DNA of 64,000 nucleotides, taken from positions 875,501 through 939,500 of the forward strand of contig NZ_CP127173.1 in NCBI RefSeq assembly GCF_030264295.1, written 5' to 3'. The notes beneath the pieces are model-generated. The model worked only from the letters and a program-made list of their open reading frames with translations, ran no database searches and had not been told where the DNA came from. Origin of the DNA: Amycolatopsis nalaikhensis (GTDB lineage Bacteria > Actinomycetota > Actinomycetes > Mycobacteriales > Pseudonocardiaceae). Each line of letters opens with the position of its first letter. The first letter of the stretch is position 1. The position numbers and the translations under genes are program-made. This document shows, piece after piece, positions 1 to 64,000 of this stretch.

Positions 1-1
1 C

Positions 2-616
2 CCGCGGCTGGCACGCTCCCGCGCACGACTGCTCGACGCCGCCACCCACCTACTGGCCGAAGGCGGCATCGACGCGGTCACCATCGACGCGGTCACCCGC
101 ACCGCAGGCATCGCCCGCGCCACCCTCTACCGCCACTTCGGCACCGGCACCGAACTGCTCGCCGCCGCCTTCGAACGCCTGCTGCCCCCCGTCGCCCCCG
201 CACCCGCCCACGGCCCCCTACGACAACAGCTACTCACACTGCTGACCAACCAAGCCCACCTCATCGACCACGCCCCCCTGCAGCTGACCGTGCTGTCCTG
301 GCTCGGCATGAGCATCGCACCAACACCCCCACCCTCCACCCAAACCGACCGGCCACGCCTGCACACCCTGCGCCGCCGCATCATCGAGCAATACCGCCAA
401 CCCTTCGACGCCGTCCTCACCAGCGACACCGCCCACAACACACTCCACCCCGGCACCGACACCACCACCGCCCTCGCCCAACTCATCGGCCCCCTCATCT
501 TCAACCGCCTCGTCACCGGCACCCCCAACGACCAACAGTTCTGCACACAACTCGTCGACGACTTCCTCACCAGCCACGGATCCCAGGCACCCTCGGGCCA
601 GGCAGAAAACGGCTGA
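2..616 (+). CDS. TetR/AcrR-family regulator, 5' end outside window
   Basis: The reading frame is open from base 2 to the stop at 614-616, so the N-terminus lies outside the window. The first visible residues form a TetR-type DNA-binding domain, with ARATLYRHFGT as the recognition helix and turn, followed by about 150 residues of helical ligand-binding domain (TetR_C-like). Such proteins repress a nearby gene and release DNA when a small ligand binds. No partner is visible to its left, and the gene downstream is a broken remnant, so the target is unknown. The family call is firm from the HTH pattern; the ligand cannot be inferred. Confidence 0.8.
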   Translation, partial: PRLARSRARLLDAATHLLAEGGIDAVTIDAVTRTAGIARATLYRHFGTGTELLAAAFERLLPPVAPAPAHGPLRQQLLTLLTNQAHLIDHAPLQLTVLSWLGMSIAPTPPPSTQTDRPRLHTLRRRIIEQYRQPFDAVLTSDTAHNTLHPGTDTTTALAQLIGPLIFNRLVTGTPNDQQFCTQLVDDFLTSHGSQAPSGQAENG

Positions 617-1008
617 AACAACAGGGCGCGTAGCTCAACAAGGTTCTCCGCCAGAGGCGTTCATCGCGCCGATCTCGCCGTTGAACCGTCGCCAGGTGCT
701 TCCGCAGACCAGCAGGTCTGGGACCCGCCATGTGCCGTCTACCGCGAACCGGGCGACCACAGCGTCAGACATCCCGTCGGCATGCCGGTCACCGAAGTCA
801 GCATCGCTGAACAATCACCATCATGAACCTGTAGCGCCGGATCACAACCAGCAACACGTCGCCGTTCAGGTCACACCTCATTGTCGCTTGGCCTACCCAA
901 GACTCTTTGCCGCACACGATGCGGCCACTACGCCGCCAGCCGGACTGTCACTCACAGTATCAACTCGGAGACGAACATTCGCCGCAAACGAGCATTGCTC
1001 GTTGCCAG
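617..1008. other. Intergenic or degenerate stretch
   Basis: About 390 bases with no convincing gene. Reading frames exist but have arginine-rich, non-protein-like composition. The 3' half runs into the degraded PAPS-reductase remnant, so part of this DNA may be its decayed 5' region. No strong hairpin or promoter was identified. Confidence 0.4.
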
Positions 1009-1368
1009 CAATCGCCGCTGAGCCGCGACGAGGCCGCCAGCAGCGGACGCCGCACCGTAGACACCTGGCTGCCGATTCACGACTGGACGGAAGACCAGGT
1101 GTGGCAACGCATTCGCCAGTCGGGTGTTCCATACCACCCGGCGTACGACCAGGGCATGACCCGACTGTCGTGCTCGCTGTGCGTGCTCGCCAGCCGCGCC
1201 GATCTGATTCGTGCCGCGCAGCTTCGCCCGGATCTGGCCGCCGAATACGCCGCGGTGGAAGCCGAGATCGGCCACCGTTTCCGCAACGACATGTCCATGT
1301 CGGACATCATCACCGCGGCAGCGGCCAGCAGCGCGGTCAGCCTGGAAGGCGCCGAGCACGCCGCCGTG
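1009..1368 (+). pseudogene. PAPS-reductase-family C-terminal remnant
   Basis: The frame encodes TVDTWLPIHDWTEDQVW, then SGVPYHPAYDQGMTRLSCSLC and a helical tail ending near MSMSDIITAAAASS. This is the C-terminal half of a phosphoadenosine-phosphosulfate-reductase-fold (adenine nucleotide alpha hydrolase) protein, with its HDW and CxxC-type motifs. The N-terminal P-loop half is missing: upstream sequence in this frame is not protein-like. Downstream, the frame drifts into low-quality sequence while a different gene starts in another frame. It is most likely a truncated gene. It differs in sequence from the split PAPS-family gene at 4808-55496, so the backbone once had two such genes. Confidence 0.55.
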
Positions 1369-1771
1369 GTCGAAGCTCGGCCAGGGCCAGCTCTGGTGGC
1401 CGCGGTTCGAACGGCAAACCGACCGCTACGGAACCATCTTCCTGTGCACCGGGCCGGACGGCCAGGACTACGTCACCTTCGAGTCCGCTCCCGTCGGTTC
1501 CCGCGGCCGACTCGTCGCCGTCGTGCTGGAAACCCGGCCGTCCGTCCACTGTGGTGACCTCACCCGCGGCCTAGCGCCGACGACCCCGGCGGTCGGGGAG
1601 CAGATCACGCTCGGGTCGGGAACCGTGTTCACCGAGCCCGACCCGGACACCGGTCTACCCACCGCCGTCGGCCTCGTCCCGGACGACGGCCGGGACGAGG
1701 ACTGGTTGGACCCGCGCGCCCTCTACCGCTGCCACAACCAGACCGTCCGGCTCGAACTCCGCGCTGCCTGA
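1367..1771 (+). CDS. Conserved hypothetical protein, uncertain start
   Basis: About 135 codons ending at TGA 1769-1771. The protein contains a compact beta-rich N-terminal part (KLGQGQLWWPRF..., GPDGQDYVTFESAP) followed by an acidic segment. The open frame continues upstream to 1211, but that part overlaps the PAPS-family remnant in another frame and is not protein-like, so the true start is placed near 1367 without a clear start codon. It may begin at a non-ATG codon or be 5'-truncated. I do not recognise the family. It is followed by other small unknown genes on the same strand. Confidence 0.45.
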   Translation, partial: WSKLGQGQLWWPRFERQTDRYGTIFLCTGPDGQDYVTFESAPVGSRGRLVAVVLETRPSVHCGDLTRGLAPTTPAVGEQITLGSGTVFTEPDPDTGLPTAVGLVPDDGRDEDWLDPRALYRCHNQTVRLELRAA

Positions 1772-1884
1772 CCGCTGCTCGGCGCAGGCACGTGGGTGGT
1801 CCCGCTGATCAAGCCCATGGATCTGCGGGACTCGGCCATTCCCGTGCGCCTCAACGCAAACCCCCAGCGAACAGGAGCTACGTC

Positions 1885-2412
1885 ATGACCGACACATCCG
1901 TCCCCCCGATTCCCGCCTGGCTGGCCCATCTGCCCACGGTCGGCGGTCTCGTGGTCCCGTGGATCACCCCTCGGACCGCCGACGGCCGGTATCTGTTCGG
2001 CTCGGTCGACCGCGATCGGATGGAGCACGTGTTGCTGCGCCGATGGTGCGGCGTGTGCGGCCGGCCCCATGCCGACCGGCTGGTGTTGCTGATGCGGCTG
2101 TCCGACCTATCGCGCCGGTGCACCAGCGAACCCCCGCTGCATCCCCAGTGCGCCGCCTACACCATCACGGCCTGCCCGATGGTCGCCGGGCGCCTCGACC
2201 ACTACCGCTCTACCCCGCGGCGGCTGGACGCCACGATGGCGCCGGCACCGGACTCAGCGGCCCGCCAAGGCTCGCCCGCCGAGCCGTGGTTCGCCGTGTG
2301 GCTGGACGGCTACCAGGTCGTCACCGACCACGGCAACCTCGCCGCGTCCTACGCCGACAGGCGCCCCCTGCGGATCCGGCCCATCACCTGGCGGCTGCCC
2401 GCCATCCTCTGA
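1885..2412 (+). CDS. Hypothetical protein with Cys pairs
   Basis: The product is 175 aa. The ATG at 1885 is preceded by AGGAG at suitable distance, and the longer frame from 1792 has no such site. The middle carries WCGVCGRPH and, about 40 residues later, HPQCAAYTITACPM, which could form a zinc-binding cluster. The C-terminus is ordinary globular sequence with PWFAVWLDGYQVV. It belongs to a run of small same-strand genes leading to the Mom-like gene, an arrangement common in actinobacterial mobile elements. No function can be assigned. Confidence 0.65.
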   Translation: MTDTSVPPIPAWLAHLPTVGGLVVPWITPRTADGRYLFGSVDRDRMEHVLLRRWCGVCGRPHADRLVLLMRLSDLSRRCTSEPPLHPQCAAYTITACPMVAGRLDHYRSTPRRLDATMAPAPDSAARQGSPAEPWFAVWLDGYQVVTDHGNLAASYADRRPLRIRPITWRLPAIL

Positions 2413-2513
2413 CGACCCCGCGAACACGTCCACCAGCGCCGTTCGCTGCCACGGGCGCGTGATCGACCCGCGCTCACACCCCTTGCCATCACACCGAACT
2501 GAAGGAGGCACGC

Positions 2514-3083
2514 ATGCGCCACTACAGCCCACCCACCGTCGCACCGGACGACGAGTTCGACATGTACGGCCTCGAACTGGAACTGGGCACCTGGTCCTAC
2601 ATACTCGATGACTTCGGCATCGTCTACGGACCCGGCTGGTACCCGTTCCACCGCGCGCTAACCCGATCCGAACAGAACCCGTCCGCCCCGCTCCTGAACC
2701 GCGCCGTGCCGGTCGGCACGACCAAGCCCACGGGCGTCCGGCTCTCGCCGAACGTCGCGGAGTACTCGTGGCGCAACGAGTACGTCCTGCTGGCACCGAT
2801 CGACCACCGCGTACAGGCCCGCACGCGGCTGTTCGTCCGCAAGCAGGGCCTGGGCGCCATGGTCCGCCGCATCACCATCGAGGTCGACCTCCGGGCCGAG
2901 CTCGTCACGATCCCCGACCAGTGCCCTGCGGCACTGCGGGAGCAGGCCGAGGTCAAGGGCCAGCGCGTGCTCGACCTCCTCCAGGCCGCGCGCCGCGAAC
3001 GCCGCCGTCGCGCGAAGACACCGACCGCAGTGCTCGGTCCGTGGGTCCAGGACCAGTCCGCGGGACCGCAAGCCGCGACGTGA
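2514..3083 (+). CDS. Hypothetical protein
   Basis: The product is 189 aa from ATG 2514, with a strong GGAGG site immediately upstream. Protein-like composition starts at the first residues (MRHYSPPTVAPDDEFDMYG) and there is no signal peptide or membrane segment. The C-terminal third is a charged helix rich in Arg (LLQAARRERRRRAK), possibly nucleic-acid-binding. It lies 89 bp upstream of the Mom-like gene on the same strand and is probably co-transcribed. The family is not recognised. Confidence 0.65.
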   Translation: MRHYSPPTVAPDDEFDMYGLELELGTWSYILDDFGIVYGPGWYPFHRALTRSEQNPSAPLLNRAVPVGTTKPTGVRLSPNVAEYSWRNEYVLLAPIDHRVQARTRLFVRKQGLGAMVRRITIEVDLRAELVTIPDQCPAALREQAEVKGQRVLDLLQAARRERRRRAKTPTAVLGPWVQDQSAGPQAAT

Positions 3084-3171
3084 CAGCAACTCGCCCAGCA
3101 ACCACCAGACACCAGCAAAAGGGGGCGATATCGCAACCCTTGCCACCCCTCGAAGGGAGGGACGACCAACC

Positions 3172-4017
3172 ATGTCCACCCCTGGCTTCACCCAGCGGTG
3201 GCGCAACGGCACCCACCGCTGGCGCACAACAGCCGGCCCCACGTTCAACCCCGATCGTTACAGCGTGTCCGCACTGGACAGCATCTTGGCCGAAGAGTTC
3301 TGCGTTCGTCATCACTACTCGGCCGCCTGGCCAGCCACCAAGTACCGCTTCGGGCTGTTCGACTTGCACGCGTACGAACCGCAATTGGTGGGCGTTGTCG
3401 CCCTGGGCATCCCGATGAGCAACCAGGTCCTCACCAACCCGTTCCCCACCCTGGTGCCCAACGAGGAATCGCTAGAACTGTCCCGATTGGTCTTGCTGGA
3501 CAGCGTCGCCATGAACGGCGAATCGTGGTTCTGTGCAAGGGTTTTCGCCCGTGCCGCCGAACACGGCGTGCGAGGGCTGGTGAGCTTTGCCGACCCCGTT
3601 CCACGCTGGCGCATCATCGAAGGGCGGACCGAGATGATCAAGCCTGGGCACATCGGCATCGTGTACCAGGCGCTGAACTTCGACTACCTCGGCCGGTCCA
3701 CCCGCCGCACCCTCACCTTACTACCCGATGCGACGGTGCTGACCGCCCGCGCACAAGCGAAAGTCACCGGCGGCGAACGCGGACGCAACGGCGTCGTGGC
3801 CCGCCTCGTCACGCTCGGCGCCGCACCACCTCACCCCGACGAGGATCTCACGCAGTGGCTCGCCACCGCCTTGCGCGCAATCGGAGCACGCCGCCAACGC
3901 CACCCCGGCAACCACCGGTACGCGATCCGCCTCGGCCGCACCCGCGGCGAACGCACCCGCACCACCATCGGCATGGCCACCGGCCCGTACCCGAAGCCAC
4001 GCCTCGCCGCCGCGTAA
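3172..4017 (+). CDS. Mom-like DNA modification protein (GNAT-fold)
   Basis: The product is 281 aa, starting at ATG 3172 behind a GGGAGG-type ribosome binding site. The core matches the family of phage Mu Mom, which converts adenine in DNA to N6-methylcarbamoyl adenine and thereby protects phage DNA from restriction. Visible family features are HHYSAAWP (about residue 44), a glycine-rich GVVALGIPMSNQV strand, ESLELSRLVLLD, NGESWF and a later HIGIVYQALNFDYLG segment. A basic C-terminal tail follows. It lies in a same-strand group ending with the split PAPS-reductase-family gene, so a shared role in DNA modification is possible but is inference only. Confidence 0.7.
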   Translation: MSTPGFTQRWRNGTHRWRTTAGPTFNPDRYSVSALDSILAEEFCVRHHYSAAWPATKYRFGLFDLHAYEPQLVGVVALGIPMSNQVLTNPFPTLVPNEESLELSRLVLLDSVAMNGESWFCARVFARAAEHGVRGLVSFADPVPRWRIIEGRTEMIKPGHIGIVYQALNFDYLGRSTRRTLTLLPDATVLTARAQAKVTGGERGRNGVVARLVTLGAAPPHPDEDLTQWLATALRAIGARRQRHPGNHRYAIRLGRTRGERTRTTIGMATGPYPKPRLAAA

Positions 4018-4105
4018 CCGAGTTCGACCACCAGACAGCTCCGCTGACGCGCCACGCCACCCGAAACACCACCGCAATTCACCACAACAAGAAAGGGGCT
4101 CAGCC

Positions 4106-4657
4106 ATGCCCAAAACAGCCGAGAACTACTCTCCAGTGGACATTCTGCGTGAGGTGACCAGCTTGCTGAAAGGAGTCTTTCAGCAACTCGACTGGGCAGA
4201 AGACGAGATTCGCCGGGCCATGAGGCGGCATCCGTCCGAACGCGACCTCCTCTACCACAGCTTTCCCCTTCTCGTAGCCACGCACAAACTCATGGCTACC
4301 GAGTTCGTCTACCGGTCGCACTGCCGCGAACTCCTGGAGCGCCTGGTCAACGACGCGGACACGCGGCCGGGCACCGCCGCCGAGGTGTGCTGCCTTTGCC
4401 ACGACATCAGTCTGCGTGCCCCGCTGCGGTCACACGCCGCGGGCCTGTACTTCCGCATGTGGGCCACCGCGTTCCCCGGCAAACCACTCGACGACGACAG
4501 CCGCCAGCACCACGAAGCATTGGAAGGGTCGACCATCGACGACCTCGAAGCGATCGCACGACGCAAGCTGGCCGTCAAGAACCGCAAGCTCGGCGAGATC
4601 ACCTGCGACGGTCGCCACGACGGCGACATCGTCCAGTGCAAGTACGCCGGAGCATGA
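4106..4657 (+). CDS. Hypothetical helical protein
   Basis: The product is 183 aa from ATG 4106, preceded by AGAAAGGGG. It is predominantly helical, with a charged N-terminal half and a CCLCHDI motif near residue 95, plus Cys near the C-terminus (ITCDG, VQCKYAG); a metal site is possible. It lies between the Mom-like gene and the first piece of the split PAPS-family gene on the same strand. No family was recognised. Confidence 0.6.
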   Translation: MPKTAENYSPVDILREVTSLLKGVFQQLDWAEDEIRRAMRRHPSERDLLYHSFPLLVATHKLMATEFVYRSHCRELLERLVNDADTRPGTAAEVCCLCHDISLRAPLRSHAAGLYFRMWATAFPGKPLDDDSRQHHEALEGSTIDDLEAIARRKLAVKNRKLGEITCDGRHDGDIVQCKYAGA

Positions 4658-4807
4658 AAGCAGCCAGCCCCGAGCGCGCCAGCCAAACCATGCCACGAGT
4701 AGCCGGACCCCGCTGATGACCAAACGGGGTCCGGCCGCCGGCTTAGTGCTGCCGCCCCTCCGCCACACGAATACCCGTCCGCAGAACAACAACGCACGGA
4801 GGATGAC

Positions 4808-4917
4808 ATGGAAAGGAGAGCACCCGACGCCTCCACTCACGTCGACACCAACCCAATCCACCACACCGAGCTGATGCCGTACGCGTGGTCGTACGGCATG
4901 GGAGCAGAGTCAACGGT
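4808..4917 (+). pseudogene. PAPS-reductase-family gene, piece 1 of 4
   Basis: This is the N-terminal piece of the backbone gene split by three Tn554-like elements. The ATG at 4808 is preceded by GGAGG with 6-base spacing. It encodes MERRAPDAST... and then the P-loop-like SYGMGAEST of the PAPS-reductase/adenine nucleotide alpha hydrolase superfamily, where ATP or PAPS would bind. The frame is cut after the AACGGT core at 4912-4917. It continues exactly in frame at 19177: tca acg gtc gcc ggg gives STVAG. Without the inserts the protein is 443 aa. This piece alone cannot function. Confidence 0.85.
4912..4917 (+). repeat. Left core of element 1 (AACGGT)
   Basis: This 6-bp core is shared with 19171-19176. 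The flanking bases differ on the element side (TATGG on the left, ACAT on the right), as expected for a site-specific recombination core. Confidence 0.75.
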
Positions 4918-4934
4918 TATGGTGACACTTCACT

Positions 4935-4945
4935 GCTGTCGCAGA
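4935..4945 (+). repeat. Subterminal inverted repeat, left end of element 1
   Basis: GCTGTCGCAGA lies 17 bp inside the left core. Its exact reverse complement lies at 19146-19156, 14 bp inside the right core. This is a candidate recombinase binding site. Confidence 0.6.
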
Positions 4946-5013
4946 GGTCCCTAGCCAACGCCAGCTTCGCTGTGTTTGGCGTGTTCAGATCCCGGAGGAT
5001 CTCAACCTTGCTC

Positions 5014-6453
5014 ATGTACAAGACGTCACCGGTGAGAGCGCTCGGCGCACCTGGGCTCGGCGGTGACGAAGCCCAGGTGCTGCGTCGTGCCGGTGTAGGC
5101 GACGGGCTGCCGTTCCTACTCGGCCCCGACGGCTCGTACGACCTGGAGTTGAACCGGTTCGTGCGCGAGTTGGACGGGTGGGGTGTGCGCTCGGAACACA
5201 CGAGAGAGGCGTACGCGCGTGATCTGATGTTGTTCGGCCGCTTCCTCCACGAGCACCGTGGTGGACGGTCCATCTGGGACGCCGGCCAGGACGATCTGCG
5301 CGCCTACAAGCGGGCGCGGCGGCGGACCAAGGGCTTCACGGTGTCCGCGTCGACCTGGAACAGGTTCATCGCGGCGCTAGACAAGTGGGTCAAGTGGGCG
5401 ATACACGAGGAGCTGATCGAGGCCCAGCCGTTCCGCATGGTGGAGAAGACGGTGTTGACGCCCCGCGGGCTGGTACGGGTGCTGTTCAATGCCGAGCGCG
5501 AGGTCGAGGACAGCGCCGGGCCGGTGCGGTTCCTGGCCTACGAGGACTACCTGGTGTGGCGGGACGTCGGGTTGCGTGGCCAACTACCCGACGGCTCGCC
5601 GGACCCGAGTTGGCGCGGTCGGCACGGCGAGCGCAACGCGGTGTTCGCCGACCTGTTGGTCTGCACCGGGATGCGGCTGAGAGAGGCGTCGAGCCTCCTG
5701 GTCACCGAGGTACCGCCGCTGGCGCAGCGGCGGCTGACCGGAGACCTGAACCTGCCCGCGACGATCACCAAGCGCAGCCGGCCGAGGACGGTTTTCGTGT
5801 CGCGCCGCGTGCTGCGCGACCTGCACCACTACGTCGACATCGAACGCGACGAACTGGTCGAGCGCCGCCGGGCGGCCGGGGCTTACGGGTGTACGGACGC
5901 CTGGATGGGAGTTCGCTCCGCCGGCAAGACTGCGCTGACGCTCGTCGAGGATGGCCGCTCGCGGCCGTACTCGCGGGTGACGATCGAGGAACGGCAGCGA
6001 CTGTGCCGGGTCGGCGACGACGGTCCGGGTGGTCCGTTGTGGCTGTGGCTCGGTGAGGACGGCTTGCCGCTGTCGCGGTCGACGTGGCAGGCGGTGTTTC
6101 GGCGAGCCAACGAACGGTGCGCCCGGTTCGGCCTGGACCTGGTGGTCCATCCGCACGCCCTGCGTCACACATTCGCCGTGCACATGCTCGGGCTGCTGCT
6201 GCGCCAGACCGTCCGCGCGTTGCGCATGGAGCCCGGCGAGACCCTGATGAGCCAGCAGGTGAAACGGCTGCTGGTCGGCGACCCGCTGCGCAAGTTGCAG
6301 CTACTGCTCGGCCATCGCCAGCGCGAGACGGTCTTCGTCTACCTCGACGTCCTGGACGAGGCGCAGGAGATCGTGCTGTCCGCGCTGCGCGAATGGGATG
6401 AACAAGCCGAAGCGCTGAGCAGGGTCCGGCTTGAGGATGGTGCTGCCGCGTGA
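5014..6453 (+). CDS. Tyrosine recombinase A of element 1 (TnpA-like)
   Basis: A site-specific recombinase of the phage-integrase/tyrosine family, expected to cut and rejoin DNA at the element ends. The start is placed at ATG 5014 (MYKTSPVRALG); the frame is open from 4885 but that part crosses the element end. An N-terminal SAM-like core-binding domain (about residues 50-150) precedes the catalytic domain. All catalytic positions are visible: Arg in TGMRLREASSL, HPHALRHTFAV (HxxR), LLLGH, and the Tyr in TVFVYLDVLDE. The stop overlaps the start of recombinase B by 4 bases (GTGA), implying coupled translation. It lies 97 bp inside the left core, like tnpA in Tn554. Confidence 0.88.
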   Translation: MYKTSPVRALGAPGLGGDEAQVLRRAGVGDGLPFLLGPDGSYDLELNRFVRELDGWGVRSEHTREAYARDLMLFGRFLHEHRGGRSIWDAGQDDLRAYKRARRRTKGFTVSASTWNRFIAALDKWVKWAIHEELIEAQPFRMVEKTVLTPRGLVRVLFNAEREVEDSAGPVRFLAYEDYLVWRDVGLRGQLPDGSPDPSWRGRHGERNAVFADLLVCTGMRLREASSLLVTEVPPLAQRRLTGDLNLPATITKRSRPRTVFVSRRVLRDLHHYVDIERDELVERRRAAGAYGCTDAWMGVRSAGKTALTLVEDGRSRPYSRVTIEERQRLCRVGDDGPGGPLWLWLGEDGLPLSRSTWQAVFRRANERCARFGLDLVVHPHALRHTFAVHMLGLLLRQTVRALRMEPGETLMSQQVKRLLVGDPLRKLQLLLGHRQRETVFVYLDVLDEAQEIVLSALREWDEQAEALSRVRLEDGAAA

Positions 6454-8288
6454 ACCGCACCGAGGGTGCCGGCTCCGGTCGCCGTGGCCGCTGGGCGGCT
6501 TTCCCGACCGAGGAGCAGATGCCCGCGCAACCCGCTCCTGTCCCGGACATCGGTCCGCTGGTGCTCCGGCTGCACCTGGATGGCGCCGACCGCACGTTCG
6601 ACATGTCCGCGTGGCCATGCCCGCGGTTGACCCGCCAGCTTGCCGCGACGCTGCGCACGGTGGCCGCCGACGGACCCGAATCGAGTTACCAGGCGTTCAA
6701 GGTGAACCTGTTCTCGGTGCGGAAGTTCGTGCGGTTCATCACTGGAGCCGAACCGCAGAACGCCACCGAGGTCGAGTTCAGTGACCTGGAGGCCGAGCAC
6801 ATCGACGCGTTCGAGCAGGCGCTGATCGCCGAGTACGGACCGGACAGTGACCAGCCGCGCATCAGCATCGGTGTGGTGGTCCGGCTGCTCCGCGTGGCGT
6901 TCGACGCCAGCCCCACGACGTTCGATCCCGACCTGGCTATCCGGCTGAGGTTCCTCGGACGGGAAACCCGTGCCCGTCAGACGAGACCCTTGGATGCCTA
7001 CCCGCAGAACGTGTTCGAGGCGATCAGGAACGCCGCGCTGGCGGATGTCCGCGCGATCGCGCGCCGAATACAGGATGGCGAAGCCCGAGCCGCGACGGGC
7101 CAGGACCCGAACGTCGGCGGTTGGGATGTGATCGAGAACGTGCTGTGGCACATCGCCCGTCACGGGCCTGTCACGATGCAGTTCCTGCGGCCCCTGGTCG
7201 GCAAGAGGCTGGGCAACGGGCGCCCGCTCAACGCGGCGCTCATCCTCACTCGGGAGGACAACGTCGTGTTCCTGATCCTGCTGATCTGCATGACCGGGCT
7301 TGAGCCGGAGTGCGCCAAGCGGTTGCAGGCCGACTGCTTGACCAACCCGGCCCGCGGGTTCGTGAGTGTCAACTATGTCAAGCGGCGCGCGCACGGTCGC
7401 CGGATCTCTAAGTCCATGCGGGTCAGCGATGGCGGTGCCCTGCACCATCCCGGCGGTCTGATCCGACTGGCGCTGCGGCTCACCGCGCGAGCCCGCGAGT
7501 TTAGTGGCAGCACCGATTTGTGGGTCGACTACGGAGACAAGGGCCTGCGGGACTCCTTCCCGCTCGGCGGGCAGGGTCCTTGGGGTCACGTGGACAACTG
7601 GCAGAAACGACACGGCATCGACCAGATGACCGACGCTGACGGAACGCCGGTGCGGCTGGATCTGCGGCGGCTGCGCAAGACCTACAAGTCCCAGCAATAC
7701 CTCAAAGCCACCGGCGTGCTCGCCGACTTCACCCAGGGCCACACCGCCGACGTCGCCGCAAACCACTACGCAAACATCCCCGCCCACGACGAGCTGCACG
7801 ACCAAGCCGTGGAGAACGGCCTGCGCGAAGCGCTGGACGTCGCGCTGCCGCCGCCGGTGGTACTCGACGAGGACGGCACCCGCCTCGATGCCGGAGAAGG
7901 GGACCTGCCACCCGAGCAGGTGCAGGCGCTGCTGTCGCGCGAGAGCGACGTGTTCCTGGCCTCCTGCCGCGACTTCTACGACTCGCCTTTCGGGGCGAAG
8001 GGCAAGCCGTGCCCGGTGTCGTTGTGGGGCTGCCTGGAGTGCCCGAACGCGGTGTTCACCACCCGGCACCTGCCGCAGGTTCTGACCTTCCTGGACTTCA
8101 TCGAGCGCCAGCGGGAGGAGTACCCCGTCAGCGAGTGGAACGTGCGCTACGGCCTGGCGTGGGACCGGATCGTGCGCGGCATCCGGGCCAAGTTCCGAGA
8201 CGAGCAGATCACCACCGCCCAGACGATCGCCGAAAGCGGTGGGGCACGGTTGCTGCTGCCGCCCGAGTTCTGGGAGGCCGTCGCGTGA
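6450..8288 (+). CDS. Tyrosine recombinase-like protein B of element 1
   Basis: The product is 612 aa from GTG 6450. An N-terminal core-binding domain (about 70-170) is followed by a divergent catalytic domain. The box I region reads TGLEPECAKRL, with Glu where active enzymes have Arg. The second box is LDLRRLRKTYKS, lacking the usual HxxR His. The end has QGHTADVAANHYANI with a plausible nucleophile Tyr. Near the C-terminus is KPCPVSLWGCLECPN, a Cys motif also found in the B proteins of the other two modules. It probably acts with A and C in a complex, and may be structural rather than catalytic. It overlaps A and C by 4 bases each. Confidence 0.8.
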   Translation: MNRTEGAGSGRRGRWAAFPTEEQMPAQPAPVPDIGPLVLRLHLDGADRTFDMSAWPCPRLTRQLAATLRTVAADGPESSYQAFKVNLFSVRKFVRFITGAEPQNATEVEFSDLEAEHIDAFEQALIAEYGPDSDQPRISIGVVVRLLRVAFDASPTTFDPDLAIRLRFLGRETRARQTRPLDAYPQNVFEAIRNAALADVRAIARRIQDGEARAATGQDPNVGGWDVIENVLWHIARHGPVTMQFLRPLVGKRLGNGRPLNAALILTREDNVVFLILLICMTGLEPECAKRLQADCLTNPARGFVSVNYVKRRAHGRRISKSMRVSDGGALHHPGGLIRLALRLTARAREFSGSTDLWVDYGDKGLRDSFPLGGQGPWGHVDNWQKRHGIDQMTDADGTPVRLDLRRLRKTYKSQQYLKATGVLADFTQGHTADVAANHYANIPAHDELHDQAVENGLREALDVALPPPVVLDEDGTRLDAGEGDLPPEQVQALLSRESDVFLASCRDFYDSPFGAKGKPCPVSLWGCLECPNAVFTTRHLPQVLTFLDFIERQREEYPVSEWNVRYGLAWDRIVRGIRAKFRDEQITTAQTIAESGGARLLLPPEFWEAVA

Positions 8289-10396
8289 CCCGCGCCCCCG
8301 CACCGCGCCCGTCCGCCGCGCCGGAGCCATCGGCCGATCCCTGGGTGCTGCCCGAGTCCTTGACCACCGAGACAACTGGCCGCGGCCCCCGGTTCAGCGA
8401 CGACATCTGGGATTTCCGACCGTTCGCGCCCCGCAGCAACGGCTACCTCCGGCTGGACTTCACCGAGCTGCCCGACGAGATCGCGATGCTCACGGCCAAG
8501 GAGTTCATCTACTCCCGCATCCACCGCGTGGTCCCGCTGTCCTACGGATCGCGGACCGCCCGACCGATGAAAATCACCAACACCTACAAGGACTTCATCA
8601 TCGTGCGTCAACTGTTTACCGAGCTCGGCAAGCAGGGCGTGACGCGCTTGGCGCAGGCCCGCCAATCCCACCTGGACGCGACCGCACGCGTCTGGCGTGA
8701 GACCTGTGTGCCAAACACGCTGGCTGTCCGGATCGGCGTCATCCAGCACCTGGAGGCGCACAGCCCGTACCTGACCGCGGACCGCCTCACCGTCGTGCCC
8801 TGGAAGGGCCGCCCGGCCACCCAGGTCGCCGGGCGGCGACCGGACGAGGAGAACAGCACCCCGCGCATCCCCGAGCCGATCATGGCTCCACTGCTGCGCG
8901 CCGCCCTGTTCTACGTCCAGACCGCCAGCCGGGACCTCCTGGCCGCCCAGCGGGAAATCGCCGACCTGGAGCAGGCCCGAGCAGGCGGCCGGTGCCGGCA
9001 TGGCGAGGCTGTCACCAAGATCGAGGCGTTCCTGGACCGCCGCCGTCAGGAGGGGCGAGGTGTTCCCGCACTGCCGCTGTACTGCCTGGCCCAGCGCCCG
9101 ACCGCGCCGGTTGTCGACGGCGTCGTGCAAGCCCCGAACGCCGCTCTCGTCGCCCTGATGAGCGGAACCAACAGCTTCCAGGGGCATCCGACACGGCTGA
9201 TGGAGCAGATCGGCGCCGAGATCGGCTACGAAGAGGGTGGTCTGGACACGCCGATCTCGACGTGGCCGGACACCGGGCGACCCTGGCGAGGGCGGCTGAA
9301 TCACCGCAGCCTGCATGACGAACTGCACCACCTGCGCACCGCCTGCTGGGTGCTGGTGGCTTACTTGTCAGGACTTCGGGACATGGAAGTCCTGGAGCTG
9401 GCGCGGGACTGCGCTGTCACCACCACCGCCGTTGACGGCCGGACCCGCTACAAGCTGCGCGGCCGGGTCTTCAAGGGCCGCAAGCTCACCGGTGACGAGG
9501 CCGAGTGGGTCGTGCTCGACGCCGTTCACGAGGCGATCGACGTCCTGCTGCAGATCAACGACGACCCCACGCATCTGTTCGGTTACCGGCTCTGGCCCGC
9601 CAGCAAGCCACGGCTGGCGAACAAGCTCACCGAGCGCCTCGGTGGTTTCCGGGACCACGTCAACGAGCTGTTCGGTACCCAATCGTCCGACGGGGTGGCC
9701 GAACCGTTCGTCCCCGCCGACGGGGAACAGCAGTGGGTGTTCACCACCCGGCAGTTCCGGCGGAGTCTGGCCTGGCATATCGCACACCAGCCCTTCGGTG
9801 TGGTCGCCGGTGCCCGGCAGTACCACCACGCCAAGGTGACCATGTTCGAGGGCTATGCCGGGACCTCAGCCTCTGGGTTCGCCGCCGAGGTCGCCGCCGA
9901 GGAGGCGGTCGCCATGCTCGACTACGTGGAGGATCTTTACCGGGATTGGAACACCGGCGCCCAGTCCGGCGGTGGGGCGGCCGAGCGGATCAACGCCGAG
10001 TTCCAGCGCATTCGGCGCGAGCTGGGTGATCTCCCCGGCGTCGTGTCCGACGAGCTGCGGCTGCGGACGATGCTTCGGCATCTCACCAAGACGCTGCATC
10101 CCGGCGTGCTCAACGACTGCTTCTTCAACGCGGCGACCGCGGTCTGTGTCAAGCGAGCCAAGGTCGTCGGGCAGCCCGTTCCGCAGCACAACATGTGCCT
10201 GCGCTGTCCGAACGCCCGACGGTCCACAGTGCACCGGCCCCGGCTGGCCGCCGCCCGCAATCAGGCCCTGGATCTCCAGGCGTCCTGCGAGAAAGCCGGT
10301 CCGGTCCCGAAACTCCAGCAGGTCGCGCTCACCGGCTACATCACCGAGCTCGACCAGCTCATCGGTGATCTCGACAGCGAGGAGGCGCAGGCGTGA
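8285..10396 (+). CDS. Tyrosine recombinase C of element 1
   Basis: The product is 703 aa from GTG 8285, overlapping the B stop (GTGA). The N-terminal region contains RFSDDIWDF, a motif echoed in the C proteins of the other modules (FADDVWDL, FDQDVWDF). The catalytic domain has SGLRDMEVLEL (box I Arg), TTRQFRRSLAW (second Arg) and YHHAKVTMFEGYAG with the likely Tyr. The C-terminus carries a Cys cluster (NDCFFNAATAVC, MCLRCPN) that may bind zinc. It is longer than typical integrases of about 350-400 aa. Its stop overlaps the start of gene D. Confidence 0.82.
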   Translation: MTRAPAPRPSAAPEPSADPWVLPESLTTETTGRGPRFSDDIWDFRPFAPRSNGYLRLDFTELPDEIAMLTAKEFIYSRIHRVVPLSYGSRTARPMKITNTYKDFIIVRQLFTELGKQGVTRLAQARQSHLDATARVWRETCVPNTLAVRIGVIQHLEAHSPYLTADRLTVVPWKGRPATQVAGRRPDEENSTPRIPEPIMAPLLRAALFYVQTASRDLLAAQREIADLEQARAGGRCRHGEAVTKIEAFLDRRRQEGRGVPALPLYCLAQRPTAPVVDGVVQAPNAALVALMSGTNSFQGHPTRLMEQIGAEIGYEEGGLDTPISTWPDTGRPWRGRLNHRSLHDELHHLRTACWVLVAYLSGLRDMEVLELARDCAVTTTAVDGRTRYKLRGRVFKGRKLTGDEAEWVVLDAVHEAIDVLLQINDDPTHLFGYRLWPASKPRLANKLTERLGGFRDHVNELFGTQSSDGVAEPFVPADGEQQWVFTTRQFRRSLAWHIAHQPFGVVAGARQYHHAKVTMFEGYAGTSASGFAAEVAAEEAVAMLDYVEDLYRDWNTGAQSGGGAAERINAEFQRIRRELGDLPGVVSDELRLRTMLRHLTKTLHPGVLNDCFFNAATAVCVKRAKVVGQPVPQHNMCLRCPNARRSTVHRPRLAAARNQALDLQASCEKAGPVPKLQQVALTGYITELDQLIGDLDSEEAQA

Positions 10397-10815
10397 CCCG
10401 CGTCGCTACCCAAGTCCGCCTGGAGCAGGCGCTGACCCGGCTGCTCGCCGGTCAGCCGACTGTGACCGACGGCGAGCTGACGGTCTCCAACCTGTGCCGG
10501 GAAGCCGGTGTGGGCCGCGACTCGTTCTACCGCTCGCCTCCGGAGTTCAAGGACGCCGTTGTTGCGGCACAAGCGAATCGAGAAGCCCAGCAACCTGAAC
10601 TCGTCGCGCTGCGCGAGGAGATCACCGCCCTCAAGCGGGAACGCAAACAGACCGCCAGCGACCACGCCGCCACCGTGCGGGAACTGGAGGAGACGATCAG
10701 GGTCTACGCCAACCAGATCCAGGTCCTCGCCCTGCGCAACTCGGAGTTGGAGGACCAGATCCGACATCTGGCGCACCACGATCCCGACGTGATCTCGCTT
10801 CACACCCGGAGGTGA
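10393..10815 (+). CDS. TnpC/DUF6262-like coiled-coil protein of element 1
   Basis: The product is 140 aa from GTG 10393, overlapping recombinase C by 4 bases. The N-terminal 50 residues resemble a helix-turn-helix (LTVSNLCREAGVGRDSFYR) and residues about 65-125 form a coiled coil rich in Glu, Arg and Leu. Tn554 TnpC is a small protein of similar size encoded last in the transposase operon and helps orient and stimulate transposition. A similar role in directing the three recombinases is likely. It ends 45 bp before the convergent disulfide-reductase gene. Confidence 0.75.
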   Translation: MTRVATQVRLEQALTRLLAGQPTVTDGELTVSNLCREAGVGRDSFYRSPPEFKDAVVAAQANREAQQPELVALREEITALKRERKQTASDHAATVRELEETIRVYANQIQVLALRNSELEDQIRHLAHHDPDVISLHTRR

Positions 10816-10860
10816 CCCCCGTCCACCGACGCTGTGACACCGAGAGCGGCCGGGCGGTTT

Positions 10861-12216
10861 CTAGATGGCGAGCTGTTCGAGGGCGGCGAGGTACGCCTCG
10901 GTGTAGGTCGGGAATTGGGCGACGCCGTCGAGCAGGGTGTCGATGGAGATCTGGGCGCGGATGGCGAGGGCGGCGGTGTGGATCCATTCCCCGGCTTGGG
11001 GTGCGATGGCCCAGGCCCCGATGAGCGTCCGCTGGGTGCGGTCGGCGATGAGACCGAGGGTGCCGTCGGGGTCGGTTTCGTAAGTCCAGGGTCGCGCGAT
11101 CGAGTCGGCGAGGTCGAGTTCGGTGGTGGCGATGTCGAGGCCACGCTGGCGGGCTTGGTCGGTGGTCAGGCCGACAGCGGCGATCTCGGGTTGGGCGAAC
11201 ACGACGCGGGGGATGCCGCTGTAGGTGGTTTGGCGGGGTGTGCCGAGGATGTTGTCGGCCACGACCCGTCCTTGGTACATGGCGACGTGGGTGAACAGCG
11301 CGACCCCGGTGACGTCGCCGAGCGCCCAGAGGCCGGCGGTGACGCGGCAGTGCTCGTCGACCTCCAGCGCGCCGCGCGGGTCCGGTGTGACCCCGACAGT
11401 CTCCAGGCCGAGCCCGTGGGTGCGGGGGCGGCGTCCGGTGCCGAGCACGACGACGTCGGTGCGCACGGTGGTGCCGTCGTCGAGGTCGATCACCGTATCG
11501 GCGCCGTCGCGGCGCGCGGCGGTGGCCTGCCGGCCGAGACGGACGTCGATGCCGTCGGCGCGCAGGTGGGTGGCGACGATGTCCCCGACACGGGGGTCTT
11601 CCCGGTCCAGCAGCCGGTCGCCGCGCTGGATCAGGGTGACCCGAGCGCCCATGCGAGCGAGGAATTGGCCGAGTTCGATCCCGACGGCGCTGCCGCCGAT
11701 CATCACGATCCGCTCGGGGATCTCGCGCAGGGTGGTAGCTTCCCGGTTGGTCCATACGCTGACCTCGTCCAGGCCCTCGATGGGTGGGTGGATCGCGTCG
11801 GAGCCGGTGGCGATCACCACGTGCTCGGCGGTGAGTTCCCGGCCACCGGCCCGTACCCGCCACGGGTCCCGGCCCACCAGGGCTGCGGTGGCCTTGATAA
11901 CCGTGACGCCCTGCTTCTCGTATCCGGTGACCTGCTCTGTGTCGTCGAGGTGGCGGATCATGTAGTCGCGGTAGTCTCGCAGTGCCGCCCAGTTCTGCGC
12001 CGGAGTGGACAGGCCGGCCGCGTGGGCGGCTTCGGCGCGGGCCTCGGGTGGGCGCAGCAAGGTTTTGGACGGGATACACGCCCAGTAGGCGCACTCCCCG
12101 CCGATCAGTTCCTGCTCGATCAACGCGACCCGCCGTCCGCCCGCGTGCAGGCGCGAGGCGGCGGTCTCGCCGCCCGGTCCGGCGCCGATCACGATTACAT
12201 CGAAGTCCGTACTCAC
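10861..12216 (-). CDS. FAD-dependent pyridine nucleotide-disulfide oxidoreductase
   Basis: The product is 451 aa from GTG 12216 (reading STDFDVIVIGAGPGGETAA). It has the Rossmann GxGxxG FAD site at the start, the redox disulfide in GGECAYWACIPSK, the NAD(P) site MIGGSAVGIELGQF, and the second FAD motif WALGDVTGVALFTHVA. It resembles dihydrolipoamide dehydrogenase/mercuric reductase but lacks both the N-terminal metal-binding domain and the C-terminal vicinal cysteines needed to bind Hg(II) in MerA. It may supply reduced thiols or act on another substrate. It is the last gene of a leftward operon merA-merB-this gene. Confidence 0.85.
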   Translation of the reverse strand: MSTDFDVIVIGAGPGGETAASRLHAGGRRVALIEQELIGGECAYWACIPSKTLLRPPEARAEAAHAAGLSTPAQNWAALRDYRDYMIRHLDDTEQVTGYEKQGVTVIKATAALVGRDPWRVRAGGRELTAEHVVIATGSDAIHPPIEGLDEVSVWTNREATTLREIPERIVMIGGSAVGIELGQFLARMGARVTLIQRGDRLLDREDPRVGDIVATHLRADGIDVRLGRQATAARRDGADTVIDLDDGTTVRTDVVVLGTGRRPRTHGLGLETVGVTPDPRGALEVDEHCRVTAGLWALGDVTGVALFTHVAMYQGRVVADNILGTPRQTTYSGIPRVVFAQPEIAAVGLTTDQARQRGLDIATTELDLADSIARPWTYETDPDGTLGLIADRTQRTLIGAWAIAPQAGEWIHTAALAIRAQISIDTLLDGVAQFPTYTEAYLAALEQLAI

Positions 12217-12265
12217 AGTGGCTGTCCCTTCTCGGTGATGGCGGTTCGGGCGGCGCAGGTGGGCG

Positions 12266-12907
12266 TCAGCAGCACCCGCCGGGCTCGGGCTCCTCGGATT
12301 GAGCGGCGTCCAGCTGCCGGCCGAGTTGATAAGCGTCGGCGACTGGGAGGACCGATCCGCCGGGGTGCTCAGCGAGCCAGGGCGCCGCGGCGTCGGCGTC
12401 GGCGAAGAAGTGCACGTGGTTGCAGAAGGAAGCCCGTACGGAGACCAAGTCGTCAGGCGTGACGATGGAGACCATCGCGGTCTGGGGCTCGACATCCCTG
12501 ACTCGGTCGGGCTCGACGGTGAGCCGTATCGGGGCACCGGTGCTGTGGCAGGGGGATTCAACCTGGGCGGATTGGCCGAGGGTGGCGGGGAAGATGAGGG
12601 TGTCCAGGGCACACCAGGTGTAGAGCTGGTGGCCGTCGACGGTGAAACGGTGCGGGGTCGGGCGCAGCGTGATGCCGTAGCCGACGATCCGTCCGGCGTC
12701 GTCGTATTCGGTGTCGCGCAGTCGGCCCACCGCCTGCGCAACCTCGTCACCGGCGCGGCCGGTGGCGGCCGCGAGGTCGGCAATCGTGAGGGGTTCGCCG
12801 CGGGCCAGTTGCCGCAACAGCGGCTGCCATAGCCATCCGGCCGGGCTGTCCTGGCGGGAGAAGACACTATCCATAGTGGACACCACGGTGTCCAGGTCAT
12901 TCGTCAT
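12266..12907 (-). CDS. merB: Organomercurial lyase MerB
   Basis: The product is 213 aa. MerB splits the carbon-mercury bond of organomercurials by protonolysis and hands Hg(II) to MerA, in the cytoplasm. The three catalytic residues are in place: C99 and D102 in WCALDTLIFP and C162 in FCNHVHFF (C96, D99 and C159 in the plasmid R831b enzyme). The N-terminal winged-helix-like part is present, and the length matches the family (about 210-220). The C-terminus ends GGCC, an added Cys pair that could help pass on the metal. It lies between merA and the second disulfide reductase with short gaps. Confidence 0.93.
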   Translation of the reverse strand: MTNDLDTVVSTMDSVFSRQDSPAGWLWQPLLRQLARGEPLTIADLAAATGRAGDEVAQAVGRLRDTEYDDAGRIVGYGITLRPTPHRFTVDGHQLYTWCALDTLIFPATLGQSAQVESPCHSTGAPIRLTVEPDRVRDVEPQTAMVSIVTPDDLVSVRASFCNHVHFFADADAAAPWLAEHPGGSVLPVADAYQLGRQLDAAQSEEPEPGGCC

Positions 12908-12934
12908 CGGGATTGTCCTTCCGAGAGCAGGGTT

Positions 12935-14320
12935 TCAGGAGGCGCAGCAGGAGAGTTTGGACACGTCGCGGGTGAAGGTTTGGGCGGCGAGTTTGATGCC
13001 CTCCGCCATCGTCAGATAGGGGCACCACAGGTCGGCCATCTCGTGCACCGTCATCTGGTTTGCCAGCGCATAGACAGCGGTGGCGATGACGTCCCCGGCG
13101 CCCGCGGCGAGCACGTGCGCGCCGAGCAGCCGCCCGGAGCCTTGTTCGGCGACGAGCTTGATCGCGCCGCGGGTGTCGCGGTTGACCAGCGCCCGCGGCA
13201 CGTACTCCAGCGGCAGCACCCGGCACTTACAGGCGTAGCCCTGCTCCACCGCTTGGACGTCGGTCAGCCCGGCGGAGGCGAGACTGGGCGTGGTGAAGGT
13301 GACCGCGGGCAGGTGATGGTAGTCCAGGGTGCGCCCGGCGTCGCCGAAGGCGTTGTCGACCACGACGCTGCCATGGGCCCCGGCGACGTAGACGTACTGC
13401 GGGTGCCCGGTGACGTCCCCGGCCGCCCAGACGCGCGGGTTGTCGGTGCGCAGATACTCGTCGACGACCACCTCCCCGCGATGCCCGGTCTTCACGCCCA
13501 CCGCGTCGAGATTGAGCCCGGCGGTGACCGGGTTCCGCCCAGTCGCGAGCAGCAGCCGCTGCCCAGTCACCCGCTGCCCACCGGCGGTGACGACGACGCC
13601 CGAACCATCGGCCTCAACCTCAGTGGCGCGCTCGGCGATCACGGCGATGCCGTCGTCAGCGAACACCCCGGCCAGCAGGCCGGCGAGTTCCGGTTCGGTG
13701 TGCGGGGCGAATCGGCCCACGATGCTCACTCGGACGCCGAGGTGGGCGAACAGTTGCGCCTGCTCCAGCCCGACGTAGCCGCCGCCGACGACGACCAACG
13801 ACTCGGGCAGTTCGGTCTGCTCCATCGCGGTGGTCGAGGTCAGGTAGTCCACCCGGTCGGCTCCGTCGAGGCCGTCGGTACGCGGGGTGGAGCCGGTGGC
13901 GATCAGGTAGTGCTCGGCCTCGACCCGGACGTGGCCGCCGTCATGCAGGTTCACCTCCAGCGCCGGTCCCTCGATGAACCGGGCCTCGCCGGGCAGGATC
14001 TCCCACCCGTACTCGGCGGCCAGGTCGACGTACTTCTCCGCCCGCAACCCTGCCACCAGCGTGTCCTTGCCACCGATCAGCGCGGCGGCGTCCACCGGGC
14101 CCGCGCTGGTGGAAATCCCCGGAAAGTGCTGGTCCAGCGCCACATGGCGGGCCTCGGCCGCGGCCAGCAGTGCCTTCGACGGCACACAGCCGACGTTGAC
14201 GCACGTCCCGCCAACGGTGCCGCGCTCGATCATCACCACGCTCTTGCCCTTGCCGCGGGCCGCGATCGCCGCCGCGAACGCACCCCCACCCGAACCGATC
14301 ACCGCCAAGTCGTACCGCAC
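12935..14320 (-). CDS. merA: Mercuric reductase MerA, short form
   Basis: The product is 461 aa. It reduces Hg(II) to volatile Hg(0) with NADPH in the cytoplasm. The FAD site VIGSGGGAFAAAI, redox pair C40/C45 in GGTCVNVGCVPSK, NADPH site VVGGGYVGLEQAQLF and the essential C-terminal vicinal pair C458/C459 (LSCCAS) are all visible. The N-terminal HMA metal-binding domain of many MerA proteins is absent, as in several actinobacterial forms. It is transcribed leftwards with merB, divergent from the ArsR-type repressor, with about 90 bp of shared control region between them. Confidence 0.95.
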   Translation of the reverse strand: MRYDLAVIGSGGGAFAAAIAARGKGKSVVMIERGTVGGTCVNVGCVPSKALLAAAEARHVALDQHFPGISTSAGPVDAAALIGGKDTLVAGLRAEKYVDLAAEYGWEILPGEARFIEGPALEVNLHDGGHVRVEAEHYLIATGSTPRTDGLDGADRVDYLTSTTAMEQTELPESLVVVGGGYVGLEQAQLFAHLGVRVSIVGRFAPHTEPELAGLLAGVFADDGIAVIAERATEVEADGSGVVVTAGGQRVTGQRLLLATGRNPVTAGLNLDAVGVKTGHRGEVVVDEYLRTDNPRVWAAGDVTGHPQYVYVAGAHGSVVVDNAFGDAGRTLDYHHLPAVTFTTPSLASAGLTDVQAVEQGYACKCRVLPLEYVPRALVNRDTRGAIKLVAEQGSGRLLGAHVLAAGAGDVIATAVYALANQMTVHEMADLWCPYLTMAEGIKLAAQTFTRDVSKLSCCAS

Positions 14321-14353
14321 CAGCGATCTCCTCCCACTGACATATTCGTCTTC

Positions 14354-14398
14354 CCGGATGCATAGATGCTAACCTAAGATTCGTACATCCGGATACGA
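14354..14398. promoter_or_regulatory. merA/merR divergent control region with inverted repeats
   Basis: In the 90-bp gap between merA and the repressor, CCGGATG (14354-14360) and CATCCGG (14386-14392) form an inverted repeat. TCGTA...TACGA (14381-14398, 8-bp spacer) overlaps the right arm. These are candidate operator sites for the ArsR-type repressor, which would control both directions. The exact promoters were not resolved. Confidence 0.5.
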
Positions 14399-14410
14399 CA
14401 GACACTCGAT

Positions 14411-14794
14411 GTGAGGACGGCGACCGTGGCCGACGCTTCCGAACGCAGCAGCACGCTGCTGCCCACCGAGCCGAACGGGGTGGAGATGATGGCGAAATTC
14501 TTCCGCGCCCTCGGCGACCCCGCCCGGCTGCGGCTGCTGGAGTTCCTGCTGCACGAGGAACACGCCGTGGGCGAATGCGTCACGCACATCGGCCTGTCCC
14601 AGGGCCGGGTGTCCAGTCACTTGGCCTGCCTGTCCGACTGCGGCTACGTGCAGCTGCGCCGCCAAGGCCGCTTCGCCTACTACCGGGTCACCGACCCCCG
14701 CGTCGCGGAACTGGTGCTGCTGGCGCGCTCGCTGGCCGCGGACAACGCCGCCGCCCTCGCCGCGTGCATGCGCATCACCGCCCCGAACGCCTGA
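14411..14794 (+). CDS. merR: ArsR/SmtB-family mercury repressor (CmtR-like)
   Basis: The product is 127 aa. This is an ArsR-fold winged-helix repressor, the kind used by streptomycete mer operons instead of the classical MerR. The recognition helix carries C73 and C77 (HLACLSDCGYV), the same spacing as C57/C61 in the Cd/Pb sensor CmtR, and C119 near the end can be the third ligand, as C102 is in CmtR. C56 (GECV) is an extra thiol. When metal binds, DNA is released. The repressor is the first gene of the rightward transport operon and lies opposite merA. Confidence 0.85.
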   Translation: MRTATVADASERSSTLLPTEPNGVEMMAKFFRALGDPARLRLLEFLLHEEHAVGECVTHIGLSQGRVSSHLACLSDCGYVQLRRQGRFAYYRVTDPRVAELVLLARSLAADNAAALAACMRITAPNA

Positions 14795-14815
14795 CCAGCC
14801 GAGGAGACCGCCTCC

Positions 14816-15133
14816 ATGTCGACCAACCCCGGCTCCGAGAGCAAGCGCACCGCGCTCGCCGCCGCCGGTTTCCTCCTGGTCCCCATCGTGTGTTGCGGCC
14901 TGCCGGTGCTGATCGCCGCCGGAGCCCTTGGCGCGGTGGGCTCGGTACTGGGCAACCCCTGGGTCATCGGCACCGCCGTCGTGGTGGTCCTCGCCGCGGT
15001 GACGCGGTTCGCGCGCCGGCGCGTCACCCGACACGGCGCCACCCGAGACAACTCGTGCTGCCCGCCCGTGCCACCCGCCCGCGACCAGCCCGATCGGCCA
15101 CACGAGTCCTCCCACCCCAACCAGGAGTCCTGA
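14816..15133 (+). CDS. MerT-like small mercury transport membrane protein
   Basis: The product is 105 aa with two membrane helices (about residues 12-33 and 40-60). The first contains VPIVCCGLPVL, whose Cys pair is placed as in MerT/MerF transporters that take Hg(II) from the periplasm side to MerA. A soluble tail has another pair (NSCCPP). It lacks the third helix of classical MerT, and overall similarity was judged by pattern only. It lies 21 bp after the repressor gene and 3 bp before the TlpA-like gene, clearly one operon. Confidence 0.7.
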   Translation: MSTNPGSESKRTALAAAGFLLVPIVCCGLPVLIAAGALGAVGSVLGNPWVIGTAVVVVLAAVTRFARRRVTRHGATRDNSCCPPVPPARDQPDRPHESSHPNQES

Positions 15134-15136
15134 CCC

Positions 15137-15727
15137 ATGCCTGACGCACCCGCCCCGACCGGACCTGCCGCGCCGCGCTCTCGTCGACGACTCGTCACGA
15201 TCGCGCTGACCGTTATCGCCGTCGTCGGGATCTCCGTCGTGCTGTATTCGGCGTTTTCCCCGTCGAGCAAGCAGACCGCGTCCCCACCCGCTGCCGACGG
15301 CAGCGCAAAGGCCGGGACCACTGCCGCTGCGGGAGCGTTCACCGCCCGAACCCTGCAGGGCGTGCAGGTCGCGGTGCCCGGCTCGCGGCCCAGCGTGCTG
15401 TTCTTCTTCTCCGTCGGGTGCGGCGGTTGCGGTCCGGCCACCCACACCCTCGCCCAGGTCCAGCAGGCGGTCGGCACGAAGGCGAACTTCGTCGCCGTCG
15501 ACATCGGCCCCGGCGAAACCGAGCAGGACATCACAGACTTCCTCACCGCCAACCAGGCCACCAGCCTTGCCTACGCCAGCGACAGCAACGCCACCCTGAT
15601 CAGCGCCTACCAGGTCACTCAGCTGTCCACCGCCGTCGTGCTGGACGCCTCCGGCAAACCGGTGTTCCGCGCTGTCGAGCCCACCGCCGATCAGATCCGT
15701 GCCGAACTGGCCAAGGTGAGCGCGTGA
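15137..15727 (+). CDS. TlpA-like membrane-anchored thioredoxin
   Basis: The product is 196 aa. One N-terminal membrane anchor (about residues 20-42) is followed by a Ser/Ala linker and a thioredoxin-fold domain with the active site SVGCGGCGPA (CxxC) near residue 95, a strand VAVDIGPGE, and a cis-Pro loop region. It should act outside the membrane as a disulfide reductase or mercury-binding thiol protein, possibly replacing MerP as the external Hg(II) catcher. Its last bases overlap the CcdA-like gene by 4 (GTGA), and CcdA-type proteins pass electrons to such thioredoxins, so the two are a functional pair. Confidence 0.8.
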   Translation: MPDAPAPTGPAAPRSRRRLVTIALTVIAVVGISVVLYSAFSPSSKQTASPPAADGSAKAGTTAAAGAFTARTLQGVQVAVPGSRPSVLFFFSVGCGGCGPATHTLAQVQQAVGTKANFVAVDIGPGETEQDITDFLTANQATSLAYASDSNATLISAYQVTQLSTAVVLDASGKPVFRAVEPTADQIRAELAKVSA

Positions 15728-16650
15728 TCGGCCCGCTGTTGGCGCTCGCCTTCGGCGCCGGGATGCTCGCCCCGGTCAACCCCTGCGGCTTCGCCGTACT
15801 GCCCGCCTTCCTCGCCTACGCCGTCGACACCGGCGACGGCCAGGCGGACGCGCGGCCCGGCGCTTTGTCCCGGCTGGCCGGTGGCCTGCGCGCCGGGCTC
15901 GCGCTGACCGCCGGGTTCGCCGGCACCTTCACCGCCATCGGACTACTACTCGCCCTCGGCTTGCGTTCCCTGACCGGTGTCATCCCGTGGCTGGCCGCCG
16001 CGCTCGGCGCGATCCTGGCCGTGGGCGGCCTGGCCATGGTCGCCGGCGGACACCTGCCGCTGCGGCTACCCACCCGCCGTTCCGGCACCCCGCGGCAGGG
16101 GCCCAGAGGCATGGTGGCCTTCGGCGCCGGGTACGCACTGGCCTCCGCCTCCTGCACGCTCGCGGTGCTGCTCGCGGTCGTCACCCAAGCCCTGGCCAGC
16201 ACCAACATCTCCGGCGTCCTGGTCGTATTCGCCGCCTACGCCGCCGGCTCCGCCACCCTGCTGCTGTCCCTCGCGCTATTCGCCGCATTCGCCAGCGGCC
16301 TGATCAACCGGTTCCTCCGACGGCTGCTGCCCCACATGAACCGCATCACCGGCGCCGTGCTTGCCCTTTCCGGCGGCTACCTACTCCTTTACTGGCTGCC
16401 ACAACTACTCGGCGGGCACCCCGGCATCGGCGCACTCACCGGCGTCGTCGGCACCGTGTCAGCCTGGATCACCGGACACCAACTTGCGATCGCCATCACC
16501 GCACTCGGCCTCATCCTCGTCACCGCGATCGCCACCCTCACCCGCCGCGAACGCCGCCACACCACCACCGACACCGCCGACGACTGCTGCGCACCCAGGC
16601 CACAGCCCGAAGAAAATGCGGACCAGGTAGGAGGACCCGGCAGCAGGTGA
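15724..16650 (+). CDS. CcdA/DsbD-type membrane thiol-electron carrier
   Basis: The product is 308 aa from GTG 15724, overlapping the thioredoxin gene by 4 bases. It has six or more membrane helices with NPCGFAVLPAF in the first, the Cys-Pro motif typical of CcdA/DsbD, and a second Cys in ASASCTLAVLL in the fourth. This family moves reducing equivalents from cytosolic thioredoxin to external thiol proteins. In mercury operons of actinobacteria similar proteins are found beside TlpA-like thioredoxins. The C-terminal tail ends with DDCCAP, one more Cys pair. It is the last gene of the rightward mer operon. Confidence 0.82.
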   Translation: MIGPLLALAFGAGMLAPVNPCGFAVLPAFLAYAVDTGDGQADARPGALSRLAGGLRAGLALTAGFAGTFTAIGLLLALGLRSLTGVIPWLAAALGAILAVGGLAMVAGGHLPLRLPTRRSGTPRQGPRGMVAFGAGYALASASCTLAVLLAVVTQALASTNISGVLVVFAAYAAGSATLLLSLALFAAFASGLINRFLRRLLPHMNRITGAVLALSGGYLLLYWLPQLLGGHPGIGALTGVVGTVSAWITGHQLAIAITALGLILVTAIATLTRRERRHTTTDTADDCCAPRPQPEENADQVGGPGSR

Positions 16651-17074
16651 CCTGCCTGCCGGGATCCAACTGGCACGCGGGCCTCTACGATGCGAGCCCG
16701 AGGCGGCCGGATTGTCCCCATGGGAGTCCGGCAGGCGGCAAAGCCTTGCTGTAGAAGCAAACCACCACAGTCGACGACGCAGGGCTGCGGACTCTGCATG
16801 CCTCCATCTTCACGGAGAATCGCGCAAGCATCGCCCCGCACCACGCCGCCGGTTGCTGAACCGTCGGCATCCGCGAACGCATCGCCCAGCGGGGCGGCGT
16901 CTGGCACAACACAGTCTTTTATCGAACGCCGCTCAGCCGTCCGATGATCGGTCGGCCCAGTCTGACTGGACATTTGCCGCAACGAGTGGCCATTCCGCAA
17001 AGGCTCGGCTACCGCCAGTTCGCAACGCGGCCATCAAGAGTTCAGTGAGACATGAGGGTCCTTGAGCGGCTACT
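16651..17074. other. Gap between mer operon and MerR gene
   Basis: About 420 bases with no convincing gene. Short frames here are Arg/Ser/Pro-rich and overlap each other on both strands. No clear terminator hairpin was identified after the CcdA-like gene. Confidence 0.4.
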
Positions 17075-17482
17075 TCACCGTTCGATGATCGGGCAGATCG
17101 ATCTGTTCGGTTCCGACTCGGTATCGGCTGCCACGGCGGTGTCCCGACTGGCGGTGAGGCTCGCACGCAGCGCCAGCAATTCGGTAATGGTGTTGTCGAT
17201 CTCCGCGATCCGGGCGTCGAGTAGATCCCGTACGGCTCCGCACGGGGTGGGACCGGCGCGGCGGAGGGTGAGGATGGTGCCGATGTCGTCCAGGGGGAGG
17301 TCCAGGGCGCGGGCGCGGCGGATGAAGGTGAGGGTGTCGACGTCGTCCTGGTTGTAAAGGCGGTACCCGGCCGCAGTGCGCTGGGCGGGCGGCAGCAGGC
17401 CGCGCTCCTCATACAAGCGCACGGCCTTACGGGTGAGCCCGGCCGCCTGGGCGGCCCGCCCGACGGTCATCGCCTGGGCCAT
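17075..17482 (-). CDS. MerR-family metal-responsive regulator
   Basis: The product is 135 aa. The N-terminal winged helix (MTVGRAAQAAGLTRKAVRLYEERGLLPP) and the following dimerisation helix are typical MerR family. Metal-binding cysteines are at PCGAVRDLLD, the position of the first Cys of MerR/CueR/ZntR sensors, and near the C-terminus in SICPIIER. It should activate transcription from the promoter with the long spacer at 17515-17545. It is divergent from the Cys-rich peptide and MFS genes. The metal cannot be told from sequence; mercury, copper and zinc are all possible. Confidence 0.85.
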   Translation of the reverse strand: MAQAMTVGRAAQAAGLTRKAVRLYEERGLLPPAQRTAAGYRLYNQDDVDTLTFIRRARALDLPLDDIGTILTLRRAGPTPCGAVRDLLDARIAEIDNTITELLALRASLTASRDTAVAADTESEPNRSICPIIER

Positions 17483-17514
17483 CGTCTGCCTCCTTCGCGT
17501 CCCGGCCGCTCGCC

Positions 17515-17545
17515 TTGACCTTCACCTGGGGTGAAGGTTTTAGCG
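17515..17545 (+). promoter_or_regulatory. MerR-type promoter with 9-bp inverted repeat
   Basis: TTGACC at 17515-17520 can serve as -35. ACCTTCACC-TGG-GGTGAAGGT (17518-17538) is a perfect inverted repeat with a 3-base spacer, and a weak -10 follows at 17540-17546, giving a 19-20 base spacer. This is the hallmark of promoters that MerR-family activators untwist. It faces right, towards the 48-aa peptide and the MFS gene. Confidence 0.8.
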
Positions 17546-17585
17546 TCTCCAGTGTAGGACCGGAAACCGAAGGGAGGCGCAGGTC

Positions 17586-17732
17586 ATGGCAATAGTCGAG
17601 TGCGAGGTGTACCGGCGCCCGGACCCGGAGCGCGGATGTGAGATGACCGTCACCAAGGGCGCCGTCCCAGGCCACGGTCGCGACCGCAACCCCACCTGTT
17701 GCTGCGGGCACACCATGGAGAAAGTCCGCTGA
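17586..17732 (+). CDS. Small Cys-rich peptide under MerR-type promoter
   Basis: The product is 48 aa from ATG 17586, preceded by GGGAGGCGCAGGTC with a good ribosome binding site. The peptide has five cysteines, at VECEVY, RGCEMT and NPTCCCGHTM, plus histidines. It contains no membrane segment. It is the first gene behind the MerR-type promoter, so it is probably metal-induced and may be a metal-binding or metallothionein-like peptide. It overlaps the upstream part of the MFS frame, which suggests that the MFS start is coupled to it. The family is not recognised; the coding call rests on position, RBS and composition. Confidence 0.6.
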   Translation: MAIVECEVYRRPDPERGCEMTVTKGAVPGHGRDRNPTCCCGHTMEKVR

Positions 17733-18964
17733 GCCGCGGCCAGCCAGGACGTGCGGGCACCGGGCTGCGCCAGGTGTTCTCCCATCCTGGTTACCGCCGG
17801 TTGTGGGCGGCGCGCACCGCTTCTGCCTGGGGTGACGCGTTCGCCACCGTGGCGTTGGGCCTGCTGGTGTGGGACCGCACCGGCTCCGGGCTCGGTGTGG
17901 CCGGGGTGATCGTCGCGGAGATCGTCCCGGTGCTGCTGCTGGCACCGTTCGCTGGGGTGGCAGTCGACTGGTTCTCGCCGGTGCGGGTCATGGTGGTTGC
18001 CGACTTGGCGCGCGTGCTGGTGGCTGCGGGGCTACCGCTGGTCGCCGGCTCGGTGCCGGGCATCTACGCGGTGGCGTTCGCCATGTCCGCAGCGTCGGCG
18101 TTGTTCAATCCGGCCGCCAGTGCCGCGCTGCCCGCGCTGGTGAACGAGGAGGAGTTGATCGCCGGGAACTCGGGGATCTGGACCGCCGCGGTGCTCTCCC
18201 AGATCGTGCTCGCCCCGGCTGCGGGTGCCGTGGTCGCGACCGTCGGCTATGGCCTGGCGTTCTGGGTGAACGCAGCGAGCTTCGCCGTCTCGGCGCTGCT
18301 GCTGTCCCGCCTGCACCTGCTGCGCCCGGCAGCCGATGCGGCCCGTGCCGCCTGGTGGCATCAGGCCCGAGACGGCATCAGGGTGCTGGCCGGGCACCGG
18401 GTGCTGCGAGCCTTGGCCGCTGGTCAGGCCCTGGCGGCGTTGTCGGCCGGAGCGACCAGTGCCCTGCTGGTTGTGTTGATCCGCGAGCGCCTGGGCAGGG
18501 GCCCCGCCGGATACGGAATCGCGCTGGCCTGCATCGGCGTGGGCGCCGCAGCAGGCCCGTTACTGCTGACCCGGCTGATCACCGATCCTCGCAAACCCGC
18601 GTTCATTTTCGGACCCTATCTGTTGCGCGCCGCCGTAGATGCCGTCCTTGCGAGTGTCCGCGTCCCGGTGGTGGCGTTGGGCAGCCTGGCCGGCTACGGC
18701 GGGGGCACCTCTGCCGGCGCAGTCACCTTCAACTCGCTGCTGCAGGCCGAAACCCCACCCGCCGCACGCGGCCGGGTCTTCGCCGCCTTCGATCTGATCT
18801 GGCAACTCGGCCGCCTGGCCTCCCTCGGGCTGGGTGGGTGGCTGGCTGATGCGGCAGGGATCACCGCCGTCTACGCCGCAGGGGCTGCACTGCTCGTCGC
18901 TGCCGCTCTGATCGGCCGAGCCGGTCTGACCGACCATCGCCACCACCAAGAGAAGAGGCGCTGA
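17699..18964 (+). CDS. MFS transporter
   Basis: The product is up to 421 aa with about 12 membrane helices, of the MFS type with FSHPGYRRLWAARTASAWGD at the front, common among actinobacterial export proteins. The start is uncertain: the frame opens at TTG 17699 inside the Cys-rich peptide gene, and GTG 17774 (VFSHPGYRRLW) is the most likely start by homology. Because it follows the metal-induced peptide, export of a metal complex or protective efflux is possible, but no substrate can be read from sequence. It is the last cargo gene of element 1; the 206 bases after it are mostly the element's right end. Confidence 0.8.
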   Translation: MLRAHHGESPLSRGQPGRAGTGLRQVFSHPGYRRLWAARTASAWGDAFATVALGLLVWDRTGSGLGVAGVIVAEIVPVLLLAPFAGVAVDWFSPVRVMVVADLARVLVAAGLPLVAGSVPGIYAVAFAMSAASALFNPAASAALPALVNEEELIAGNSGIWTAAVLSQIVLAPAAGAVVATVGYGLAFWVNAASFAVSALLLSRLHLLRPAADAARAAWWHQARDGIRVLAGHRVLRALAAGQALAALSAGATSALLVVLIRERLGRGPAGYGIALACIGVGAAAGPLLLTRLITDPRKPAFIFGPYLLRAAVDAVLASVRVPVVALGSLAGYGGGTSAGAVTFNSLLQAETPPAARGRVFAAFDLIWQLGRLASLGLGGWLADAAGITAVYAAGAALLVAAALIGRAGLTDHRHHQEKRR

Positions 18965-19145
18965 CGCGAGGACTTCGGCGCCGGCGACGACGCTCGGCCA
19001 CTGGCATCAGTCCGACGAACAGAGCTCCCGACTCCGCAGCGATCACCAGGGGCCGGCTGGAAAATCGCCATTCACACCAGGCCCGCCCTTGGAGAATCCC
19101 GAGGTAGGTTCCACCGAGGCGCCGCCGCCCTGCGACACCGTTCCT

Positions 19146-19156
19146 TCTGCGACAGC
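19146..19156 (-). repeat. Subterminal inverted repeat, right end of element 1
   Basis: TCTGCGACAGC is the exact reverse complement of 4935-4945. It lies 14 bp inside the right core. A shorter CTGCGACA copy lies just further in. Confidence 0.6.
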
Positions 19157-19170
19157 TTGACTGTTTACAT

Positions 19171-19176
19171 AACGGT
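19171..19176 (+). repeat. Right core of element 1 (AACGGT)
   Basis: This is the second copy of the 6-bp core. Joining the bases after it to piece 1 of the split gene keeps the frame (tca acg gtc gcc ggg). Confidence 0.75.
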
Positions 19177-19760
19177 CGCCGGGATCTACCGGATGCTCAC
19201 CGACCCCAACGCCCGGCCCGACACAATCGCACCCGACTACTCCAACCTGGTCGTCGTCATCGCACAGACCGGAGACGAATGGAGCACCACAGGCAAGCTC
19301 GTCGAGCGGCACATCCTCCCGTTGCTCCGCAAGCACAACGTGCGCCTGGTCGAGGTAGCCCGCAAGGGACCGACCAAAAAGGACGGTGTCGCGGTCCTGC
19401 AGGACACGCGCCAACCGTACCGGCTGCACCTGGAGGGCGCCTACAAGCTCTCCCACGAAAACCGGGCAACCGGAACGATGCCCCAGCTCGGTGGCGTCCG
19501 GAAATGCAGCCAAAAAGCCAAGGGCTGGCCCCAGGATGCCTGGCGTGCCAAGGAATTCGGCGACCAACAGTACATCCACGCGATCGGGTTCAACGTCAAC
19601 GAGTACACCAGAATCACACGCGACTCGGCGTACTCCATGGGCGGCCAACGCATTCCCACCTACCCGATCCACGAGTGGGGATGGAGCAGGCAGGACTGCA
19701 TCGACTACCTGTACCGCGAACTCGGCGTGGTGTGGCCAAAAAGTTGCTGCCGCCACTGTC
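19177..19760 (+). pseudogene. PAPS-reductase-family gene, piece 2 of 4
   Basis: This is the central piece of the split gene, residues about 38-231 of the reconstructed protein. It contains VVVIAQTGDEW (the TGDEW motif next to the nucleotide site of this superfamily), a charged middle domain with GGVRKCSQKAKGWP, and PIHEWGWSRQDCIDYLYREL followed by WPKSCCRHC, a Cys cluster that may bind an iron-sulfur cluster or zinc. The frame is cut at CTGTC 19756-19760 by element 2 and resumes in frame at 34969 (CCRHC then PYAGC). A TTG at 19157 gives an apparent start, but it lies inside element 1. Confidence 0.85.
19756..19760 (+). repeat. Left core of element 2 (CTGTC)
   Basis: This 5-bp core is shared with 34964-34968. 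The bases flanking it on each side differ. Confidence 0.65.
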
Positions 19761-19846
19761 TTCTCTCCGCTTTGAAGTCGTGTCTCGATAGGACGTCGCG
19801 CCGACGGTGACCAGCTACAACTGTGTTGCACTCCCGCCTGTCTCGA

Positions 19847-21328
19847 ATGTATGTACGAGCCGTGGAGTTGATCTTTTTCTCGTCCGGTGGGTGGGAGTCG
19901 TGGGATGTCCAGCGGCGTCCGTTCATCCCGGACGGCATGCCGGTCCTCGTCGACGATGATCTGGCGTTTGAGGATGTGTCCGGCCTGCGGCCGGCGACGG
20001 TGGTGAACCGGTGGCTGCGTGAGTTGCCGTCGAGCGGTTGCTCGGCGCCGTCCTCGTGGGAGTCGTACGCGCGGGTCCTGCGGTCGTGGATGGAGTTCAT
20101 CGTCGACTTCGGCGTGACTCTGTTCGACGAGCGGCGCCCGCTCAAGGACGCGTTGAGCGCCTACGCGGTGCACCGGGCGTGCGGCCCGATTGAGGCCCGG
20201 TTCGAGGTGACGACCTGGGATCGGCACGTCAGTGTCCTGTCCTCGTTCTACCGGTGGGCGGTCGCCCAAGGGCACGCCCAGGCTGAGCCGTTCACCTACG
20301 CGCAGGCCAGGACCCTCTACGGCGATCAGGTCCGGGACCGCCAGATCAACCTGGCGGTCCGTCGCCGCCCCAAAGCACACGTGACGATCAAGTACCTGGA
20401 GCGGGACTTCGAGGCGCTGTTCCTCAAGGCACTAGCGGGGTTGACGCCAGACGGTGCGGAGGACACCGGCTATCGCGGCCGGGAGCTCGCACGTAACGCG
20501 GCGATCGGCCGCCTGGGCCTGGCGACGGGGTTGCGCCGCCAGGAGTTCACCTACCTGCTGGTGCCAGAGATCCCCGCGCTGCCACCGAAACCGTCAGCCT
20601 TGCCGATCCCGTTCCGGGTACCGGCCGGGGTGACCAAGGGCCGCAAGTACCGCACGACCTGGATCACCTACCAGGCGCTGGTCGAGGTGCACCACTATCT
20701 CGACCTGACTCGCCCGCTCGCGGTCGAGGGTTCGCCGTGGCGGCCACCGGCGAAGGCCGGTGAGCCGTTGCTGGTCACCGAGGTCGACCCGACCGGCGGC
20801 CGGGTGAACGGCAAGCGGGTGCGGTGGGTGGCGCTGCGCCCAACCGAACGCCTGCGCCTGGTCGCGCCGAACGGCGGATCGATGCTGGTCGCGGTGCGCG
20901 GCGACGGTGGCCCGTTCACCGCGTGGGCGACAGTGTTCGAGCGGGCCTCCGACCGCATCCGGGACCGGTTCGACCCCCGGTTTCCCAACGTCAACCCGCA
21001 CCGGCTGCGTCACACGTTCGCGATCCGGACGCTGGAGATGCTGGTCGAGGGCTACTACGCCCAGGCCGCCAAGCTGGTCAAGGACACCGACGCCGACGCC
21101 GCGCTGGCGTTGTATCTGTCCAAAGCGGACCCGTTGATGGTGTTGCGGGACTTGCTCGGTCACTCCTCGGTGCTGACCACGGAAGCGTATCTGCGTCGAC
21201 TCGACATGACCCGGATCTACCGCAACGCCTACGAGCGAGCCGGCCAGACGCACGGGCTCGCGGACATCGCCGCAGCCGAACGCGAGGCCGACGACGAGTT
21301 CTCCGATGAGTTCGAGGAAGCCATCTGA
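19847..21328 (+). CDS. Tyrosine recombinase A of element 2 (TnpA-like)
   Basis: The product is 493 aa from ATG 19847 (MYVRAVELIF); TTG 19823 is an alternative start 24 bases upstream. An N-terminal core-binding domain spans about residues 50-150. The catalytic residues are visible in ATGLRRQEFTYLL (Arg), NPHRLRHTFAIRTL (HxxR), RDLLGHSS and TTEAYLRRLD (Tyr). It is the active-looking recombinase of the module. The stop shares one base with the ATG of gene B (TGATG). It lies 86 bp inside the left core of element 2. Divergence from the A proteins of elements 1 and 3 is high outside the catalytic motifs. Confidence 0.88.
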   Translation: MYVRAVELIFFSSGGWESWDVQRRPFIPDGMPVLVDDDLAFEDVSGLRPATVVNRWLRELPSSGCSAPSSWESYARVLRSWMEFIVDFGVTLFDERRPLKDALSAYAVHRACGPIEARFEVTTWDRHVSVLSSFYRWAVAQGHAQAEPFTYAQARTLYGDQVRDRQINLAVRRRPKAHVTIKYLERDFEALFLKALAGLTPDGAEDTGYRGRELARNAAIGRLGLATGLRRQEFTYLLVPEIPALPPKPSALPIPFRVPAGVTKGRKYRTTWITYQALVEVHHYLDLTRPLAVEGSPWRPPAKAGEPLLVTEVDPTGGRVNGKRVRWVALRPTERLRLVAPNGGSMLVAVRGDGGPFTAWATVFERASDRIRDRFDPRFPNVNPHRLRHTFAIRTLEMLVEGYYAQAAKLVKDTDADAALALYLSKADPLMVLRDLLGHSSVLTTEAYLRRLDMTRIYRNAYERAGQTHGLADIAAAEREADDEFSDEFEEAI

Positions 21329-23094
21329 TGCCCGCAGAACTGATCGACGAGCCCTTGGGCATCGAGTTCGTGTCCACCGCACGGCGCACCACCGCGACGG
21401 TGTACATCGGGAAGACCTGCAATCCGCAGCTAGCCCGCGAGATGCTGATCGGTCTGTGCAACCTGGTCCATCCTCACGGACCGATCGACGAGCTGAAGAC
21501 CTTCCAGCAGTACGTCACCGCGATCCGCCGGTTCGTGGCCGAGTTGGCCGAACGCGGCCACACCGGCGGGGCGGCCGACCTGTCTCGGGCGAGGCTGGCC
21601 GAGTACTGGATGAGCGCCGGCAACGCCCGCGAGTACAAGACCCGTCGCATGGTGGCTGCGCTGGACCGAGAAACGTTCGTGCTGAGGCCGGACGTGCGTG
21701 CCCTGGTCGGCGGGCGCCACTTCAACCCGCAGCGCCGTCGGGACAAGCGCCCTTCGGTGCCCTACACCGAAGGCGAGTGGCAGCGGTTGCAGCAGGTGTG
21801 CCGCGCGATCATCCGCGCCACGTTCGCCGAGCACCACGCGGCACTGGCGGCGGCCGAGCGTGGCCGTGATCCGCGTGAGCACGGCTGGTCGTTCGACAAC
21901 CTGTGCTGGCTGCTCGGCCAGCACGGACCGGTGACGTGGACCGCGTTCGACCGGGAACACGGCTCCGCGGCGGGCAAGGCGTGTATCGAGTTGCTGCCCA
22001 GGGCGTGCACAGCGTTGTTCGTCGACACCAACGTCGCGTTGGCGTATCGGCTGCTGCTGGGCACCTACATCGGGGTCGTCCCGGACGGCATCGAAGCTCT
22101 CGGCGTCGAGGACCTGGACTGGGCCGGTGATGCCACGATCCTGCTGGGCTACCTCAAGGGCCGCACCACCACCGAGAGCGTGACCCTCAACCGTCGGTCC
22201 GTGCGGCTGGTGGAGCAGTGGCTGGAGCACTCGGCGCCCACCCGGAACCTGGCCCCGCCGGAGACACGGGCGAAGCTGTGGACCCGATACGTTCCGGGCC
22301 GCTACGACGACGTCGCCACCGTGCCATTCACGTCCGGGCAGGTCACGGAGTGGGCGGAACGCGGCCATCCGGCGGTGACCGAGGCCGGTCTCGCGCTGGC
22401 TGCGGACGACGGCAGCCCGCTGCGGATCGACCGGCGCCGTATCCGCGCGACCTTCACCTCGCTGCGGGACCGCAAGTCCTGGTTCGGCAGCACCCGTTCC
22501 ACCGTGGACCCCAACCACACGCCGGCGGTCGAGGGCGACAACTACCTCACCGCGACCACCCCGGCGCAGCGCGACGCGGTCGAGACGATCATCGAGAACA
22601 GCCAGGCGGACCTGCTGCGCAAGGCTCAGCCGCCGATCGTGCTGAGCACCGAGTCCACCGTGGAACTCGTCGAGCGGTTCCCGGACACGATCCGTGCGAT
22701 GGGGCTGCACGACACGACGGTCACCGAGCTGGTCAACACCGCGAACCGGGACGTGTTTGTCGCGGCGTGCGCCGACCAGTTGTCCGGCCTGCACGGTCCG
22801 GTTGGCAAACCGTGCCCGGCCCGGCCGTGGGTATGTCTGCTCTGCCCGCTGGCGATCTTCACGCCCCGGCATGCGGTGAACCTGTTGCGCATGCAGGCGT
22901 TCTTCGCCCGCCAGTGGCAGCAACTGCCCTCCGCGCAGTTCATGGTGCTCTTCGGCCCCTACGCCCAGCGCATCGACGCCATCCTCGCCGCCTTCCGCGA
23001 CCGTGACCCGGCGTTGCTTGTCCGGGCGGCCCGCGACGTCGCGGACATCGACGCTGAACTACCCCTGCTCCCGGAGGAACGCACCACATCATGA
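21328..23094 (+). CDS. Tyrosine recombinase-like protein B of element 2
   Basis: The product is 588 aa from ATG 21328. The general layout matches the B proteins of elements 1 and 3: N-terminal core-binding domain, divergent catalytic domain, C-terminal Cys motif KPCPARPWVCLLCPLAIF. Box I reads YIGVVPDGIEAL without the catalytic Arg, the second box reads RIDRRRIRATFTSL, and a Tyr occurs in VEGDNYLTATTP. Loss of the first Arg, as in element 1, suggests that B is not an independent catalyst. It overlaps gene C by 4 bases (ATGA). Confidence 0.78.
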   Translation: MPAELIDEPLGIEFVSTARRTTATVYIGKTCNPQLAREMLIGLCNLVHPHGPIDELKTFQQYVTAIRRFVAELAERGHTGGAADLSRARLAEYWMSAGNAREYKTRRMVAALDRETFVLRPDVRALVGGRHFNPQRRRDKRPSVPYTEGEWQRLQQVCRAIIRATFAEHHAALAAAERGRDPREHGWSFDNLCWLLGQHGPVTWTAFDREHGSAAGKACIELLPRACTALFVDTNVALAYRLLLGTYIGVVPDGIEALGVEDLDWAGDATILLGYLKGRTTTESVTLNRRSVRLVEQWLEHSAPTRNLAPPETRAKLWTRYVPGRYDDVATVPFTSGQVTEWAERGHPAVTEAGLALAADDGSPLRIDRRRIRATFTSLRDRKSWFGSTRSTVDPNHTPAVEGDNYLTATTPAQRDAVETIIENSQADLLRKAQPPIVLSTESTVELVERFPDTIRAMGLHDTTVTELVNTANRDVFVAACADQLSGLHGPVGKPCPARPWVCLLCPLAIFTPRHAVNLLRMQAFFARQWQQLPSAQFMVLFGPYAQRIDAILAAFRDRDPALLVRAARDVADIDAELPLLPEERTTS

Positions 23095-25274
23095 CCTCAC
23101 CCGTCACCGCCGCCAACCAGATCATCAGCAGGTCCCCGTTCGCGGGCATGGATCTGTGTCGCGAGATCGGCATCACCGTCGCCCCCGGCGCGGCAGGACC
23201 GAACTTCGACCAGGATGTCTGGGACTTCAACCCGGTCACCGACCTGGCCGCCTACATGGCACGCTCGCACAAGCGCTGGAACCTCGCCGCGATCCGCAAT
23301 CCGCTGTGGAGGGTCGTCGCCAAGGAGTACCTGGTCGCGCTGATGGTTCCCACTCACGAGGTGGTGCGGAACCTGCCGAGCGCTTTCCGTGTCGCCCGCA
23401 CGGTCGCGGCCTGCGTGAACAAGCACTACGAGCTGATCCGGTGGCTGAACTGGCTCACCGACGACGGCGTCACGGAGCTCGCGCGGGTCGACGATCACCT
23501 CTGCGACTCCTACATCGCCTACCGCCGCACTGGCCATGACAAGGACGGCGCGATCATTGAGAAACGCGGAGCGGTCAACGGCGCGGCCCAGGTCGTGGCC
23601 GGTCTCGCCCAGTATCGCGACCTGTTCACCACCGACCGCTACGCAGCCGGTTTCCGGCCGTTCGGTGGCCGGGCGGCTGTTGCCGTCGCTGGCCTGAAGA
23701 CACCGACCGAGAACAGCACGCCCCCGGTGCCGACCGAGGTTCTCCAACCGATTCTGGCCGCGGCGCTCTACGTCGTCGACACGCTCGGCTTACACGTGGT
23801 GTCGCTGACGCGCCGCGTCAAGGCGGAGCGCGAACGGGTCAACCGACTGCCCGAGCCACGCAGTCCGGGATGGGGCGTGCTGCTGCACGCCATCAACCGG
23901 CGTGTGGCCGAGGGCAGGCCGTTCAACCGTGTTCCGTCGCGCATCGAGCCGATCACGAGGTACGCCGTCGACGAGTCCGACCCGCTGTGGAGCATCTCGT
24001 TGCGCGATGTCGCGGCCGAGGCCGGGTTCAGCACCTTCCGCAGCGAGTGGCTGGCGGTCCTGCGGCCCGCGCTGGAGCGGGCCGTGGCCCAGGTGGGGAT
24101 CGACGAACCTATCGGCCGGAACGCCGCGCTCGTCGCGAGAGCCGACGGCGAAGCTGAGGTGCCCTGGACGCTGCCGTTGTCCGAGCGCCACGCCCGCGTC
24201 CTGCCCGACGTCGTGCGCACGGCCTGCCTGCTGGTGGTCGCCGCCGCGACGGGCATGCGTTCCAGCGAACTGTTCGAGCTCGCATTGGGATGCCGGCTCC
24301 CGCCCGAGCGCAAGGCTCCTGGCCGGGTCCGCTACCGGCTGGCCGGGAAGGTGATCAAGCACCGTGGTCACGGCGGCGAGGCCGACGAGTGGGTGGTCGT
24401 CGGGGAGGTTCATCGTGCTGTCGCGCTTGCCGAGCAGCTGCTGGGCGCCGACGCCGAGCCTGGCACGTTGCTGTTCGGCCGGACGGTGTTCAAGAACACC
24501 TACGGGACGTTCCGGAAATGGGTGAACGGCCCGTCGGGGCAGCGCCTCGGGCTCGCCCCGATCCCCGAGGCGCCGGTGGAGTTGCGGATGCTGCGCCGCA
24601 CCCTCGCGATCGAGCTCGCGTATCGGCCGGGTGGGCTGCTGGCGGCGAAGGTGGCGTTGAAGCACATCAGTGTGGTCACCACTGAGGGCTACGCCGGGCG
24701 GCCCGGCGGTGCCCAGGCAAAGTTCCTCGCCGAGGTTGGTGCCGAGGAACAGAAACGCAACCTCGGGCTGATTCTCGACGAGATCGACAACTACCAGCGT
24801 GGTGTCCGGCCCTCGGGACCGCACGCCGATGATCTGATCGAGTTCTTCGACGCCGTCGACGGCAAACTCACCGACGAGCAACGCGCGGCACCGAAGATCA
24901 TCCTCAACGACCAGGAACTCCGCCGAATGCTGGCCAAGCGCGCCAAGACCCTGCACCTAGGCGTGGCGAACTACTGCTGGTTCACCGACCCCGGCAAAGC
25001 GCTGTGCCTGCGGCTGGCCGGCACCCCGACCGCGGACCGGCCGCTGATCGGCATGTGTGACTCGGCCCGATGCCCGCAAGCCACGCACCACCCCTGCCAC
25101 CGGCCCGTGTGGGAACAGGCAGTCCAGAGCTCAACGGTATTCCTCGGCAACCTCGGTCGCTCCCAGAAGACCGAGCGCGCTCGGCTGGAAGCGCAACGAG
25201 ACCGCGCGCAGAAAGTCCTCGCGGACATCGACGCCGCGAGCACTCCGGCGGACGCCGACGAGGAGGCGAACTGA
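23091..25274 (+). CDS. Tyrosine recombinase C of element 2
   Basis: The product is 727 aa from ATG 23091. It has FDQDVWDFNP near the start (the module-wide VWDF motif), a long N-terminal domain, then ATGMRSSELFELAL (box I Arg), LRMLRRTLAIELAY (second Arg) and KHISVVTTEGYAGR (Tyr). The C-terminal region has the Cys cluster NYCWFTDPGKALC ... MCDSARCPQATHHPCHRP, a candidate zinc site. The catalytic set looks complete except that the usual His of HxLR is replaced. It overlaps B and abuts gene D. Confidence 0.82.
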   Translation: MTSPVTAANQIISRSPFAGMDLCREIGITVAPGAAGPNFDQDVWDFNPVTDLAAYMARSHKRWNLAAIRNPLWRVVAKEYLVALMVPTHEVVRNLPSAFRVARTVAACVNKHYELIRWLNWLTDDGVTELARVDDHLCDSYIAYRRTGHDKDGAIIEKRGAVNGAAQVVAGLAQYRDLFTTDRYAAGFRPFGGRAAVAVAGLKTPTENSTPPVPTEVLQPILAAALYVVDTLGLHVVSLTRRVKAERERVNRLPEPRSPGWGVLLHAINRRVAEGRPFNRVPSRIEPITRYAVDESDPLWSISLRDVAAEAGFSTFRSEWLAVLRPALERAVAQVGIDEPIGRNAALVARADGEAEVPWTLPLSERHARVLPDVVRTACLLVVAAATGMRSSELFELALGCRLPPERKAPGRVRYRLAGKVIKHRGHGGEADEWVVVGEVHRAVALAEQLLGADAEPGTLLFGRTVFKNTYGTFRKWVNGPSGQRLGLAPIPEAPVELRMLRRTLAIELAYRPGGLLAAKVALKHISVVTTEGYAGRPGGAQAKFLAEVGAEEQKRNLGLILDEIDNYQRGVRPSGPHADDLIEFFDAVDGKLTDEQRAAPKIILNDQELRRMLAKRAKTLHLGVANYCWFTDPGKALCLRLAGTPTADRPLIGMCDSARCPQATHHPCHRPVWEQAVQSSTVFLGNLGRSQKTERARLEAQRDRAQKVLADIDAASTPADADEEAN

Positions 25275-25276
25275 CC

Positions 25277-25747
25277 TTGGGGCGACTCAACGACCACACC
25301 CGCGCGCAGAAAGAAGCGACGATCCGCGCCGCGATCGACCGGCTGCTACGCGGAGAGATCCCACCCGGCGGCAAATGCGACGTCAAAACCCTCGCGAACA
25401 CCAGCGGAGTCACCCGCGCCGCGCTCTACACCACCTATCTCCACCTGAAAGAGGAGTTCGAGCGCCGCCGCGCCCAACTCCGCGACGCCGGTGTCATCAC
25501 CGATCCGCGAGACGCCCAGATCGACCGGTTGAAGGAACAAGTCCGCCAGCTCAAGGAACGATTGGCGACCAAGGAACAGGACAACGCCGACCTCACGGCG
25601 TTGCGCACTCAAGCCCTCTCGCGGCTAGCCGCTCAGCATGAGGAGATCACCCGGCTTCGTAACGCAGTGGCCGACGCGAGCAACATCCGCGACCTGTCGG
25701 CCGCCCGTGGTCACAGAGTCTGGGCTCCGGCGCCGGACGACTCGTGA
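25277..25747 (+). CDS. TnpC/DUF6262-like coiled-coil protein of element 2
   Basis: The product is 156 aa from TTG 25277 (LGRLNDHTRAQKEATI). An alternative start is CTG 25271, which would overlap the stop of recombinase C as CTGA and mimic the GTGA overlaps of the other modules. The N-terminal half has a helix-turn-helix-like VKTLANTSGVTRAALYTTYL; residues about 65-130 form a coiled coil (RLKEQVRQLKERLATKEQ). It ends the recombinase operon. Its role by analogy with Tn554 TnpC is to assist or orient recombination. Confidence 0.72.
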   Translation: MGRLNDHTRAQKEATIRAAIDRLLRGEIPPGGKCDVKTLANTSGVTRAALYTTYLHLKEEFERRRAQLRDAGVITDPRDAQIDRLKEQVRQLKERLATKEQDNADLTALRTQALSRLAAQHEEITRLRNAVADASNIRDLSAARGHRVWAPAPDDS

Positions 25748-25914
25748 ACCGCGATGCCGCCTGACCGTCCGTACCCGAACCCCTTCCCTGAGCGGACTCA
25801 CCGCCCACCAGACAGCACGCAAGGCGCAGGCGCAAGGGCAGTCACGCCGAGCGACTGAACGCAACCAGACCGGTCGAGCGTCGCGCGGTTGATCACCGCG
25901 TACAGGCTGAGCGT

Positions 25915-26598
25915 TCAGGGTGCGGTGAGGGTGAGACTGTCGGGGATGGCGTGGAAGGCGTCTTCGACACGGCGGATCAGCTCAGTGCTTCCGCCAGGGC
26001 CTTTCCAGTGTCCGAGCTTCTCGCGAGGGCCTTGTGGTCCGTCGTAGCCGCGGCCGGAGACCCAGTTCTTGGCGGCGCAGCGCCAGGCGGCCAGGGACAG
26101 CTCGCCCAGCAGACGCAGTCGCACGTCGTCACGGCTGTCGAGCCCGAGTTTGGTTTCCAGCTCGTTGACCAGCCTGGTCTGGACGGTGATCGATCGCAGC
26201 AGGCTGCGGTCCCACAACGCCGGGGTGCGGGCTATGAGACCGCGGGTCGCGAGGAATCGCCGGTCCCAGTCGTCGCCGAGGCCTCTGATCGCCGCTACAA
26301 GGGTTTCGCGCAGGAAGTCGAGTACCGGGCCGTGGAGTTCGCGGCCTGCGACCTCGGCGACGTAGGCGTCCCACAGCTCCAGCTCGGCGGCCATGGCGAC
26401 ATCCTCTTTGGACTCGTACATGCGGAAGAAGGTGCGCTTGGAGACCTCCACGGCGTCGACCAGCTGGTCGAGGGTCGTCTCCTGAAAGCCTCGTTCGAGG
26501 AACAGTCGCAGGGCGGTGTCGGCCAATGCCCTGCGTGTGCGCAGCTTCTTGCGCTCCCGCAGCGGCAGGGTGCGCTCGGCCGGCGTCGACGTCGTCAT
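25915..26598 (-). CDS. TetR-family repressor of the adjacent MFS gene
   Basis: The product is 227 aa with an N-terminal TetR HTH (RRALADTALRLFLERGF ... VSKRTFFRMYESKE) and a helical C-terminal ligand domain. It is divergent from the interrupted MFS gene at 26686, with a palindromic operator in the 87-bp gap, the classical arrangement of a drug-efflux pump and its repressor. The ligand is unknown. Because the pump gene is disrupted by an IS element, the repressor probably now controls only itself. Confidence 0.85.
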   Translation of the reverse strand: MTTSTPAERTLPLRERKKLRTRRALADTALRLFLERGFQETTLDQLVDAVEVSKRTFFRMYESKEDVAMAAELELWDAYVAEVAGRELHGPVLDFLRETLVAAIRGLGDDWDRRFLATRGLIARTPALWDRSLLRSITVQTRLVNELETKLGLDSRDDVRLRLLGELSLAAWRCAAKNWVSGRGYDGPQGPREKLGHWKGPGGSTELIRRVEDAFHAIPDSLTLTAP

Positions 26599-26662
26599 CC
26601 ATCCAGTCTAGCGCCCCTGCGCAGCCATTGCCCCTCGACAGCTAGTGCCACTGGAACTACTC

Positions 26663-26677
26663 TGCCACTGAGTGGCA
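26663..26677. promoter_or_regulatory. TetR operator palindrome
   Basis: TGCCACT-G-AGTGGCA is a perfect 7-bp inverted repeat centred between the divergent tetR and MFS genes. A further AGTGCCACT at 26644-26652 pairs with AGTGGCACT 26671-26679, adding a second half-site. Confidence 0.75.
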
Positions 26678-26986
26678 CTTCGTAGATGGGGGTGGAGATG
26701 CAGTTGAACGCGCGGGGGCACACGGGCAGCCGGGCCGTGCTGCTGGTCCTGTTGGCCGCGTCGACGCTGGGGGTGATGGGTGGCGCAGTGATCGTGCCGG
26801 TGCTCGAACTCATCCGCGGAGATTTAGGGGTAAGCGGCACCCTGGCCGGGTTCATCCTGACCGCGCACGGGTTGGCCATCGCTGTGTCGAGCCCGGTGTT
26901 CGGACGGGCCATCGACCGGTGGGGTATCCGGCGCCCGATGATCGGTGGGTTAGTCGTCTACGCGCTCGGCGGTGGTGCCGGGTTAG

Positions 26987-28367
26987 TACTGCAACGACAC
27001 TTCGTGATGGATTGATCCGCGTGTCGGTTAGGCTCTGGTTCGTTGGTCGTGTAGTTGATCTTGTGTGCTGGAGATGGTGACGGACTGGTCGGCGCGTTTC
27101 GCTGCGTTCGCGGGGCGGTTCGCGACGCGGTTTTCCCGGGTGGAGCCCCGGCGGCAAATGGTGTCCTACCTGCGGGGCCTGCTGGCGGAAGCCGAGCGCA
27201 AGAACGGCTGGACCCTGGCCGAGATGGCGGGCGAGGCGGGTCCGCAGGGCATGCAGCGGCTGCTGAACTTCTACGCCTGGGACGCCGAGGGCATGCGTGA
27301 TGACGTGCGTGATGCGGTGGTCGACGTGCTCGGGGACGCCGAACGCGGCGTGTTGATCGCCGATGAGACCGGATTCGTGAAGAAGGGCACGAAATCCGCC
27401 GGCGTGGCGCGCCAGTATTCGGGCACGGCCGGGCGAGTCGAGAATTCGCAGATCGGCGTGTTCTTGGCGTACGCCTCGGATCGGGGACGAGCTTTGATCG
27501 ATCGCGAGTTGTACCTGCCGAAAGAGTGGATCGCGGATCGGGGCCGGTGCGCTGCGGCCGGCATTCCCGACGACGTCGGATTCGCGACCAAGCCCGAGTT
27601 GGCACAACTGATGGTGGAACGCGCGCTCGCCGCGAGAATCCCGTTTGCGTGGTTCACCGCTGATGAAGCCTACGGGCAGGTCGGGCGGCTGCGGCTCTGG
27701 CTGGAAGAACACGATATCGCACATGTACTCGCCGTACCCAAGTCCCAAATGGTGATTTCCATGGATCTGCGGCAACGACGCGCCCGCGCCGTCATCGCGG
27801 AGGTCGAACCGGCCGCCTGGCAACGTCTGTCCTGCGGCGATGGAGCGCACGGGCAACGGATCTACGATTGGGCGGTGGTCGACATCCGGCCTCTACGCCG
27901 ACAAGAAGTCGGCCACTGGCTGCTGGCCCGCCGCTCTGTCAGCGATCCCACCGATATCGCCTATTACATTTGCTTCGGCCCCGCCGGCACCGACATCCGC
28001 GAACTGGTGCGCGTCGCCGGAAGCCGCTGGGCAATCGAAGAAAGTTTCCAAACCGCGAAAAACGAAACAGGACTCGACCACTACCAGGTCCGCCGATACG
28101 AAGCATGGTATCGGCATATCACTCTCTCCATGGCGGCAGCGGCGTTTCTCGTCCTCACTCGAGACGCCGCGAAAAAAGGGGATCCACACCCGGCCTGATA
28201 CCGCTCACCTCCAACGAAATTCGCAGACTGCTCAACCGCGTCACCGCACCGATCCGCCGCACAAGCCAGCATGCGATGCACTGGTCACGATGGCGACGAG
28301 CCAGCCAAGCCCGGGCGCGTGCCAGCCACTACCGACGACGCGGCCATCACGAAGTGTCGTTGCAGTA
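26987..28367 (+). mobile_element. IS701-family insertion sequence
   Basis: The element is 1381 bp with perfect 24-bp terminal inverted repeats (26987-27010 and 28344-28367, beginning TACTGCAACGACAC). It is flanked by a 4-bp target duplication TTAG (26983-26986 and 28368-28371), which fits the YTAR target of the IS701 family. It carries one transposase gene, split by a frameshift. The insertion is inside an MFS gene that is cargo of element 2, so it is younger than that gene. The perfect repeats and duplication suggest a recent insertion. Confidence 0.95.
27065..28198 (+). CDS. IS701-family DDE transposase, frame 1 part
   Basis: The product is 377 aa from GTG 27065 (or ATG 27074). The DDE catalytic triad appears in VLIADETGFVKKG, WFTADEAYGQ and WAIEESFQTAKNETGLD, with the YREK-like region before the last Glu. 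The frame ends at TGA 28196-28198, but the family-typical C-terminus (LIPLTSNEIRRLLNRV ... HWSRWRRASQARARASHY) continues in the -1 frame to 28371. The switch falls at an A6G4 run (28171-28180), so it is either programmed or transcriptional slippage, or a disabling mutation. Whether the element is active is therefore uncertain. Confidence 0.85.
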   Translation: MLEMVTDWSARFAAFAGRFATRFSRVEPRRQMVSYLRGLLAEAERKNGWTLAEMAGEAGPQGMQRLLNFYAWDAEGMRDDVRDAVVDVLGDAERGVLIADETGFVKKGTKSAGVARQYSGTAGRVENSQIGVFLAYASDRGRALIDRELYLPKEWIADRGRCAAAGIPDDVGFATKPELAQLMVERALAARIPFAWFTADEAYGQVGRLRLWLEEHDIAHVLAVPKSQMVISMDLRQRRARAVIAEVEPAAWQRLSCGDGAHGQRIYDWAVVDIRPLRRQEVGHWLLARRSVSDPTDIAYYICFGPAGTDIRELVRVAGSRWAIEESFQTAKNETGLDHYQVRRYEAWYRHITLSMAAAAFLVLTRDAAKKGDPHPA

Positions 28368-29399
28368 TTAGTTGTCACTTCCTACCCGACGCTGATTGTC
28401 AGCCGGCTGGTGTTCGGGGTCGGTGCGGCGGCGGTGTTCACGGGCACCACCGTCGCCATGCTCGCCTTCTACCGTGGAGCGGAGCGCGACCGGGTGATGG
28501 GCTGGCGCTCGACGGCGACCAGCGTGGGCGGCCTGGTCTGGCCCTTGCTGGGCGGAGTGCTCGGCGGGCTGACCTGGCACGCCACATTCGCGGTCTACCT
28601 GATCGGCCTTCCGCTCGCGCTGCTGGCGGTGTGGTCGCTGCCGGACACGACCGAGCGGCCACGGGATGCCCAGGCGGCCGGGATGATCGGGATGTTGCGC
28701 CGACGGCCGGCGCTGCTGGGCTGGTACGGCTTGTGGATCGTGATCGCGGTGCAGATGTACGTGCTGGCCATCTTCTTGCCGCAGCGGCTGGCGCAGATCG
28801 GGATCCGGGCGCCGGTGCTGGTGTCGCTCTACGCGGTGGTGGGCGCGGCGATCACCACCAGCCTGGTCGGCCTGGTCTACGGCCGGCTGCGGGCGCGGCT
28901 GAGCTACGCGGCGCTGCTGCGTACCGCCCTGACCACCGCGCTGGCCGGGTTCCTGATCTACGCCACCGTCACCCAGCCGGTCGTCCTGCTGCTGGCGCCC
29001 GCACTGTTCGGCATCGGCAACGGGATCCTGTTCCCGGTAGCGACCGTCTTGGTCGACCAGGCGGCCGGCGCCGACTACCGCAGCCGCGCCGCCTCGCTGT
29101 CGGGCACCGCGATCTTCGCCGGCCAATTCCTTTCACCGCTGCTGTTCGGCCCCCTGATCGAGGCGACCTCGACCACCACCGGCTTCCTGGTGGCCGGCGC
29201 GGTATCGGCGATCCTGCTGGCAGTCGTACTCGCCCGGCGGATCGGCGCGGACACCGAGGACGACGCAGGCCACCGCGGCGAAGCTCAGCAGGACGCCGAG
29301 GTGGGAGTGTCTCGGGACACCACCTAGCCACAGGCCTCGACACCTGGACCAGCGGACCGCATCAGTACGGTGGGGTGTCATCGACGAAAGGGGCGCGGC

Positions 29400-29813
29400 G
29401 TGGGCGAGCAGATGCAGATCGGTGAGGTGGCCGAGCGCACCGGGCTGTCGCTGCGCACCATCCGCTACTACGAAGAAGTCGGCCTAGTCGTGCCCAGCGC
29501 ACGCAGCCAAGGCGGGTTCCGCCTCTACATCGAACCCGATGTTGAGCGGCTGCTGCTGATCAAGCGCATGAAACCGCTCGGGTTCCAATTGGACGAGATG
29601 CGTGAACTGCTGGCCATCCTCGACCCGCTGCCGGACGACGCACCGCTGGACGACCCGGCCGCACGGCTGAAGCAGTACAGCGCCACGGCCGAACAAGCAT
29701 GCGAGGAACTGCGGGCCAAGCTGCGGGTCGCCGAGGAGTTCGCCGCGCTACTGCACACCCAGCTCATCACCCATCGACGGCAGACCGGCTCGGCCCTGCC
29801 GCAGTCTCCCTAA
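29400..29813 (+). CDS. MerR-family regulator
   Basis: The product is 137 aa from GTG 29400 (or ATG 29412, MQIGEVAERTGLS). A standard MerR winged helix (LSLRTIRYYEEVGLVVPSARSQGGFRLY) is followed by a coiled coil. No cysteines occur in the metal-binding positions, so it senses something other than a soft metal, or acts via an organic ligand. It follows the disrupted MFS gene on the same strand and precedes the SulP gene. No inverted repeat with a long spacer was identified upstream. Confidence 0.82.
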   Translation: MGEQMQIGEVAERTGLSLRTIRYYEEVGLVVPSARSQGGFRLYIEPDVERLLLIKRMKPLGFQLDEMRELLAILDPLPDDAPLDDPAARLKQYSATAEQACEELRAKLRVAEEFAALLHTQLITHRRQTGSALPQSP

Positions 29814-30193
29814 ACCGCTCGGCCGCACCCGCGACCGGTCCATGATCGTGATCTCGACCTCACTTCACGGTAGCGGTGACACACGCCGAACAACTCTGCC
29901 CTAACGTAAGAGTCGAGTTGCGGTAGCTCGCGGCCCGCCCAGGCCAAGTAGCGAGCGCCGTTCGAGGCGGCACTCGAATACGCCGCCACCCAGGGGCAGT
30001 GCCGCTCCTGGTACCCCTCAGTCCTCGTCACGGCATCGACAGGCAGCAGGCTGTTTGCTTGTCGGCGTGCCGTGGCCCGCCCTGCGCCGGGAACAGCTCG
30101 GCGCCGAACACGTCAGGTTGTCGCGTGCCCTCATCCTCGTCGTTGTCGTTGCCCCGTGCGCGGTGGACCAGGCCGTCGTGGCTGTCACCGAAG
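29814..30193. other. Gap before SulP gene
   Basis: About 380 bases without a convincing gene. The SulP frame is open here from 29999, but its translation is Ser/Arg/Cys-rich and unlike the family's N-terminus. It may hold the promoter of the SulP gene. Confidence 0.4.
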
Positions 30194-31627
30194 GTGGCCC
30201 GCACGGAGATCCTGGCCGGCCTGGTGGTCGCACTGGCGCTGATCCCAGAGGCGATCTCGTTCTCGATCATCGCCGGGGTGGACCCCAGCATCGGGCTGTT
30301 CGCCTCGTTCACCATGGCCGTGGTGATCTCGATCGTCGGAGGCCGGCCAGCGATGATCTCGGCGGCCACCGGCGCGATCGCGCTCGTGGTCGCCCCGCTG
30401 GCCCGGGAGCACGGGCTGAGCTACCTGATCGCGGCGGTGATCCTGGGCGGGCTGTTCCAGATCGTGCTCGGCGCGCTCGGGATCGCCCGGCTGATGCGGT
30501 TCGTGCCACGCAGCGTGATGGTCGGGTTCGTCAACGCACTGGCCATCCTGATCTTCATGGCGCAGGTCCCCGAACTGATCGACGTGCCGTGGCCGGTCTA
30601 CCCGCTGTTCGCCGGCGGCCTGGTGCTCATGCTGGTGTTCCCCCGGCTGACCAAGGCGATCCCGGCGCCGTTGGTGTCGATCGTGGCGCTCACCGCACTG
30701 ACCATCGCCGCCGGGATCGCCGTGCCCACCGTCGGCGACAAGGGCGCCCTGCCCACCTCATTGCCGGTGCCCGGCCTGCCGCAGGTGCCGTTCACCCTCG
30801 ACACCCTCACCCTGCTCGCGCCCTACGCGCTCGCGTTCGCCCTGGTCGGGTTGATGGAGTCGCTGATGACCGCGAAGCTGGTCGACGACATCACCGACAC
30901 CCACTCCAACAAGACCCGCGAGTCCATCGGCCAGGGCATCGCCAACATCGTCACCGGCTTATTCGGCGGCATGGGCGGCTGCGCGATGATCGGCCAGACC
31001 ATGATCAACGTCAAGACCGCCGGCGCCCGGACACGACTGTCGACGTTCCTGGCCGGGGTGTTCCTGATGGTGCTGTGCATCGCCTTCGGGCCGCTGGTCT
31101 CCGACATCCCGATGGCCGCGCTGGTGGCGGTCATGGTGCTGGTCGCGTTCGGCACCTTCGACTGGCACAGCATCGCGCCCGCCACGCTCAAGCGGATGCC
31201 GACCGGCGAGATCACCGTCATGGTCATCACCGTGGCCGTCGTGGTGGCCAGCGACAACCTGGCCATCGGCGTGATCGTCGGCACGATCACCGGCCTGATC
31301 ATCTTCGCCCGCCGGGTCGCGCATCTGGTCAACGTCACCGCCGCGGTCGACCCTGACGGAACCCAGGTCGTCTACGCCGTCACCGGCGAGCTGTTCTTCG
31401 CTTCCAGCAATGATCTGGTCTACCAGTTCAACTACACCGGCGATCCGGACAAGGTCGTCATCGACCTGACCGACGCCCACATCTGGGACGCCTCCACCGT
31501 CGCCGCACTCGATGCGATCACCACCAAGTACGAGGCACGCGGCAAGAGTGTCGAGATCGTCGGCCTCAACGAACACAGCGCCACCATGCACGGCAGGCTC
31601 ACCGGCGAGCTCGCCGCCAACCACTGA
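30194..31627 (+). CDS. SulP-family anion transporter with STAS domain
   Basis: The product is 477 aa from GTG 30194 (VARTEILAGLVVALALIPEA), the start chosen by similarity to the family's usual N-terminus. It has about 10-12 membrane helices with SFSIIAGVDPSIGLFASF and SAATGAIALVVAP (the SulP signature region), then MESLMTAKLVDDITDT, and a C-terminal STAS domain (VYAVTGELFFASSNDL ... VIDLTDAHIWDASTVAALD). The compact size fits the BicA-like bacterial SulP proteins that carry bicarbonate or sulfate, often with Na+. The substrate cannot be fixed from sequence. It is cargo of element 2. Confidence 0.88.
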   Translation: MARTEILAGLVVALALIPEAISFSIIAGVDPSIGLFASFTMAVVISIVGGRPAMISAATGAIALVVAPLAREHGLSYLIAAVILGGLFQIVLGALGIARLMRFVPRSVMVGFVNALAILIFMAQVPELIDVPWPVYPLFAGGLVLMLVFPRLTKAIPAPLVSIVALTALTIAAGIAVPTVGDKGALPTSLPVPGLPQVPFTLDTLTLLAPYALAFALVGLMESLMTAKLVDDITDTHSNKTRESIGQGIANIVTGLFGGMGGCAMIGQTMINVKTAGARTRLSTFLAGVFLMVLCIAFGPLVSDIPMAALVAVMVLVAFGTFDWHSIAPATLKRMPTGEITVMVITVAVVVASDNLAIGVIVGTITGLIIFARRVAHLVNVTAAVDPDGTQVVYAVTGELFFASSNDLVYQFNYTGDPDKVVIDLTDAHIWDASTVAALDAITTKYEARGKSVEIVGLNEHSATMHGRLTGELAANH

Positions 31628-31723
31628 CAACATGCACCTCGCGTGAGCGGCGGCCGTCACGGGCCGCCGCTCACGCGTGTTCCGTGGCGGAACGACCGCA
31701 CTGTCGTCGTCGCTGTCAGCGCT

Positions 31724-32326
31724 TCAGCGCCGGAACAGGGTGTCCAGGTGGTAGCGGAGCACTGTCATCGCACCGTCCACATCATATTGTCCTATAAGGA
31801 CACTGTTGCCCAGGCCATGGCTGAGTGTCACCAGACGTGCCGCCTCCACCGAGACGTCCACGCCTGCGGCCACCTGCCCGTCGGCCTGCGCTTGCCGCAG
31901 TGCGTCGGCGAGTTGCTGTTGAAGATCATCCACGTTGGCGATAAAGGGCTCCGCCATCAGACTGGGGTCAGTCATCGCCAGTACTGCGTACGAGGTGCCG
32001 ACCAGATGGAAGGTCCGGCTCTGCTCGTCGGTGGGCAGTGCTTCGGCCAGGAATGCCTCGACGAAGGCCCGCGGCGGCACCGGGCTCGGTAGCTCAGCCA
32101 AGCGCGCTGCCCACCGCTGACGACTCTGCTGCTCCAGGTGTCGCAGCGCGCCCAGCAGCAGCTGTTCCTTGGTTTCGAAGTAGTACTGGACCAGCCGCAG
32201 CGACACCCCCGATTCGGCGGCCACCGCGCGCATCGTGACCGCGTGCAACCCCTCCCGGGCGGCGACCCGAACCAGAGCCTCGGCGATGTGGGCGCGACGT
32301 TCCGCGTGATCGACAGTCCTCGGCAC
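31724..32326 (-). CDS. TetR-family repressor of the DHA2 efflux gene
   Basis: The product is 200 aa from GTG 32326 (PRTVDHAERRAHIAEAL). The HTH is VTMRAVAAESGVSLRLVQYYFETKEQLL, and the remainder is an all-helical ligand and dimerisation domain. Longer frames upstream run through the operator region and are not protein-like. It is divergent from a DHA2-type drug exporter, with a pair of GATAC-type repeats in the 100-bp gap, so it most likely represses that exporter and itself until a drug binds. Confidence 0.87.
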   Translation of the reverse strand: MPRTVDHAERRAHIAEALVRVAAREGLHAVTMRAVAAESGVSLRLVQYYFETKEQLLLGALRHLEQQSRQRWAARLAELPSPVPPRAFVEAFLAEALPTDEQSRTFHLVGTSYAVLAMTDPSLMAEPFIANVDDLQQQLADALRQAQADGQVAAGVDVSVEAARLVTLSHGLGNSVLIGQYDVDGAMTVLRYHLDTLFRR

Positions 32327-32357
32327 CAGGCGCCCTCCCTCTCGTTCGCCGCTATCG

Positions 32358-32389
32358 TGATACAAGCGTATATGATACAACGGTATCAT
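32358..32389. promoter_or_regulatory. Double TetR operator
   Basis: ATGATAC-AACG-GTATCAT (32372-32389) is a perfect 7-bp inverted repeat. Just upstream TGATAC-AAGC-GTATA (32358-32372) is an imperfect second copy, giving two tandem sites. They lie between the divergent tetR and DHA2 genes and are AT-rich, as expected of a promoter-operator overlap. Confidence 0.8.
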
Positions 32390-32426
32390 TAAGCGCAGGT
32401 GCAGACACATCGAGTCTGGAGGTGCT

Positions 32427-33872
32427 GTGGGGTATCGCGACGCCCAAGCCGTCGATCCGACGTTACGGACGGCCGGACGGCACGGGCCGCAGGTGGTTCT
32501 GGCGCTGGCCTGCGTGGCGCAGTTCATGGTCGTGCTCGACATCTCCGTGGTGAACGTCGCCCTGCCGTCCATCCAGCGGTCGCTCGGTTTCGACGAGACG
32601 AGTCAGCAATGGGTGGTCAACGCCTACGCGCTGACGTTCGCCGGGCTGCTCCTGCTCGGTGGGCGCCTGGCCGATCTCTACGGCCGCCGACGGGTCTTCC
32701 TCACTGGGCTCGCGCTGTTCTCCGGCGCGAGCCTGGCAGGTGGCCTGGCCGACACGGCCGGGTTACTCATTGCCGCCCGCGCGGTCCAGGGTCTGGGCGC
32801 GGCCATCCTCGCCCCGGCCACGCTGACCGTCCTCACCAGCACCTTTCCCGAAGGCACCCGGCGCACCCGCGCGCTGGCGATGTGGACCGCGGTAGGGGTC
32901 GCGGGCGGCACGGCAGGCAACCTCCTCGGTGGCGTGCTCACCGAGTACCTGTCCTGGCGGTCGATCCTGCTGATCAACGTCCCGATCGGTGCGGTAGCCA
33001 TCGTGCTGGCGCTGCGTTACATCACCGGGCACGACCGTCCGACGGCGCGACCACGGCTCGACGTGGCCGGTGCGATCCTGGCCACGCTGGGCCTGACCGC
33101 GCTGACCTACGGCATCGCACAGTCCCACGCCGAGGGTTGGGGCGCCCCGGTGACGGTCGTGAGCATGCTGGCCGGGGTCGTGGCCCTGACGGGGTTCGTC
33201 GTGGTCGAGGCGCGCTTCGCCCCGGTCCCGGTCATTCCGCTGCGCCTGTTCCGGGCGCGGGCGATCAGCCTTGGCAACGTGGTGATGCTGCTGGCCGGGG
33301 CCTGTCTCAACCCGATGTGGTTCTTTCTAACCCTGTCCATGCAGAACGTCCTGCACTACAGCCCACTGCAGACCGGTCTCGGGTTCCTCCCGCACACCGT
33401 GGTCACCATCGTGATCGCCGCTCGCGTCACCCCATGGCTGATGCGGCGCGTCGACAGCCGGACCCTGATCGCGATCGGCGCCCTGCTCACCGCCGCCGGG
33501 TTCGTCTGGCAGAGCCAGCTGACGCCGGACAGCGGGTACCTGTCCGGGATCCTGGGGCCGGCAATCGTGTTCTCCATCGGCGGCGGTCTGCTCAACACAC
33601 CGATCACCACCACCGTCACCTCCGGTGTCCACACCTCGGACGCCGGTGCCGCGTCCGGTCTGATGAACACCACCAAGCAGGTCGGCGGCGCGCTCGGCCT
33701 GGCCATCCTGGTCACCGTCACCAGCAGCCACACCGCCACCCCAGAGGCGCTTGCCACCGCCTACAGCCGCGCGTTCGTGGTGATCGCGGCACTGATGGTG
33801 GTCGTCGCCTCGCTGGCGTGCATCCTGCCGTCCCAGCGCGACGAACGCCGATCACCCGAGCCGACGCGCTGA
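32427..33872 (+). CDS. DHA2-family (EmrB/QacA-type) drug exporter
   Basis: The product is 481 aa from GTG 32427, which has GGAGG just upstream. Family motifs are LDISVVNVALPSIQ in the first helix (motif D1), GGRLADLYGRRR (motif A), and a GVAGGTAGNLLGG segment (motif C region). About 14 membrane helices are expected from hydrophobicity, as usual for proton-driven DHA2 pumps of drugs and quaternary compounds. The divergent TetR and its two operators indicate drug-inducible expression. The substrate is unknown. Confidence 0.9.
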   Translation: MGYRDAQAVDPTLRTAGRHGPQVVLALACVAQFMVVLDISVVNVALPSIQRSLGFDETSQQWVVNAYALTFAGLLLLGGRLADLYGRRRVFLTGLALFSGASLAGGLADTAGLLIAARAVQGLGAAILAPATLTVLTSTFPEGTRRTRALAMWTAVGVAGGTAGNLLGGVLTEYLSWRSILLINVPIGAVAIVLALRYITGHDRPTARPRLDVAGAILATLGLTALTYGIAQSHAEGWGAPVTVVSMLAGVVALTGFVVVEARFAPVPVIPLRLFRARAISLGNVVMLLAGACLNPMWFFLTLSMQNVLHYSPLQTGLGFLPHTVVTIVIAARVTPWLMRRVDSRTLIAIGALLTAAGFVWQSQLTPDSGYLSGILGPAIVFSIGGGLLNTPITTTVTSGVHTSDAGAASGLMNTTKQVGGALGLAILVTVTSSHTATPEALATAYSRAFVVIAALMVVVASLACILPSQRDERRSPEPTR

Positions 33873-33887
33873 AGACCATGGGATCGG

Positions 33888-34523
33888 CTAACCCACAGGT
33901 GCGGTGAGGCTGCGGTGGAGGTGGTAGCGCTTGCCGCCGAGCGGCTGTACTCCAGGAGTGTTGGCGAAAAGGTCGTGCAGGTCGTCGTGCGCGCCACTCG
34001 CCGCAGCTTCACCGTGCGCCTCCTGGGAAGTCCACTCGGTGTAGTTGAGCATCCAGCCGCCGTCGAGGCTGAGATGGAAGTGCGCGGAGATCGCCCCCGG
34101 ATGGCCATCGTCCTCGGGCAGCGCGGCGATCAGCGAGTCGACGAACCGGCGCTGCCGCTCCGGACCGTCCACTGTGAACAACGCGGTCACAAGGCAACCC
34201 GGCACGCGGGTCTCCTCCGGCGTAGTCAGGCTGCGATACACCCGGTAGGCGATCGGCTCCGCGCCCAGGGTCCGCAAGCCGGGCAGGTCGGCAGAGGGGC
34301 GCTCGGACGTGCACTGGATATATGCCAGCACGTTCGCGCCGTCGGTACTCAGAAAGCAGTTCAGCGACACCACGTCCGCAGGCCAGGGCTCGCGTTGCCA
34401 GTCGATGCACAGTTGCTCGGCGACCGTGCGTTGCACCCGCTCGTCGGTCACGTCAAGGGAAGCGACCAGAACGGTAGGGGCGTCGGGTCGGTCGACGACT
34501 GGGAACGGCACTGCCACGGGCAT
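33888..34523 (-). CDS. Antibiotic biosynthesis monooxygenase-like protein
   Basis: The product is 211 aa with two tandem dimeric alpha/beta-barrel (ABM-like) domains, each with a strand such as VLAYIQCTSER or WMLNYTEWTSQEAH. Such small cofactor-free proteins oxidise or bind polyketide-like aromatic compounds, or act as heme-degrading or stress proteins. It is convergent with the DHA2 exporter gene. The specific substrate is unknown. Confidence 0.75.
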   Translation of the reverse strand: MPVAVPFPVVDRPDAPTVLVASLDVTDERVQRTVAEQLCIDWQREPWPADVVSLNCFLSTDGANVLAYIQCTSERPSADLPGLRTLGAEPIAYRVYRSLTTPEETRVPGCLVTALFTVDGPERQRRFVDSLIAALPEDDGHPGAISAHFHLSLDGGWMLNYTEWTSQEAHGEAAASGAHDDLHDLFANTPGVQPLGGKRYHLHRSLTAPVG

Positions 34524-34550
34524 CTCCTCGTCATCAGGTGCAGTCAGGTC

Positions 34551-34769
34551 CTATCCGATACCGGACGATCCGGACAGGGCAACGGAATTTCCGGCTACCT
34601 GTGCCCTCACCACCTGCCGCCTCCTGGCCGCACGGGCAGCGAGCACCGCCACCAGCCCGATCAGCACCCACACCGGGACCGCCACGTCCACCAGGAGCGC
34701 ATCCGCCACCAGGGACCGTTCAGGCGACGGCAGAGCGCCGCCTGCGCTTGCCCTCTGGCGGACGGTCAA
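34551..34769 (-). CDS. Possible small single-pass membrane protein
   Basis: A 72-aa frame with a hydrophobic helix (PVWVLIGLVAVLAARAA) flanked by Arg residues. It lies just upstream of the monooxygenase-like gene on the same strand with a 27-bp gap, so it may be co-transcribed. There is no known family. It could also be a chance frame or the remains of a larger gene. Confidence 0.35.
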   Translation of the reverse strand: MTVRQRASAGGALPSPERSLVADALLVDVAVPVWVLIGLVAVLAARAARRRQVVRAQVAGNSVALSGSSGIG

Positions 34770-34963
34770 TCTGCAGGAGCAGGGGCTCCAGCGACGCGGA
34801 GTATCGAGGCCCTCCTACGACGTAAGATCATCTCGTGATCTTCGTCATGAGAATCGCACGAAAACGAGACACATGACGGCCCAGCAAGGATCCGGCACCA
34901 TCCGCTGCCGCGCCGCTGGACCAGGACACGAACCAATGTAGACACGGCGACTGCGGCCAGAAT

Positions 34964-34968
34964 CTGTC
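34964..34968 (+). repeat. Right core of element 2 (CTGTC)
   Basis: This is the second copy of the element 2 core. The sequence to its right continues the split gene in frame; element 3 begins only 101 bp further. Confidence 0.65.
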
Positions 34969-35071
34969 CGTACGCTGGCTGCCAAGCGGGGTGGCCCGAG
35001 CAACGCGCCCGGTTCGCCACACTACCGACCGAGGCCGCCCAGCACATCATCGACGAGTACGTGTGGCTGGC
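34969..35071 (+). pseudogene. PAPS-reductase-family gene, piece 3 of 4
   Basis: This 103-bp island lies between element 2 and element 3. It encodes PYAGCQAGWPEQRARFATLP and then HIIDEYVWLA, residues about 232-266 of the reconstructed protein. It supplies the second half of the Cys motif: with piece 2 it reads SCCRHCPYAGC, like the CCxxCPF/Y motifs of PAPS-reductase-family proteins. The last codon (Ala) is shared with piece 4: GC at 35070-35071 plus A at 54962. It has no promoter or start of its own. Confidence 0.85.
35070..35071 (+). repeat. Left junction of element 3
   Basis: GC is shared with 54960-54961. Removing the DNA between restores gtg tgg ctg gca ctg aac (VWLALN). The element side begins TTATGTAGGG. 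Confidence 0.55.
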
Positions 35072-35110
35072 TTATGTAGGGCCGAACACTGTTCAGAGTA
35101 GGGTGGGTCG

Positions 35111-36631
35111 ATGCCGATCTTGGGCTGGAGAGTGCACTTCACGCGTCGGAACTTGCCCGTGCCGCAGGAGCCGCGGGAGGTGCTTCGGGGGTTGCCGCCG
35201 GTGGAGGTGCTGGACCGGTGGCTGGATGATGAGGACATTCCGGACCGGGTGCCGTGCCTGATCGCGCCGGACGGTCGCTACGACCTCGCGTTGAACCGGT
35301 ACTTCCTGCAGGCGGATATGGTGGACGCCTCGGAGCACACCTTGGCGGCGATCGCCTACGACCTGGCGGATTTTCTGACTTTCCTGTGGTGCCACCGGAA
35401 ACCTGTCGGCAGTCGGACGTGGACGGATGCCACGCCGGAGGATCGGGCGGCGTACAAGCGGTGGCGCCGGACCGATCCGAACGGGCCACGAGTGGCGGGG
35501 TCGACGTGGGGGCGGTGCGTGGCCACGGTGAACCAGTTCTACAAGTGGGCGGTGCGCCGGGGGCTGGTCGAGCAGAACCCCGTCGTGCAGCGTCCGGCGC
35601 GGTCGCGGCCGGGCCGAGCACGGTCTGGGCAGGAGACGCCAGCGGAGGCACCGCGCGATGGCCGCAAGGCGGAGGCGGGCTGGTTGCCGCCAGCGTCGTA
35701 TCGACGCTGGCGGGATGTGGGGGTGCGCGGCTATCTGCCGACAGGAGTGCGGGACGGGTCGTTCAAGGGTCGGCTTGCCTCCCGTAATGCGACGTTCTGC
35801 GACCTGATGGTGCGCACCGGGCTGCGGTTGTCGGAACAGTCGAGCCTGTCGCTGTTCGAGGTGCCGGAGGTGGATCTGGGGCGGGCGTACGTGCCGACCC
35901 GGTTGCCGGTGGCGATCGCCAAGGGCGGGTCGGGCCGCCGGATCTACATCGCGGCTTCGGTGCTGCGGGATGTGTGGGACTACATTCGGTTCGACCGGGC
36001 TGAGGTGGTGGAGCGGGCGCGGGAACGCGGGATCTACGACCGGGTGGCCGATCCGCTGGTCGTCGAGGACCCGCAGCGGGCGTCGCTGCCGCCGCGCCGG
36101 TCCGGTGGCCGCCGGGTCGCGGTGGAGTCGCTGGGACACCGCGAGCGGCGCCGGTTGTTCATCCGAGGTGAGGACGGGCTGCTGGAACCGGCGGCGTTGT
36201 GGCTGACCGAGGACGGCCTGCCGGTCATGCCGGGCACGTGGAAGTCGATGTTCCAGGACGCCAACGACCGGTGCGTGCGGCACGGGGTGGCACTGCGGTG
36301 TCATCCGCACCTGCTGCGGCATTCGTTCGCGGTGGTCACGCTGGAGCAGTTGCAGCGAGAGCACATCCGTGAGTTGGCCAGGATGAGTCCCGCCCAGCGA
36401 ACGTCCTACGAGCAGGTCTTCGGTGACCCGCAGGACTGGGTACGACGCCGGCTCGGGCACCGGTCGTTGGAGTCCACCTTCACCTACCTGCACACGTTGC
36501 AGGAGTTGGAGATGGAGACACGGCTGGCGCTGGTGCCCGACGAGTGGGAGCCGGCCGGACTGGATTCCGGCGAACTGGAACGTGAGGCCGCTGACGAGGC
36601 ATACGCCCAGGCCGGGCTGGTGGTCCGGTGA
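35111..36631 (+). CDS. Tyrosine recombinase A of element 3 (TnpA-like)
   Basis: The product is 506 aa from ATG 35111, 40 bp inside the left junction. The core-binding domain occupies about residues 60-165. The catalytic domain contains RTGLRLSEQSSLSL (Arg), HPHLLRHSFAVVTL (HxxR), RRLGHRSLE and STFTYLHTLQE (Tyr), so the active site looks complete. The organisation resembles A of element 1 (CLIAPDGRYDLALNRYF here, FLLGPDGSYDLELNRFV there), closer than to A of element 2. The stop overlaps gene B by 4 bases (GTGA). Confidence 0.88.
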   Translation: MPILGWRVHFTRRNLPVPQEPREVLRGLPPVEVLDRWLDDEDIPDRVPCLIAPDGRYDLALNRYFLQADMVDASEHTLAAIAYDLADFLTFLWCHRKPVGSRTWTDATPEDRAAYKRWRRTDPNGPRVAGSTWGRCVATVNQFYKWAVRRGLVEQNPVVQRPARSRPGRARSGQETPAEAPRDGRKAEAGWLPPASYRRWRDVGVRGYLPTGVRDGSFKGRLASRNATFCDLMVRTGLRLSEQSSLSLFEVPEVDLGRAYVPTRLPVAIAKGGSGRRIYIAASVLRDVWDYIRFDRAEVVERARERGIYDRVADPLVVEDPQRASLPPRRSGGRRVAVESLGHRERRRLFIRGEDGLLEPAALWLTEDGLPVMPGTWKSMFQDANDRCVRHGVALRCHPHLLRHSFAVVTLEQLQREHIRELARMSPAQRTSYEQVFGDPQDWVRRRLGHRSLESTFTYLHTLQELEMETRLALVPDEWEPAGLDSGELEREAADEAYAQAGLVVR

Positions 36632-38478
36632 GCACGAGCCGCCGGCGACCGACCACGGGCCGGAGCCGGTTTGCCGCGCGTCCGGAAGGCGCCTACGAGC
36701 CGGAGCCGTTGGTGCGCAGCGCACCCGGCTCGGGGCTGGAGGTGCTGTTCGAGGGCGAGGACGGCCGCAACGACGTGTTCCGGTTCGCCGACTGGCCAAT
36801 GCCACACCTGCATCCGCCGCTGGCGGAGGCGTTCGCCGTGGTCTGTGGCCCGCAGGGAAGCTGTCGCACGCGGTCCACCGCGGAGGGAGCGTGGAGCGCG
36901 CTCAAGCAGTTTCTGCGGTCGCTGAAGCGCATGGCCCAGCCGCCCGCGGCCCTGGCCGAGCTGACCGCGCGGCACCTGGACCGCTACCGGATGGACCGGC
37001 TCGGTTCGGTCAACGAGCGGACGCTGACCTTGGAGATCTGGCAGATCCGCAAGGTGCTGCGCGAGGTGCGCCCGCCAGAGCTGATCAGCGAGGAGGTCCA
37101 CGCCTGGTTGAACCGGCGTCGGCCCTTGACGACCCCGAAACCGCCACCGCCCAGCGGGTATTCCGACCGCGAGTTCGACCTGATCATGGCAACGGCCCGG
37201 TCGGACGTCGCGGCCATCCGCGAGCGCCTGGCCACCGGTCGGCGGCTGCTCACCGACTACGAGCACGATCCGGACTCGCTGGACGTCGAGCAACAGAAGC
37301 TGGCCGCCACCCTGGCGCAGATCAGGGTTACGGGCGAGGTGCCGATCATCCGGATGCCGCACCCGAATTCCGGGTTGCGGGACCGTGCGGCGATGCTGGA
37401 GCTGGCCGGGTACCTGTTCCTGCTCGACCGCGACATCCCGCCGTTGCTGACGCTGGCGGTCGGGTTGTCGGGTCGCAACGCCGAGACCATCAAGGACCTG
37501 TCGGCCGACCACGAGGTCCTGGAGGGCAAGGCGGTGCGGGTCGGGCTGGTCAAGCGGCGCCGCGGGCCCAGCCGCATGTTCGACACCGGGCACTGGGAGA
37601 TCGGCAAGCCCAGCGCGCGGTTGCAGACCTCCGGCGGGCTCTATCTGTTGATCGAGGAGATGACCCGGCTGGGCCGGTCGTTTTCCGGCACCGACTCGTT
37701 GTGGTCGATCTGGGTGTGGCGCAACGGCCACATCGGCGCGTACGACCGGCGGCTGCACCGCGGCAACTCGTTCAAGAAATGGCAGGCCCGGCACCAGCAC
37801 AACCTCATCGACGACAACGGCGACCGCTTGCGGATCAACCTGCCGCTGCTGAAGAAGACGGTGGACGTGCGCAACACCCGCGCCGCCGGCGGCCACCTGC
37901 CCTCCTCGACACGCAGCAACACCTTCCCGGTGCTGTTCTCCAACTACCTGCGGGGTGACGCCTCGGTGCGGGAGTGGGCCGGCGAGGTGGTCACCGCGGC
38001 GCTGGCCGACGCCGAGCGGGACGCCAGGGCCGCGCACGCCCGTGTGCTGGCCACCGCGCAGGGCCAGTTGCCCGAACCGGCCGAGGCCGCCCACCGATTG
38101 GGGGTCTCGCAGGAGACCGCCGAACACCTGCTGGCGGGGCGGCTGGACACCGTGGTCGCGGCCTGCGCGGACATCGAGCACGGCCCGTTCGACGGCGGCA
38201 AGCGGTGCTCGGTGTCGTTTTTGACCTGCCTGGCCTGTGAGAACGCGCTGGTCACTCACGCGCACATCCCCCGGCTGAAGGCACTGCTGGACTGGCTGCT
38301 GACGCGGCGCGAGGCGATGGAGTTGGCGACCTGGTGGCAGCGGCACGGCCTGACCTGGCTGGCCATCACCCAGCACATCCGCCCCAAGTTCAGCCCCGCC
38401 GAATGGGACCAGGCCCCACCCACCGTGGGCCTGGCCGCCCTGCTGGACGTCATCGACGGACCGAAGGAGAACACGTGA
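36628..38478 (+). CDS. Tyrosine recombinase-like protein B of element 3
   Basis: The product is 616 aa from GTG 36628. It has an N-terminal core-binding region, then a divergent catalytic domain with LSGRNAETIKDL (here an Arg is present in the box I region, unlike elements 1 and 2), RINLPLLKKTVDVRN, and TFPVLFSNYLRGD with a plausible Tyr. The C-terminal Cys motif is GKRCSVSFLTCLACENA. The variable active site across the three B proteins suggests a supporting role. It overlaps both neighbours by 4 bases. Confidence 0.78.
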   Translation: MSTSRRRPTTGRSRFAARPEGAYEPEPLVRSAPGSGLEVLFEGEDGRNDVFRFADWPMPHLHPPLAEAFAVVCGPQGSCRTRSTAEGAWSALKQFLRSLKRMAQPPAALAELTARHLDRYRMDRLGSVNERTLTLEIWQIRKVLREVRPPELISEEVHAWLNRRRPLTTPKPPPPSGYSDREFDLIMATARSDVAAIRERLATGRRLLTDYEHDPDSLDVEQQKLAATLAQIRVTGEVPIIRMPHPNSGLRDRAAMLELAGYLFLLDRDIPPLLTLAVGLSGRNAETIKDLSADHEVLEGKAVRVGLVKRRRGPSRMFDTGHWEIGKPSARLQTSGGLYLLIEEMTRLGRSFSGTDSLWSIWVWRNGHIGAYDRRLHRGNSFKKWQARHQHNLIDDNGDRLRINLPLLKKTVDVRNTRAAGGHLPSSTRSNTFPVLFSNYLRGDASVREWAGEVVTAALADAERDARAAHARVLATAQGQLPEPAEAAHRLGVSQETAEHLLAGRLDTVVAACADIEHGPFDGGKRCSVSFLTCLACENALVTHAHIPRLKALLDWLLTRREAMELATWWQRHGLTWLAITQHIRPKFSPAEWDQAPPTVGLAALLDVIDGPKENT

Positions 38479-40664
38479 CCAGCGCCGCAGCCGCGCCCCG
38501 TCGCGGCGGGCCGGTGCCCCCGGACGCCCCGGTCCTGGCCACCCGCCCCCTGCGCCCCGGCACCGACCTGGATGGCACGTCCCGGTTCGCTGACGACGTG
38601 TGGGACCTCGACGCGGCCAACCATCAGGTCCACACCCGACGGTGGATCCTGAACTTCCCCACTCTGCCGGCGGCGTTCCGCCCGGTCGCCAAGGAACTGT
38701 TCTACGCCCTGCTGGCCGGCGAACCCCCACCGGGGGAGACCCGCAGCTCGCTGGGCTCGATCCGCGGACGGTTCACCCAGGTGAAGAAGTTCCTCTGGTG
38801 GGCCGACCGGCGCGGCATTCGGGCCTTAGCCGACGTCACGGCCGACGACCTGCTCGCCTTCCACCACTGGCTCCAGTCTCAAGACCTCGGTCCCAGCCAG
38901 CGCGGCGCGCACCGAGGCGCGGTGCGGGCGTTCTGGCTCTACCGTCATGTCCTGCACAGTGACGCTCTGCCGCTGGATCCATCGCGGATCGAGGAGTGGA
39001 CCAGCGACAACTCCAAACCGGCCCGTCGCAGCGAGAACCGCACCGACCGTATCCCCGAACAGGTGATCAGCCCGCTGCTGGTGTGGGCGCTGCGGTGGGT
39101 CAGCGACTTCGCCCCGGACGTGGTGGCCGCCCGTGCCGAATGGTGGCCGCTGTACATTGAGGGGCGGCGGCGCAGCGCACTGGGACGCCGCGGACAGCCA
39201 CCGATCATCGACCGGGCCAAGCGGGCCGAGACTCGGGAACGGCTGCGCACGCTGCTGGCCGACTACCGCGCCGCCGGTCGGCCGTTGCCCGGTAACGCCG
39301 ACGGGCAGGTCAACGAGCACCACCTGGCCCGCCAGATCGGCCGGTACCGGTCCGCGTTTCGCTATCCCACCACCAGCGCGATGATCAGCGAGGCAGTGGC
39401 CGAACTCGGGATCGCCGACGACACCTACCTCATCACCCCGGTCCGCGCCCAGGTGCACGGTCGGCCGTGGCTGGCCCGTATCCGGTTCGCCGACGTCCCG
39501 ACGCTGACCCGGATGCTGGCCGCCGCCTGCTACGTGGTGATCGCCTACCTGTCCGGGATGCGGGACAGCGAGGTCAAGCACATGCGCCGCGGCTGCCTGA
39601 CCCGCAAACGCGACCGCGACGGCGCTGTCGTGCGCCGCGTGGTCACCAGCCAGGCGTTCAAGGGCGAGGGCACGCCGACCGGGGTCCGGGCGACCTGGGT
39701 GGTCTCCGAGACGGTCGAGCACGCTGTCGCCGTGCTCGAACAGCTCCAGCCACCCGAGGTGGACTTTCTGTTCGCGCCGCTGCCCGGCTCCGCCGGGTAC
39801 CGCTACGGCGACGCCGGCGATCCGCAGACCACGACCGCGACCAACCGGGTGCTCAACGCGTTCGTCGACTGGATCAACACCTACTGCGGCGCCCACGACC
39901 TGCCCGACATTATCCCGTTGGTGCGCAAGCAACGGTGGATGCTGTCCACCAGCCAGTTCCGCCGCACCCTGGCGTGGTTCATCGCCCGCCGTCCCGGTGG
40001 GTCCATCGCCGGGGCGATCCAGTACCGACACCACAGCATCCAGATGTTCGAGGGCTACGCCGGAACCTCCGACTCCGGGTTCCGCGCCGAGGTCGAGGCC
40101 GAGCAGACCCTCGAACGCGGCGAGCGCCTGCTGGCCATGATCGACGGCCACGAACACCACGACCTGCGCGGCCCCGCCGCCGGAGAAGCGCAGGCCCGGC
40201 TGGCCGAGTTCGGCCGCAAGGTCGCCTACGCCGGCTCCGTGGTCACCGACCCGAAACGCCTCGCCAAGATCATGAAACGGGACGACCCGAAGATCTATTT
40301 CGGAGAGTTCGTCACGTGCGTGCACAACCCCGCCAAGGCGCTGTGCCGACGCAAGCTCGCCCTGGACGGAAGAACCGCGCTGCCGGACCTCGGTGATTGT
40401 CAGCCGTTGCGGTGCCGCAACGTCGCGTTGACGCCAGACAACCTGGCCGCCCTCGCCACCCAGTTGTCCACTCTGGACACCATCCTGGAGTCATCTGAGG
40501 TTCTGGCGCCCTACGTCGCGCACCGGCTCGAACAGCAGCGTTGCGACCTGGCCGCGCTGCTGGCCGCCGCCGGCCACGATCCCCAGCAGCACCCCGATCA
40601 GCGGTGCATTCCGGGGCAGCACAAGGCTGTCGACGCCGTCAGCGGCTCCGAGGAGGTTCGGTGA
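38475..40664 (+). CDS. Tyrosine recombinase C of element 3
   Basis: The product is 729 aa from GTG 38475; longer upstream frames overlap B and are not protein-like. It shows RFADDVWDLD near the N-terminus, SGMRDSEVKHMRRG (box I Arg), STSQFRRTLAWFIA (second Arg) and HSIQMFEGYAGTSDSG (Tyr), nearly identical in layout to C of element 1. A Cys cluster follows (VTCVHNPAKALCRRK ... GDCQPLRCRN). It is the largest recombinase of the module. The stop overlaps gene D (GTGA). Confidence 0.82.
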   Translation: MTSAAAAPRRGGPVPPDAPVLATRPLRPGTDLDGTSRFADDVWDLDAANHQVHTRRWILNFPTLPAAFRPVAKELFYALLAGEPPPGETRSSLGSIRGRFTQVKKFLWWADRRGIRALADVTADDLLAFHHWLQSQDLGPSQRGAHRGAVRAFWLYRHVLHSDALPLDPSRIEEWTSDNSKPARRSENRTDRIPEQVISPLLVWALRWVSDFAPDVVAARAEWWPLYIEGRRRSALGRRGQPPIIDRAKRAETRERLRTLLADYRAAGRPLPGNADGQVNEHHLARQIGRYRSAFRYPTTSAMISEAVAELGIADDTYLITPVRAQVHGRPWLARIRFADVPTLTRMLAAACYVVIAYLSGMRDSEVKHMRRGCLTRKRDRDGAVVRRVVTSQAFKGEGTPTGVRATWVVSETVEHAVAVLEQLQPPEVDFLFAPLPGSAGYRYGDAGDPQTTTATNRVLNAFVDWINTYCGAHDLPDIIPLVRKQRWMLSTSQFRRTLAWFIARRPGGSIAGAIQYRHHSIQMFEGYAGTSDSGFRAEVEAEQTLERGERLLAMIDGHEHHDLRGPAAGEAQARLAEFGRKVAYAGSVVTDPKRLAKIMKRDDPKIYFGEFVTCVHNPAKALCRRKLALDGRTALPDLGDCQPLRCRNVALTPDNLAALATQLSTLDTILESSEVLAPYVAHRLEQQRCDLAALLAAAGHDPQQHPDQRCIPGQHKAVDAVSGSEEVR

Positions 40665-41089
40665 GCACCAGGTCACTGCCCAGCGAAGACCAGGTCCGCG
40701 CAGCGGCCGAGGAACTGCTCGCCGCCCAGCGCGAGGGCGGGGCCTACCCGACGGTCACCGCCCTGGCCAAACGGTTCGACCTCAACCGCACCACCTTCTA
40801 CCGGCACTTCGCCGCAGCCGCGGAAGCCATGCTGGACGCCGCCCAGCAACAGCACACCGACGAGCGGAAACGACGCCGGCCGGTCCGATCCGACGACGAC
40901 CGAGACCGTGCACTGCGGCGCCTGCGGAACGAGAACGACAACCTGCGCAAGCACGTGGAAATCTACGAAGAGCACCTGCGGATGCTCACCACCGAGAACG
41001 CCCGCCTGCGGGACCAACTCCAGCGCCAAGCCGGGGTGACCGACCTCGCTGGCCGACGGCCGCCAACTACCAGAGGTGGAAACACCTAG
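40661..41089 (+). CDS. TnpC/DUF6262-like coiled-coil protein of element 3
   Basis: The product is 142 aa from GTG 40661. The N-terminal half contains a TetR-like HTH, VTALAKRFDLNRTTFYRHF, and the C-terminal half is a coiled coil (RNENDNLRKHVEIYEEHL). It closes the recombinase operon. A DNA-binding helix joined to a coiled coil is the common design of all three D proteins, fitting a role in bringing element ends or target DNA to the recombinases. Confidence 0.75.
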   Translation: MSTRSLPSEDQVRAAAEELLAAQREGGAYPTVTALAKRFDLNRTTFYRHFAAAAEAMLDAAQQQHTDERKRRRPVRSDDDRDRALRRLRNENDNLRKHVEIYEEHLRMLTTENARLRDQLQRQAGVTDLAGRRPPTTRGGNT

Positions 41090-41111
41090 CGCGGCCGTTG
41101 TCTGTTCATGA

Positions 41112-41129
41112 CCGTGCAAATATGCACGG
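41112..41129. promoter_or_regulatory. Inverted repeat upstream of dormancy island
   Basis: CCGTGCA-AATA-TGCACGG is a perfect 7-bp inverted repeat with an AT spacer, 23 bp after the recombinase operon and about 190 bp before the HPF-like gene. It could be an operator for the island. It does not match the DosR box consensus. The rest of 41090-41317 holds no gene. Confidence 0.5.
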
Positions 41130-41317
41130 ATGCCGACGCCCTGCGCAGAGCAGGATCGTTGCGACCGGCTCCAGCTACATCGAGCGGCGGCTCGGACGTG
41201 GGCATCGTCAGAGTCCGACGGGCTGCTGGCCTGATCACAAGGGACTTTGTGCCCTAGCCGATCGGAGCAGCACAGCCGAAAATTGTCGCGATTGCAGAAT
41301 TTCGCAACTAGCAAGGC

Positions 41318-42139
41318 ATGCAAGTGATGGGCCGCTTGTGGCGTGGCTGTCAGGACAGCGGGAGGTCTGGGTTGGGCCAGGGGATAGCGCGCGATGCCAT
41401 CGTGGTGCAGACCGTGGGTGAGGTGCTGGATGGTGCGCGTGAGTACGCGCGCAGGCAGATCGCGGCCTTTGCCCGGCGCCTGCGAGAGCCGTTGACGTCC
41501 GCCAGGCTCAAGCTCACGGTGTTGACCCGTCCGAGCGTGCCGTGGCCGGCGCTCGTGCAGGCCAACCTGGTGCTGGATGGGCAACCAATCCGGGCCCAGG
41601 TGGCGGCAAGGTTTGTCCAGGAAGCGAGCCGGTATCTGCGGGCGCGGTTGGGTGCGCAGGTGGCACGGTTGGCCAGCCCAAATGTGCCGAGGGCGTGGCC
41701 TGCGGAGGGCGGGTCGCGCATCGTCCCGGTGCCGCGCCCGGTCGGGCAGCGCGAGATCGCGCGGTGCAAGTGTCATCCGCTGGAGGAGTGCACGCCGGAT
41801 CGTGCGGCACTGGTGATGGACGTGATGGACTACGACTTCCACCTGTTCGTCGATGCCGAGACCGGGCAGGACAGCGTGATCTACCGGGTCGGCCCGACCG
41901 GCTACCGGCTTGCTCGCGTGTCGAGGGTGGCGCCGCCGTCGGCGCCGACGTCGGTGCCGCTGACGATCAATGTGCATCCGGTGCCGGAGTTGACGCCGGA
42001 ACAGGCGGTGCAGCGACTGGATGCCACGGAGTTGCCATTCCGGTTCTTCCGTGACACCGCCACCGGCCGGGGCGCTGTGCTGTATCGGCGTTACGACGGC
42101 CACTACGGCTTGATCGCCCCGGAGCGGGACGGTGGGTAA
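41318..42139 (+). CDS. HPF/DATIN-like ribosome hibernation protein
   Basis: The product is up to 273 aa; ATG 41318 is used, but GTG 41402 is possible because the S30AE-like domain begins there. The N-terminal domain is helical/beta with REYARRQIAAFARRL. Two tandem C-terminal domains of the long-HPF type are visible: DYDFHLFVDAETGQDSVIYR and, about 75 residues on, PFRFFRDTATGRGAVLYRR. Such proteins bind and silence ribosomes in stationary phase or hypoxia. M. tuberculosis Rv0079 (DATIN) holds the same place before Rv0080 in the DosR region. It overlaps the next gene. Confidence 0.78.
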   Translation: MQVMGRLWRGCQDSGRSGLGQGIARDAIVVQTVGEVLDGAREYARRQIAAFARRLREPLTSARLKLTVLTRPSVPWPALVQANLVLDGQPIRAQVAARFVQEASRYLRARLGAQVARLASPNVPRAWPAEGGSRIVPVPRPVGQREIARCKCHPLEECTPDRAALVMDVMDYDFHLFVDAETGQDSVIYRVGPTGYRLARVSRVAPPSAPTSVPLTINVHPVPELTPEQAVQRLDATELPFRFFRDTATGRGAVLYRRYDGHYGLIAPERDGG

Positions 42140-42596
42140 TGAGCCGCGTCAGCTGAAGGAGCTGACGAAGGAGGAGTCGCTTCGGCTGCTGGGCAGCGTG
42201 TCCTTCGGCAGGGTGGTGTTCTCACAGAACGCGCTGCCGGCCGCGAGGCCGGTGAACCATCTCGTCGACAACGGCGCGGTCATCATCCGGACGCACCTGG
42301 GCGCGGCGGTGCTGTCGGTGGTCGGGCAGGTTGTGGCCTACCAGGCCGACGCGATCGACGAGCGGGAGCATCTGGGGTGGAGCGTGATCGTGACCGGCTA
42401 CGCCCGACTCATCAGGGACGCGGGCGACGTGGCGCGCTACGAGCGGCTGCTGCGTCCGTGGGTGAGCGGCGAGATGGACCAGGTCATCCGCATCCACCCC
42501 GAGCTGGTAACCGGGTACGAGCTGGTGGACGGCGCGGCGGAGTCGCCGAGCCGGGTCAGCGGAGCTGGTGGCGCTCGCAGGTCTCGCACCAGGTGA
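42132..42596 (+). CDS. Pyridoxamine 5'-phosphate oxidase-like protein (Rv0080-like)
   Basis: The product is 154 aa from GTG 42132, overlapping the HPF-like gene by 8 bases. The split-barrel fold of FMN/F420-binding pyridoxamine-oxidase-like proteins is recognisable in LLGSVSFGRVVFSQNALPAARPVNHLVDNGAVIIRT and the GWSVIVTGYARLI strand. The cofactor cannot be assigned. Rv0080 is the equivalent in M. tuberculosis. The last 40 bases overlap the convergent zinc-ribbon gene. Confidence 0.82.
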   Translation: MGNEPRQLKELTKEESLRLLGSVSFGRVVFSQNALPAARPVNHLVDNGAVIIRTHLGAAVLSVVGQVVAYQADAIDEREHLGWSVIVTGYARLIRDAGDVARYERLLRPWVSGEMDQVIRIHPELVTGYELVDGAAESPSRVSGAGGARRSRTR

Positions 42597-42741
42597 GCCG
42601 GTGCATGGCGCTGGGCGGGGAGTCGGCTTCCTCGACCACGTAGGTGACGATGGCTGCGCAGGCCGCGTCGCAAACCTCACACCAGACGTCGGCCTCGGTA
42701 TGCAGGACCACGATCCGCAGGCAGATCACCGGAAGCGTCAT
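42556..42741 (-). CDS. Small Cys-rich (zinc-ribbon-like) protein
   Basis: The product is 61 aa from ATG 42741 (MTLPVICLRIVVLHTEADVW). It contains WCEVCDAACA and, 30 residues later, LTWCETCERH, two CxxC knuckles that fit a zinc ribbon. Its 3' end overlaps the end of the pyridoxamine-oxidase-like gene on the other strand by 41 bases. The frame upstream of the ATG is not protein-like. It has no assigned function. Confidence 0.6.
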   Translation of the reverse strand: MTLPVICLRIVVLHTEADVWCEVCDAACAAIVTYVVEEADSPPSAMHRLTWCETCERHQLR

Positions 42742-42845
42742 GTGCCTCACCTCCGCCGCCCGTGCCGATCCCGACGTGCTGACTCCCATGGTGCTCGCGT
42801 TGCCGGTGGTGGGGCCTATGTCGCGGCCCGCCACCGGCGTGCGGT

Positions 42846-44660
42846 TCAGGCGAGACGGTGTTTGAGCGCTTCGAGTTCGTCATGCAGCGAACTGGGCAGC
42901 TTGTCACCGATCGTGGCGAACCACTGTTCGATCAGCGGGATCTCGGCCTGCCACTCGTCGTGGTCGACCTTGAGGGCGGCCTGGATGTCCTCGATCGGCG
43001 TGTCCAGTCCGTCCAGATCAAGGGCGCTCGCTCCAGGCACGTACCCGATCGCAGTGTGGAACGCGGTGCCGTGGCCTTCGATGCGTTCGATGGCCCACTT
43101 GAGCACGCGGGCGTTCTCGCTGAACCCCGGCCAAAGGAAGCGGCCGTCCTCGCCGCGGCGGAACCAGTTGACGTAGAAGATCTTCGGCAGCTTCGCGGTG
43201 TCGGCGTGTTTGCCGGTGTCGATCCAGTGCTGGAAGTAATCCCCGGCGTGGTAGCCGATGAACGGCAGCATCGCCATTGGATCCCGCCGTACGACACCGA
43301 CCTGACCGGTCGCCGCGGCCGTGGTCTCCGACGAGAGGGTGGCGCCCAGGAACACGCCGTGTTGCCAGTCTCGGGACTCGACCACGAGCGGGATAGTGGT
43401 GGCCCGCCGGCCGCCGAAGAAGATCGCGGAGATCGGTACACCGTTCGGGTCGTCCCATTCGGGCGCCGTGATGGGGCATTGCGCGATCGGGGTGCAGTAG
43501 CGGGAGTTGGGGTGGGAGGTGAACTCGTCGCTGGCCAGCGTCCAGTGTTCACGTTTCCACGTGGTGAGGTGGTCGGGCGGTGCCTCGGAGTAGCCCTCCC
43601 ACCAGACGTCGCCGTCGTCGGTGAGCGCCACATTGGTGAAGATCGAGTTGCCTTGGTACAGGGTGCGCATCGCGTTGGGGTTGGTCTTCCACCCGGTGCC
43701 GGGAGCGACACCGAAGAACCCGTTCTCTGGGTTGACCGCGTAGAGCCGTCCGTCCTCGCCGAAGCGCATCCAGGCGATGTCGTCGCCCAGGGTCTCGACC
43801 TTCCAGCCGGGGATGCTGGGCTCCAGCATGGCCAGGTTGGTCTTGCCGCACGAACTGGGGAACGCGGCGGCGATGTAGTGCACCCTCTGCTCGGGCGAGG
43901 TGAGTTTGAGGATCAGCATGTGCTCGGCCAGCCAGCCTTCCTGGCGGGCGATGACCGAAGCGATGCGCAGTGAGTAGCACTTCTTGCCGAGCAGGGCGTT
44001 GCCGCCGTAGCCGGAGCCGTAGCTCCAGATCATCCGTTCCTCGGGGAACTGGGTGATGTACTTCGTCGTGTCGCACGGCCACGGCACGTCTTTCTGGCCC
44101 GGCTTGAGCGGGGCGCCGACCGAGTGCAGGCAGCGCACGAACTCCGCGTCCTCACCGAACAGCGCCAGGGCCTTGGTGCCCATGCGGGTCATGATGTGCA
44201 TGGACACCACGACGTACTCGGAGTCGGTGATCTCCACCCCGAGCATGGGTTTCTCGGCGGTGAGTGGTCCCATGCAGAACGGGATCACGTACATGGTGCG
44301 GCCGGCCATGCTGCCCCTGTAGTGCTCGGTCATGACGACCTTCATGTCGACCGGGTCCATCCAGTTGTTGGTCGGCCCCGCGTCGGCCTCATCGCGCGAG
44401 CATATGAACGTGCGCTCCTCGACGCGGGCGACGTCGTTGGGGTCCGAAGCGCACCAGAACGAGTTGAACTTCTTCTCCAGCCGCACGAAGGTCCCGGCAT
44501 CGACCAGCTTGTCGGTCAACGTCCGCCACTCCTCGGCCGAGCCGTCACACCACACCACCTTCTCCGGGGTAGTCAGCTCGGCGACCTGGCGGACCCAGGT
44601 CAGCAGGCGCTGGTGGGTGGTGGGTGCCTGGTCCAGGCCGGGAATGGTGGCTGCGGTCAT
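42846..44660 (-). CDS. pckG: GTP-dependent phosphoenolpyruvate carboxykinase
   Basis: The product is 604 aa, full length for the family. It interconverts oxaloacetate + GTP and PEP + GDP + CO2 in the cytoplasm; under hypoxia the anaplerotic direction is reported for mycobacterial PckG. Visible signatures: GTP P-loop-like [24 protein letters not shown], the Mn/PEP site Arg-rich region [11 protein letters not shown], and the C-terminal [16 protein letters not shown]. It lies leftward behind the malic-enzyme-like gene and ArsR regulator, suggesting redox-controlled carbon flow at the PEP-pyruvate-malate node. Confidence 0.95.
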
Positions 44661-44699
44661 GGTCGTCTCCCTGCGGATGCTCCGGCGCTGGTGGGCCGG

Positions 44700-45527
44700 T
44701 CAGCCGAAACTGGTGTCGAAAGGGCGGTGAGTGGGCTGGCGGAGTGCCCGAGTCGCGGCGTCGGCGACTTGGTCGGCGAGAGCCGGGTCCGGTCCAGCCG
44801 GTAAGCGCTCGTCGGGTGGGGTGGCCATCACCAGCGCGAGCGCACAGGCGTGGTGGACCTCGACGTCCAGGCGCGCGCCAGGGATGTGGGTGAGTGCGCG
44901 GAGCAAGCCAGGCAGCGCGAGGAGCGGATCGCGTCCGCTCTCCGGTGCGAGCACCGTCGGTGTGGCATGCGCGGCGAGCGACTCCAGGTCGGCCGTACCG
45001 TCGAGGAGGTCGACGACGACATGCGCTCCCGCGGCGACGCGCCGCAACGGGAAGGCGAGCGCGTCGGCAGGGTTCCAGGTGGTGATGTCGCCGACCCCGC
45101 AGACCATCAACAGCGGGCCCAGGATCGGCAGGGTGTCCGCACCGGCGATCACGACCTTGCTGGCCCGGGGCACGCGGCTGGCGCGGCTCAGAGTGGTCAG
45201 CAGCGCCGCCGTGAGGGCGATCGCGGTGGTGTCCTGATCGGTCAGGACGGGCCGCCCACCCGTCAGCGCCCGCACCTGACACGCGAACTCGGGCCGCGCG
45301 TGCGGCAGGAAGATCGCACCGACGTCGGGCGGAAGGTCACGCAGTTCGGCCTCGACGTGCTGCGCGCCACCGGCATCCGGGCTCAGCACGCGGACCGGCA
45401 ATCCGGCGAGGTGGTCGATCAGCGTCGCGTACCGGCGCACGATCGACTGCGCCGCGGCGCCGTCGGCAACGGCGCCGCCATCGCTCACCACCGCCACCAT
45501 GCGATCCGATCGTGCGTGAGCGGTCAC
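44700..45527 (-). CDS. Malic-enzyme-like NAD(P)-binding protein, divergent
   Basis: The product is 275 aa from GTG 45527, overlapping the ArsR stop (GTGA). The region PVLTDQDTTAIALTAALLT resembles the malic enzyme motif with DDQHGTA, and a Rossmann-like KVVIAGADTLPILGPLL follows. However, the catalytic Lys/Asp-rich N-terminal part is largely absent, the HGTA His is replaced and the protein is short (family about 400-570). It may be a non-catalytic or novel-activity relative. The pairing with PEP carboxykinase supports a metabolic role, which remains inference. Confidence 0.5.
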   Translation of the reverse strand: MTAHARSDRMVAVVSDGGAVADGAAAQSIVRRYATLIDHLAGLPVRVLSPDAGGAQHVEAELRDLPPDVGAIFLPHARPEFACQVRALTGGRPVLTDQDTTAIALTAALLTTLSRASRVPRASKVVIAGADTLPILGPLLMVCGVGDITTWNPADALAFPLRRVAAGAHVVVDLLDGTADLESLAAHATPTVLAPESGRDPLLALPGLLRALTHIPGARLDVEVHHACALALVMATPPDERLPAGPDPALADQVADAATRALRQPTHRPFDTSFG

Positions 45528-45859
45528 GAGGCATGCTCCAGGCGCAGTTCCGCCAGCAGCCGACCCTGCCCGAGCGTCCGATGGGCCAAGACCTGCCGTG
45601 CTGTCCGCAACAGATCGGTCACCTCGGCGGTACTCAGCGAGTACGCCACGGTGTTGCCGTCGCGTTGCGCGACGACCAGTCCGGTGCGGCGCAGGATCGC
45701 CAACTGCTGGGACAGCCGGGATGCCTCGATCGCGATCACATCCAGCAACTGCCGCACCGTCTTGGGGCCGTCGTCGAGCAGTTCGAGCACCCGGATGCGC
45801 ACCGGGTGCCCCAGCGCGCGAAACAGTTCGGACTTCGCCTGCTCCAGCGGCACGCCCAT
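45524..45859 (-). CDS. ArsR-family transcription regulator
   Basis: The product is 111 aa from ATG 45859. It has winged-helix ArsR fold features (ALGHPVRIRVLELLDDGPKTVRQLL, then EASRLSQQLAILRRTGLVVAQRDGN). There are no cysteines, so it is not a typical thiol-based metal sensor. It resembles the other ArsR of this island (53465-53854) and M. tuberculosis Rv0081, which is a hypoxia hub regulator. It is the first or second gene of a leftward set ArsR-malic-like-pckG. Confidence 0.82.
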   Translation of the reverse strand: MGVPLEQAKSELFRALGHPVRIRVLELLDDGPKTVRQLLDVIAIEASRLSQQLAILRRTGLVVAQRDGNTVAYSLSTAEVTDLLRTARQVLAHRTLGQGRLLAELRLEHAS

Positions 45860-45861
45860 GG

Positions 45862-46068
45862 TCAGTCCCCGAGGGTCGCGGATTCCAGCACGGCCGGATC
45901 CACCCACTCGCCGGTGTCGATGCCGTGCCGGGCGGCCATGTCGAGCAGGTCCCGGATCCACGCACCGTGCAGATGGACCTCGTAGTCGTGGCCGGCTCGC
46001 CGAGCCTGGTCCAGCGTCTTCAGACCGTCCGCGACCTGGCCGCGCAGCACCGCTTCGAACTCGCTCAT
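45862..46068 (-). CDS. Small hypothetical protein before ArsR
   Basis: The product is 68 aa from ATG 46068 (MSEFEAVLRGQVADGLKTL). It has an acidic, helical composition with HLHGAWIRDLLDMAARHGID. It ends 2 bp before the ArsR start, hence translationally linked. The longer frame to 46152 is not protein-like at its N-terminus. No family was recognised. The 130 bases between it and hycE's end hold no gene. Confidence 0.6.
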   Translation of the reverse strand: MSEFEAVLRGQVADGLKTLDQARRAGHDYEVHLHGAWIRDLLDMAARHGIDTGEWVDPAVLESATLGD

Positions 46069-46197
46069 CGTCCTCACGTTCCTCGGGCGCGACACGGCAC
46101 CACTCCAACTCGATGACGAATACATCATCTGCGCACTTAAAGAACTTCGCAACTGCTGGATCGTGCGAGAAGGGCCACATGTGGCGGCCGTGTGTCG

Positions 46198-47739
46198 CTA
46201 CATGTCGTTGCCGGCGTAGGAGAGGTTGAAGCTCTTGTTGGTCAGCGGGAAGTCCGGGACGATCGTGTCGGCCAGCGCGACCGGGAGCGCGGGCCAGTTG
46301 AAGAAGCTCGGGTCGACGATCTTCACGCGGGTCAGCGTGCCGTCGGGGGCGAGTTCGACGCGATGCACGATGGTGCCGCGCCAGCCCTCGACGATGCCCA
46401 CCCCGGACGACTGGCCGGGACGGGGTTCGGTCGGCGTCGTCGCCGCGGTTGTCAGTTGTCCACTCACGGTCTGGACGAGGCTGGTGATCAGTCCGAGCGA
46501 GTAGGTGATCTCCTCGGCGCGGACCAGGAACCGGGCCAGCACGTCGCCGTCGGTGCGGGTGTGCTCGGTGCGGCGGAAGTCCTCGGCCAGGAACGGGTGG
46601 TCGTGGCGGGCATCAGTGGTCAGGCCGCTGGCACGGGCGACGTACCCGAGCGTGCCCAGGTCCGCGGCCTGGGTCGGGGTGAGCACCGCGGTACCGGTGA
46701 ACCGGTCGGCGACCACGGTGTTGCCCAGCGCGAGGGCGACGATCTCGGCGATGTCCGCGCCGATCGCGGTCAGACGGCCCAGGTCCGGCAGGGCGGCGAT
46801 GGTCACGCCGCCGGGGTGAATGGCGCCGCGCATCAGCCGGTGCCCGGTGACCTCGTCGTTGATGCGCAGCAGTTGTTCTTTGACGCGCTGGGCGTGTGCG
46901 TTGAGGATGCCGTAGCCGACGTCGTTGCACAGTGCGCCGATGTCGGTGATGTGGTTGTAGAGCCGTTCCAGCTCCAGCAGAATCGTGCGGATCCGTTGGG
47001 TGTGCCCGGACACCGGGTGCCGGCAGGCGTCCTCGATCGCCAGACACAACGCGAGCGTGTGCCCGACGGTGGTGTCGCCGCTGACGCGCTCGGCCAACTC
47101 AACCGCATCGGCAGGACGGCGGCCCTGAAACAGCTTCTCGATTCCTCTGTGGACGAACCACAGCCGGGCCTTGAGGTTGAGGATGGTCTCGCCGACCACG
47201 GAGAACCGGAAATGACCGGGTCCGATCATGCCGGCATGGACCGGGCCGACCGGGATCTCATACACTCCAGGACCTTCCACTGTCCTAAAGGGATACGGAC
47301 CGTCGACGTCGCCGAACTCCGGCGGATCACCCGCGTCGGCCAGCATCGGGTACCAGCCCTGGGGCCAGTGGAAGTGGCGGACCAGTCGCCTCGGCAGCGG
47401 GTGATCGACCGGCACGATGCCGAACAGGTCGCGCATCTCCCGCTCGAACCGGCCGGCGGGGAAGGACAGGGCGGCCAGGCTCGGCAGCCGCGGCGCCGCC
47501 TTGTCCAGCGGGACATGGAGTTCGACACGTCGATCCGGGTCGGCAGCGGTGAACAGGTACACCGCACGCAACCGGTCACCGTCGTCGTGGCCGGCGACCA
47601 GCGCAACCCGGTAGCCCTGATCCAGCAGGGAACGAGCGTGCTCCACCAGATCGCCGGAAGCGACGGTCAGCGCGGTGCGGTGCTCGCCGACCGGATCGCC
47701 GAGCGCGGGTGTGTGCGGCGTGGTCGGTGGTGTTGTCAT
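46198..47739 (-). CDS. hycE: Ehr complex large subunit (HycE/NuoCD-like, no NiFe ligands)
   Basis: The product is 513 aa from ATG 47739. An N-terminal NuoC/30-kDa-like domain (up to MRDLFGIVPVDHPLPRRL) is fused to a NuoD/HycE-like catalytic-subunit domain. In NiFe hydrogenases this domain holds RxCGxC and DPCxxC. Here the first reads ERVSGDTTVGH and the C-terminus ends SFNLSYAGNDM, so all four ligand cysteines are missing. It is therefore an energy-converting-hydrogenase-related (Ehr) subunit rather than a hydrogenase. The counterpart is M. tuberculosis Rv0087. It is the last gene of a six-gene leftward operon, overlapping hycQ by 4 bases. Confidence 0.88.
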   Translation of the reverse strand: MTTPPTTPHTPALGDPVGEHRTALTVASGDLVEHARSLLDQGYRVALVAGHDDGDRLRAVYLFTAADPDRRVELHVPLDKAAPRLPSLAALSFPAGRFEREMRDLFGIVPVDHPLPRRLVRHFHWPQGWYPMLADAGDPPEFGDVDGPYPFRTVEGPGVYEIPVGPVHAGMIGPGHFRFSVVGETILNLKARLWFVHRGIEKLFQGRRPADAVELAERVSGDTTVGHTLALCLAIEDACRHPVSGHTQRIRTILLELERLYNHITDIGALCNDVGYGILNAHAQRVKEQLLRINDEVTGHRLMRGAIHPGGVTIAALPDLGRLTAIGADIAEIVALALGNTVVADRFTGTAVLTPTQAADLGTLGYVARASGLTTDARHDHPFLAEDFRRTEHTRTDGDVLARFLVRAEEITYSLGLITSLVQTVSGQLTTAATTPTEPRPGQSSGVGIVEGWRGTIVHRVELAPDGTLTRVKIVDPSFFNWPALPVALADTIVPDFPLTNKSFNLSYAGNDM

Positions 47740-49226
47740 CGTGCCCCCACCAAGGTGTCGGCGGCCAGGTGCAGCAGGGAGGACAACGGCCCGGCGGTGA
47801 CGCCCAGCGTGGCGCACGCCAGCAGCCCGCCCACCAACGCGATTGCGGTGGGCCACGGCAGGTGCCGCGTCGTGGTGGCCGCGCCGGGGCCATCGGGTGG
47901 AGTGCCGAGCAGCATGCGGCTGGTGTGACCGACCAGCACAGCGGCGATCACCAGCACCAGGATCAGTGCGGCGGCGGTCACCCAGCCCATTCCGGCGGCG
48001 AACCCGGCGCGGGCGATGCCCAGCTCGCTGGCGAACAGGCTGAACGGGGGCAGTCCGATCAGCGCCAGCACGCCCACCCCGACACAGCCCGCCAGGACCG
48101 GGTGCCGCGCCGCCAAGCCGCGGACGCCGCCTTGGTCATCTCCGATGCGGCTGGTGCCGGTGACCTGCAGGATCCGCCCGGCACCGAGGAACAGCACCCC
48201 CTTGGCCAGGCCGTGCCCGAGGATGTGCAGCAACACCGCCGCGAGCGCGAGCGGGCCGCCGATCGCGGCACCGAGGGCGACCAGGCCGAGATGTTCGATG
48301 CTGGAATACGCCAGCATCCGCTTGTAGTCCCGCTGCGCCAGCAGCAGCGACGCGGCCACCAGCAGGGAGGCGATCGCCATCACGGCCAGGGCGGTGCGGG
48401 CGAACCCGGTCCCGAGCGCGCCGTCGGCAATCACCTTGACCCGCAGGATCGCGTAGAACGCGACCGACAGCAGCACCCCGGACATCAGCGCGGACACCGG
48501 CGCCGGGGCCTGCGAGTGAGCGTCCGGCAGCCACGCGTGCAGCGGCGCAAGCCCCGCCTTGGTGCCGAACCCCAGGATCAACAGCACGACCGCGATCCGG
48601 GTGACGCCAGAGTCCAACATGGAGGCGTTCGCGGCGAGCGCCGCGAGGTCCAGGCCGACTGCGCCGCCGGGGGCGCGGGAGGCGGCGTAGTTGAGCACGA
48701 TGGTGCCCAACAAGGCCAGGGCGATCCCGGCCGAGCAGATCACCACGTATTTCCAGGCCGCCTCGACCGCGGCGCGAGTGCGGCGCTGTCCGACCAGGAA
48801 GGCGGTCACGATGGTGGTGGCCTCGATCGCCACCCACACCACGCCGAGGTTCGCGGCCAGCACGGCCAGGGCCATCGCGGCCAGGAAGAGTTGGACGAGC
48901 ACGCTGTGCCGGGTGGCGGTCCGTGCGGTGGCCCGCCCGGCTGTGATCTCGGCCCGCAGGAACGCCGGGGTCGCGATCGTGGCCAGCAGGGCGACCGCCC
49001 CGATCACGATGAGCATGAACGCCGACAACGCGTCCACCCGCAGCAACCCCGCGATCGCGGTGCGCGGGCCGGACCGGGCGACATCGAGGGCGGTAGCGAT
49101 CGCGGTGGCCAGCACGAGGACGGCGCTGCCGGCGCTGACCCAGGCCGTCGACCGCCGCCAGCCGGCCACGACGTAGCCGAGCGCGCCGAGGACCGGCACG
49201 ATGATGGGAGCCAGCAAGGTGATCAT
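47736..49226 (-). CDS. hycQ: Ehr membrane subunit HycQ/HyfF (NuoM/N-like)
   Basis: The product is 496 aa with about 14 membrane helices. It is of the Mrp-antiporter-like proton-pumping subunit class (proton-translocating NADH-quinone oxidoreductase chain M/N). Typical features are WVAIEATTIVTAFLVG, GTKAGLAPLHAWLPDAHSQA with the conserved Lys and His, and a later MLAYSSIEHLGLVALG helix. It is the counterpart of Rv0086. It lies between hycP and hycE with short overlaps on both sides. It should pump or conduct protons driven by electron transfer in the complex. Confidence 0.88.
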   Translation of the reverse strand: MITLLAPIIVPVLGALGYVVAGWRRSTAWVSAGSAVLVLATAIATALDVARSGPRTAIAGLLRVDALSAFMLIVIGAVALLATIATPAFLRAEITAGRATARTATRHSVLVQLFLAAMALAVLAANLGVVWVAIEATTIVTAFLVGQRRTRAAVEAAWKYVVICSAGIALALLGTIVLNYAASRAPGGAVGLDLAALAANASMLDSGVTRIAVVLLILGFGTKAGLAPLHAWLPDAHSQAPAPVSALMSGVLLSVAFYAILRVKVIADGALGTGFARTALAVMAIASLLVAASLLLAQRDYKRMLAYSSIEHLGLVALGAAIGGPLALAAVLLHILGHGLAKGVLFLGAGRILQVTGTSRIGDDQGGVRGLAARHPVLAGCVGVGVLALIGLPPFSLFASELGIARAGFAAGMGWVTAAALILVLVIAAVLVGHTSRMLLGTPPDGPGAATTTRHLPWPTAIALVGGLLACATLGVTAGPLSSLLHLAADTLVGAR

Positions 49227-49903
49227 CAGTCGCGCAACTCCCGGAGCTCATCCAGGTCGGTATCGCCGAACGTCTCCCGCATCCGGGCGGTGAGGATCTG
49301 CAGCACCAGCACCGCCAGCAGCACGTCCAGCGAGACGCCGAGCTCGACGATCAGCCCGACCCCGGAGGTGGTGAGGAACCCGACCGCGGTGATCCCGTTG
49401 TCCATCAACAGGAAACCCACCAGCTGGGACAGCGCACGGCGTCGGGTGACCAGCACGAAGAACCCGATGAGCACCACGGTCAGCCCGATCGGGATCGCTT
49501 GCGTGGCCGGTGACATCAGCCCGGATGGCGCCAGTTCCACCAGCGGCCGGGATACCGCGTAGGCCAGCAGCGTCAGCACTGCGGCCGTCAGCAACGAGGC
49601 GGCGACGTTGACCAACGGCCGGGTCTCCCGCCGTGCTTCGCCCGCACTCGCCAGAGCCCGCCGCAGCAGATACGGCAGCACACCCGCGCGCAGCACGAGC
49701 ACGCCGGCCGCGACCGCGCCCAGTTCGATCGAGTCCTCGTGCACGGCCAGCACCCCGACGAGCGCGGCGAGCGCGGCGCCTTGCACCGCGAACACGTGAA
49801 TGATCACCACGAGTTCCCGGCGCCAGAGCACGAGCACCGCGGTCAGCAGCAGGCCGCCGCAGGCCAGGTCGAGCAGCTGCACGAAGAGGGTCTCGTTCAC
49901 CAC
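49226..49903 (-). CDS. hycP: Ehr membrane subunit HycP/HyfE
   Basis: The product is 225 aa from GTG 49903. It is a small membrane subunit with about six to seven helices, of the HyfE type (NuoK-related end: GFLLMDNGITAVGFLTTSGVG with the acidic residue in a helix). A hydrophilic tail ends ETFGDTDLDELRELRD. It is the counterpart of Rv0085. It shares one base with hycQ and is separated from hycD by 10 bases. Confidence 0.85.
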   Translation of the reverse strand: MVNETLFVQLLDLACGGLLLTAVLVLWRRELVVIIHVFAVQGAALAALVGVLAVHEDSIELGAVAAGVLVLRAGVLPYLLRRALASAGEARRETRPLVNVAASLLTAAVLTLLAYAVSRPLVELAPSGLMSPATQAIPIGLTVVLIGFFVLVTRRRALSQLVGFLLMDNGITAVGFLTTSGVGLIVELGVSLDVLLAVLVLQILTARMRETFGDTDLDELRELRD

Positions 49904-49913
49904 ACTTTCCCTT

Positions 49914-50861
49914 TCAGGCCAGGAAGAACGAGGCCGCGACGGCGAGCAGGGACAGCAGGAACGACCCGGCCAGCAGTTCGGGAACCCGGAACAGGCGCAG
50001 CTTGGCCAGGAACACCTCACCCGCCGCCAACAGCACACCCAGCAGGCCAACCTTGATGATCAACGCCAGCACGCCGACCAGTAGGGCAATGGGGGTGGCG
50101 GTGCTGGCGATGCCCCAGGGCAGGAACAGGTTGGCCAGCAGTCCGAGGAACACCGACATCCGCATCGCAGAGGCCAGCTCGACCAGCGCGAGGTCCGGGC
50201 CGGCGTACTCCAGCACCATCGCCTCGTGCACCATGGTCAGCTCCAGGTGCGTCGACGGGTTGTCCACCGGCAGCCTGCCGGTCTCGGCGACGATCACGAT
50301 GATGAGCGCGACCGCGGCCAGCAGGCTGACTCGGGAGATCACCCGCGCCGGGTCGTGCAGGGTCGCGGACACGATCGCGCCGAGGTTGGTCGACCCGACC
50401 CGCACCGACAACGCGAAGATCGACACCAGCAGCGTCGGCTCCACCAGCGCGAGGATGGTCATCTCCCGGCTGGAGCCCATGCCCCCGAACGCGGTCCCGG
50501 TGTCCAGCCCGGCCAGCGCGAGCGTGACCGCACCTAACGCCAGCAGCGCCACCACCGCGAACAGGTCCGCGACCGGATCGACCGCCGAATCGGTGGTCAC
50601 GAACGGCGTCACTACCGCGACCACCAGGGTGGTGGCGACCAACACCAGCGGCGCGACTCGGAACACCTCGCTGGTGCCCCGCGGGCTGATGCGTTCCTTG
50701 CCGAACAACTTGCGCAGGTCTCGCCACGGCTGCCCGACGCCCGGCCCGGCGCGCCCTTCCAGCCTCGCGCGGACCTGCCGCATCACCCCCACCAGCAACG
50801 GTGACCCGGCCACGATCAGCACCGGCTGCACCACGCCGCCCACGATCCCGAGCGCGCTCAC
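49914..50861 (-). CDS. hycD: Ehr membrane subunit HycD/HyfC (NuoH-like)
   Basis: The product is 315 aa from GTG 50861, overlapping the NuoL/M-like gene by 4 bases. It is a NuoH-type protein with about eight helices. The cytoplasmic loop GVGQPWRDLRKLFGKERI, the acidic LELTMVHEAMVLEYAGPDLAL region and the pattern of helices match quinone/proton channel subunits of complex I and group 4 hydrogenases. It links the small soluble subunit to the membrane arm. It is the counterpart of Rv0084. Confidence 0.88.
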   Translation of the reverse strand: MSALGIVGGVVQPVLIVAGSPLLVGVMRQVRARLEGRAGPGVGQPWRDLRKLFGKERISPRGTSEVFRVAPLVLVATTLVVAVVTPFVTTDSAVDPVADLFAVVALLALGAVTLALAGLDTGTAFGGMGSSREMTILALVEPTLLVSIFALSVRVGSTNLGAIVSATLHDPARVISRVSLLAAVALIIVIVAETGRLPVDNPSTHLELTMVHEAMVLEYAGPDLALVELASAMRMSVFLGLLANLFLPWGIASTATPIALLVGVLALIIKVGLLGVLLAAGEVFLAKLRLFRVPELLAGSFLLSLLAVAASFFLA

Positions 50862-52891
50862 CGGGTCACCGCCACCAGGATCAACACCGCGCACAGGGTG
50901 TAAAAGCCGTAACCGAGGTAGCGGTGCACGCTCCCGGTGGCCAGCCGCCGCCCAGCCCGGCCCCACGCCGCCACAGCCGCCAGGACCGGCTCGTAGAGTC
51001 GGCGTTCGACCCGATCGGGCACCTTCCGCCGGTACTCCACGGCCTGCACCAGGTAGCGCGACTCCTCGTGGTGGGTTACGTCCACGTCCTGCTCCGGTCG
51101 CACGACATCGTCGAACACCCGCTGCAGCGGCTCGGCGAACGAGGTCGCGGTGTACTCCATCCGCGCGGACATCGGACCACCACCGCAATCCCACAACCGC
51201 GCTGCGCGCCGCGCCCGCCGCGCGGCCACGACCCGCACCGCACCCACGACCAGGACGACCGCAGCCAGCAACGCGAGAGTGAGCATCAGCGGCGACAACG
51301 CCCCAGCGACCCCGGCCAGCCGCACGGTCACCGCCCCGGACACCGCCGGATCCCCAACTCCCAACGCGACGCCGGAGACGGTCCCCACGGCCGGCAGGAC
51401 CAGAGTCGGCAGCAACGCCAGCACCACGCAGGCCACGCCCGCCAGGCCCATGCCGACGAGCATGGCCGGCGGACTCTCATGGGCGTTCCCGGCGGCGGCG
51501 CTGCGAGGTTTGGCCAGGAACCCGACCCCGAACGCCTTGACGAACGTGGCCACCGCCAACCCAGCGGTCAACGCCACCGCCGCGACGGCCAACGGCATCG
51601 CGATCGCCGCGGCTGTCCCGCCCGTGGCTCCGGGAGCGGGCAGGCCATGAATCAACGCCTGCAACAGCAGCCACTCGGACACGAACGCCGTCCCCGGCGG
51701 CAACGCCGACGCGGCCAACGCGCCCAGCCCGAACGCTGCGGTGGTCTGCGGCATCCCCGCCCGCAGACCACCGAGCGCGTCCAGGTCCCGTGCACCGGTG
51801 CCGTGCAGCACCGACCCGGCCGCCAGGAACAACAACGTCTTGAACGCCGCGTGATTGATCACATGCAGCAGCGCCGCCGCCAGCGCCACACCAGCCAGCA
51901 CCCGGTTACCGGACGTCGCGAACACCCCGGCCGCGCCGACCCCGACCAGCACCAAACCCATGTTCTCCGTCGTCGACTGGCCCAGCAGCCGCTTGAGGTC
52001 GGTGCTCATCGCCGCCTGCAGGATCCCGTACACCGCCGAGACCGCACCCAGCGCGAGAACCAGCAGCCACCACCACAGCGTGCCGCCGCCGAGCAGGTCG
52101 AACCCGACCCGCACCAGCCCATACACGCCCAGGTTCACCATGGCCGCCGACATCAACGCCGACACGTGACTCGGCGCCTCCGGATGCGCCCGCGGCAGCC
52201 ACGCGTGCAGCGGCAGAATCCCCGCCTTCGACGCGAAACCCGCCAACGTCACCACGAACACCAGGCCGGCCGCCCCCGGCGACAGGTGCCGACCGGCCTC
52301 CCGCAACGCCGGGAACGAGTCATCGGCCGCGTGCGCCACGAACACCAACAGTCCGATCAGCACAGCCACGAACCCGAGGTGGGTCATCACCGCGTACCAG
52401 CGTCCCGCCTGCGCCACCTCGGGGCGGTGCCGGTGCTCGGCCACCACCAGCAGCAGCGAGAACAGGGCCATCAGCTCCCAGCACACCAGGAACGTGCCCA
52501 CGCTCGCCGCCGCGGGCACCAGCAGCATCGCCACCACGAACAGCGGGAACACCACCTGCACACCGCGAGCGTCCAAGCCGTGCGAGCGGGTGTAGGAGAT
52601 GCCGTACACGCCGGCCGCCACCGCGACGCCGCCGGTCACCGCGACGAACAACCCGCCCAGCGCGTCCAGCGTGAGCGACACCCCGGACAGCGGCAACAGC
52701 CCAGGCAGCGCCACCGACAACGACGAGCCGGTCATCGCCCCGACACCGGCCATCACGCCAGCCCCGCCGGTGACCACGGTGCCCGTGCCCGCCACCGCCG
52801 ATCGCACCCGGCGCGGCACCACCACGGCCGCCAGCGCGGTCAACACCCCTGCGGCGAGCGCACCGCCGAGGCCCACTGCTACGAGACTCAT
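50858..52891 (-). CDS. Ehr NuoL/M-like membrane subunit (Rv0083-like)
   Basis: The product is 677 aa from ATG 52891 with about 16 membrane helices, a large proton-pump subunit of the NuoL/HyfB type. Features: FLVCWELMALFSLLLVV (conserved Glu), SKAGILPLHAWLPRAHPEAPSHVSALMSA (conserved Lys and His), and DLKRLLGQSTTENMGLVL. The C-terminal extension ends with soluble residues and a last helix. It is encoded between the NuoB-like gene and hycD with overlaps on both sides. It is the counterpart of Rv0083. Confidence 0.88.
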   Translation of the reverse strand: MSLVAVGLGGALAAGVLTALAAVVVPRRVRSAVAGTGTVVTGGAGVMAGVGAMTGSSLSVALPGLLPLSGVSLTLDALGGLFVAVTGGVAVAAGVYGISYTRSHGLDARGVQVVFPLFVVAMLLVPAAASVGTFLVCWELMALFSLLLVVAEHRHRPEVAQAGRWYAVMTHLGFVAVLIGLLVFVAHAADDSFPALREAGRHLSPGAAGLVFVVTLAGFASKAGILPLHAWLPRAHPEAPSHVSALMSAAMVNLGVYGLVRVGFDLLGGGTLWWWLLVLALGAVSAVYGILQAAMSTDLKRLLGQSTTENMGLVLVGVGAAGVFATSGNRVLAGVALAAALLHVINHAAFKTLLFLAAGSVLHGTGARDLDALGGLRAGMPQTTAAFGLGALAASALPPGTAFVSEWLLLQALIHGLPAPGATGGTAAAIAMPLAVAAVALTAGLAVATFVKAFGVGFLAKPRSAAAGNAHESPPAMLVGMGLAGVACVVLALLPTLVLPAVGTVSGVALGVGDPAVSGAVTVRLAGVAGALSPLMLTLALLAAVVLVVGAVRVVAARRARRAARLWDCGGGPMSARMEYTATSFAEPLQRVFDDVVRPEQDVDVTHHEESRYLVQAVEYRRKVPDRVERRLYEPVLAAVAAWGRAGRRLATGSVHRYLGYGFYTLCAVLILVAVTR

Positions 52892-53373
52892 CGACCGGTC
52901 AGCTTCCGCAGCCCCTCGACGATCGCCTCCGGCCGCGGCGGGCACCCGGCGATCTCCACATCCACCGGCACGACGTCCCGCACCGCCCCGGCCACCCCGT
53001 ACGCCCCGGCGAACACACCGCAGTTCCGCGCACAGTCCCCGACCGCGACCACCAGCTTCGGCCCCGGCACCGCCTCGTAAGTCCGCCGTAACGGCTCGGC
53101 CATATTGCGCGTCACCGGCCCGGTCACCACCAGCGCATCCGCGTGCCGAGGCGAGGCCACCAGCCGGGCACCGTACCGCTCGGCGTCGTACACCGGCCCG
53201 AACGCCGAGCCGATCTCCACCTCGCAGCCGTTGCACGAGCCCGCGTCCACATGCCGGATCTGCACCGAACCGCCCAACTCGGCCGCGACCGCCGACCGGT
53301 CGACGACCGGCGAGGGCGGCGCCGGTTCGGCCACCCGCCCAGTCCTGCGGATCTTGCGCAACAAGCCCAGCAC
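52888..53373 (-). CDS. Ehr small subunit, NuoB-like [4Fe-4S] protein (Rv0082-like)
   Basis: The product is 161 aa using GTG 53373, which has GGGAG upstream; the longer frame to 53499 reads through the terminator-like hairpin and is not protein-like. The four ligands of the N2-type cluster are in SCNGCEVE, GDCARNCG and GCPPRPE. It passes electrons to the membrane arm. Because the large subunit has no NiFe centre, the electron donor is open. It is the first gene of the leftward six-gene ehr operon, after the hairpin. Its stop overlaps the next gene's ATG. Confidence 0.85.
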   Translation of the reverse strand: MLGLLRKIRRTGRVAEPAPPSPVVDRSAVAAELGGSVQIRHVDAGSCNGCEVEIGSAFGPVYDAERYGARLVASPRHADALVVTGPVTRNMAEPLRRTYEAVPGPKLVVAVGDCARNCGVFAGAYGVAGAVRDVVPVDVEIAGCPPRPEAIVEGLRKLTGR

Positions 53374-53411
53374 AATCTGCTCCCACGTCGGTTCCGAAAA
53401 GAGGACGAGGC

Positions 53412-53460
53412 GCGCCTCACCCCGCCGGGCAACGAGCCAGGGATCGACGGGGTGAGGCGC
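53412..53460. terminator. Perfect 13-bp hairpin between arsR and ehr operon
   Basis: GCGCCTCACCCCG (53412-53424) pairs perfectly with CGGGGTGAGGCGC (53448-53460) over a 23-base loop. It starts 4 bases after the arsR stop and ends 39 bases before the NuoB-like start. It could be a partial terminator/attenuator between arsR and the operon or an operator. No U-run follows, so strong termination is not assured. Confidence 0.6.
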
Positions 53461-53464
53461 TGCT

Positions 53465-53854
53465 CTAGCCGCTCGGCGACGCGGAACCGGGCGGGCCACC
53501 GCCCAGGTTCGCCGCCGAGGAGGCCGGAGTGCGGAGGTCCTCCAGCAGTTCCACCTGCCCGGACAGCACCCCCGTCAAGATCAATCGCGCAACCGCCAGC
53601 AACTCGGCCACATGCGGGCTGGTCAGCGAGTAATAAACGTTCGAGCCTTCCTTGCGCGTGGTCACCAGCCCCGCGCGGCGCAGCACCGCCAACTGCTGCG
53701 ACAGGTTCGCCGGCTCGATCCCGACCTCCGGCAGCATCTCCGCGACCGCGTGCTCCCGCTGACTGAGCAACTCCAGCACCCGGATCCGCGCCGGATGTCC
53801 CAACGTCTTGAAGAACTCCGCCTTGAGCTGATACAGGGGCCTGCTCACCAGCAC
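53465..53854 (-). CDS. ArsR-family regulator of the ehr island (Rv0081-like)
   Basis: The product is 129 aa. The winged-helix domain spans residues about 8-95 (FFKTLGHPARIRVLELLSQREHAVAEM; ANLSQQLAVLRRAGLVTTRKEGSNVYY). There are no metal-binding cysteines. The tail is Gly/Ser/Pro-rich. In M. tuberculosis Rv0081, the same-position ArsR regulator, is a hypoxia hub that represses its own operon. The palindrome at 53977-53992 is the obvious operator for control of itself and the divergent CBS-BON gene. Confidence 0.88.
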   Translation of the reverse strand: MLVSRPLYQLKAEFFKTLGHPARIRVLELLSQREHAVAEMLPEVGIEPANLSQQLAVLRRAGLVTTRKEGSNVYYSLTSPHVAELLAVARLILTGVLSGQVELLEDLRTPASSAANLGGGPPGSASPSG

Positions 53855-53976
53855 CCCTCCCTACCTGCTCGCGACACGCCACCCGCGCCCTGACCATCGG
53901 TCGTCGTCATACCGCCGATCCTTCCTGGTCCGCGCCCCACAGCGAGGACAGGACACCTGGTCGCACGGTTCAACAG

Positions 53977-53992
53977 TTGCTAACCTTAGCAA
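53977..53992. promoter_or_regulatory. ArsR operator candidate
   Basis: TTGCTAA-CC-TTAGCAA is a perfect 7-bp inverted repeat with a 2-base spacer. It lies in the 200-bp gap between the ArsR gene and the divergent CBS-BON gene, in an AT-richer setting. Confidence 0.75.
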
Positions 53993-54056
53993 GTCCGAAA
54001 GGGCGTGCCGCGACGCCTGCGCCACGGCCACCCACGCGCCAGGTGGGAGGCGAAAG

Positions 54057-54722
54057 ATGCGTGAGCTGACCGTCGCCGACGTGATGACCCGGCAGGTCAT
54101 CACCGCCGTTCCTGACACCACGTTCAGGGAACTCGTCGGCACGATGATCGTGCACGGCCTCGACGCTCTTCCGGTCATCGACCACTCCGGCCGGCCGATC
54201 GGCGTCGTCGCCGAAGCCGACACCCTGACCAAACTGGAGTTCCACGGCGGCGCCGACCAGGCACCCCTCTTCGCCGGCACTCGCCGCCGCAACCGGTGGT
54301 ACAAGGCTCACGGGCTGACCGCCGCCGATCTGATGACCCGGCCCGCTCTCACCGTCATCGACGACAGCACGCTCGATCGGGCCGTGCACGCGATGGCCGA
54401 CCACGGCGTGCGCCGCCTGTATGTCGTCGAGCACACCGGCCACCTCGTCGGCGTCCTTACCCGCCACGACGCACTGAGACTGTTCCTCCGCAGTGACAGC
54501 GCCATCCTGGCTGACATCGAACGTGCGATCCTCGGCAAGGCCACCCGCACACGCCGACTCACCGTGCGCGTCACCGACGGCATCGTGACGCTCGACGGCA
54601 CGCTCGCCCTCCACAGCGCCGTCGAGCGCGCCAAAATCATCACCAGCCGCGTGCCCGGCGTCATCGCCGTGCACAACAACCTCCGCTACGACCTCGACGA
54701 CCTCATGATCACCGGGCTGTAG
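54057..54722 (+). CDS. CBS-CBS-BON domain protein
   Basis: The product is 221 aa. Two CBS motifs (VADVMTRQVITAVPDTTFREL and, at about residue 90, AADLMTRPALTVIDDSTLDRA) form a nucleotide-sensing Bateman pair. A C-terminal BON domain follows (VRVTDGIVTLDGTLALHSA ... VPGVIAVHNNL). Such CBS-BON proteins occur in DosR-type dormancy regulons and are thought to sense adenylate state. It is divergent from the ArsR gene and shares the palindrome between them. It is the last cargo gene of element 3. Confidence 0.88.
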   Translation: MRELTVADVMTRQVITAVPDTTFRELVGTMIVHGLDALPVIDHSGRPIGVVAEADTLTKLEFHGGADQAPLFAGTRRRNRWYKAHGLTAADLMTRPALTVIDDSTLDRAVHAMADHGVRRLYVVEHTGHLVGVLTRHDALRLFLRSDSAILADIERAILGKATRTRRLTVRVTDGIVTLDGTLALHSAVERAKIITSRVPGVIAVHNNLRYDLDDLMITGL

Positions 54723-54959
54723 CAGCCTCACTGAGAGGTTGAGAACAGCCCACCCTGCCAATGCCACATAGCGGACGGCAACACCCGCAGGTCCGGCTCG
54801 CCCTCGTCGCCAGCCACGTGCGATGCGGTGTTCCAGTCATACAACCTGGGTGAATACGCGGGATCTCGTCGCCAGGGCAGATGACAACTAATCCAAGAGC
54901 ATTGAAGTAGAGTTCCCTGCGGCGAACGCCGAACACTTCTAAACACGCCACATAACACC
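54723..54959. other. Right end of element 3, non-coding
   Basis: About 240 bases with no gene, ending at the right junction. It contains GCCGAACACT (also found just inside the left end at 35081-35090) and ACATAA near the border. It probably holds recombinase binding sites. Confidence 0.5.
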
Positions 54960-54961
54960 GC
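54960..54961 (+). repeat. Right junction of element 3
   Basis: GC matches the left junction at 35070-35071. Sequence to its right resumes the split gene in frame: gca ctg aac ccc cga. Confidence 0.55.
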
Positions 54962-55496
54962 ACTGAACCCCCGATCCGGGTTGTTCGGTCCTGGCAAGTC
55001 GTTGATCAACCGGCTGCAACGCGACCGCGTCACCGAGCCGGTCAAACTGGCCGCCGCGCGGATGAAACGCATGCCGTGGGCGGTCTACCGCGTGCGTCGC
55101 TTCTACTCCGCGCCTGCCAACGCGATTCGCTCGGTGGATCGCGTCCTGCTCGGCGGTCACCTGGTGGTGTACGCCGCACTGGAGGAGATGAGTGACCTCG
55201 TCGGCGTGCCTCTGGTGCGCCACGAGCAGATCGCGGGCGCACCAGTACGCGGTGGCGATCGGGACGTCCACCGACGTCTGTGGGTGCGCCAACGTCAAGA
55301 CGGGGCGTACCCGGCCATGGAGGAGTTCTACACCGTGGCCCCGGCACAAGCGCTGGACAAGTCCATGGATCGCTTCGACGACACCTGGGCCGCGCACACC
55401 GACAAGCTGCTCGCTCGCCTGGAAAGCCGTTGCGAGGCCGCGGCTGACGTGGTGCGGCACGCCCTGACTCGCTCCCGGTTCACCAGCGCGTCCTAA
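54962..55496 (+). pseudogene. PAPS-reductase-family gene, piece 4 of 4
   Basis: This is the C-terminal piece, residues about 266-443 of the reconstructed protein, ending at TAA 55494-55496. It reads LNPRSGLFGPGKSLINRL, then MPWAVYRVRRFYSAP, and ends in a helical tail (FDDTWAAHTDKLLARLESR). An apparent start at TTG 54981 exists but there is no ribosome binding site; the frame extends upstream into the element. The C-terminus after the Cys motif in this family typically contains such a NPR..LFG segment, supporting the join. The next backbone gene begins 134 bases later. Confidence 0.85.
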
Positions 55497-55629
55497 CGGC
55501 AGCGCTGGGCTCGATGCACGAGCTCACCTTCCTGCCTCGTCCACAACCTTTCGCCTGCTGCACATCGACTTCCGGCGCGGCGCCACGCCGAAGTTTCGCA
55601 ATCTTCCTGTTCCGAAAGGGGATACCGCT

Positions 55630-56430
55630 ATGGCTCCGTTCGAATTGCACACCGCACACATCGACGGACTCGTCAACGCCGGCCTCCAGTTCGACATGAT
55701 CGCAACACGCGACGACGCCACACTGGCCGGCACGATGTTGCTCCAGCAGCACTACCGCAGCATCGGCGTGCTCCGCGACCACGAGGACCCGCCGGACTAC
55801 ACGGCGACCCTGGCCCACCACGCGTTCCACCCGGTCGCGGTGCTGAGGCTGCTGGACAGCTACGAGTACCAGTCGGACGAGACAGCTGACTGGACCACCG
55901 GGCCCGCGTGTACGTGGGTCAACAGGCTCCGCGACGAAGTCCTCAGCAGGCTTCCCGCCGAGACGAAGACCAGAGTGCGCTACGGGTCGCTGTCCGTCCC
56001 TGCCTACCAGCTCCTGCCCGCCTACACCGACACTCCCTGGGCCGTCACGGCGTTGGAGCAGATCCCCGACATCGGGGACAGCACCATCGAGATCCCCGTG
56101 GTCCGCAAAGGACTGCCCGCCGAGATCCTGACCGGACCGATCCACTGCCCGAACGGCGGGCTGTCCTCCCATGTCCGGCACGTGACCATCCTCGGCCTCG
56201 GCCCAGACCGGGAGCTGCCCGCCTTCGCGCGGGTCCGCGAGCCGTCCGACCAGGCGCCAGGGGTGTACCTGCTGTTCGAGCACGGCCGGCACGTGGCCCG
56301 CCCGGCCGATGCCCCGCCCATGCGGTTCGCCGCGTCGGGTGCCTTCATCCACACCGGCGACTGGCGCTGGCGCGAGCTGATCGGCCACAGCCTGCCGATC
56401 CCGTTGCACGACCACCGCACCGATCGCTGA
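55630..56430 (+). CDS. Hypothetical protein following the split gene
   Basis: The product is 266 aa from ATG 55630 after GAAAGGGG. The composition is ordinary soluble protein: VLRDHEDPPDYTATLAHHAF, WVNRLRDEVLSRLP, HVTILGLGPDRELPAF. No membrane segment or clear motif is seen. It is co-directional with the split gene and the DprA-like gene and probably belongs to the same backbone operon. The family is not recognised. Confidence 0.6.
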   Translation: MAPFELHTAHIDGLVNAGLQFDMIATRDDATLAGTMLLQQHYRSIGVLRDHEDPPDYTATLAHHAFHPVAVLRLLDSYEYQSDETADWTTGPACTWVNRLRDEVLSRLPAETKTRVRYGSLSVPAYQLLPAYTDTPWAVTALEQIPDIGDSTIEIPVVRKGLPAEILTGPIHCPNGGLSSHVRHVTILGLGPDRELPAFARVREPSDQAPGVYLLFEHGRHVARPADAPPMRFAASGAFIHTGDWRWRELIGHSLPIPLHDHRTDR

Positions 56431-56491
56431 CAGCCGCGTCCGCCGATACCGGCTCGGCTGCCATCCCTTCCCACACCGAAGGAGTTGCACC

Positions 56492-57376
56492 ATGCCCCTC
56501 ACCGACCCCCAGCACGCACGCTTGTTCCTGCTGTACGCCGCGGAGCCGCCCGCACCCGCAGTGCACGACTTCGTCGCCGCTCACGGGCCCGTCGAGGCCG
56601 TCGAGCGCATCCGCGGCGGAACTGCCCCGCCCGCGGTCCTGGCCGAGATCACCCGGCCAGATCCGCGACTGGACGACGCCCTCCGCCCGGTCGACGCCGG
56701 GACCGCCACGCTGGTGACCCCCGAGGACGACGCGTGGCCGCTCGGCCGGCTCGCCGGCATGGCCAGCCACGGCCTGGGCGCACCGCTGGCGCTGTGGACA
56801 CGTGGCTCGGCATCCCTCGCCGAGCTCACCCGCACCGCCGTAACCGTGACCGGCACGGCCGTGTCCACCGGATACGGCTCCACTGTCGCCGCGGATCTCG
56901 CCTACGAACTGGCGCAGGCCGGCGTGACCATCGTCAGCGGCGGTGCCTTCGGCATCGACGAGAGCGCCCTGCGCGGTGCACTGGCTGCGGAAGGCCCGGC
57001 TGTCGTGGTCCTGCCCTGCGGGGTCGACCTGGACTACCCGATGGCGCACACGCCCCTGTTCGCCGAGATCGTCCGAACTGGCGGGCTGCTGGTCAGCGAG
57101 TACCCCCTCGGCGCACTTCCGACGCGGGCACGATTCATTGCTCGCCGTCGTCTACTGGCCGCACTCGCCGCCGCGACCGTGATCGTCGAGGCCGGACAGC
57201 GCAGTGCCGCGCTAACCACGGCCCGCGCCTCCCGACACCTCGGACGGCGGGTCTACGGCGTACCGGGGCCGATCACGTCCGCCGCCTCGGCCGGCGTCAA
57301 CGAACTCCTGCGCACCGGGGACGCCACCGCGATCAGCTCCGCGGCTCACATCACCTACCAGGAGGGATTGCGGTGA
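56492..57376 (+). CDS. DprA/Smf-like DNA processing protein
   Basis: The product is 294 aa from ATG 56492 behind AAGGAG. The Rossmann-like DprA core is clear: VTGTAVSTGYGSTVAADLAYEL, TIVSGGAFGIDESALRGAL and LPCGVDLDYPMAHTPLF, then SEYPLGALPTRARFIARRR and VYGVPGPITSAASAGVNELL. DprA binds single-stranded DNA and loads RecA in transformation; short plasmid versions are found on actinobacterial mobile elements and may protect incoming DNA. It overlaps the metallopeptidase gene by 4 bases (GTGA). Confidence 0.85.
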   Translation: MPLTDPQHARLFLLYAAEPPAPAVHDFVAAHGPVEAVERIRGGTAPPAVLAEITRPDPRLDDALRPVDAGTATLVTPEDDAWPLGRLAGMASHGLGAPLALWTRGSASLAELTRTAVTVTGTAVSTGYGSTVAADLAYELAQAGVTIVSGGAFGIDESALRGALAAEGPAVVVLPCGVDLDYPMAHTPLFAEIVRTGGLLVSEYPLGALPTRARFIARRRLLAALAAATVIVEAGQRSAALTTARASRHLGRRVYGVPGPITSAASAGVNELLRTGDATAISSAAHITYQEGLR

Positions 57377-58182
57377 ACGGCCCCGACGTCTACACAGCGG
57401 CCATCGCCGCGCTCTGCCTGCCCGCCGAGTGGCAGGTCACCGTGGCGCTGCGACCTCGACGCCGCTCCCTCGGCATCGAGGTCCAGCCCGGCGGCACCGT
57501 CACCGTCCTGATCCCGCCGCAGGCCGGCCCCGAGCAGGTCGTCCGGTTCGTCCGCGGCCACCGACGCTGGATCACCGAGAAGGTCGAAACAGCCGTCCGG
57601 CTGGCGCCGAACCACCCGGTCAAGCAGTTCGTCGACGGCGAGATCTTCGACCTGCTCGGCCAGCGCTACCGGCTCCAACTCGTCGACGCCGGCCTGACGA
57701 CGAACGGGCGACAGCTACCTGTCCTCGCGTCGGACAACATCCTGTACGCGCGGCGGGAGCGCCCGGACCGGGTCCGGCGCGCGATCACCGGGCTCTACCG
57801 GCAGGAAGGGCTGGCCTGGGCCGTTCGGGAAGGCCGCGAGTACGAACGACGGGGTCGGATCGAGGGCCTGCGCTACCAGGTGCGGGACCTAGGCCGGCGC
57901 CGCTGGGGCGTCTACCACGGCCCGCCCAAGCACACCACGGCCCTGCACTGGGCCGTGTTCGGGCTACCGCTGCGGCTGATCGAGTACGTCCTCGTGCACG
58001 AGCAAGCCCACGCCACCCGCCCCAGCGGGCAGCCCCACGGGCGAGCCTGGCAGCGCCAGATGACGCTCTGGATGCCGGACTGGCGGCAACGGAAGGACGA
58101 GCTCGCCGAGGCCGGGCGCCATGCCTGGCTGGGTGACTTCGAGCCGCACGGACCAGCCGTATCGCGCTACAAGAATGCGTAG
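57373..58182 (+). CDS. YgjP-like (DUF45) metallopeptidase
   Basis: The product is 269 aa from GTG 57373. The zinc motif is in VHEQAHATRPSGQPHGRAW (HExxH with a downstream His), near residue 210, and an early beta-rich part precedes it (LRPRRRSLGIEVQPGG). YgjP/WLM-like proteins are thought to process peptides or act with DNA-repair or restriction systems; their function is poorly known. It follows dprA with overlapping start, so it is part of the same backbone operon. Confidence 0.8.
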   Translation: MNGPDVYTAAIAALCLPAEWQVTVALRPRRRSLGIEVQPGGTVTVLIPPQAGPEQVVRFVRGHRRWITEKVETAVRLAPNHPVKQFVDGEIFDLLGQRYRLQLVDAGLTTNGRQLPVLASDNILYARRERPDRVRRAITGLYRQEGLAWAVREGREYERRGRIEGLRYQVRDLGRRRWGVYHGPPKHTTALHWAVFGLPLRLIEYVLVHEQAHATRPSGQPHGRAWQRQMTLWMPDWRQRKDELAEAGRHAWLGDFEPHGPAVSRYKNA

Positions 58183-58321
58183 CGGTCACCCACGATGCGG
58201 ATACAAGACACCACACCGGCTGTCCTAGCAAGAGGACTGATAGACATGCGTGATAGACATACCGCGACAACGGAGCGTCATCGGCCATGGCTCGATGACG
58301 GCGAGCGAGAGAGGCTTCCCC

Positions 58322-58618
58322 ATGAGCGAGCCCGAGGAAGTCCTTCAACTTCGCGCCTGCCGGGCCGAGGTCGAAGGGATCAAGAAGCAGTTGGAGGACG
58401 CTCGCGAACAACAGGCAAAGCTCGAAGAGAAGATCAACGGCCTTCTGAAGAAGCAACGCGAAGCCAGGAAGAAGCGGCGCGAAGCGGTACTCGCTGCCGA
58501 CGCAGCCGGGGTTCCGCGGTTGCGGATCTCCAAGGAAGTCGGCATGCAACGCAGCAACGTGTACAAGCTGTTGGAGGGCGCGGACACCAGCGACTCGGAC
58601 ACCGGCGACGATTCGTGA
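58322..58618 (+). CDS. Small coiled-coil/HTH-like protein
   Basis: The product is 98 aa from ATG 58322 (MSEPEEVLQLRACRAEVEG). A long helix, LKKQREARKKRREAV and its surroundings, can form a coiled coil. A C-terminal IL-type HTH-like part is visible in RLRISKEVGMQRSNVYKLLE. This layout is an inversion of the D proteins (HTH at the end rather than the start). It lies 140 bp after the metallopeptidase gene. No family was recognised. Confidence 0.55.
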   Translation: MSEPEEVLQLRACRAEVEGIKKQLEDAREQQAKLEEKINGLLKKQREARKKRREAVLAADAAGVPRLRISKEVGMQRSNVYKLLEGADTSDSDTGDDS

Positions 58619-58706
58619 GCGCAGCCACCATAGGCACGTCGGTACCGCGTCCGAAAAGCGTCCCGGTCACCGGAGGACGCCATGGATCACGACGACTGGC
58701 CGGGAC

Positions 58707-58886
58707 GTGACGGGTGGGGCGGAACTGTCGGCTGATTCGCCCGACAGCGCCCACTCCGACGCGAAGCTGGAGCCGCCGCCTGGCTACTGCTGGTATGGCT
58801 CCAGGCTCGTGCCGTCCGAGCCCGAAGCGGGCAGAATCACCGAGCTGTTTCATCGGGTCCTGAAGGAGGGCCTGCCGCCGAACTGA
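58707..58886 (+). CDS. Possible small protein, recombinase-fragment-like
   Basis: The product is 59 aa from GTG 58707. The sequence PPPGYCWYGSRLVPSEPEAGRITELF has the flavour of the middle of a large serine recombinase (PPYGYR... followed by an acidic helix), but it is too short to classify. It may be a fragment of such a gene or a small gene of its own. The following 100 bases hold nothing. Confidence 0.35.
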   Translation: MTGGAELSADSPDSAHSDAKLEPPPGYCWYGSRLVPSEPEAGRITELFHRVLKEGLPPN

Positions 58887-58989
58887 AACGGGTGCGGTGC
58901 CCATGTCGACGAGGTGGGACCGGCAGCATTGACGTACATTATGGATTCTGCCGGTCCACCGCCGTCGTCAAACGGCCCAGAACTCCTTG

Positions 58990-59954
58990 CTAGACACGGG
59001 AATCCGTAACTGGCCGTGTGGCTCCCAGGTAGTCGTCTCCCGACCAGCGGTAGGGGGCGATCTTGATGGGCTGGTTGAAGGTCGGGGCGTGGATCATCTT
59101 TCCCGCACCGATGTACAGACCGACGTGGTGGACGTTGGACGGAGTTCCATAGAACACTAGGTCGCCGGGCAGCAGCGGCTGGTCGGCGGGCACGAGCGGT
59201 CCGGCGTTGTACTGGGTCTGCGCGGTACGGGGCAAGGAGATGCCGGCGGCTCCGTAGGCTGCCTTGGTCAGGCCGGAGCAGTCGAATCCGGCGTCCCCGC
59301 CGGCTGGTCCATTGCCGCCCCAGACGTAGGGCAGGCCGAGTTGGCCACAGGCGAAGTTGATCGCCAGAGCTGCCGCCGGGTTGGGAGCCTGGATGTTCGT
59401 GCAGTTTCCGGTGCCGACGCTGGCCTGGCCGTACCTGGCGGCTTGGGCGAGGACGTCGTTGACATACCAGTCGGCGTGGTTGTAGTGCCATATCGCCTTG
59501 CGGATGTCGCGGTTGTTGCGGGCGCCGTTGTCGCACAGGTAGTAGGCGGCGGCGTAGATCGCGTCGTGCTTGTTCCAGGGGACGGTGGGCTCTTACCGCC
59601 CGGTGGGATGGGATGCCGTGCGACAACTCCGTCGAATGTGGACTGGAGGAACTGCATGGGCCCGCGCGCACCCGCATGGTTCTGGGTTCCCTCGGCGACT
59701 CCAACCAATGTGCTGCGGCCGTGGTTGCTTTCGATCTTGCCAATGGCGGCGAGGATGGACCAGTCCAGGCCAGGACACACGGGTGCCGCGGCCTGGTAGA
59801 GGGCAAGGTAGTCGGGCGGAATGTCGGCGAGGGCTTCCTGGGTGGGCTGGGTATTGCCACCGCCGAAGAGCGCCTTGACGATTGCTTGTCCGACACCGCC
59901 GATGAGGATGGGGACGGCGATGAGTGCCGCGAGGGCTGCCGTGGCGATCTTCAT
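58990..59954 (-). pseudogene. Lytic transglycosylase-NlpC/P60 hydrolase, frameshifted
   Basis: A bifunctional cell-wall hydrolase of the kind encoded by conjugative elements to open peptidoglycan for the transfer channel. The N-terminal part has a membrane anchor (residues 5-30), then SLT motif ILAAIGKIESNHGRS and ARGPMQFLQST. The C-terminal part carries the NlpC/P60 Cys (DAGFDCSGLTKAAYG) and His (VHHVGLYIGAGK). The two halves are in different frames; the break is close to 59580-59595 (reading HPIPPGGKSPP then WNKHDAIYAAA). It is a disabling mutation or a base-call error. Confidence 0.75.
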
Positions 59955-59957
59955 GGG

Positions 59958-61001
59958 TCACCTCCGGAAGCGGTTCGGGTGTGGCTTAGGTGGGAGCGGG
60001 TTCGGCGCGAGGAGCTCGGCCGGGCCCGACTGGTCCGCCGCGATGGCCGGGGGCGCCGGGGTGGGTGTGTCGAAATGGGGCCAGAGCTGGGCGAGCTCGG
60101 CGAGCCGGAGCCGACCGGGACGACGGGGAGAGGGCCCGCCGATCGGAAGCCATCGCGCGACGGCGGGGTTGTTCTCGCCGGCCACTCCGGCCATGTCGGC
60201 GGCGCTCGTTGCCAACGGAACCAGCGCTGGACGGTCCAGTTGGGACAGTGCGTCAGCGAAGGCCCGGCGGGCAGTGATTTCGCGGCGGTTGGTAGGCAGC
60301 CACACGAGTACGGGGGTGGTGATACCCGTTGCGGTGGCGAGCTTTTCGTAGTCGGCCAGCTTGCGGGCGAGTTTGCCCAAGTCCTCGGTGCCGAAGTCGA
60401 ATTCGAGGAAGAACTCGATCTGATGGCCGTCCTCGCGCCAGCGGCCATAGGCGTCGGGGCGAACCATGTCGCCGAAGAGCCGACGACAGCGCAGTTCGGA
60501 CCACCACGCGGTCAGCCGACCGCGAGCTCCGGGGCGTCGGCTGAGCGCGACGAGGGTGGTGAAGAACCCGTTGACGCCGACGGTATGGGCCAGGCGCAGC
60601 GAGTGCGCGATGCCAATCGCGTCCTCGTGGCGATAGCCGAGTTGCTTGGGATCGAGACCGTCCTCGTAGGCGAGGGCGACCGCTCCGGCGATGTCGAGCA
60701 CGTAGTGCATCGGCGCGGTGCCGGAGCTGACGAACGGCTGGAACCGGTCGACGACGCGCCATTTGAACAGTTGCAGGAGGCGGTGGTTGGCCGCTCGCAT
60801 GGTCGGGTAGCAGAGCTCGACGATCTGCTGGGTGGTGAAGACCCTGTGCTCGTGCAGCATTCGGGCCAGCCACCGATCCCGCTGGGTGAGGTGAGCGGCG
60901 AGTTGGGCGTGGTGCTCACCGGTGGTGGCCGCTCGCGGCGTCGGGCGCTGTGGCATGTGTCCGCGAAGCGCCCGCTGCGGCGTGGGATTGGTAATGGTCA
61001 T
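59958..61001 (-). CDS. Replication-relaxation family protein
   Basis: The product is 347 aa from ATG 61001 behind a GGGAGG site; upstream frame to 61055 is not protein-like. The N-terminal winged-helix domain (RDRWLARMLHEHRVFTTQQIV) and the middle ELRCRRLFGDMVRPDAYGRW ... IEFFLEFDFGTED region match the replication-relaxation (Replic_Relax) family found on actinobacterial conjugative elements and plasmids. It probably acts in element replication or DNA nicking/unwinding. It lies between the NlpC/P60 gene and the VirD4-like gene on the same strand. Confidence 0.8.
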   Translation of the reverse strand: MTITNPTPQRALRGHMPQRPTPRAATTGEHHAQLAAHLTQRDRWLARMLHEHRVFTTQQIVELCYPTMRAANHRLLQLFKWRVVDRFQPFVSSGTAPMHYVLDIAGAVALAYEDGLDPKQLGYRHEDAIGIAHSLRLAHTVGVNGFFTTLVALSRRPGARGRLTAWWSELRCRRLFGDMVRPDAYGRWREDGHQIEFFLEFDFGTEDLGKLARKLADYEKLATATGITTPVLVWLPTNRREITARRAFADALSQLDRPALVPLATSAADMAGVAGENNPAVARWLPIGGPSPRRPGRLRLAELAQLWPHFDTPTPAPPAIAADQSGPAELLAPNPLPPKPHPNRFRR

Positions 61002-61122
61002 GGGCGAGCACCTCCCAGGGTGTGCGGATTCGGCTAAGCCAGAGGACGAGCGCACGCGGGCTCACCGCGAGAATCGTGTGAGCGAGCCCGCATGCGTTGC
61101 GGGAGAACGGAATGAGACAGGA

Positions 61123-63666
61123 CTAGGCCGCGCGCCTTGGGTCCACTGTGGGCCGTGCGGCGCGGCCGGTTGGACTGTCGGCCTCGGCGACCGGTGGACG
61201 GGCGTTGATCCTGGCAGCCTTGCGGATTGCTTTGGCGCGTCCGGGAATCGCGGGCGGGAGCTTCTCGGTGACCGCGGTGAACGGCGGTGCTTCCTCCCCG
61301 CCCAGGACGAGCCGGGCGGCGACGTGGTAGACGCCGAGGTTGGACAGGTCGTGATCGCTCAGGCGGGGCAGGGTGTGCCGCGCGAGTCGTTTGGCGTCCT
61401 CGGGGGAGGCGTTGAAGAAGATCTTCGACCTGGCGTTGGTGCTGATGCCTTCTTCGAGCTCCTTGGGTAGCTGCCCGAGGTACTGGTGTGCCAACGTCAT
61501 CGACAGGCGGTAGCCGCGGGCTTCGGCCAACATGTCTTCCAACGGGTAGGCGAGATTCAGGAAGTTGTGGCACTCGTCGATGTACAACCCGCAGTCACGC
61601 CGTTTGCGTTGCGGGATGCGGGCTCGGCGGGTGGCGGCTTGCCAGGTGCGCGCGACGACGATGGACCCGACCAGCCGCGCTGTTTCCATGCCCAGGGCGT
61701 CCCGCGCGATCCGCACCAAGCAGATCCCACCGGTGTTGAGCACCTCATCCATGTCCACTGTGGATTGCCCGCCAGCGATGGCGGCACGAACGAACGGCCG
61801 CAACAGGAACCCACGAACCTTGTTCATCAGCGGCGCGATCACTTGCGCGCGGGACGCTTCGGACAGGTCGTCGTACCAGGACCAGAACCCGCGCAGCACG
61901 TCGTCGTCGATCTGGTCGCACGCGCGGTGCCGGAACGCCGGCACGGTCAACAGCTTGGGCAAGTCGACCAAGGTCGGCGTACCCGGCAACGCCGTGAGCG
62001 TCAGCAAACCAGCGCGCAGGATGTCGTCGGTGCGCGGCCCCCACGAGGCGGCATAGATCCGGGAAAAGATCGACACCAGGTTGTCGACCGCGCGGGCCTT
62101 GTCCGCACCCTCCAACGGATTGAGCACCGGCGGGCGCGCCCGTGAGTCGGCGTCGAACAGCACCACCTTCTCGCCGAGCTCCTCGGGTAGGCGCATCAGG
62201 ATGTCCGACACGAGATCGCCCTTGGGGTCGACCACGACCACCCCGCGGCCAGCCTCGGCGTCAGCGAGGATCATCCGCGCCATCAGCTCGGACTTGCCGG
62301 AGCCGGTGGCACCGAGGATGTGCAGGTGGTGACGGGCGTCGGCGACGTGCAGGCCGACCGGGCGAGCATGGCCGGAGTCGGACAGGCCGATGGGCTTGAT
62401 CAGCTCGCCGACCGTCGGGATGCCCGGCGGGGGCGGCACGGCCCTCGCCCCGGCTCGCTGCAGACCGGGTGTGGACTCGTCGACCGGGAGGTGCGCGATC
62501 GCGGCCAGCTCGGGAATCGACAGCAGATCGCCTTTGCCAAGCCGACGCTCCGCGAGGACGGTGATCGGCCGGCGAAGCCGGACCCGCCGGTAGTAGTTGT
62601 GCTCGGAGTAGGCCGCGAACGCGGAGGCGATCGCGTGCCCGCGGCCTCGCAGCACCTCGCGCACCGCCTTGGCCTCCGTGGCGCTCGTGTCGGCGGGCAC
62701 GGTGGTGGCCACGACGTAGCGGATGCGGGTCTCGAACTGGTTCTCCCGCAGCTTCTCGACGATCGCGCGGTCCTGCGCCGAGTAGGCCAGGCTGGTCTGC
62801 CGGTCTAGCGATCCCGGCGTCCGCGCCGCACTGGACGGCTTCGGCGTCTTGCCCGGTGTGATCGCGTCGAGCAGTCGACCGACGAAACGAGTAGAACTGC
62901 CCGCGTGCACGCGGCGAGCCGCTCGGCGGGCCTTGGTGACCCGGTAGCCGGCGACCGGTCGGGCAAGGACCTGCACGCAGGCTCGTTCGTGCGGGCCGAG
63001 CCCGACCGGCGCGCCCAGCAGCGCCCGGATCGGGTCGGCCGGATGGTCGGTGCGGATGGGCAACGCCTCGCTGCGCGCCAGGCGTAGCTCGCCGCCGACG
63101 GCCTCGATCCGCCGTCGGTCCGGCGCGGTGGTGGGCAGCGGCGGCTTGGCCGGGGTGGTGCGGGTGTGCGCGCCGGGCCAGGCCGCCTCGATCGCGCGCT
63201 CGACCATGCCGGGCGGCACCGGGCCGGGCACCCACAGCCGGATCTGGACGCCGTCGTCGGTGAACACGAACTCGAACGTGATGTGGGGCTGCCCGCCGAA
63301 CCGGCGCAGCCAGCCGGGCCGTAGCAGGCCGACGAGGTTGCTCCAGACGGTGATCGCTCCGGCGGGGTCGACCGTCGGCGGCGCCAGCACGGTGACCAGT
63401 CGGGCGTCGGTGGCCAGCGTGTTGTGGTAGCGGCGGCGCCACTGTCGCCGCGCGACCACTACGGCGGTGACGACAACCGCGAGCACCGGTCCGGCGGTCG
63501 GACCCCAGGTCAGCGCGAGATCTCGCAGGTGGGCCAGCACGTTCTGGAACGCGCCGAGCGGGTCACGCAGGTAGTCGCCGACCGGTGAGGCGAGGAGATC
63601 CGCGGCCTGCTCGACGTGCTGGGATGTGGTGGTGGACAGGGAAACGGCGGTGATCGGCCAGGACAT
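61123..63666 (-). CDS. VirD4/TraD-like conjugative DNA transfer ATPase
   Basis: The product is 847 aa from ATG 63666; the open frame to 63933 runs into the next gene. An N-terminal membrane segment (PVLAVVVTAVVVARR) is followed by a long central domain and a motor domain with Walker A GATGSGKS at about residue 450 and Walker B LYIDECHNF, with VVDPKGDLVSDI between. It is the coupling protein/ATPase family of type IV secretion systems. Together with Replic_Relax and the cell-wall hydrolase it marks the backbone as conjugative. Confidence 0.85.
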   Translation of the reverse strand: MSWPITAVSLSTTTSQHVEQAADLLASPVGDYLRDPLGAFQNVLAHLRDLALTWGPTAGPVLAVVVTAVVVARRQWRRRYHNTLATDARLVTVLAPPTVDPAGAITVWSNLVGLLRPGWLRRFGGQPHITFEFVFTDDGVQIRLWVPGPVPPGMVERAIEAAWPGAHTRTTPAKPPLPTTAPDRRRIEAVGGELRLARSEALPIRTDHPADPIRALLGAPVGLGPHERACVQVLARPVAGYRVTKARRAARRVHAGSSTRFVGRLLDAITPGKTPKPSSAARTPGSLDRQTSLAYSAQDRAIVEKLRENQFETRIRYVVATTVPADTSATEAKAVREVLRGRGHAIASAFAAYSEHNYYRRVRLRRPITVLAERRLGKGDLLSIPELAAIAHLPVDESTPGLQRAGARAVPPPPGIPTVGELIKPIGLSDSGHARPVGLHVADARHHLHILGATGSGKSELMARMILADAEAGRGVVVVDPKGDLVSDILMRLPEELGEKVVLFDADSRARPPVLNPLEGADKARAVDNLVSIFSRIYAASWGPRTDDILRAGLLTLTALPGTPTLVDLPKLLTVPAFRHRACDQIDDDVLRGFWSWYDDLSEASRAQVIAPLMNKVRGFLLRPFVRAAIAGGQSTVDMDEVLNTGGICLVRIARDALGMETARLVGSIVVARTWQAATRRARIPQRKRRDCGLYIDECHNFLNLAYPLEDMLAEARGYRLSMTLAHQYLGQLPKELEEGISTNARSKIFFNASPEDAKRLARHTLPRLSDHDLSNLGVYHVAARLVLGGEEAPPFTAVTEKLPPAIPGRAKAIRKAARINARPPVAEADSPTGRAARPTVDPRRAA

Positions 63667-63724
63667 CGGGGACCTCCCCACGGAGTGGTCGACGGCACGG
63701 TGTGTGGGCAGTGGCGGTGTGCGA

Positions 63725-64000
63725 TCAGGCCGCCTGCGGCTGGTCGCCATGCGCGGGGCCGGCATCGGCGTTGCTGGGCTGCGGACCGGCGGGTCGGGTG
63801 TTGTCGACGACCAGCCGCAGATGCCGGCGGCTCCGGCGGATGGCGCGTTCGGTGTCGACCTCGGCCTGCCACTCGGAGAACCGGCGCCCGGCCAGTCGCT
63901 TGAGGTAGGCGGGAATGCGGTTGGCCGGGACACCGACCAGGCGCGGGCCGAGGACCGCGAGCAGATCGCTGGCTTCCTGCGATGCCCATCCCGCTTCGGA
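63725..64000 (-). CDS. Partial hypothetical protein at window edge
   Basis: The last 91 codons of a leftward gene that starts outside the window, ending at the stop 63725-63727. The visible part reads ASDLLAVLGPRLVGVPANR, then LAGRRFSEWQAEVDTERAI and a hydrophilic tail. It is 58 bp upstream of the ATPase gene and probably co-transcribed. It cannot be assigned. Confidence 0.55.
   Translation of the reverse strand, partial: SEAGWASQEASDLLAVLGPRLVGVPANRIPAYLKRLAGRRFSEWQAEVDTERAIRRSRRHLRLVVDNTRPAGPQPSNADAGPAHGDQPQAA

What the first reader, a model, noticed from the sequence alone, without database searches (positions are those of the whole stretch)
4808..55496. One PAPS-reductase-family gene split into four exact pieces by three different Tn554-like elements
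Four fragments in the same orientation (4808-4917, 19177-19760, 34969-35071, 54962-55496) encode consecutive parts of one protein. With the three inserts removed at their junctions the pieces total 1332 nt = 444 codons, with no frameshift or internal stop, and the joins rebuild SYGMGAESTVAG, SCCRHCPYAGC and VWLALNP. Each insert begins with its own three-recombinase + coiled-coil module and carries different cargo. I know of no description of one gene hit by three elements of this kind at three separate sites.
Basis: partly seen in the sequence, partly recalled or inferred. Interest (0 to 1): 0.97.

Follow-up and report, generated by a model that had tools for sequence, protein, structure and literature searches.

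The report
Gene with three mobile-island docking sites
Three different mobile DNA islands sit inside one bacterial gene, each at its own exact site, and closely related islands occupy the same three sites in other genera and on plasmids, so this gene is likely a shared docking point that lets such islands travel between species.

Summary
Four collinear pieces make one PAPS-reductase-like gene cut by three elements (E1 14.3, E2 15.2, E3 19.9 kb). An uninterrupted homologue, 97-98% identical, exists in Prauserella endophytica.

Each element starts with an intact four-gene module (three tyrosine-recombinase-type genes, one DUF6262-like gene): GInt-like rather than Tn554-like. The three modules are only 25-39% identical to each other. 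Close relatives of each keep to its own site. E1 is 99.96% identical on a Mycolicibacterium chubuense plasmid, at the same codon of a homologue only 34% identical. E3 is 99.9% identical over 16.8 kb in Prauserella muralis (right flank 71%). E2-type ends lie at site 2 in nine loci. A Nocardia farcinica plasmid has the E1 right end at site 1 and an E3-type element at site 3 of one copy. Other recombinase elements use site 2 and a fourth site.

Best reading: a plasmid/ICE backbone gene serving as multi-port landing pad. More distant GinA relatives sit elsewhere. Programmed reassembly is unlikely.

The parts
4808..4916 (+). Piece 1 of the PAPS-reductase-like gene, with the J1 left core 4911-4916 (CAACGG)
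4917..19172 (+). E1, 14,256 nt GInt-like element with mercury cargo; left arm TTATGGTGAC, right arm GTTTACATAA
   Evidence: 99.96% identical on plasmid pMYCCH.01
5014..10815 (+). E1 gin module: A about 5014-6453 (listed ORF starts 4885), B 6450-8288, C 8285-10396, D 10393-10815
   Evidence: A start inferred from the annotated CDS of the pMYCCH.01 copy
10864..18964 (.). E1 cargo: FAD/NAD oxidoreductase, merB, merA, ArsR, thioredoxin, CcdA, MerR-type regulator, MFS transporter
   Evidence: Pfam; names from the 99.96% identical copy
19179..19760 (+). Piece 2, with the J2 left core 19755-19760 (ACTGTC); the J1 right core is 19173-19178 (CGGTCG)
19761..34962 (+). E2, 15,202 nt GInt-like element; arms TTCTCTCCGC and GCGGCCAGAA
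19823..25747 (+). E2 gin module: A 19823-21328, B 21328-23094, C 23091-25274, D about 25271-25747
25915..34523 (.). E2 cargo: TetR, insertion sequence 26984-28370, MFS, MerR, SulP transporter, others
34969..35071 (+). Piece 3 (34969-35065) and the J3 left core 35066-35071 (GCTGGC); the J2 right core is 34963-34968 (TCTGTC)
35072..54955 (+). E3, 19,884 nt GInt-like element; arms TTATGTAGGG and CGCCACATAA
   Evidence: 99.88% identical over 16,770 nt in Prauserella muralis
35111..41089 (+). E3 gin module: A 35111-36631, B 36628-38478, C 38475-40664, D 40661-41089
41318..54722 (.). E3 cargo: S30AE-C domain protein, pyridoxamine-oxidase-like, PEPCK, complex-I/Mrp-like subunits, ArsR, CBS-BON protein
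54956..55496 (+). J3 right core 54956-54961 (CACCGC, ancestral) and piece 4 to the stop codon
985..1762 (+). C-terminal part of a second PAPS-reductase gene (paps2), itself interrupted upstream of the window by another integrase-bearing insert
3172..4017 (+). Mom-family gene of the shared backbone
59958..63933 (-). Replication-relaxation protein and TraG/HerA-like ATPase: conjugative-type backbone

Best explanation
Three GInt-like integrative elements lie in one PAPS-reductase-like gene of a plasmid- or ICE-type backbone, each at its own 6-bp core site, where each was likely inserted by the recombinases it encodes. Shown by sequence: the cores and arms, intact modules, uninterrupted homologues, and recurrence of the same element-site pairs in other genera and on plasmids. 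Inferred: the module cuts with a 6-nt stagger and joins a circular form of the element to the core. At J3 the right core is still the ancestral sequence while the left core is foreign, as that model predicts. Inferred: the gene is a landing pad that lets GInts, whose transfer between cells could not be shown in the original study, ride on conjugative DNA between hosts, and several separate ports let cargo stack up in one gene. The encoded protein is likely lost while the ports are filled; removal of each insert at its core would leave the reading frame whole.
For: Intact homologues over all joints, same length after correction. E1 in the window and in A. echigonensis: 99.75-100% identical in 2-kb bins, while the flanks are 92.75% and 93.6% identical and the cores differ, which fits separate recent integrations at the same site. 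E1 is 99.96% identical on pMYCCH.01 at the same Ser-Thr codons of a homologue 34% identical. E3 is 99.88% identical over 16,770 nt in P. muralis, right flank 71.3%. E2 is 92.7-96.8% identical in K. persicum, right flank 74.2% over 97 nt. Loci where an element end was seen at its port: E1-type at J1 six, E2-type at J2 nine, E3-type at J3 four. Target homologue on 113 of 72,556 plasmid records; syntenic backbone with Replic_Relax and TraG-like genes.
Against: No excision or transfer was observed. Among GinA relatives in 386 family genomes, 4 of 7 genomes with an E1-type hit of 60% identity or more are at J1, and 4 of 13 E2-type hits of 53% or more are tied to J2, so port fidelity holds only for close relatives, and even an 88% identical, truncated E2-type copy lies elsewhere. 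The same E3 search did not complete (10 tries). The J1, J2 and J3 DNA is not unusually conserved (percentiles 22, 79, 55; protein-level windows 73-88). Long direct repeats, reported for GInts, were not found. MOB-suite calls only 1 of the 113 plasmids conjugative, 48 mobilizable and 64 non-mobilizable. The first catalytic Arg is missing in the second gene here, whereas in described GInts it is missing in GinC.
Confidence: 0.8

Rival explanations
1. Programmed reassembly: the elements are excised in some cells or conditions and the PAPS-like protein is made again, as with cyanobacterial nif interruption elements.
For: All pieces are open and collinear; 10 nonsynonymous and 37 synonymous differences from P. 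endophytica, dN/dS 0.08; each element has an intact recombinase module.
Against: The same gene in A. echigonensis has a nonsense codon. Other occupied copies have lost parts: the own 4.2-Mb copy, K. persicum, N. farcinica. E1 in the window is nearly identical to copies elsewhere, so it likely arrived too recently for selection after insertion to be read from the pieces.
Confidence: 0.06
2. A dispensable accessory gene that tolerates hits: the elements have loose specificity and only survivors in a non-essential gene are seen.
For: Interrupted copies decay elsewhere, and related GinA lineages sit outside the gene.
Against: Breaks cluster at the same codons in homologues 30-98% identical, and each close lineage keeps its own port over genera; loose targeting would scatter.
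Confidence: 0.1
3. Vertical inheritance of an old composite: the three elements entered once and were passed on or moved together with their flanks.
For: J1 and, by contig ends, J3 are both occupied in A. echigonensis as well.
Against: Element identity far exceeds flank identity (E1: 99.75-100% against 93%, and 99.96% against 52%; E3: 99.88% against 71%), the cores differ between hosts, and J2 is empty in A. echigonensis.
Confidence: 0.03

Closest known systems
GInts (ginABCD genomic islands; Bardaji et al. 2017, PMC5385486; parts 1-3 of 6 of the text read)
   Same: Three tyrosine-recombinase-type genes plus a small TnpC-like gene at one end, variable cargo, sharply defined target, 6-nt exchange region.
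   Different: Hosts named in the parts I read are Proteobacteria, Bacteroidetes, Firmicutes and Verrucomicrobia, and targets there are gene ends, 5' ends or intergenic; those parts name no gene holding several GInts. Here three lineages cut one coding gene internally, in Actinomycetota.
SEs, strand-biased circularizing elements (PMC10214605; passages only)
   Same: Four-gene core with three recombinase-type proteins and a small coiled-coil protein; the degenerate recombinase (Tfp) is listed second, as here.
   Different: Reported in Gammaproteobacteria and listed as leaving no empty site; sequence relation to E1-E3 not tested.
Tn554 and the Tn554-related actinobacterial pairs (PMC3414803; passages only)
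   Same: Tyrosine-recombinase transposons, some with a TnpC-like partner. The two-recombinase elements found at J4 and J2 in relatives (about 340-410 plus 730-815 aa) fit the short-plus-long pairs described there.
   Different: Tn554 and those pairs have two recombinases; E1-E3 have three.
Interruption elements of heterocystous cyanobacteria (PMC4874684; start of abstract and passages)
   Same: One gene cut at several sites by several elements (nifD of Rivularia, four).
   Different: Linked to cell differentiation and mostly in nitrogen-fixation genes. Here an accessory gene on mobile DNA and cargo islands.
RIT elements (PMC3414803; passages only)
   Same: Trios of overlapping tyrosine-recombinase genes; one case lies in radC of an ICE.
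   Different: No fourth DUF6262-like gene is mentioned in the passages I saw.

Membership tests
GInt | Operon of three tyrosine-recombinase-type genes plus a small fourth gene at the 5' end | tested here: met
   E1, E2 and E3 each have four intact overlapping or abutting ORFs; cotranscription not testable. GinA carries the R..HxLRH..LGH..Y signature (motif recalled) and hits Phage_integrase; GinC has R..R..H..Y but no Pfam hit; gene 4 hits DUF6262 below cut-off.
GInt | Which recombinase lacks the first catalytic Arg (GinC in described GInts) | tested here: not met
   Here the second gene (GinB) lacks it and the third keeps it.
GInt | Short AT-rich 3' end | tested here: inconclusive
   Last 200 nt at GC percentile 14 (E1), 3 (E2), 0.5 (E3) of the window.
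GInt | Flanking imperfect direct repeats of 10-17 nt | tested here: inconclusive
   Best ungapped repeats 7/9, 8/9 and 6/8; instead 6-nt cores with inverted arms, 8/12 matches each.
GInt | Site-specific insertion with hybrid att sites from 6-nt staggered cuts | tested here: met
   Element-site pairs recur; J3 attR core equals the empty-site sequence and the attL core differs. The cutting itself is inferred.
GInt | Sequence homology of GinC and GinD with reference GInt proteins | not tested
   Reference proteins were not fetched; among the 40 plasmid rows listed for GinC of E1, rhizobial integrases are 35-38% identical.
GInt | Excision as a circle needing all four genes | not testable with these tools
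   Needs PCR and mutants.
Tn554 | Two recombinases (TnpA, TnpB) plus TnpC, inserted in radC (target recalled) | tested here: not met
   Three recombinase-type genes; target is a PAPS-reductase-like gene.
Cyanobacterial-type interruption element | Developmentally timed excision restores the gene | not testable with these tools
   No expression or read data; decay in relatives speaks against it.

The most novel reading that the evidence does not exclude
A coding gene of conjugative DNA works as an integron-like multi-port dock. At least four fixed ports are each read by their own recombinase lineages, so unrelated islands stack in one gene, travel with plasmids and ICEs over genera, and can each leave without breaking the reading frame. 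This would be the missing vehicle of GInts.
Probability: 0.5. Interest if true: 0.86.

Novelty: new variant of a known kind. Interest (0 to 1): 0.78.

Why it matters
The GInt paper could show excision and site-specific integration but failed to show transfer between cells. A target gene that is itself on plasmids and ICE-type backbones supplies a concrete, testable vehicle, and the near-identical copies in different genera point to recent movement of metal-resistance and metabolic cargo by this route. The three ports, with natural core variants in many hosts, also give ready-made recombinase-site pairs for dissecting how three-recombinase systems choose a site.

Tried and rejected
Mosaic origin of piece 3: it looked more diverged from P. 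endophytica (89% against 96-100% for the other pieces), but 4 of the 11 differences lie in the 6-nt core, and without it there are 7 in 99 nt; dropped. Ports chosen for DNA conservation: percentiles 22, 79 and 55; not supported. GinB structure: model unusable, pLDDT 38.5. Solved relatives of GinB, GinC and the target by sequence: none convincing. Fold search of the target model (pLDDT 91.9): weak matches to LarE, GMP synthase and PAPS reductase, none with E of 0.001 or less. The break at J2 in G185 and the breaks at residues 133-134 (G011, G206) lack a recognisable element end and are not counted. One search lists fragment ends near the ports, but some come from split alignments (K. persicum and N. 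puris at J3), unrelated PAPS proteins (L018, L019) or loci without an element end (L046, L053, L109), and were dropped from the port counts. The reading of the A. echigonensis copy was off by one base and was redone.
Full report
WHERE. The window is bases 875,501-939,500 of a single 10.67-Mb contig.

THE GENE. The four pieces join in frame. A protein search found 167 homologues; the top hits covering at least 93% of the query are 70-78% identical. The label rests on a PHROG hit of piece 2 (phosphoadenosine phosphosulfate reductase, E 7e-9) and a weak fold match. Pfam PF01507 does not hit it. Its chemistry is not known.

EXACT JOINTS. Aligning the joints with intact genes shows a 6-nt core at each side of each element, between chromosomal sequence and short inverted arms (E1 TTATG.., E2 TTCT.., E3 TTATGT..; 8/12 matches in each pair, reached by 0.0094 of 20,000 random pairs). 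J3 is the clearest. P. endophytica has GTGTG-CACCGC-ACTGAAC; the window has GTGTG-GCTGGC-element and element-CACCGC-ACTGAAC. The ancestral core is on the right and a foreign core on the left, as expected from a 6-nt staggered exchange. At J1 and J2 neither window core equals the P. endophytica core exactly. With one core per joint the gene has 442 codons, exactly as in P. endophytica.

THE ELEMENTS. Each has an intact four-gene module. GinA carries the full tyrosine-recombinase signature, GinC most of it, and GinB lacks the first Arg; only GinA has Pfam hits. Gene 4 matches DUF6262 below its cut-off. Between elements GinA is 29-39% identical, GinB 26-27% and GinC 26-30%, so these are three lineages, not copies. 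Cargo: E1 mercury genes (merA, merB), ArsR, thioredoxin, CcdA, MFS; E2 MFS, SulP transporter, regulators; E3 PEPCK, complex-I-like subunits, CBS-BON protein.

MOVEMENT. (a) E1 in A. echigonensis is 99.75-100% identical in 2-kb bins over 14.3 kb, while left and right flanks are 92.75% and 93.6% and the cores differ; J2 is empty there. (b) The E1 module is 95.2% identical over 5,853 nt in Actinokineospora inagensis at J1, and a second K. philippinense gene copy has a broken E1-type GinA at J1. (c) E1 is 99.96% identical over its whole length on the 615-kb plasmid pMYCCH.01 of Mycolicibacterium chubuense, at J1 of a homologue 33.6% identical. (d) E3 is 99.88% identical over 16,770 nt in P. muralis at J3, right flank 71.3%, and GinA there is 100% identical. 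(e) E2 is 92.7-96.8% identical over two stretches totalling 12.9 kb in K. persicum, whose copy lacks the insertion sequence at 26984-28370. (f) A Nocardia cyriacigeorgica plasmid has an E2-type element at J2 (77% identical over 6 kb). A N. farcinica plasmid has the last 1.4 kb of E1 (99.9%) at J1 and an E3-type element (95.7% over 6 kb) at J3 of the same gene copy.

PORT USE. Loci in which an element end was seen at its port: E1-type at J1, six (window, A. echigonensis, A. inagensis, K. philippinense second copy with the left end only, pMYCCH.01, N. farcinica plasmid with the right end only). E2-type at J2, nine (window, G350 by its left end, G004 with the left end about 23 codons off, K. persicum, own 4.2-Mb remnant, A. 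echigonensis contig C22, G376, N. puris, N. cyriacigeorgica plasmid; five of these - K. persicum, the remnant, C22, G376, N. puris - by the right end alone). E3-type at J3, four (window, P. muralis, N. farcinica plasmid, and A. echigonensis, where the gene pieces stop at contig ends and a separate contig starts with an E3-type left end). In these loci none was seen at another lineage's port.

OTHER CLASSES AT THE SAME GENE. A two-recombinase module lies at J2 in G151 (contig C57; contig C51 shows the same element end without the genes) and on the M. rufum plasmid; a 3.9-kb insert with recombinase genes and the same kind of left end lies at J2 on a Streptomyces SYP-A7193 plasmid. Two-recombinase modules lie at a fourth site, J4 (residue 147), in G097, G244 and Actinoplanes aureus. 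On a Rhodococcus PD04 plasmid the gene is fused at J4 to a recombinase CDS.

LIMITS OF FIDELITY. GinA relatives further off sit elsewhere. With E1 GinA, 4 of 7 genomes with hits of 60% identity or more are at J1. With E2 GinA, 4 of 13 hits of 53% or more are tied to J2, one (K. persicum) by its right end only; a truncated 88% identical copy in G159 is not. The equivalent E3 search did not complete. Of 220 plasmid records with an E3 GinA relative, only the N. farcinica one is 60% identical or more.

VEHICLE. The gene lies in a backbone with a second PAPS-reductase gene, a Mom-family gene, a YgjP-like gene, a replication-relaxation gene and a TraG-like ATPase. In P. endophytica all nine backbone proteins tested are present (81-100% identical, L037), and several are present in A. 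arida, A. rubida, Lentzea and others. The target homologue is on 113 of 72,556 plasmid records, 80 of them covering at least 80% of the query; PLSDB of the 113 mobilizable, 1 conjugative and 64 non-mobilizable. One of 50,697 phage records matched, over 24% of the query. The window copy itself is on the 10.67-Mb contig. Transfer by this vehicle is inferred.

FUNCTION OF THE SPLIT GENE. dN/dS against P. endophytica is 0.08, but so recent an interruption can hardly be read from this. The A. echigonensis copy has a nonsense codon and several other occupied copies are truncated, so I rate programmed restoration at 6%.

LITERATURE. GInts: PMC5385486, parts 1-3 of 6 read. SEs: PMC10214605, passages. 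Multi-element genes: PMC4874684, start of abstract and passages. Tn554-related actinobacterial pairs and RITs: PMC3414803, passages. PMC8138268, passages. The word phosphoadenosine occurs in neither of the last two. No report of this gene as a target appeared among the listed rows, of which several show only the top of a long list; subscription journals are mostly not held.

Noticed in passing
L036 (G000:C1:857000-876500) 6563 to window 1762: The second PAPS-reductase gene of the same backbone (paps2) is also interrupted, by about 12.5 kb starting with a tyrosine integrase, an HTH gene and a zinc-ribbon protein, so this backbone carries at least four integrase-bearing inserts in two PAPS-type genes.
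   Followed up: partly
L033 (G000:C1:4203000-4222900), about 1-9970: Elsewhere in the same genome an E2-type right end abuts a truncated piece 3 of another PAPS-like gene, next to an inverted PEPCK/complex-I cargo 72-78% identical to that of E3.
   Followed up: partly
window 26984-28370: An insertion sequence with 27-nt inverted ends and a DDE_5 transposase lies in E2; the K. persicum copy of E2 lacks this stretch almost to the base.
   Followed up: partly
window 19157-19190; L153 24824; L157 12006: The right end of E1 supplies a TTG start and the codons L-T-V-Y-I in frame with the downstream part of the target; the plasmid annotations of M. chubuense and N. farcinica begin a CDS there.
   Followed up: no
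L154 5962-10053: On a Rhodococcus sp. PD04 plasmid the N-terminal part of the PAPS-like protein lies at the start of a 1363-aa recombinase CDS, joined at the fourth port.
   Followed up: no
L099 8294-9709: In Nocardia vinacea the fourth port holds only a 1.7-kb insert with one DUF6602 gene and no recombinase found, perhaps moved in trans.
   Followed up: no
L157 19291-31375: The E3-type element of a Nocardia farcinica plasmid carries a heat-shock cargo (ClpB, DnaK, GrpE, Hsp20, proteases) instead of the metabolic genes of E3.
   Followed up: no
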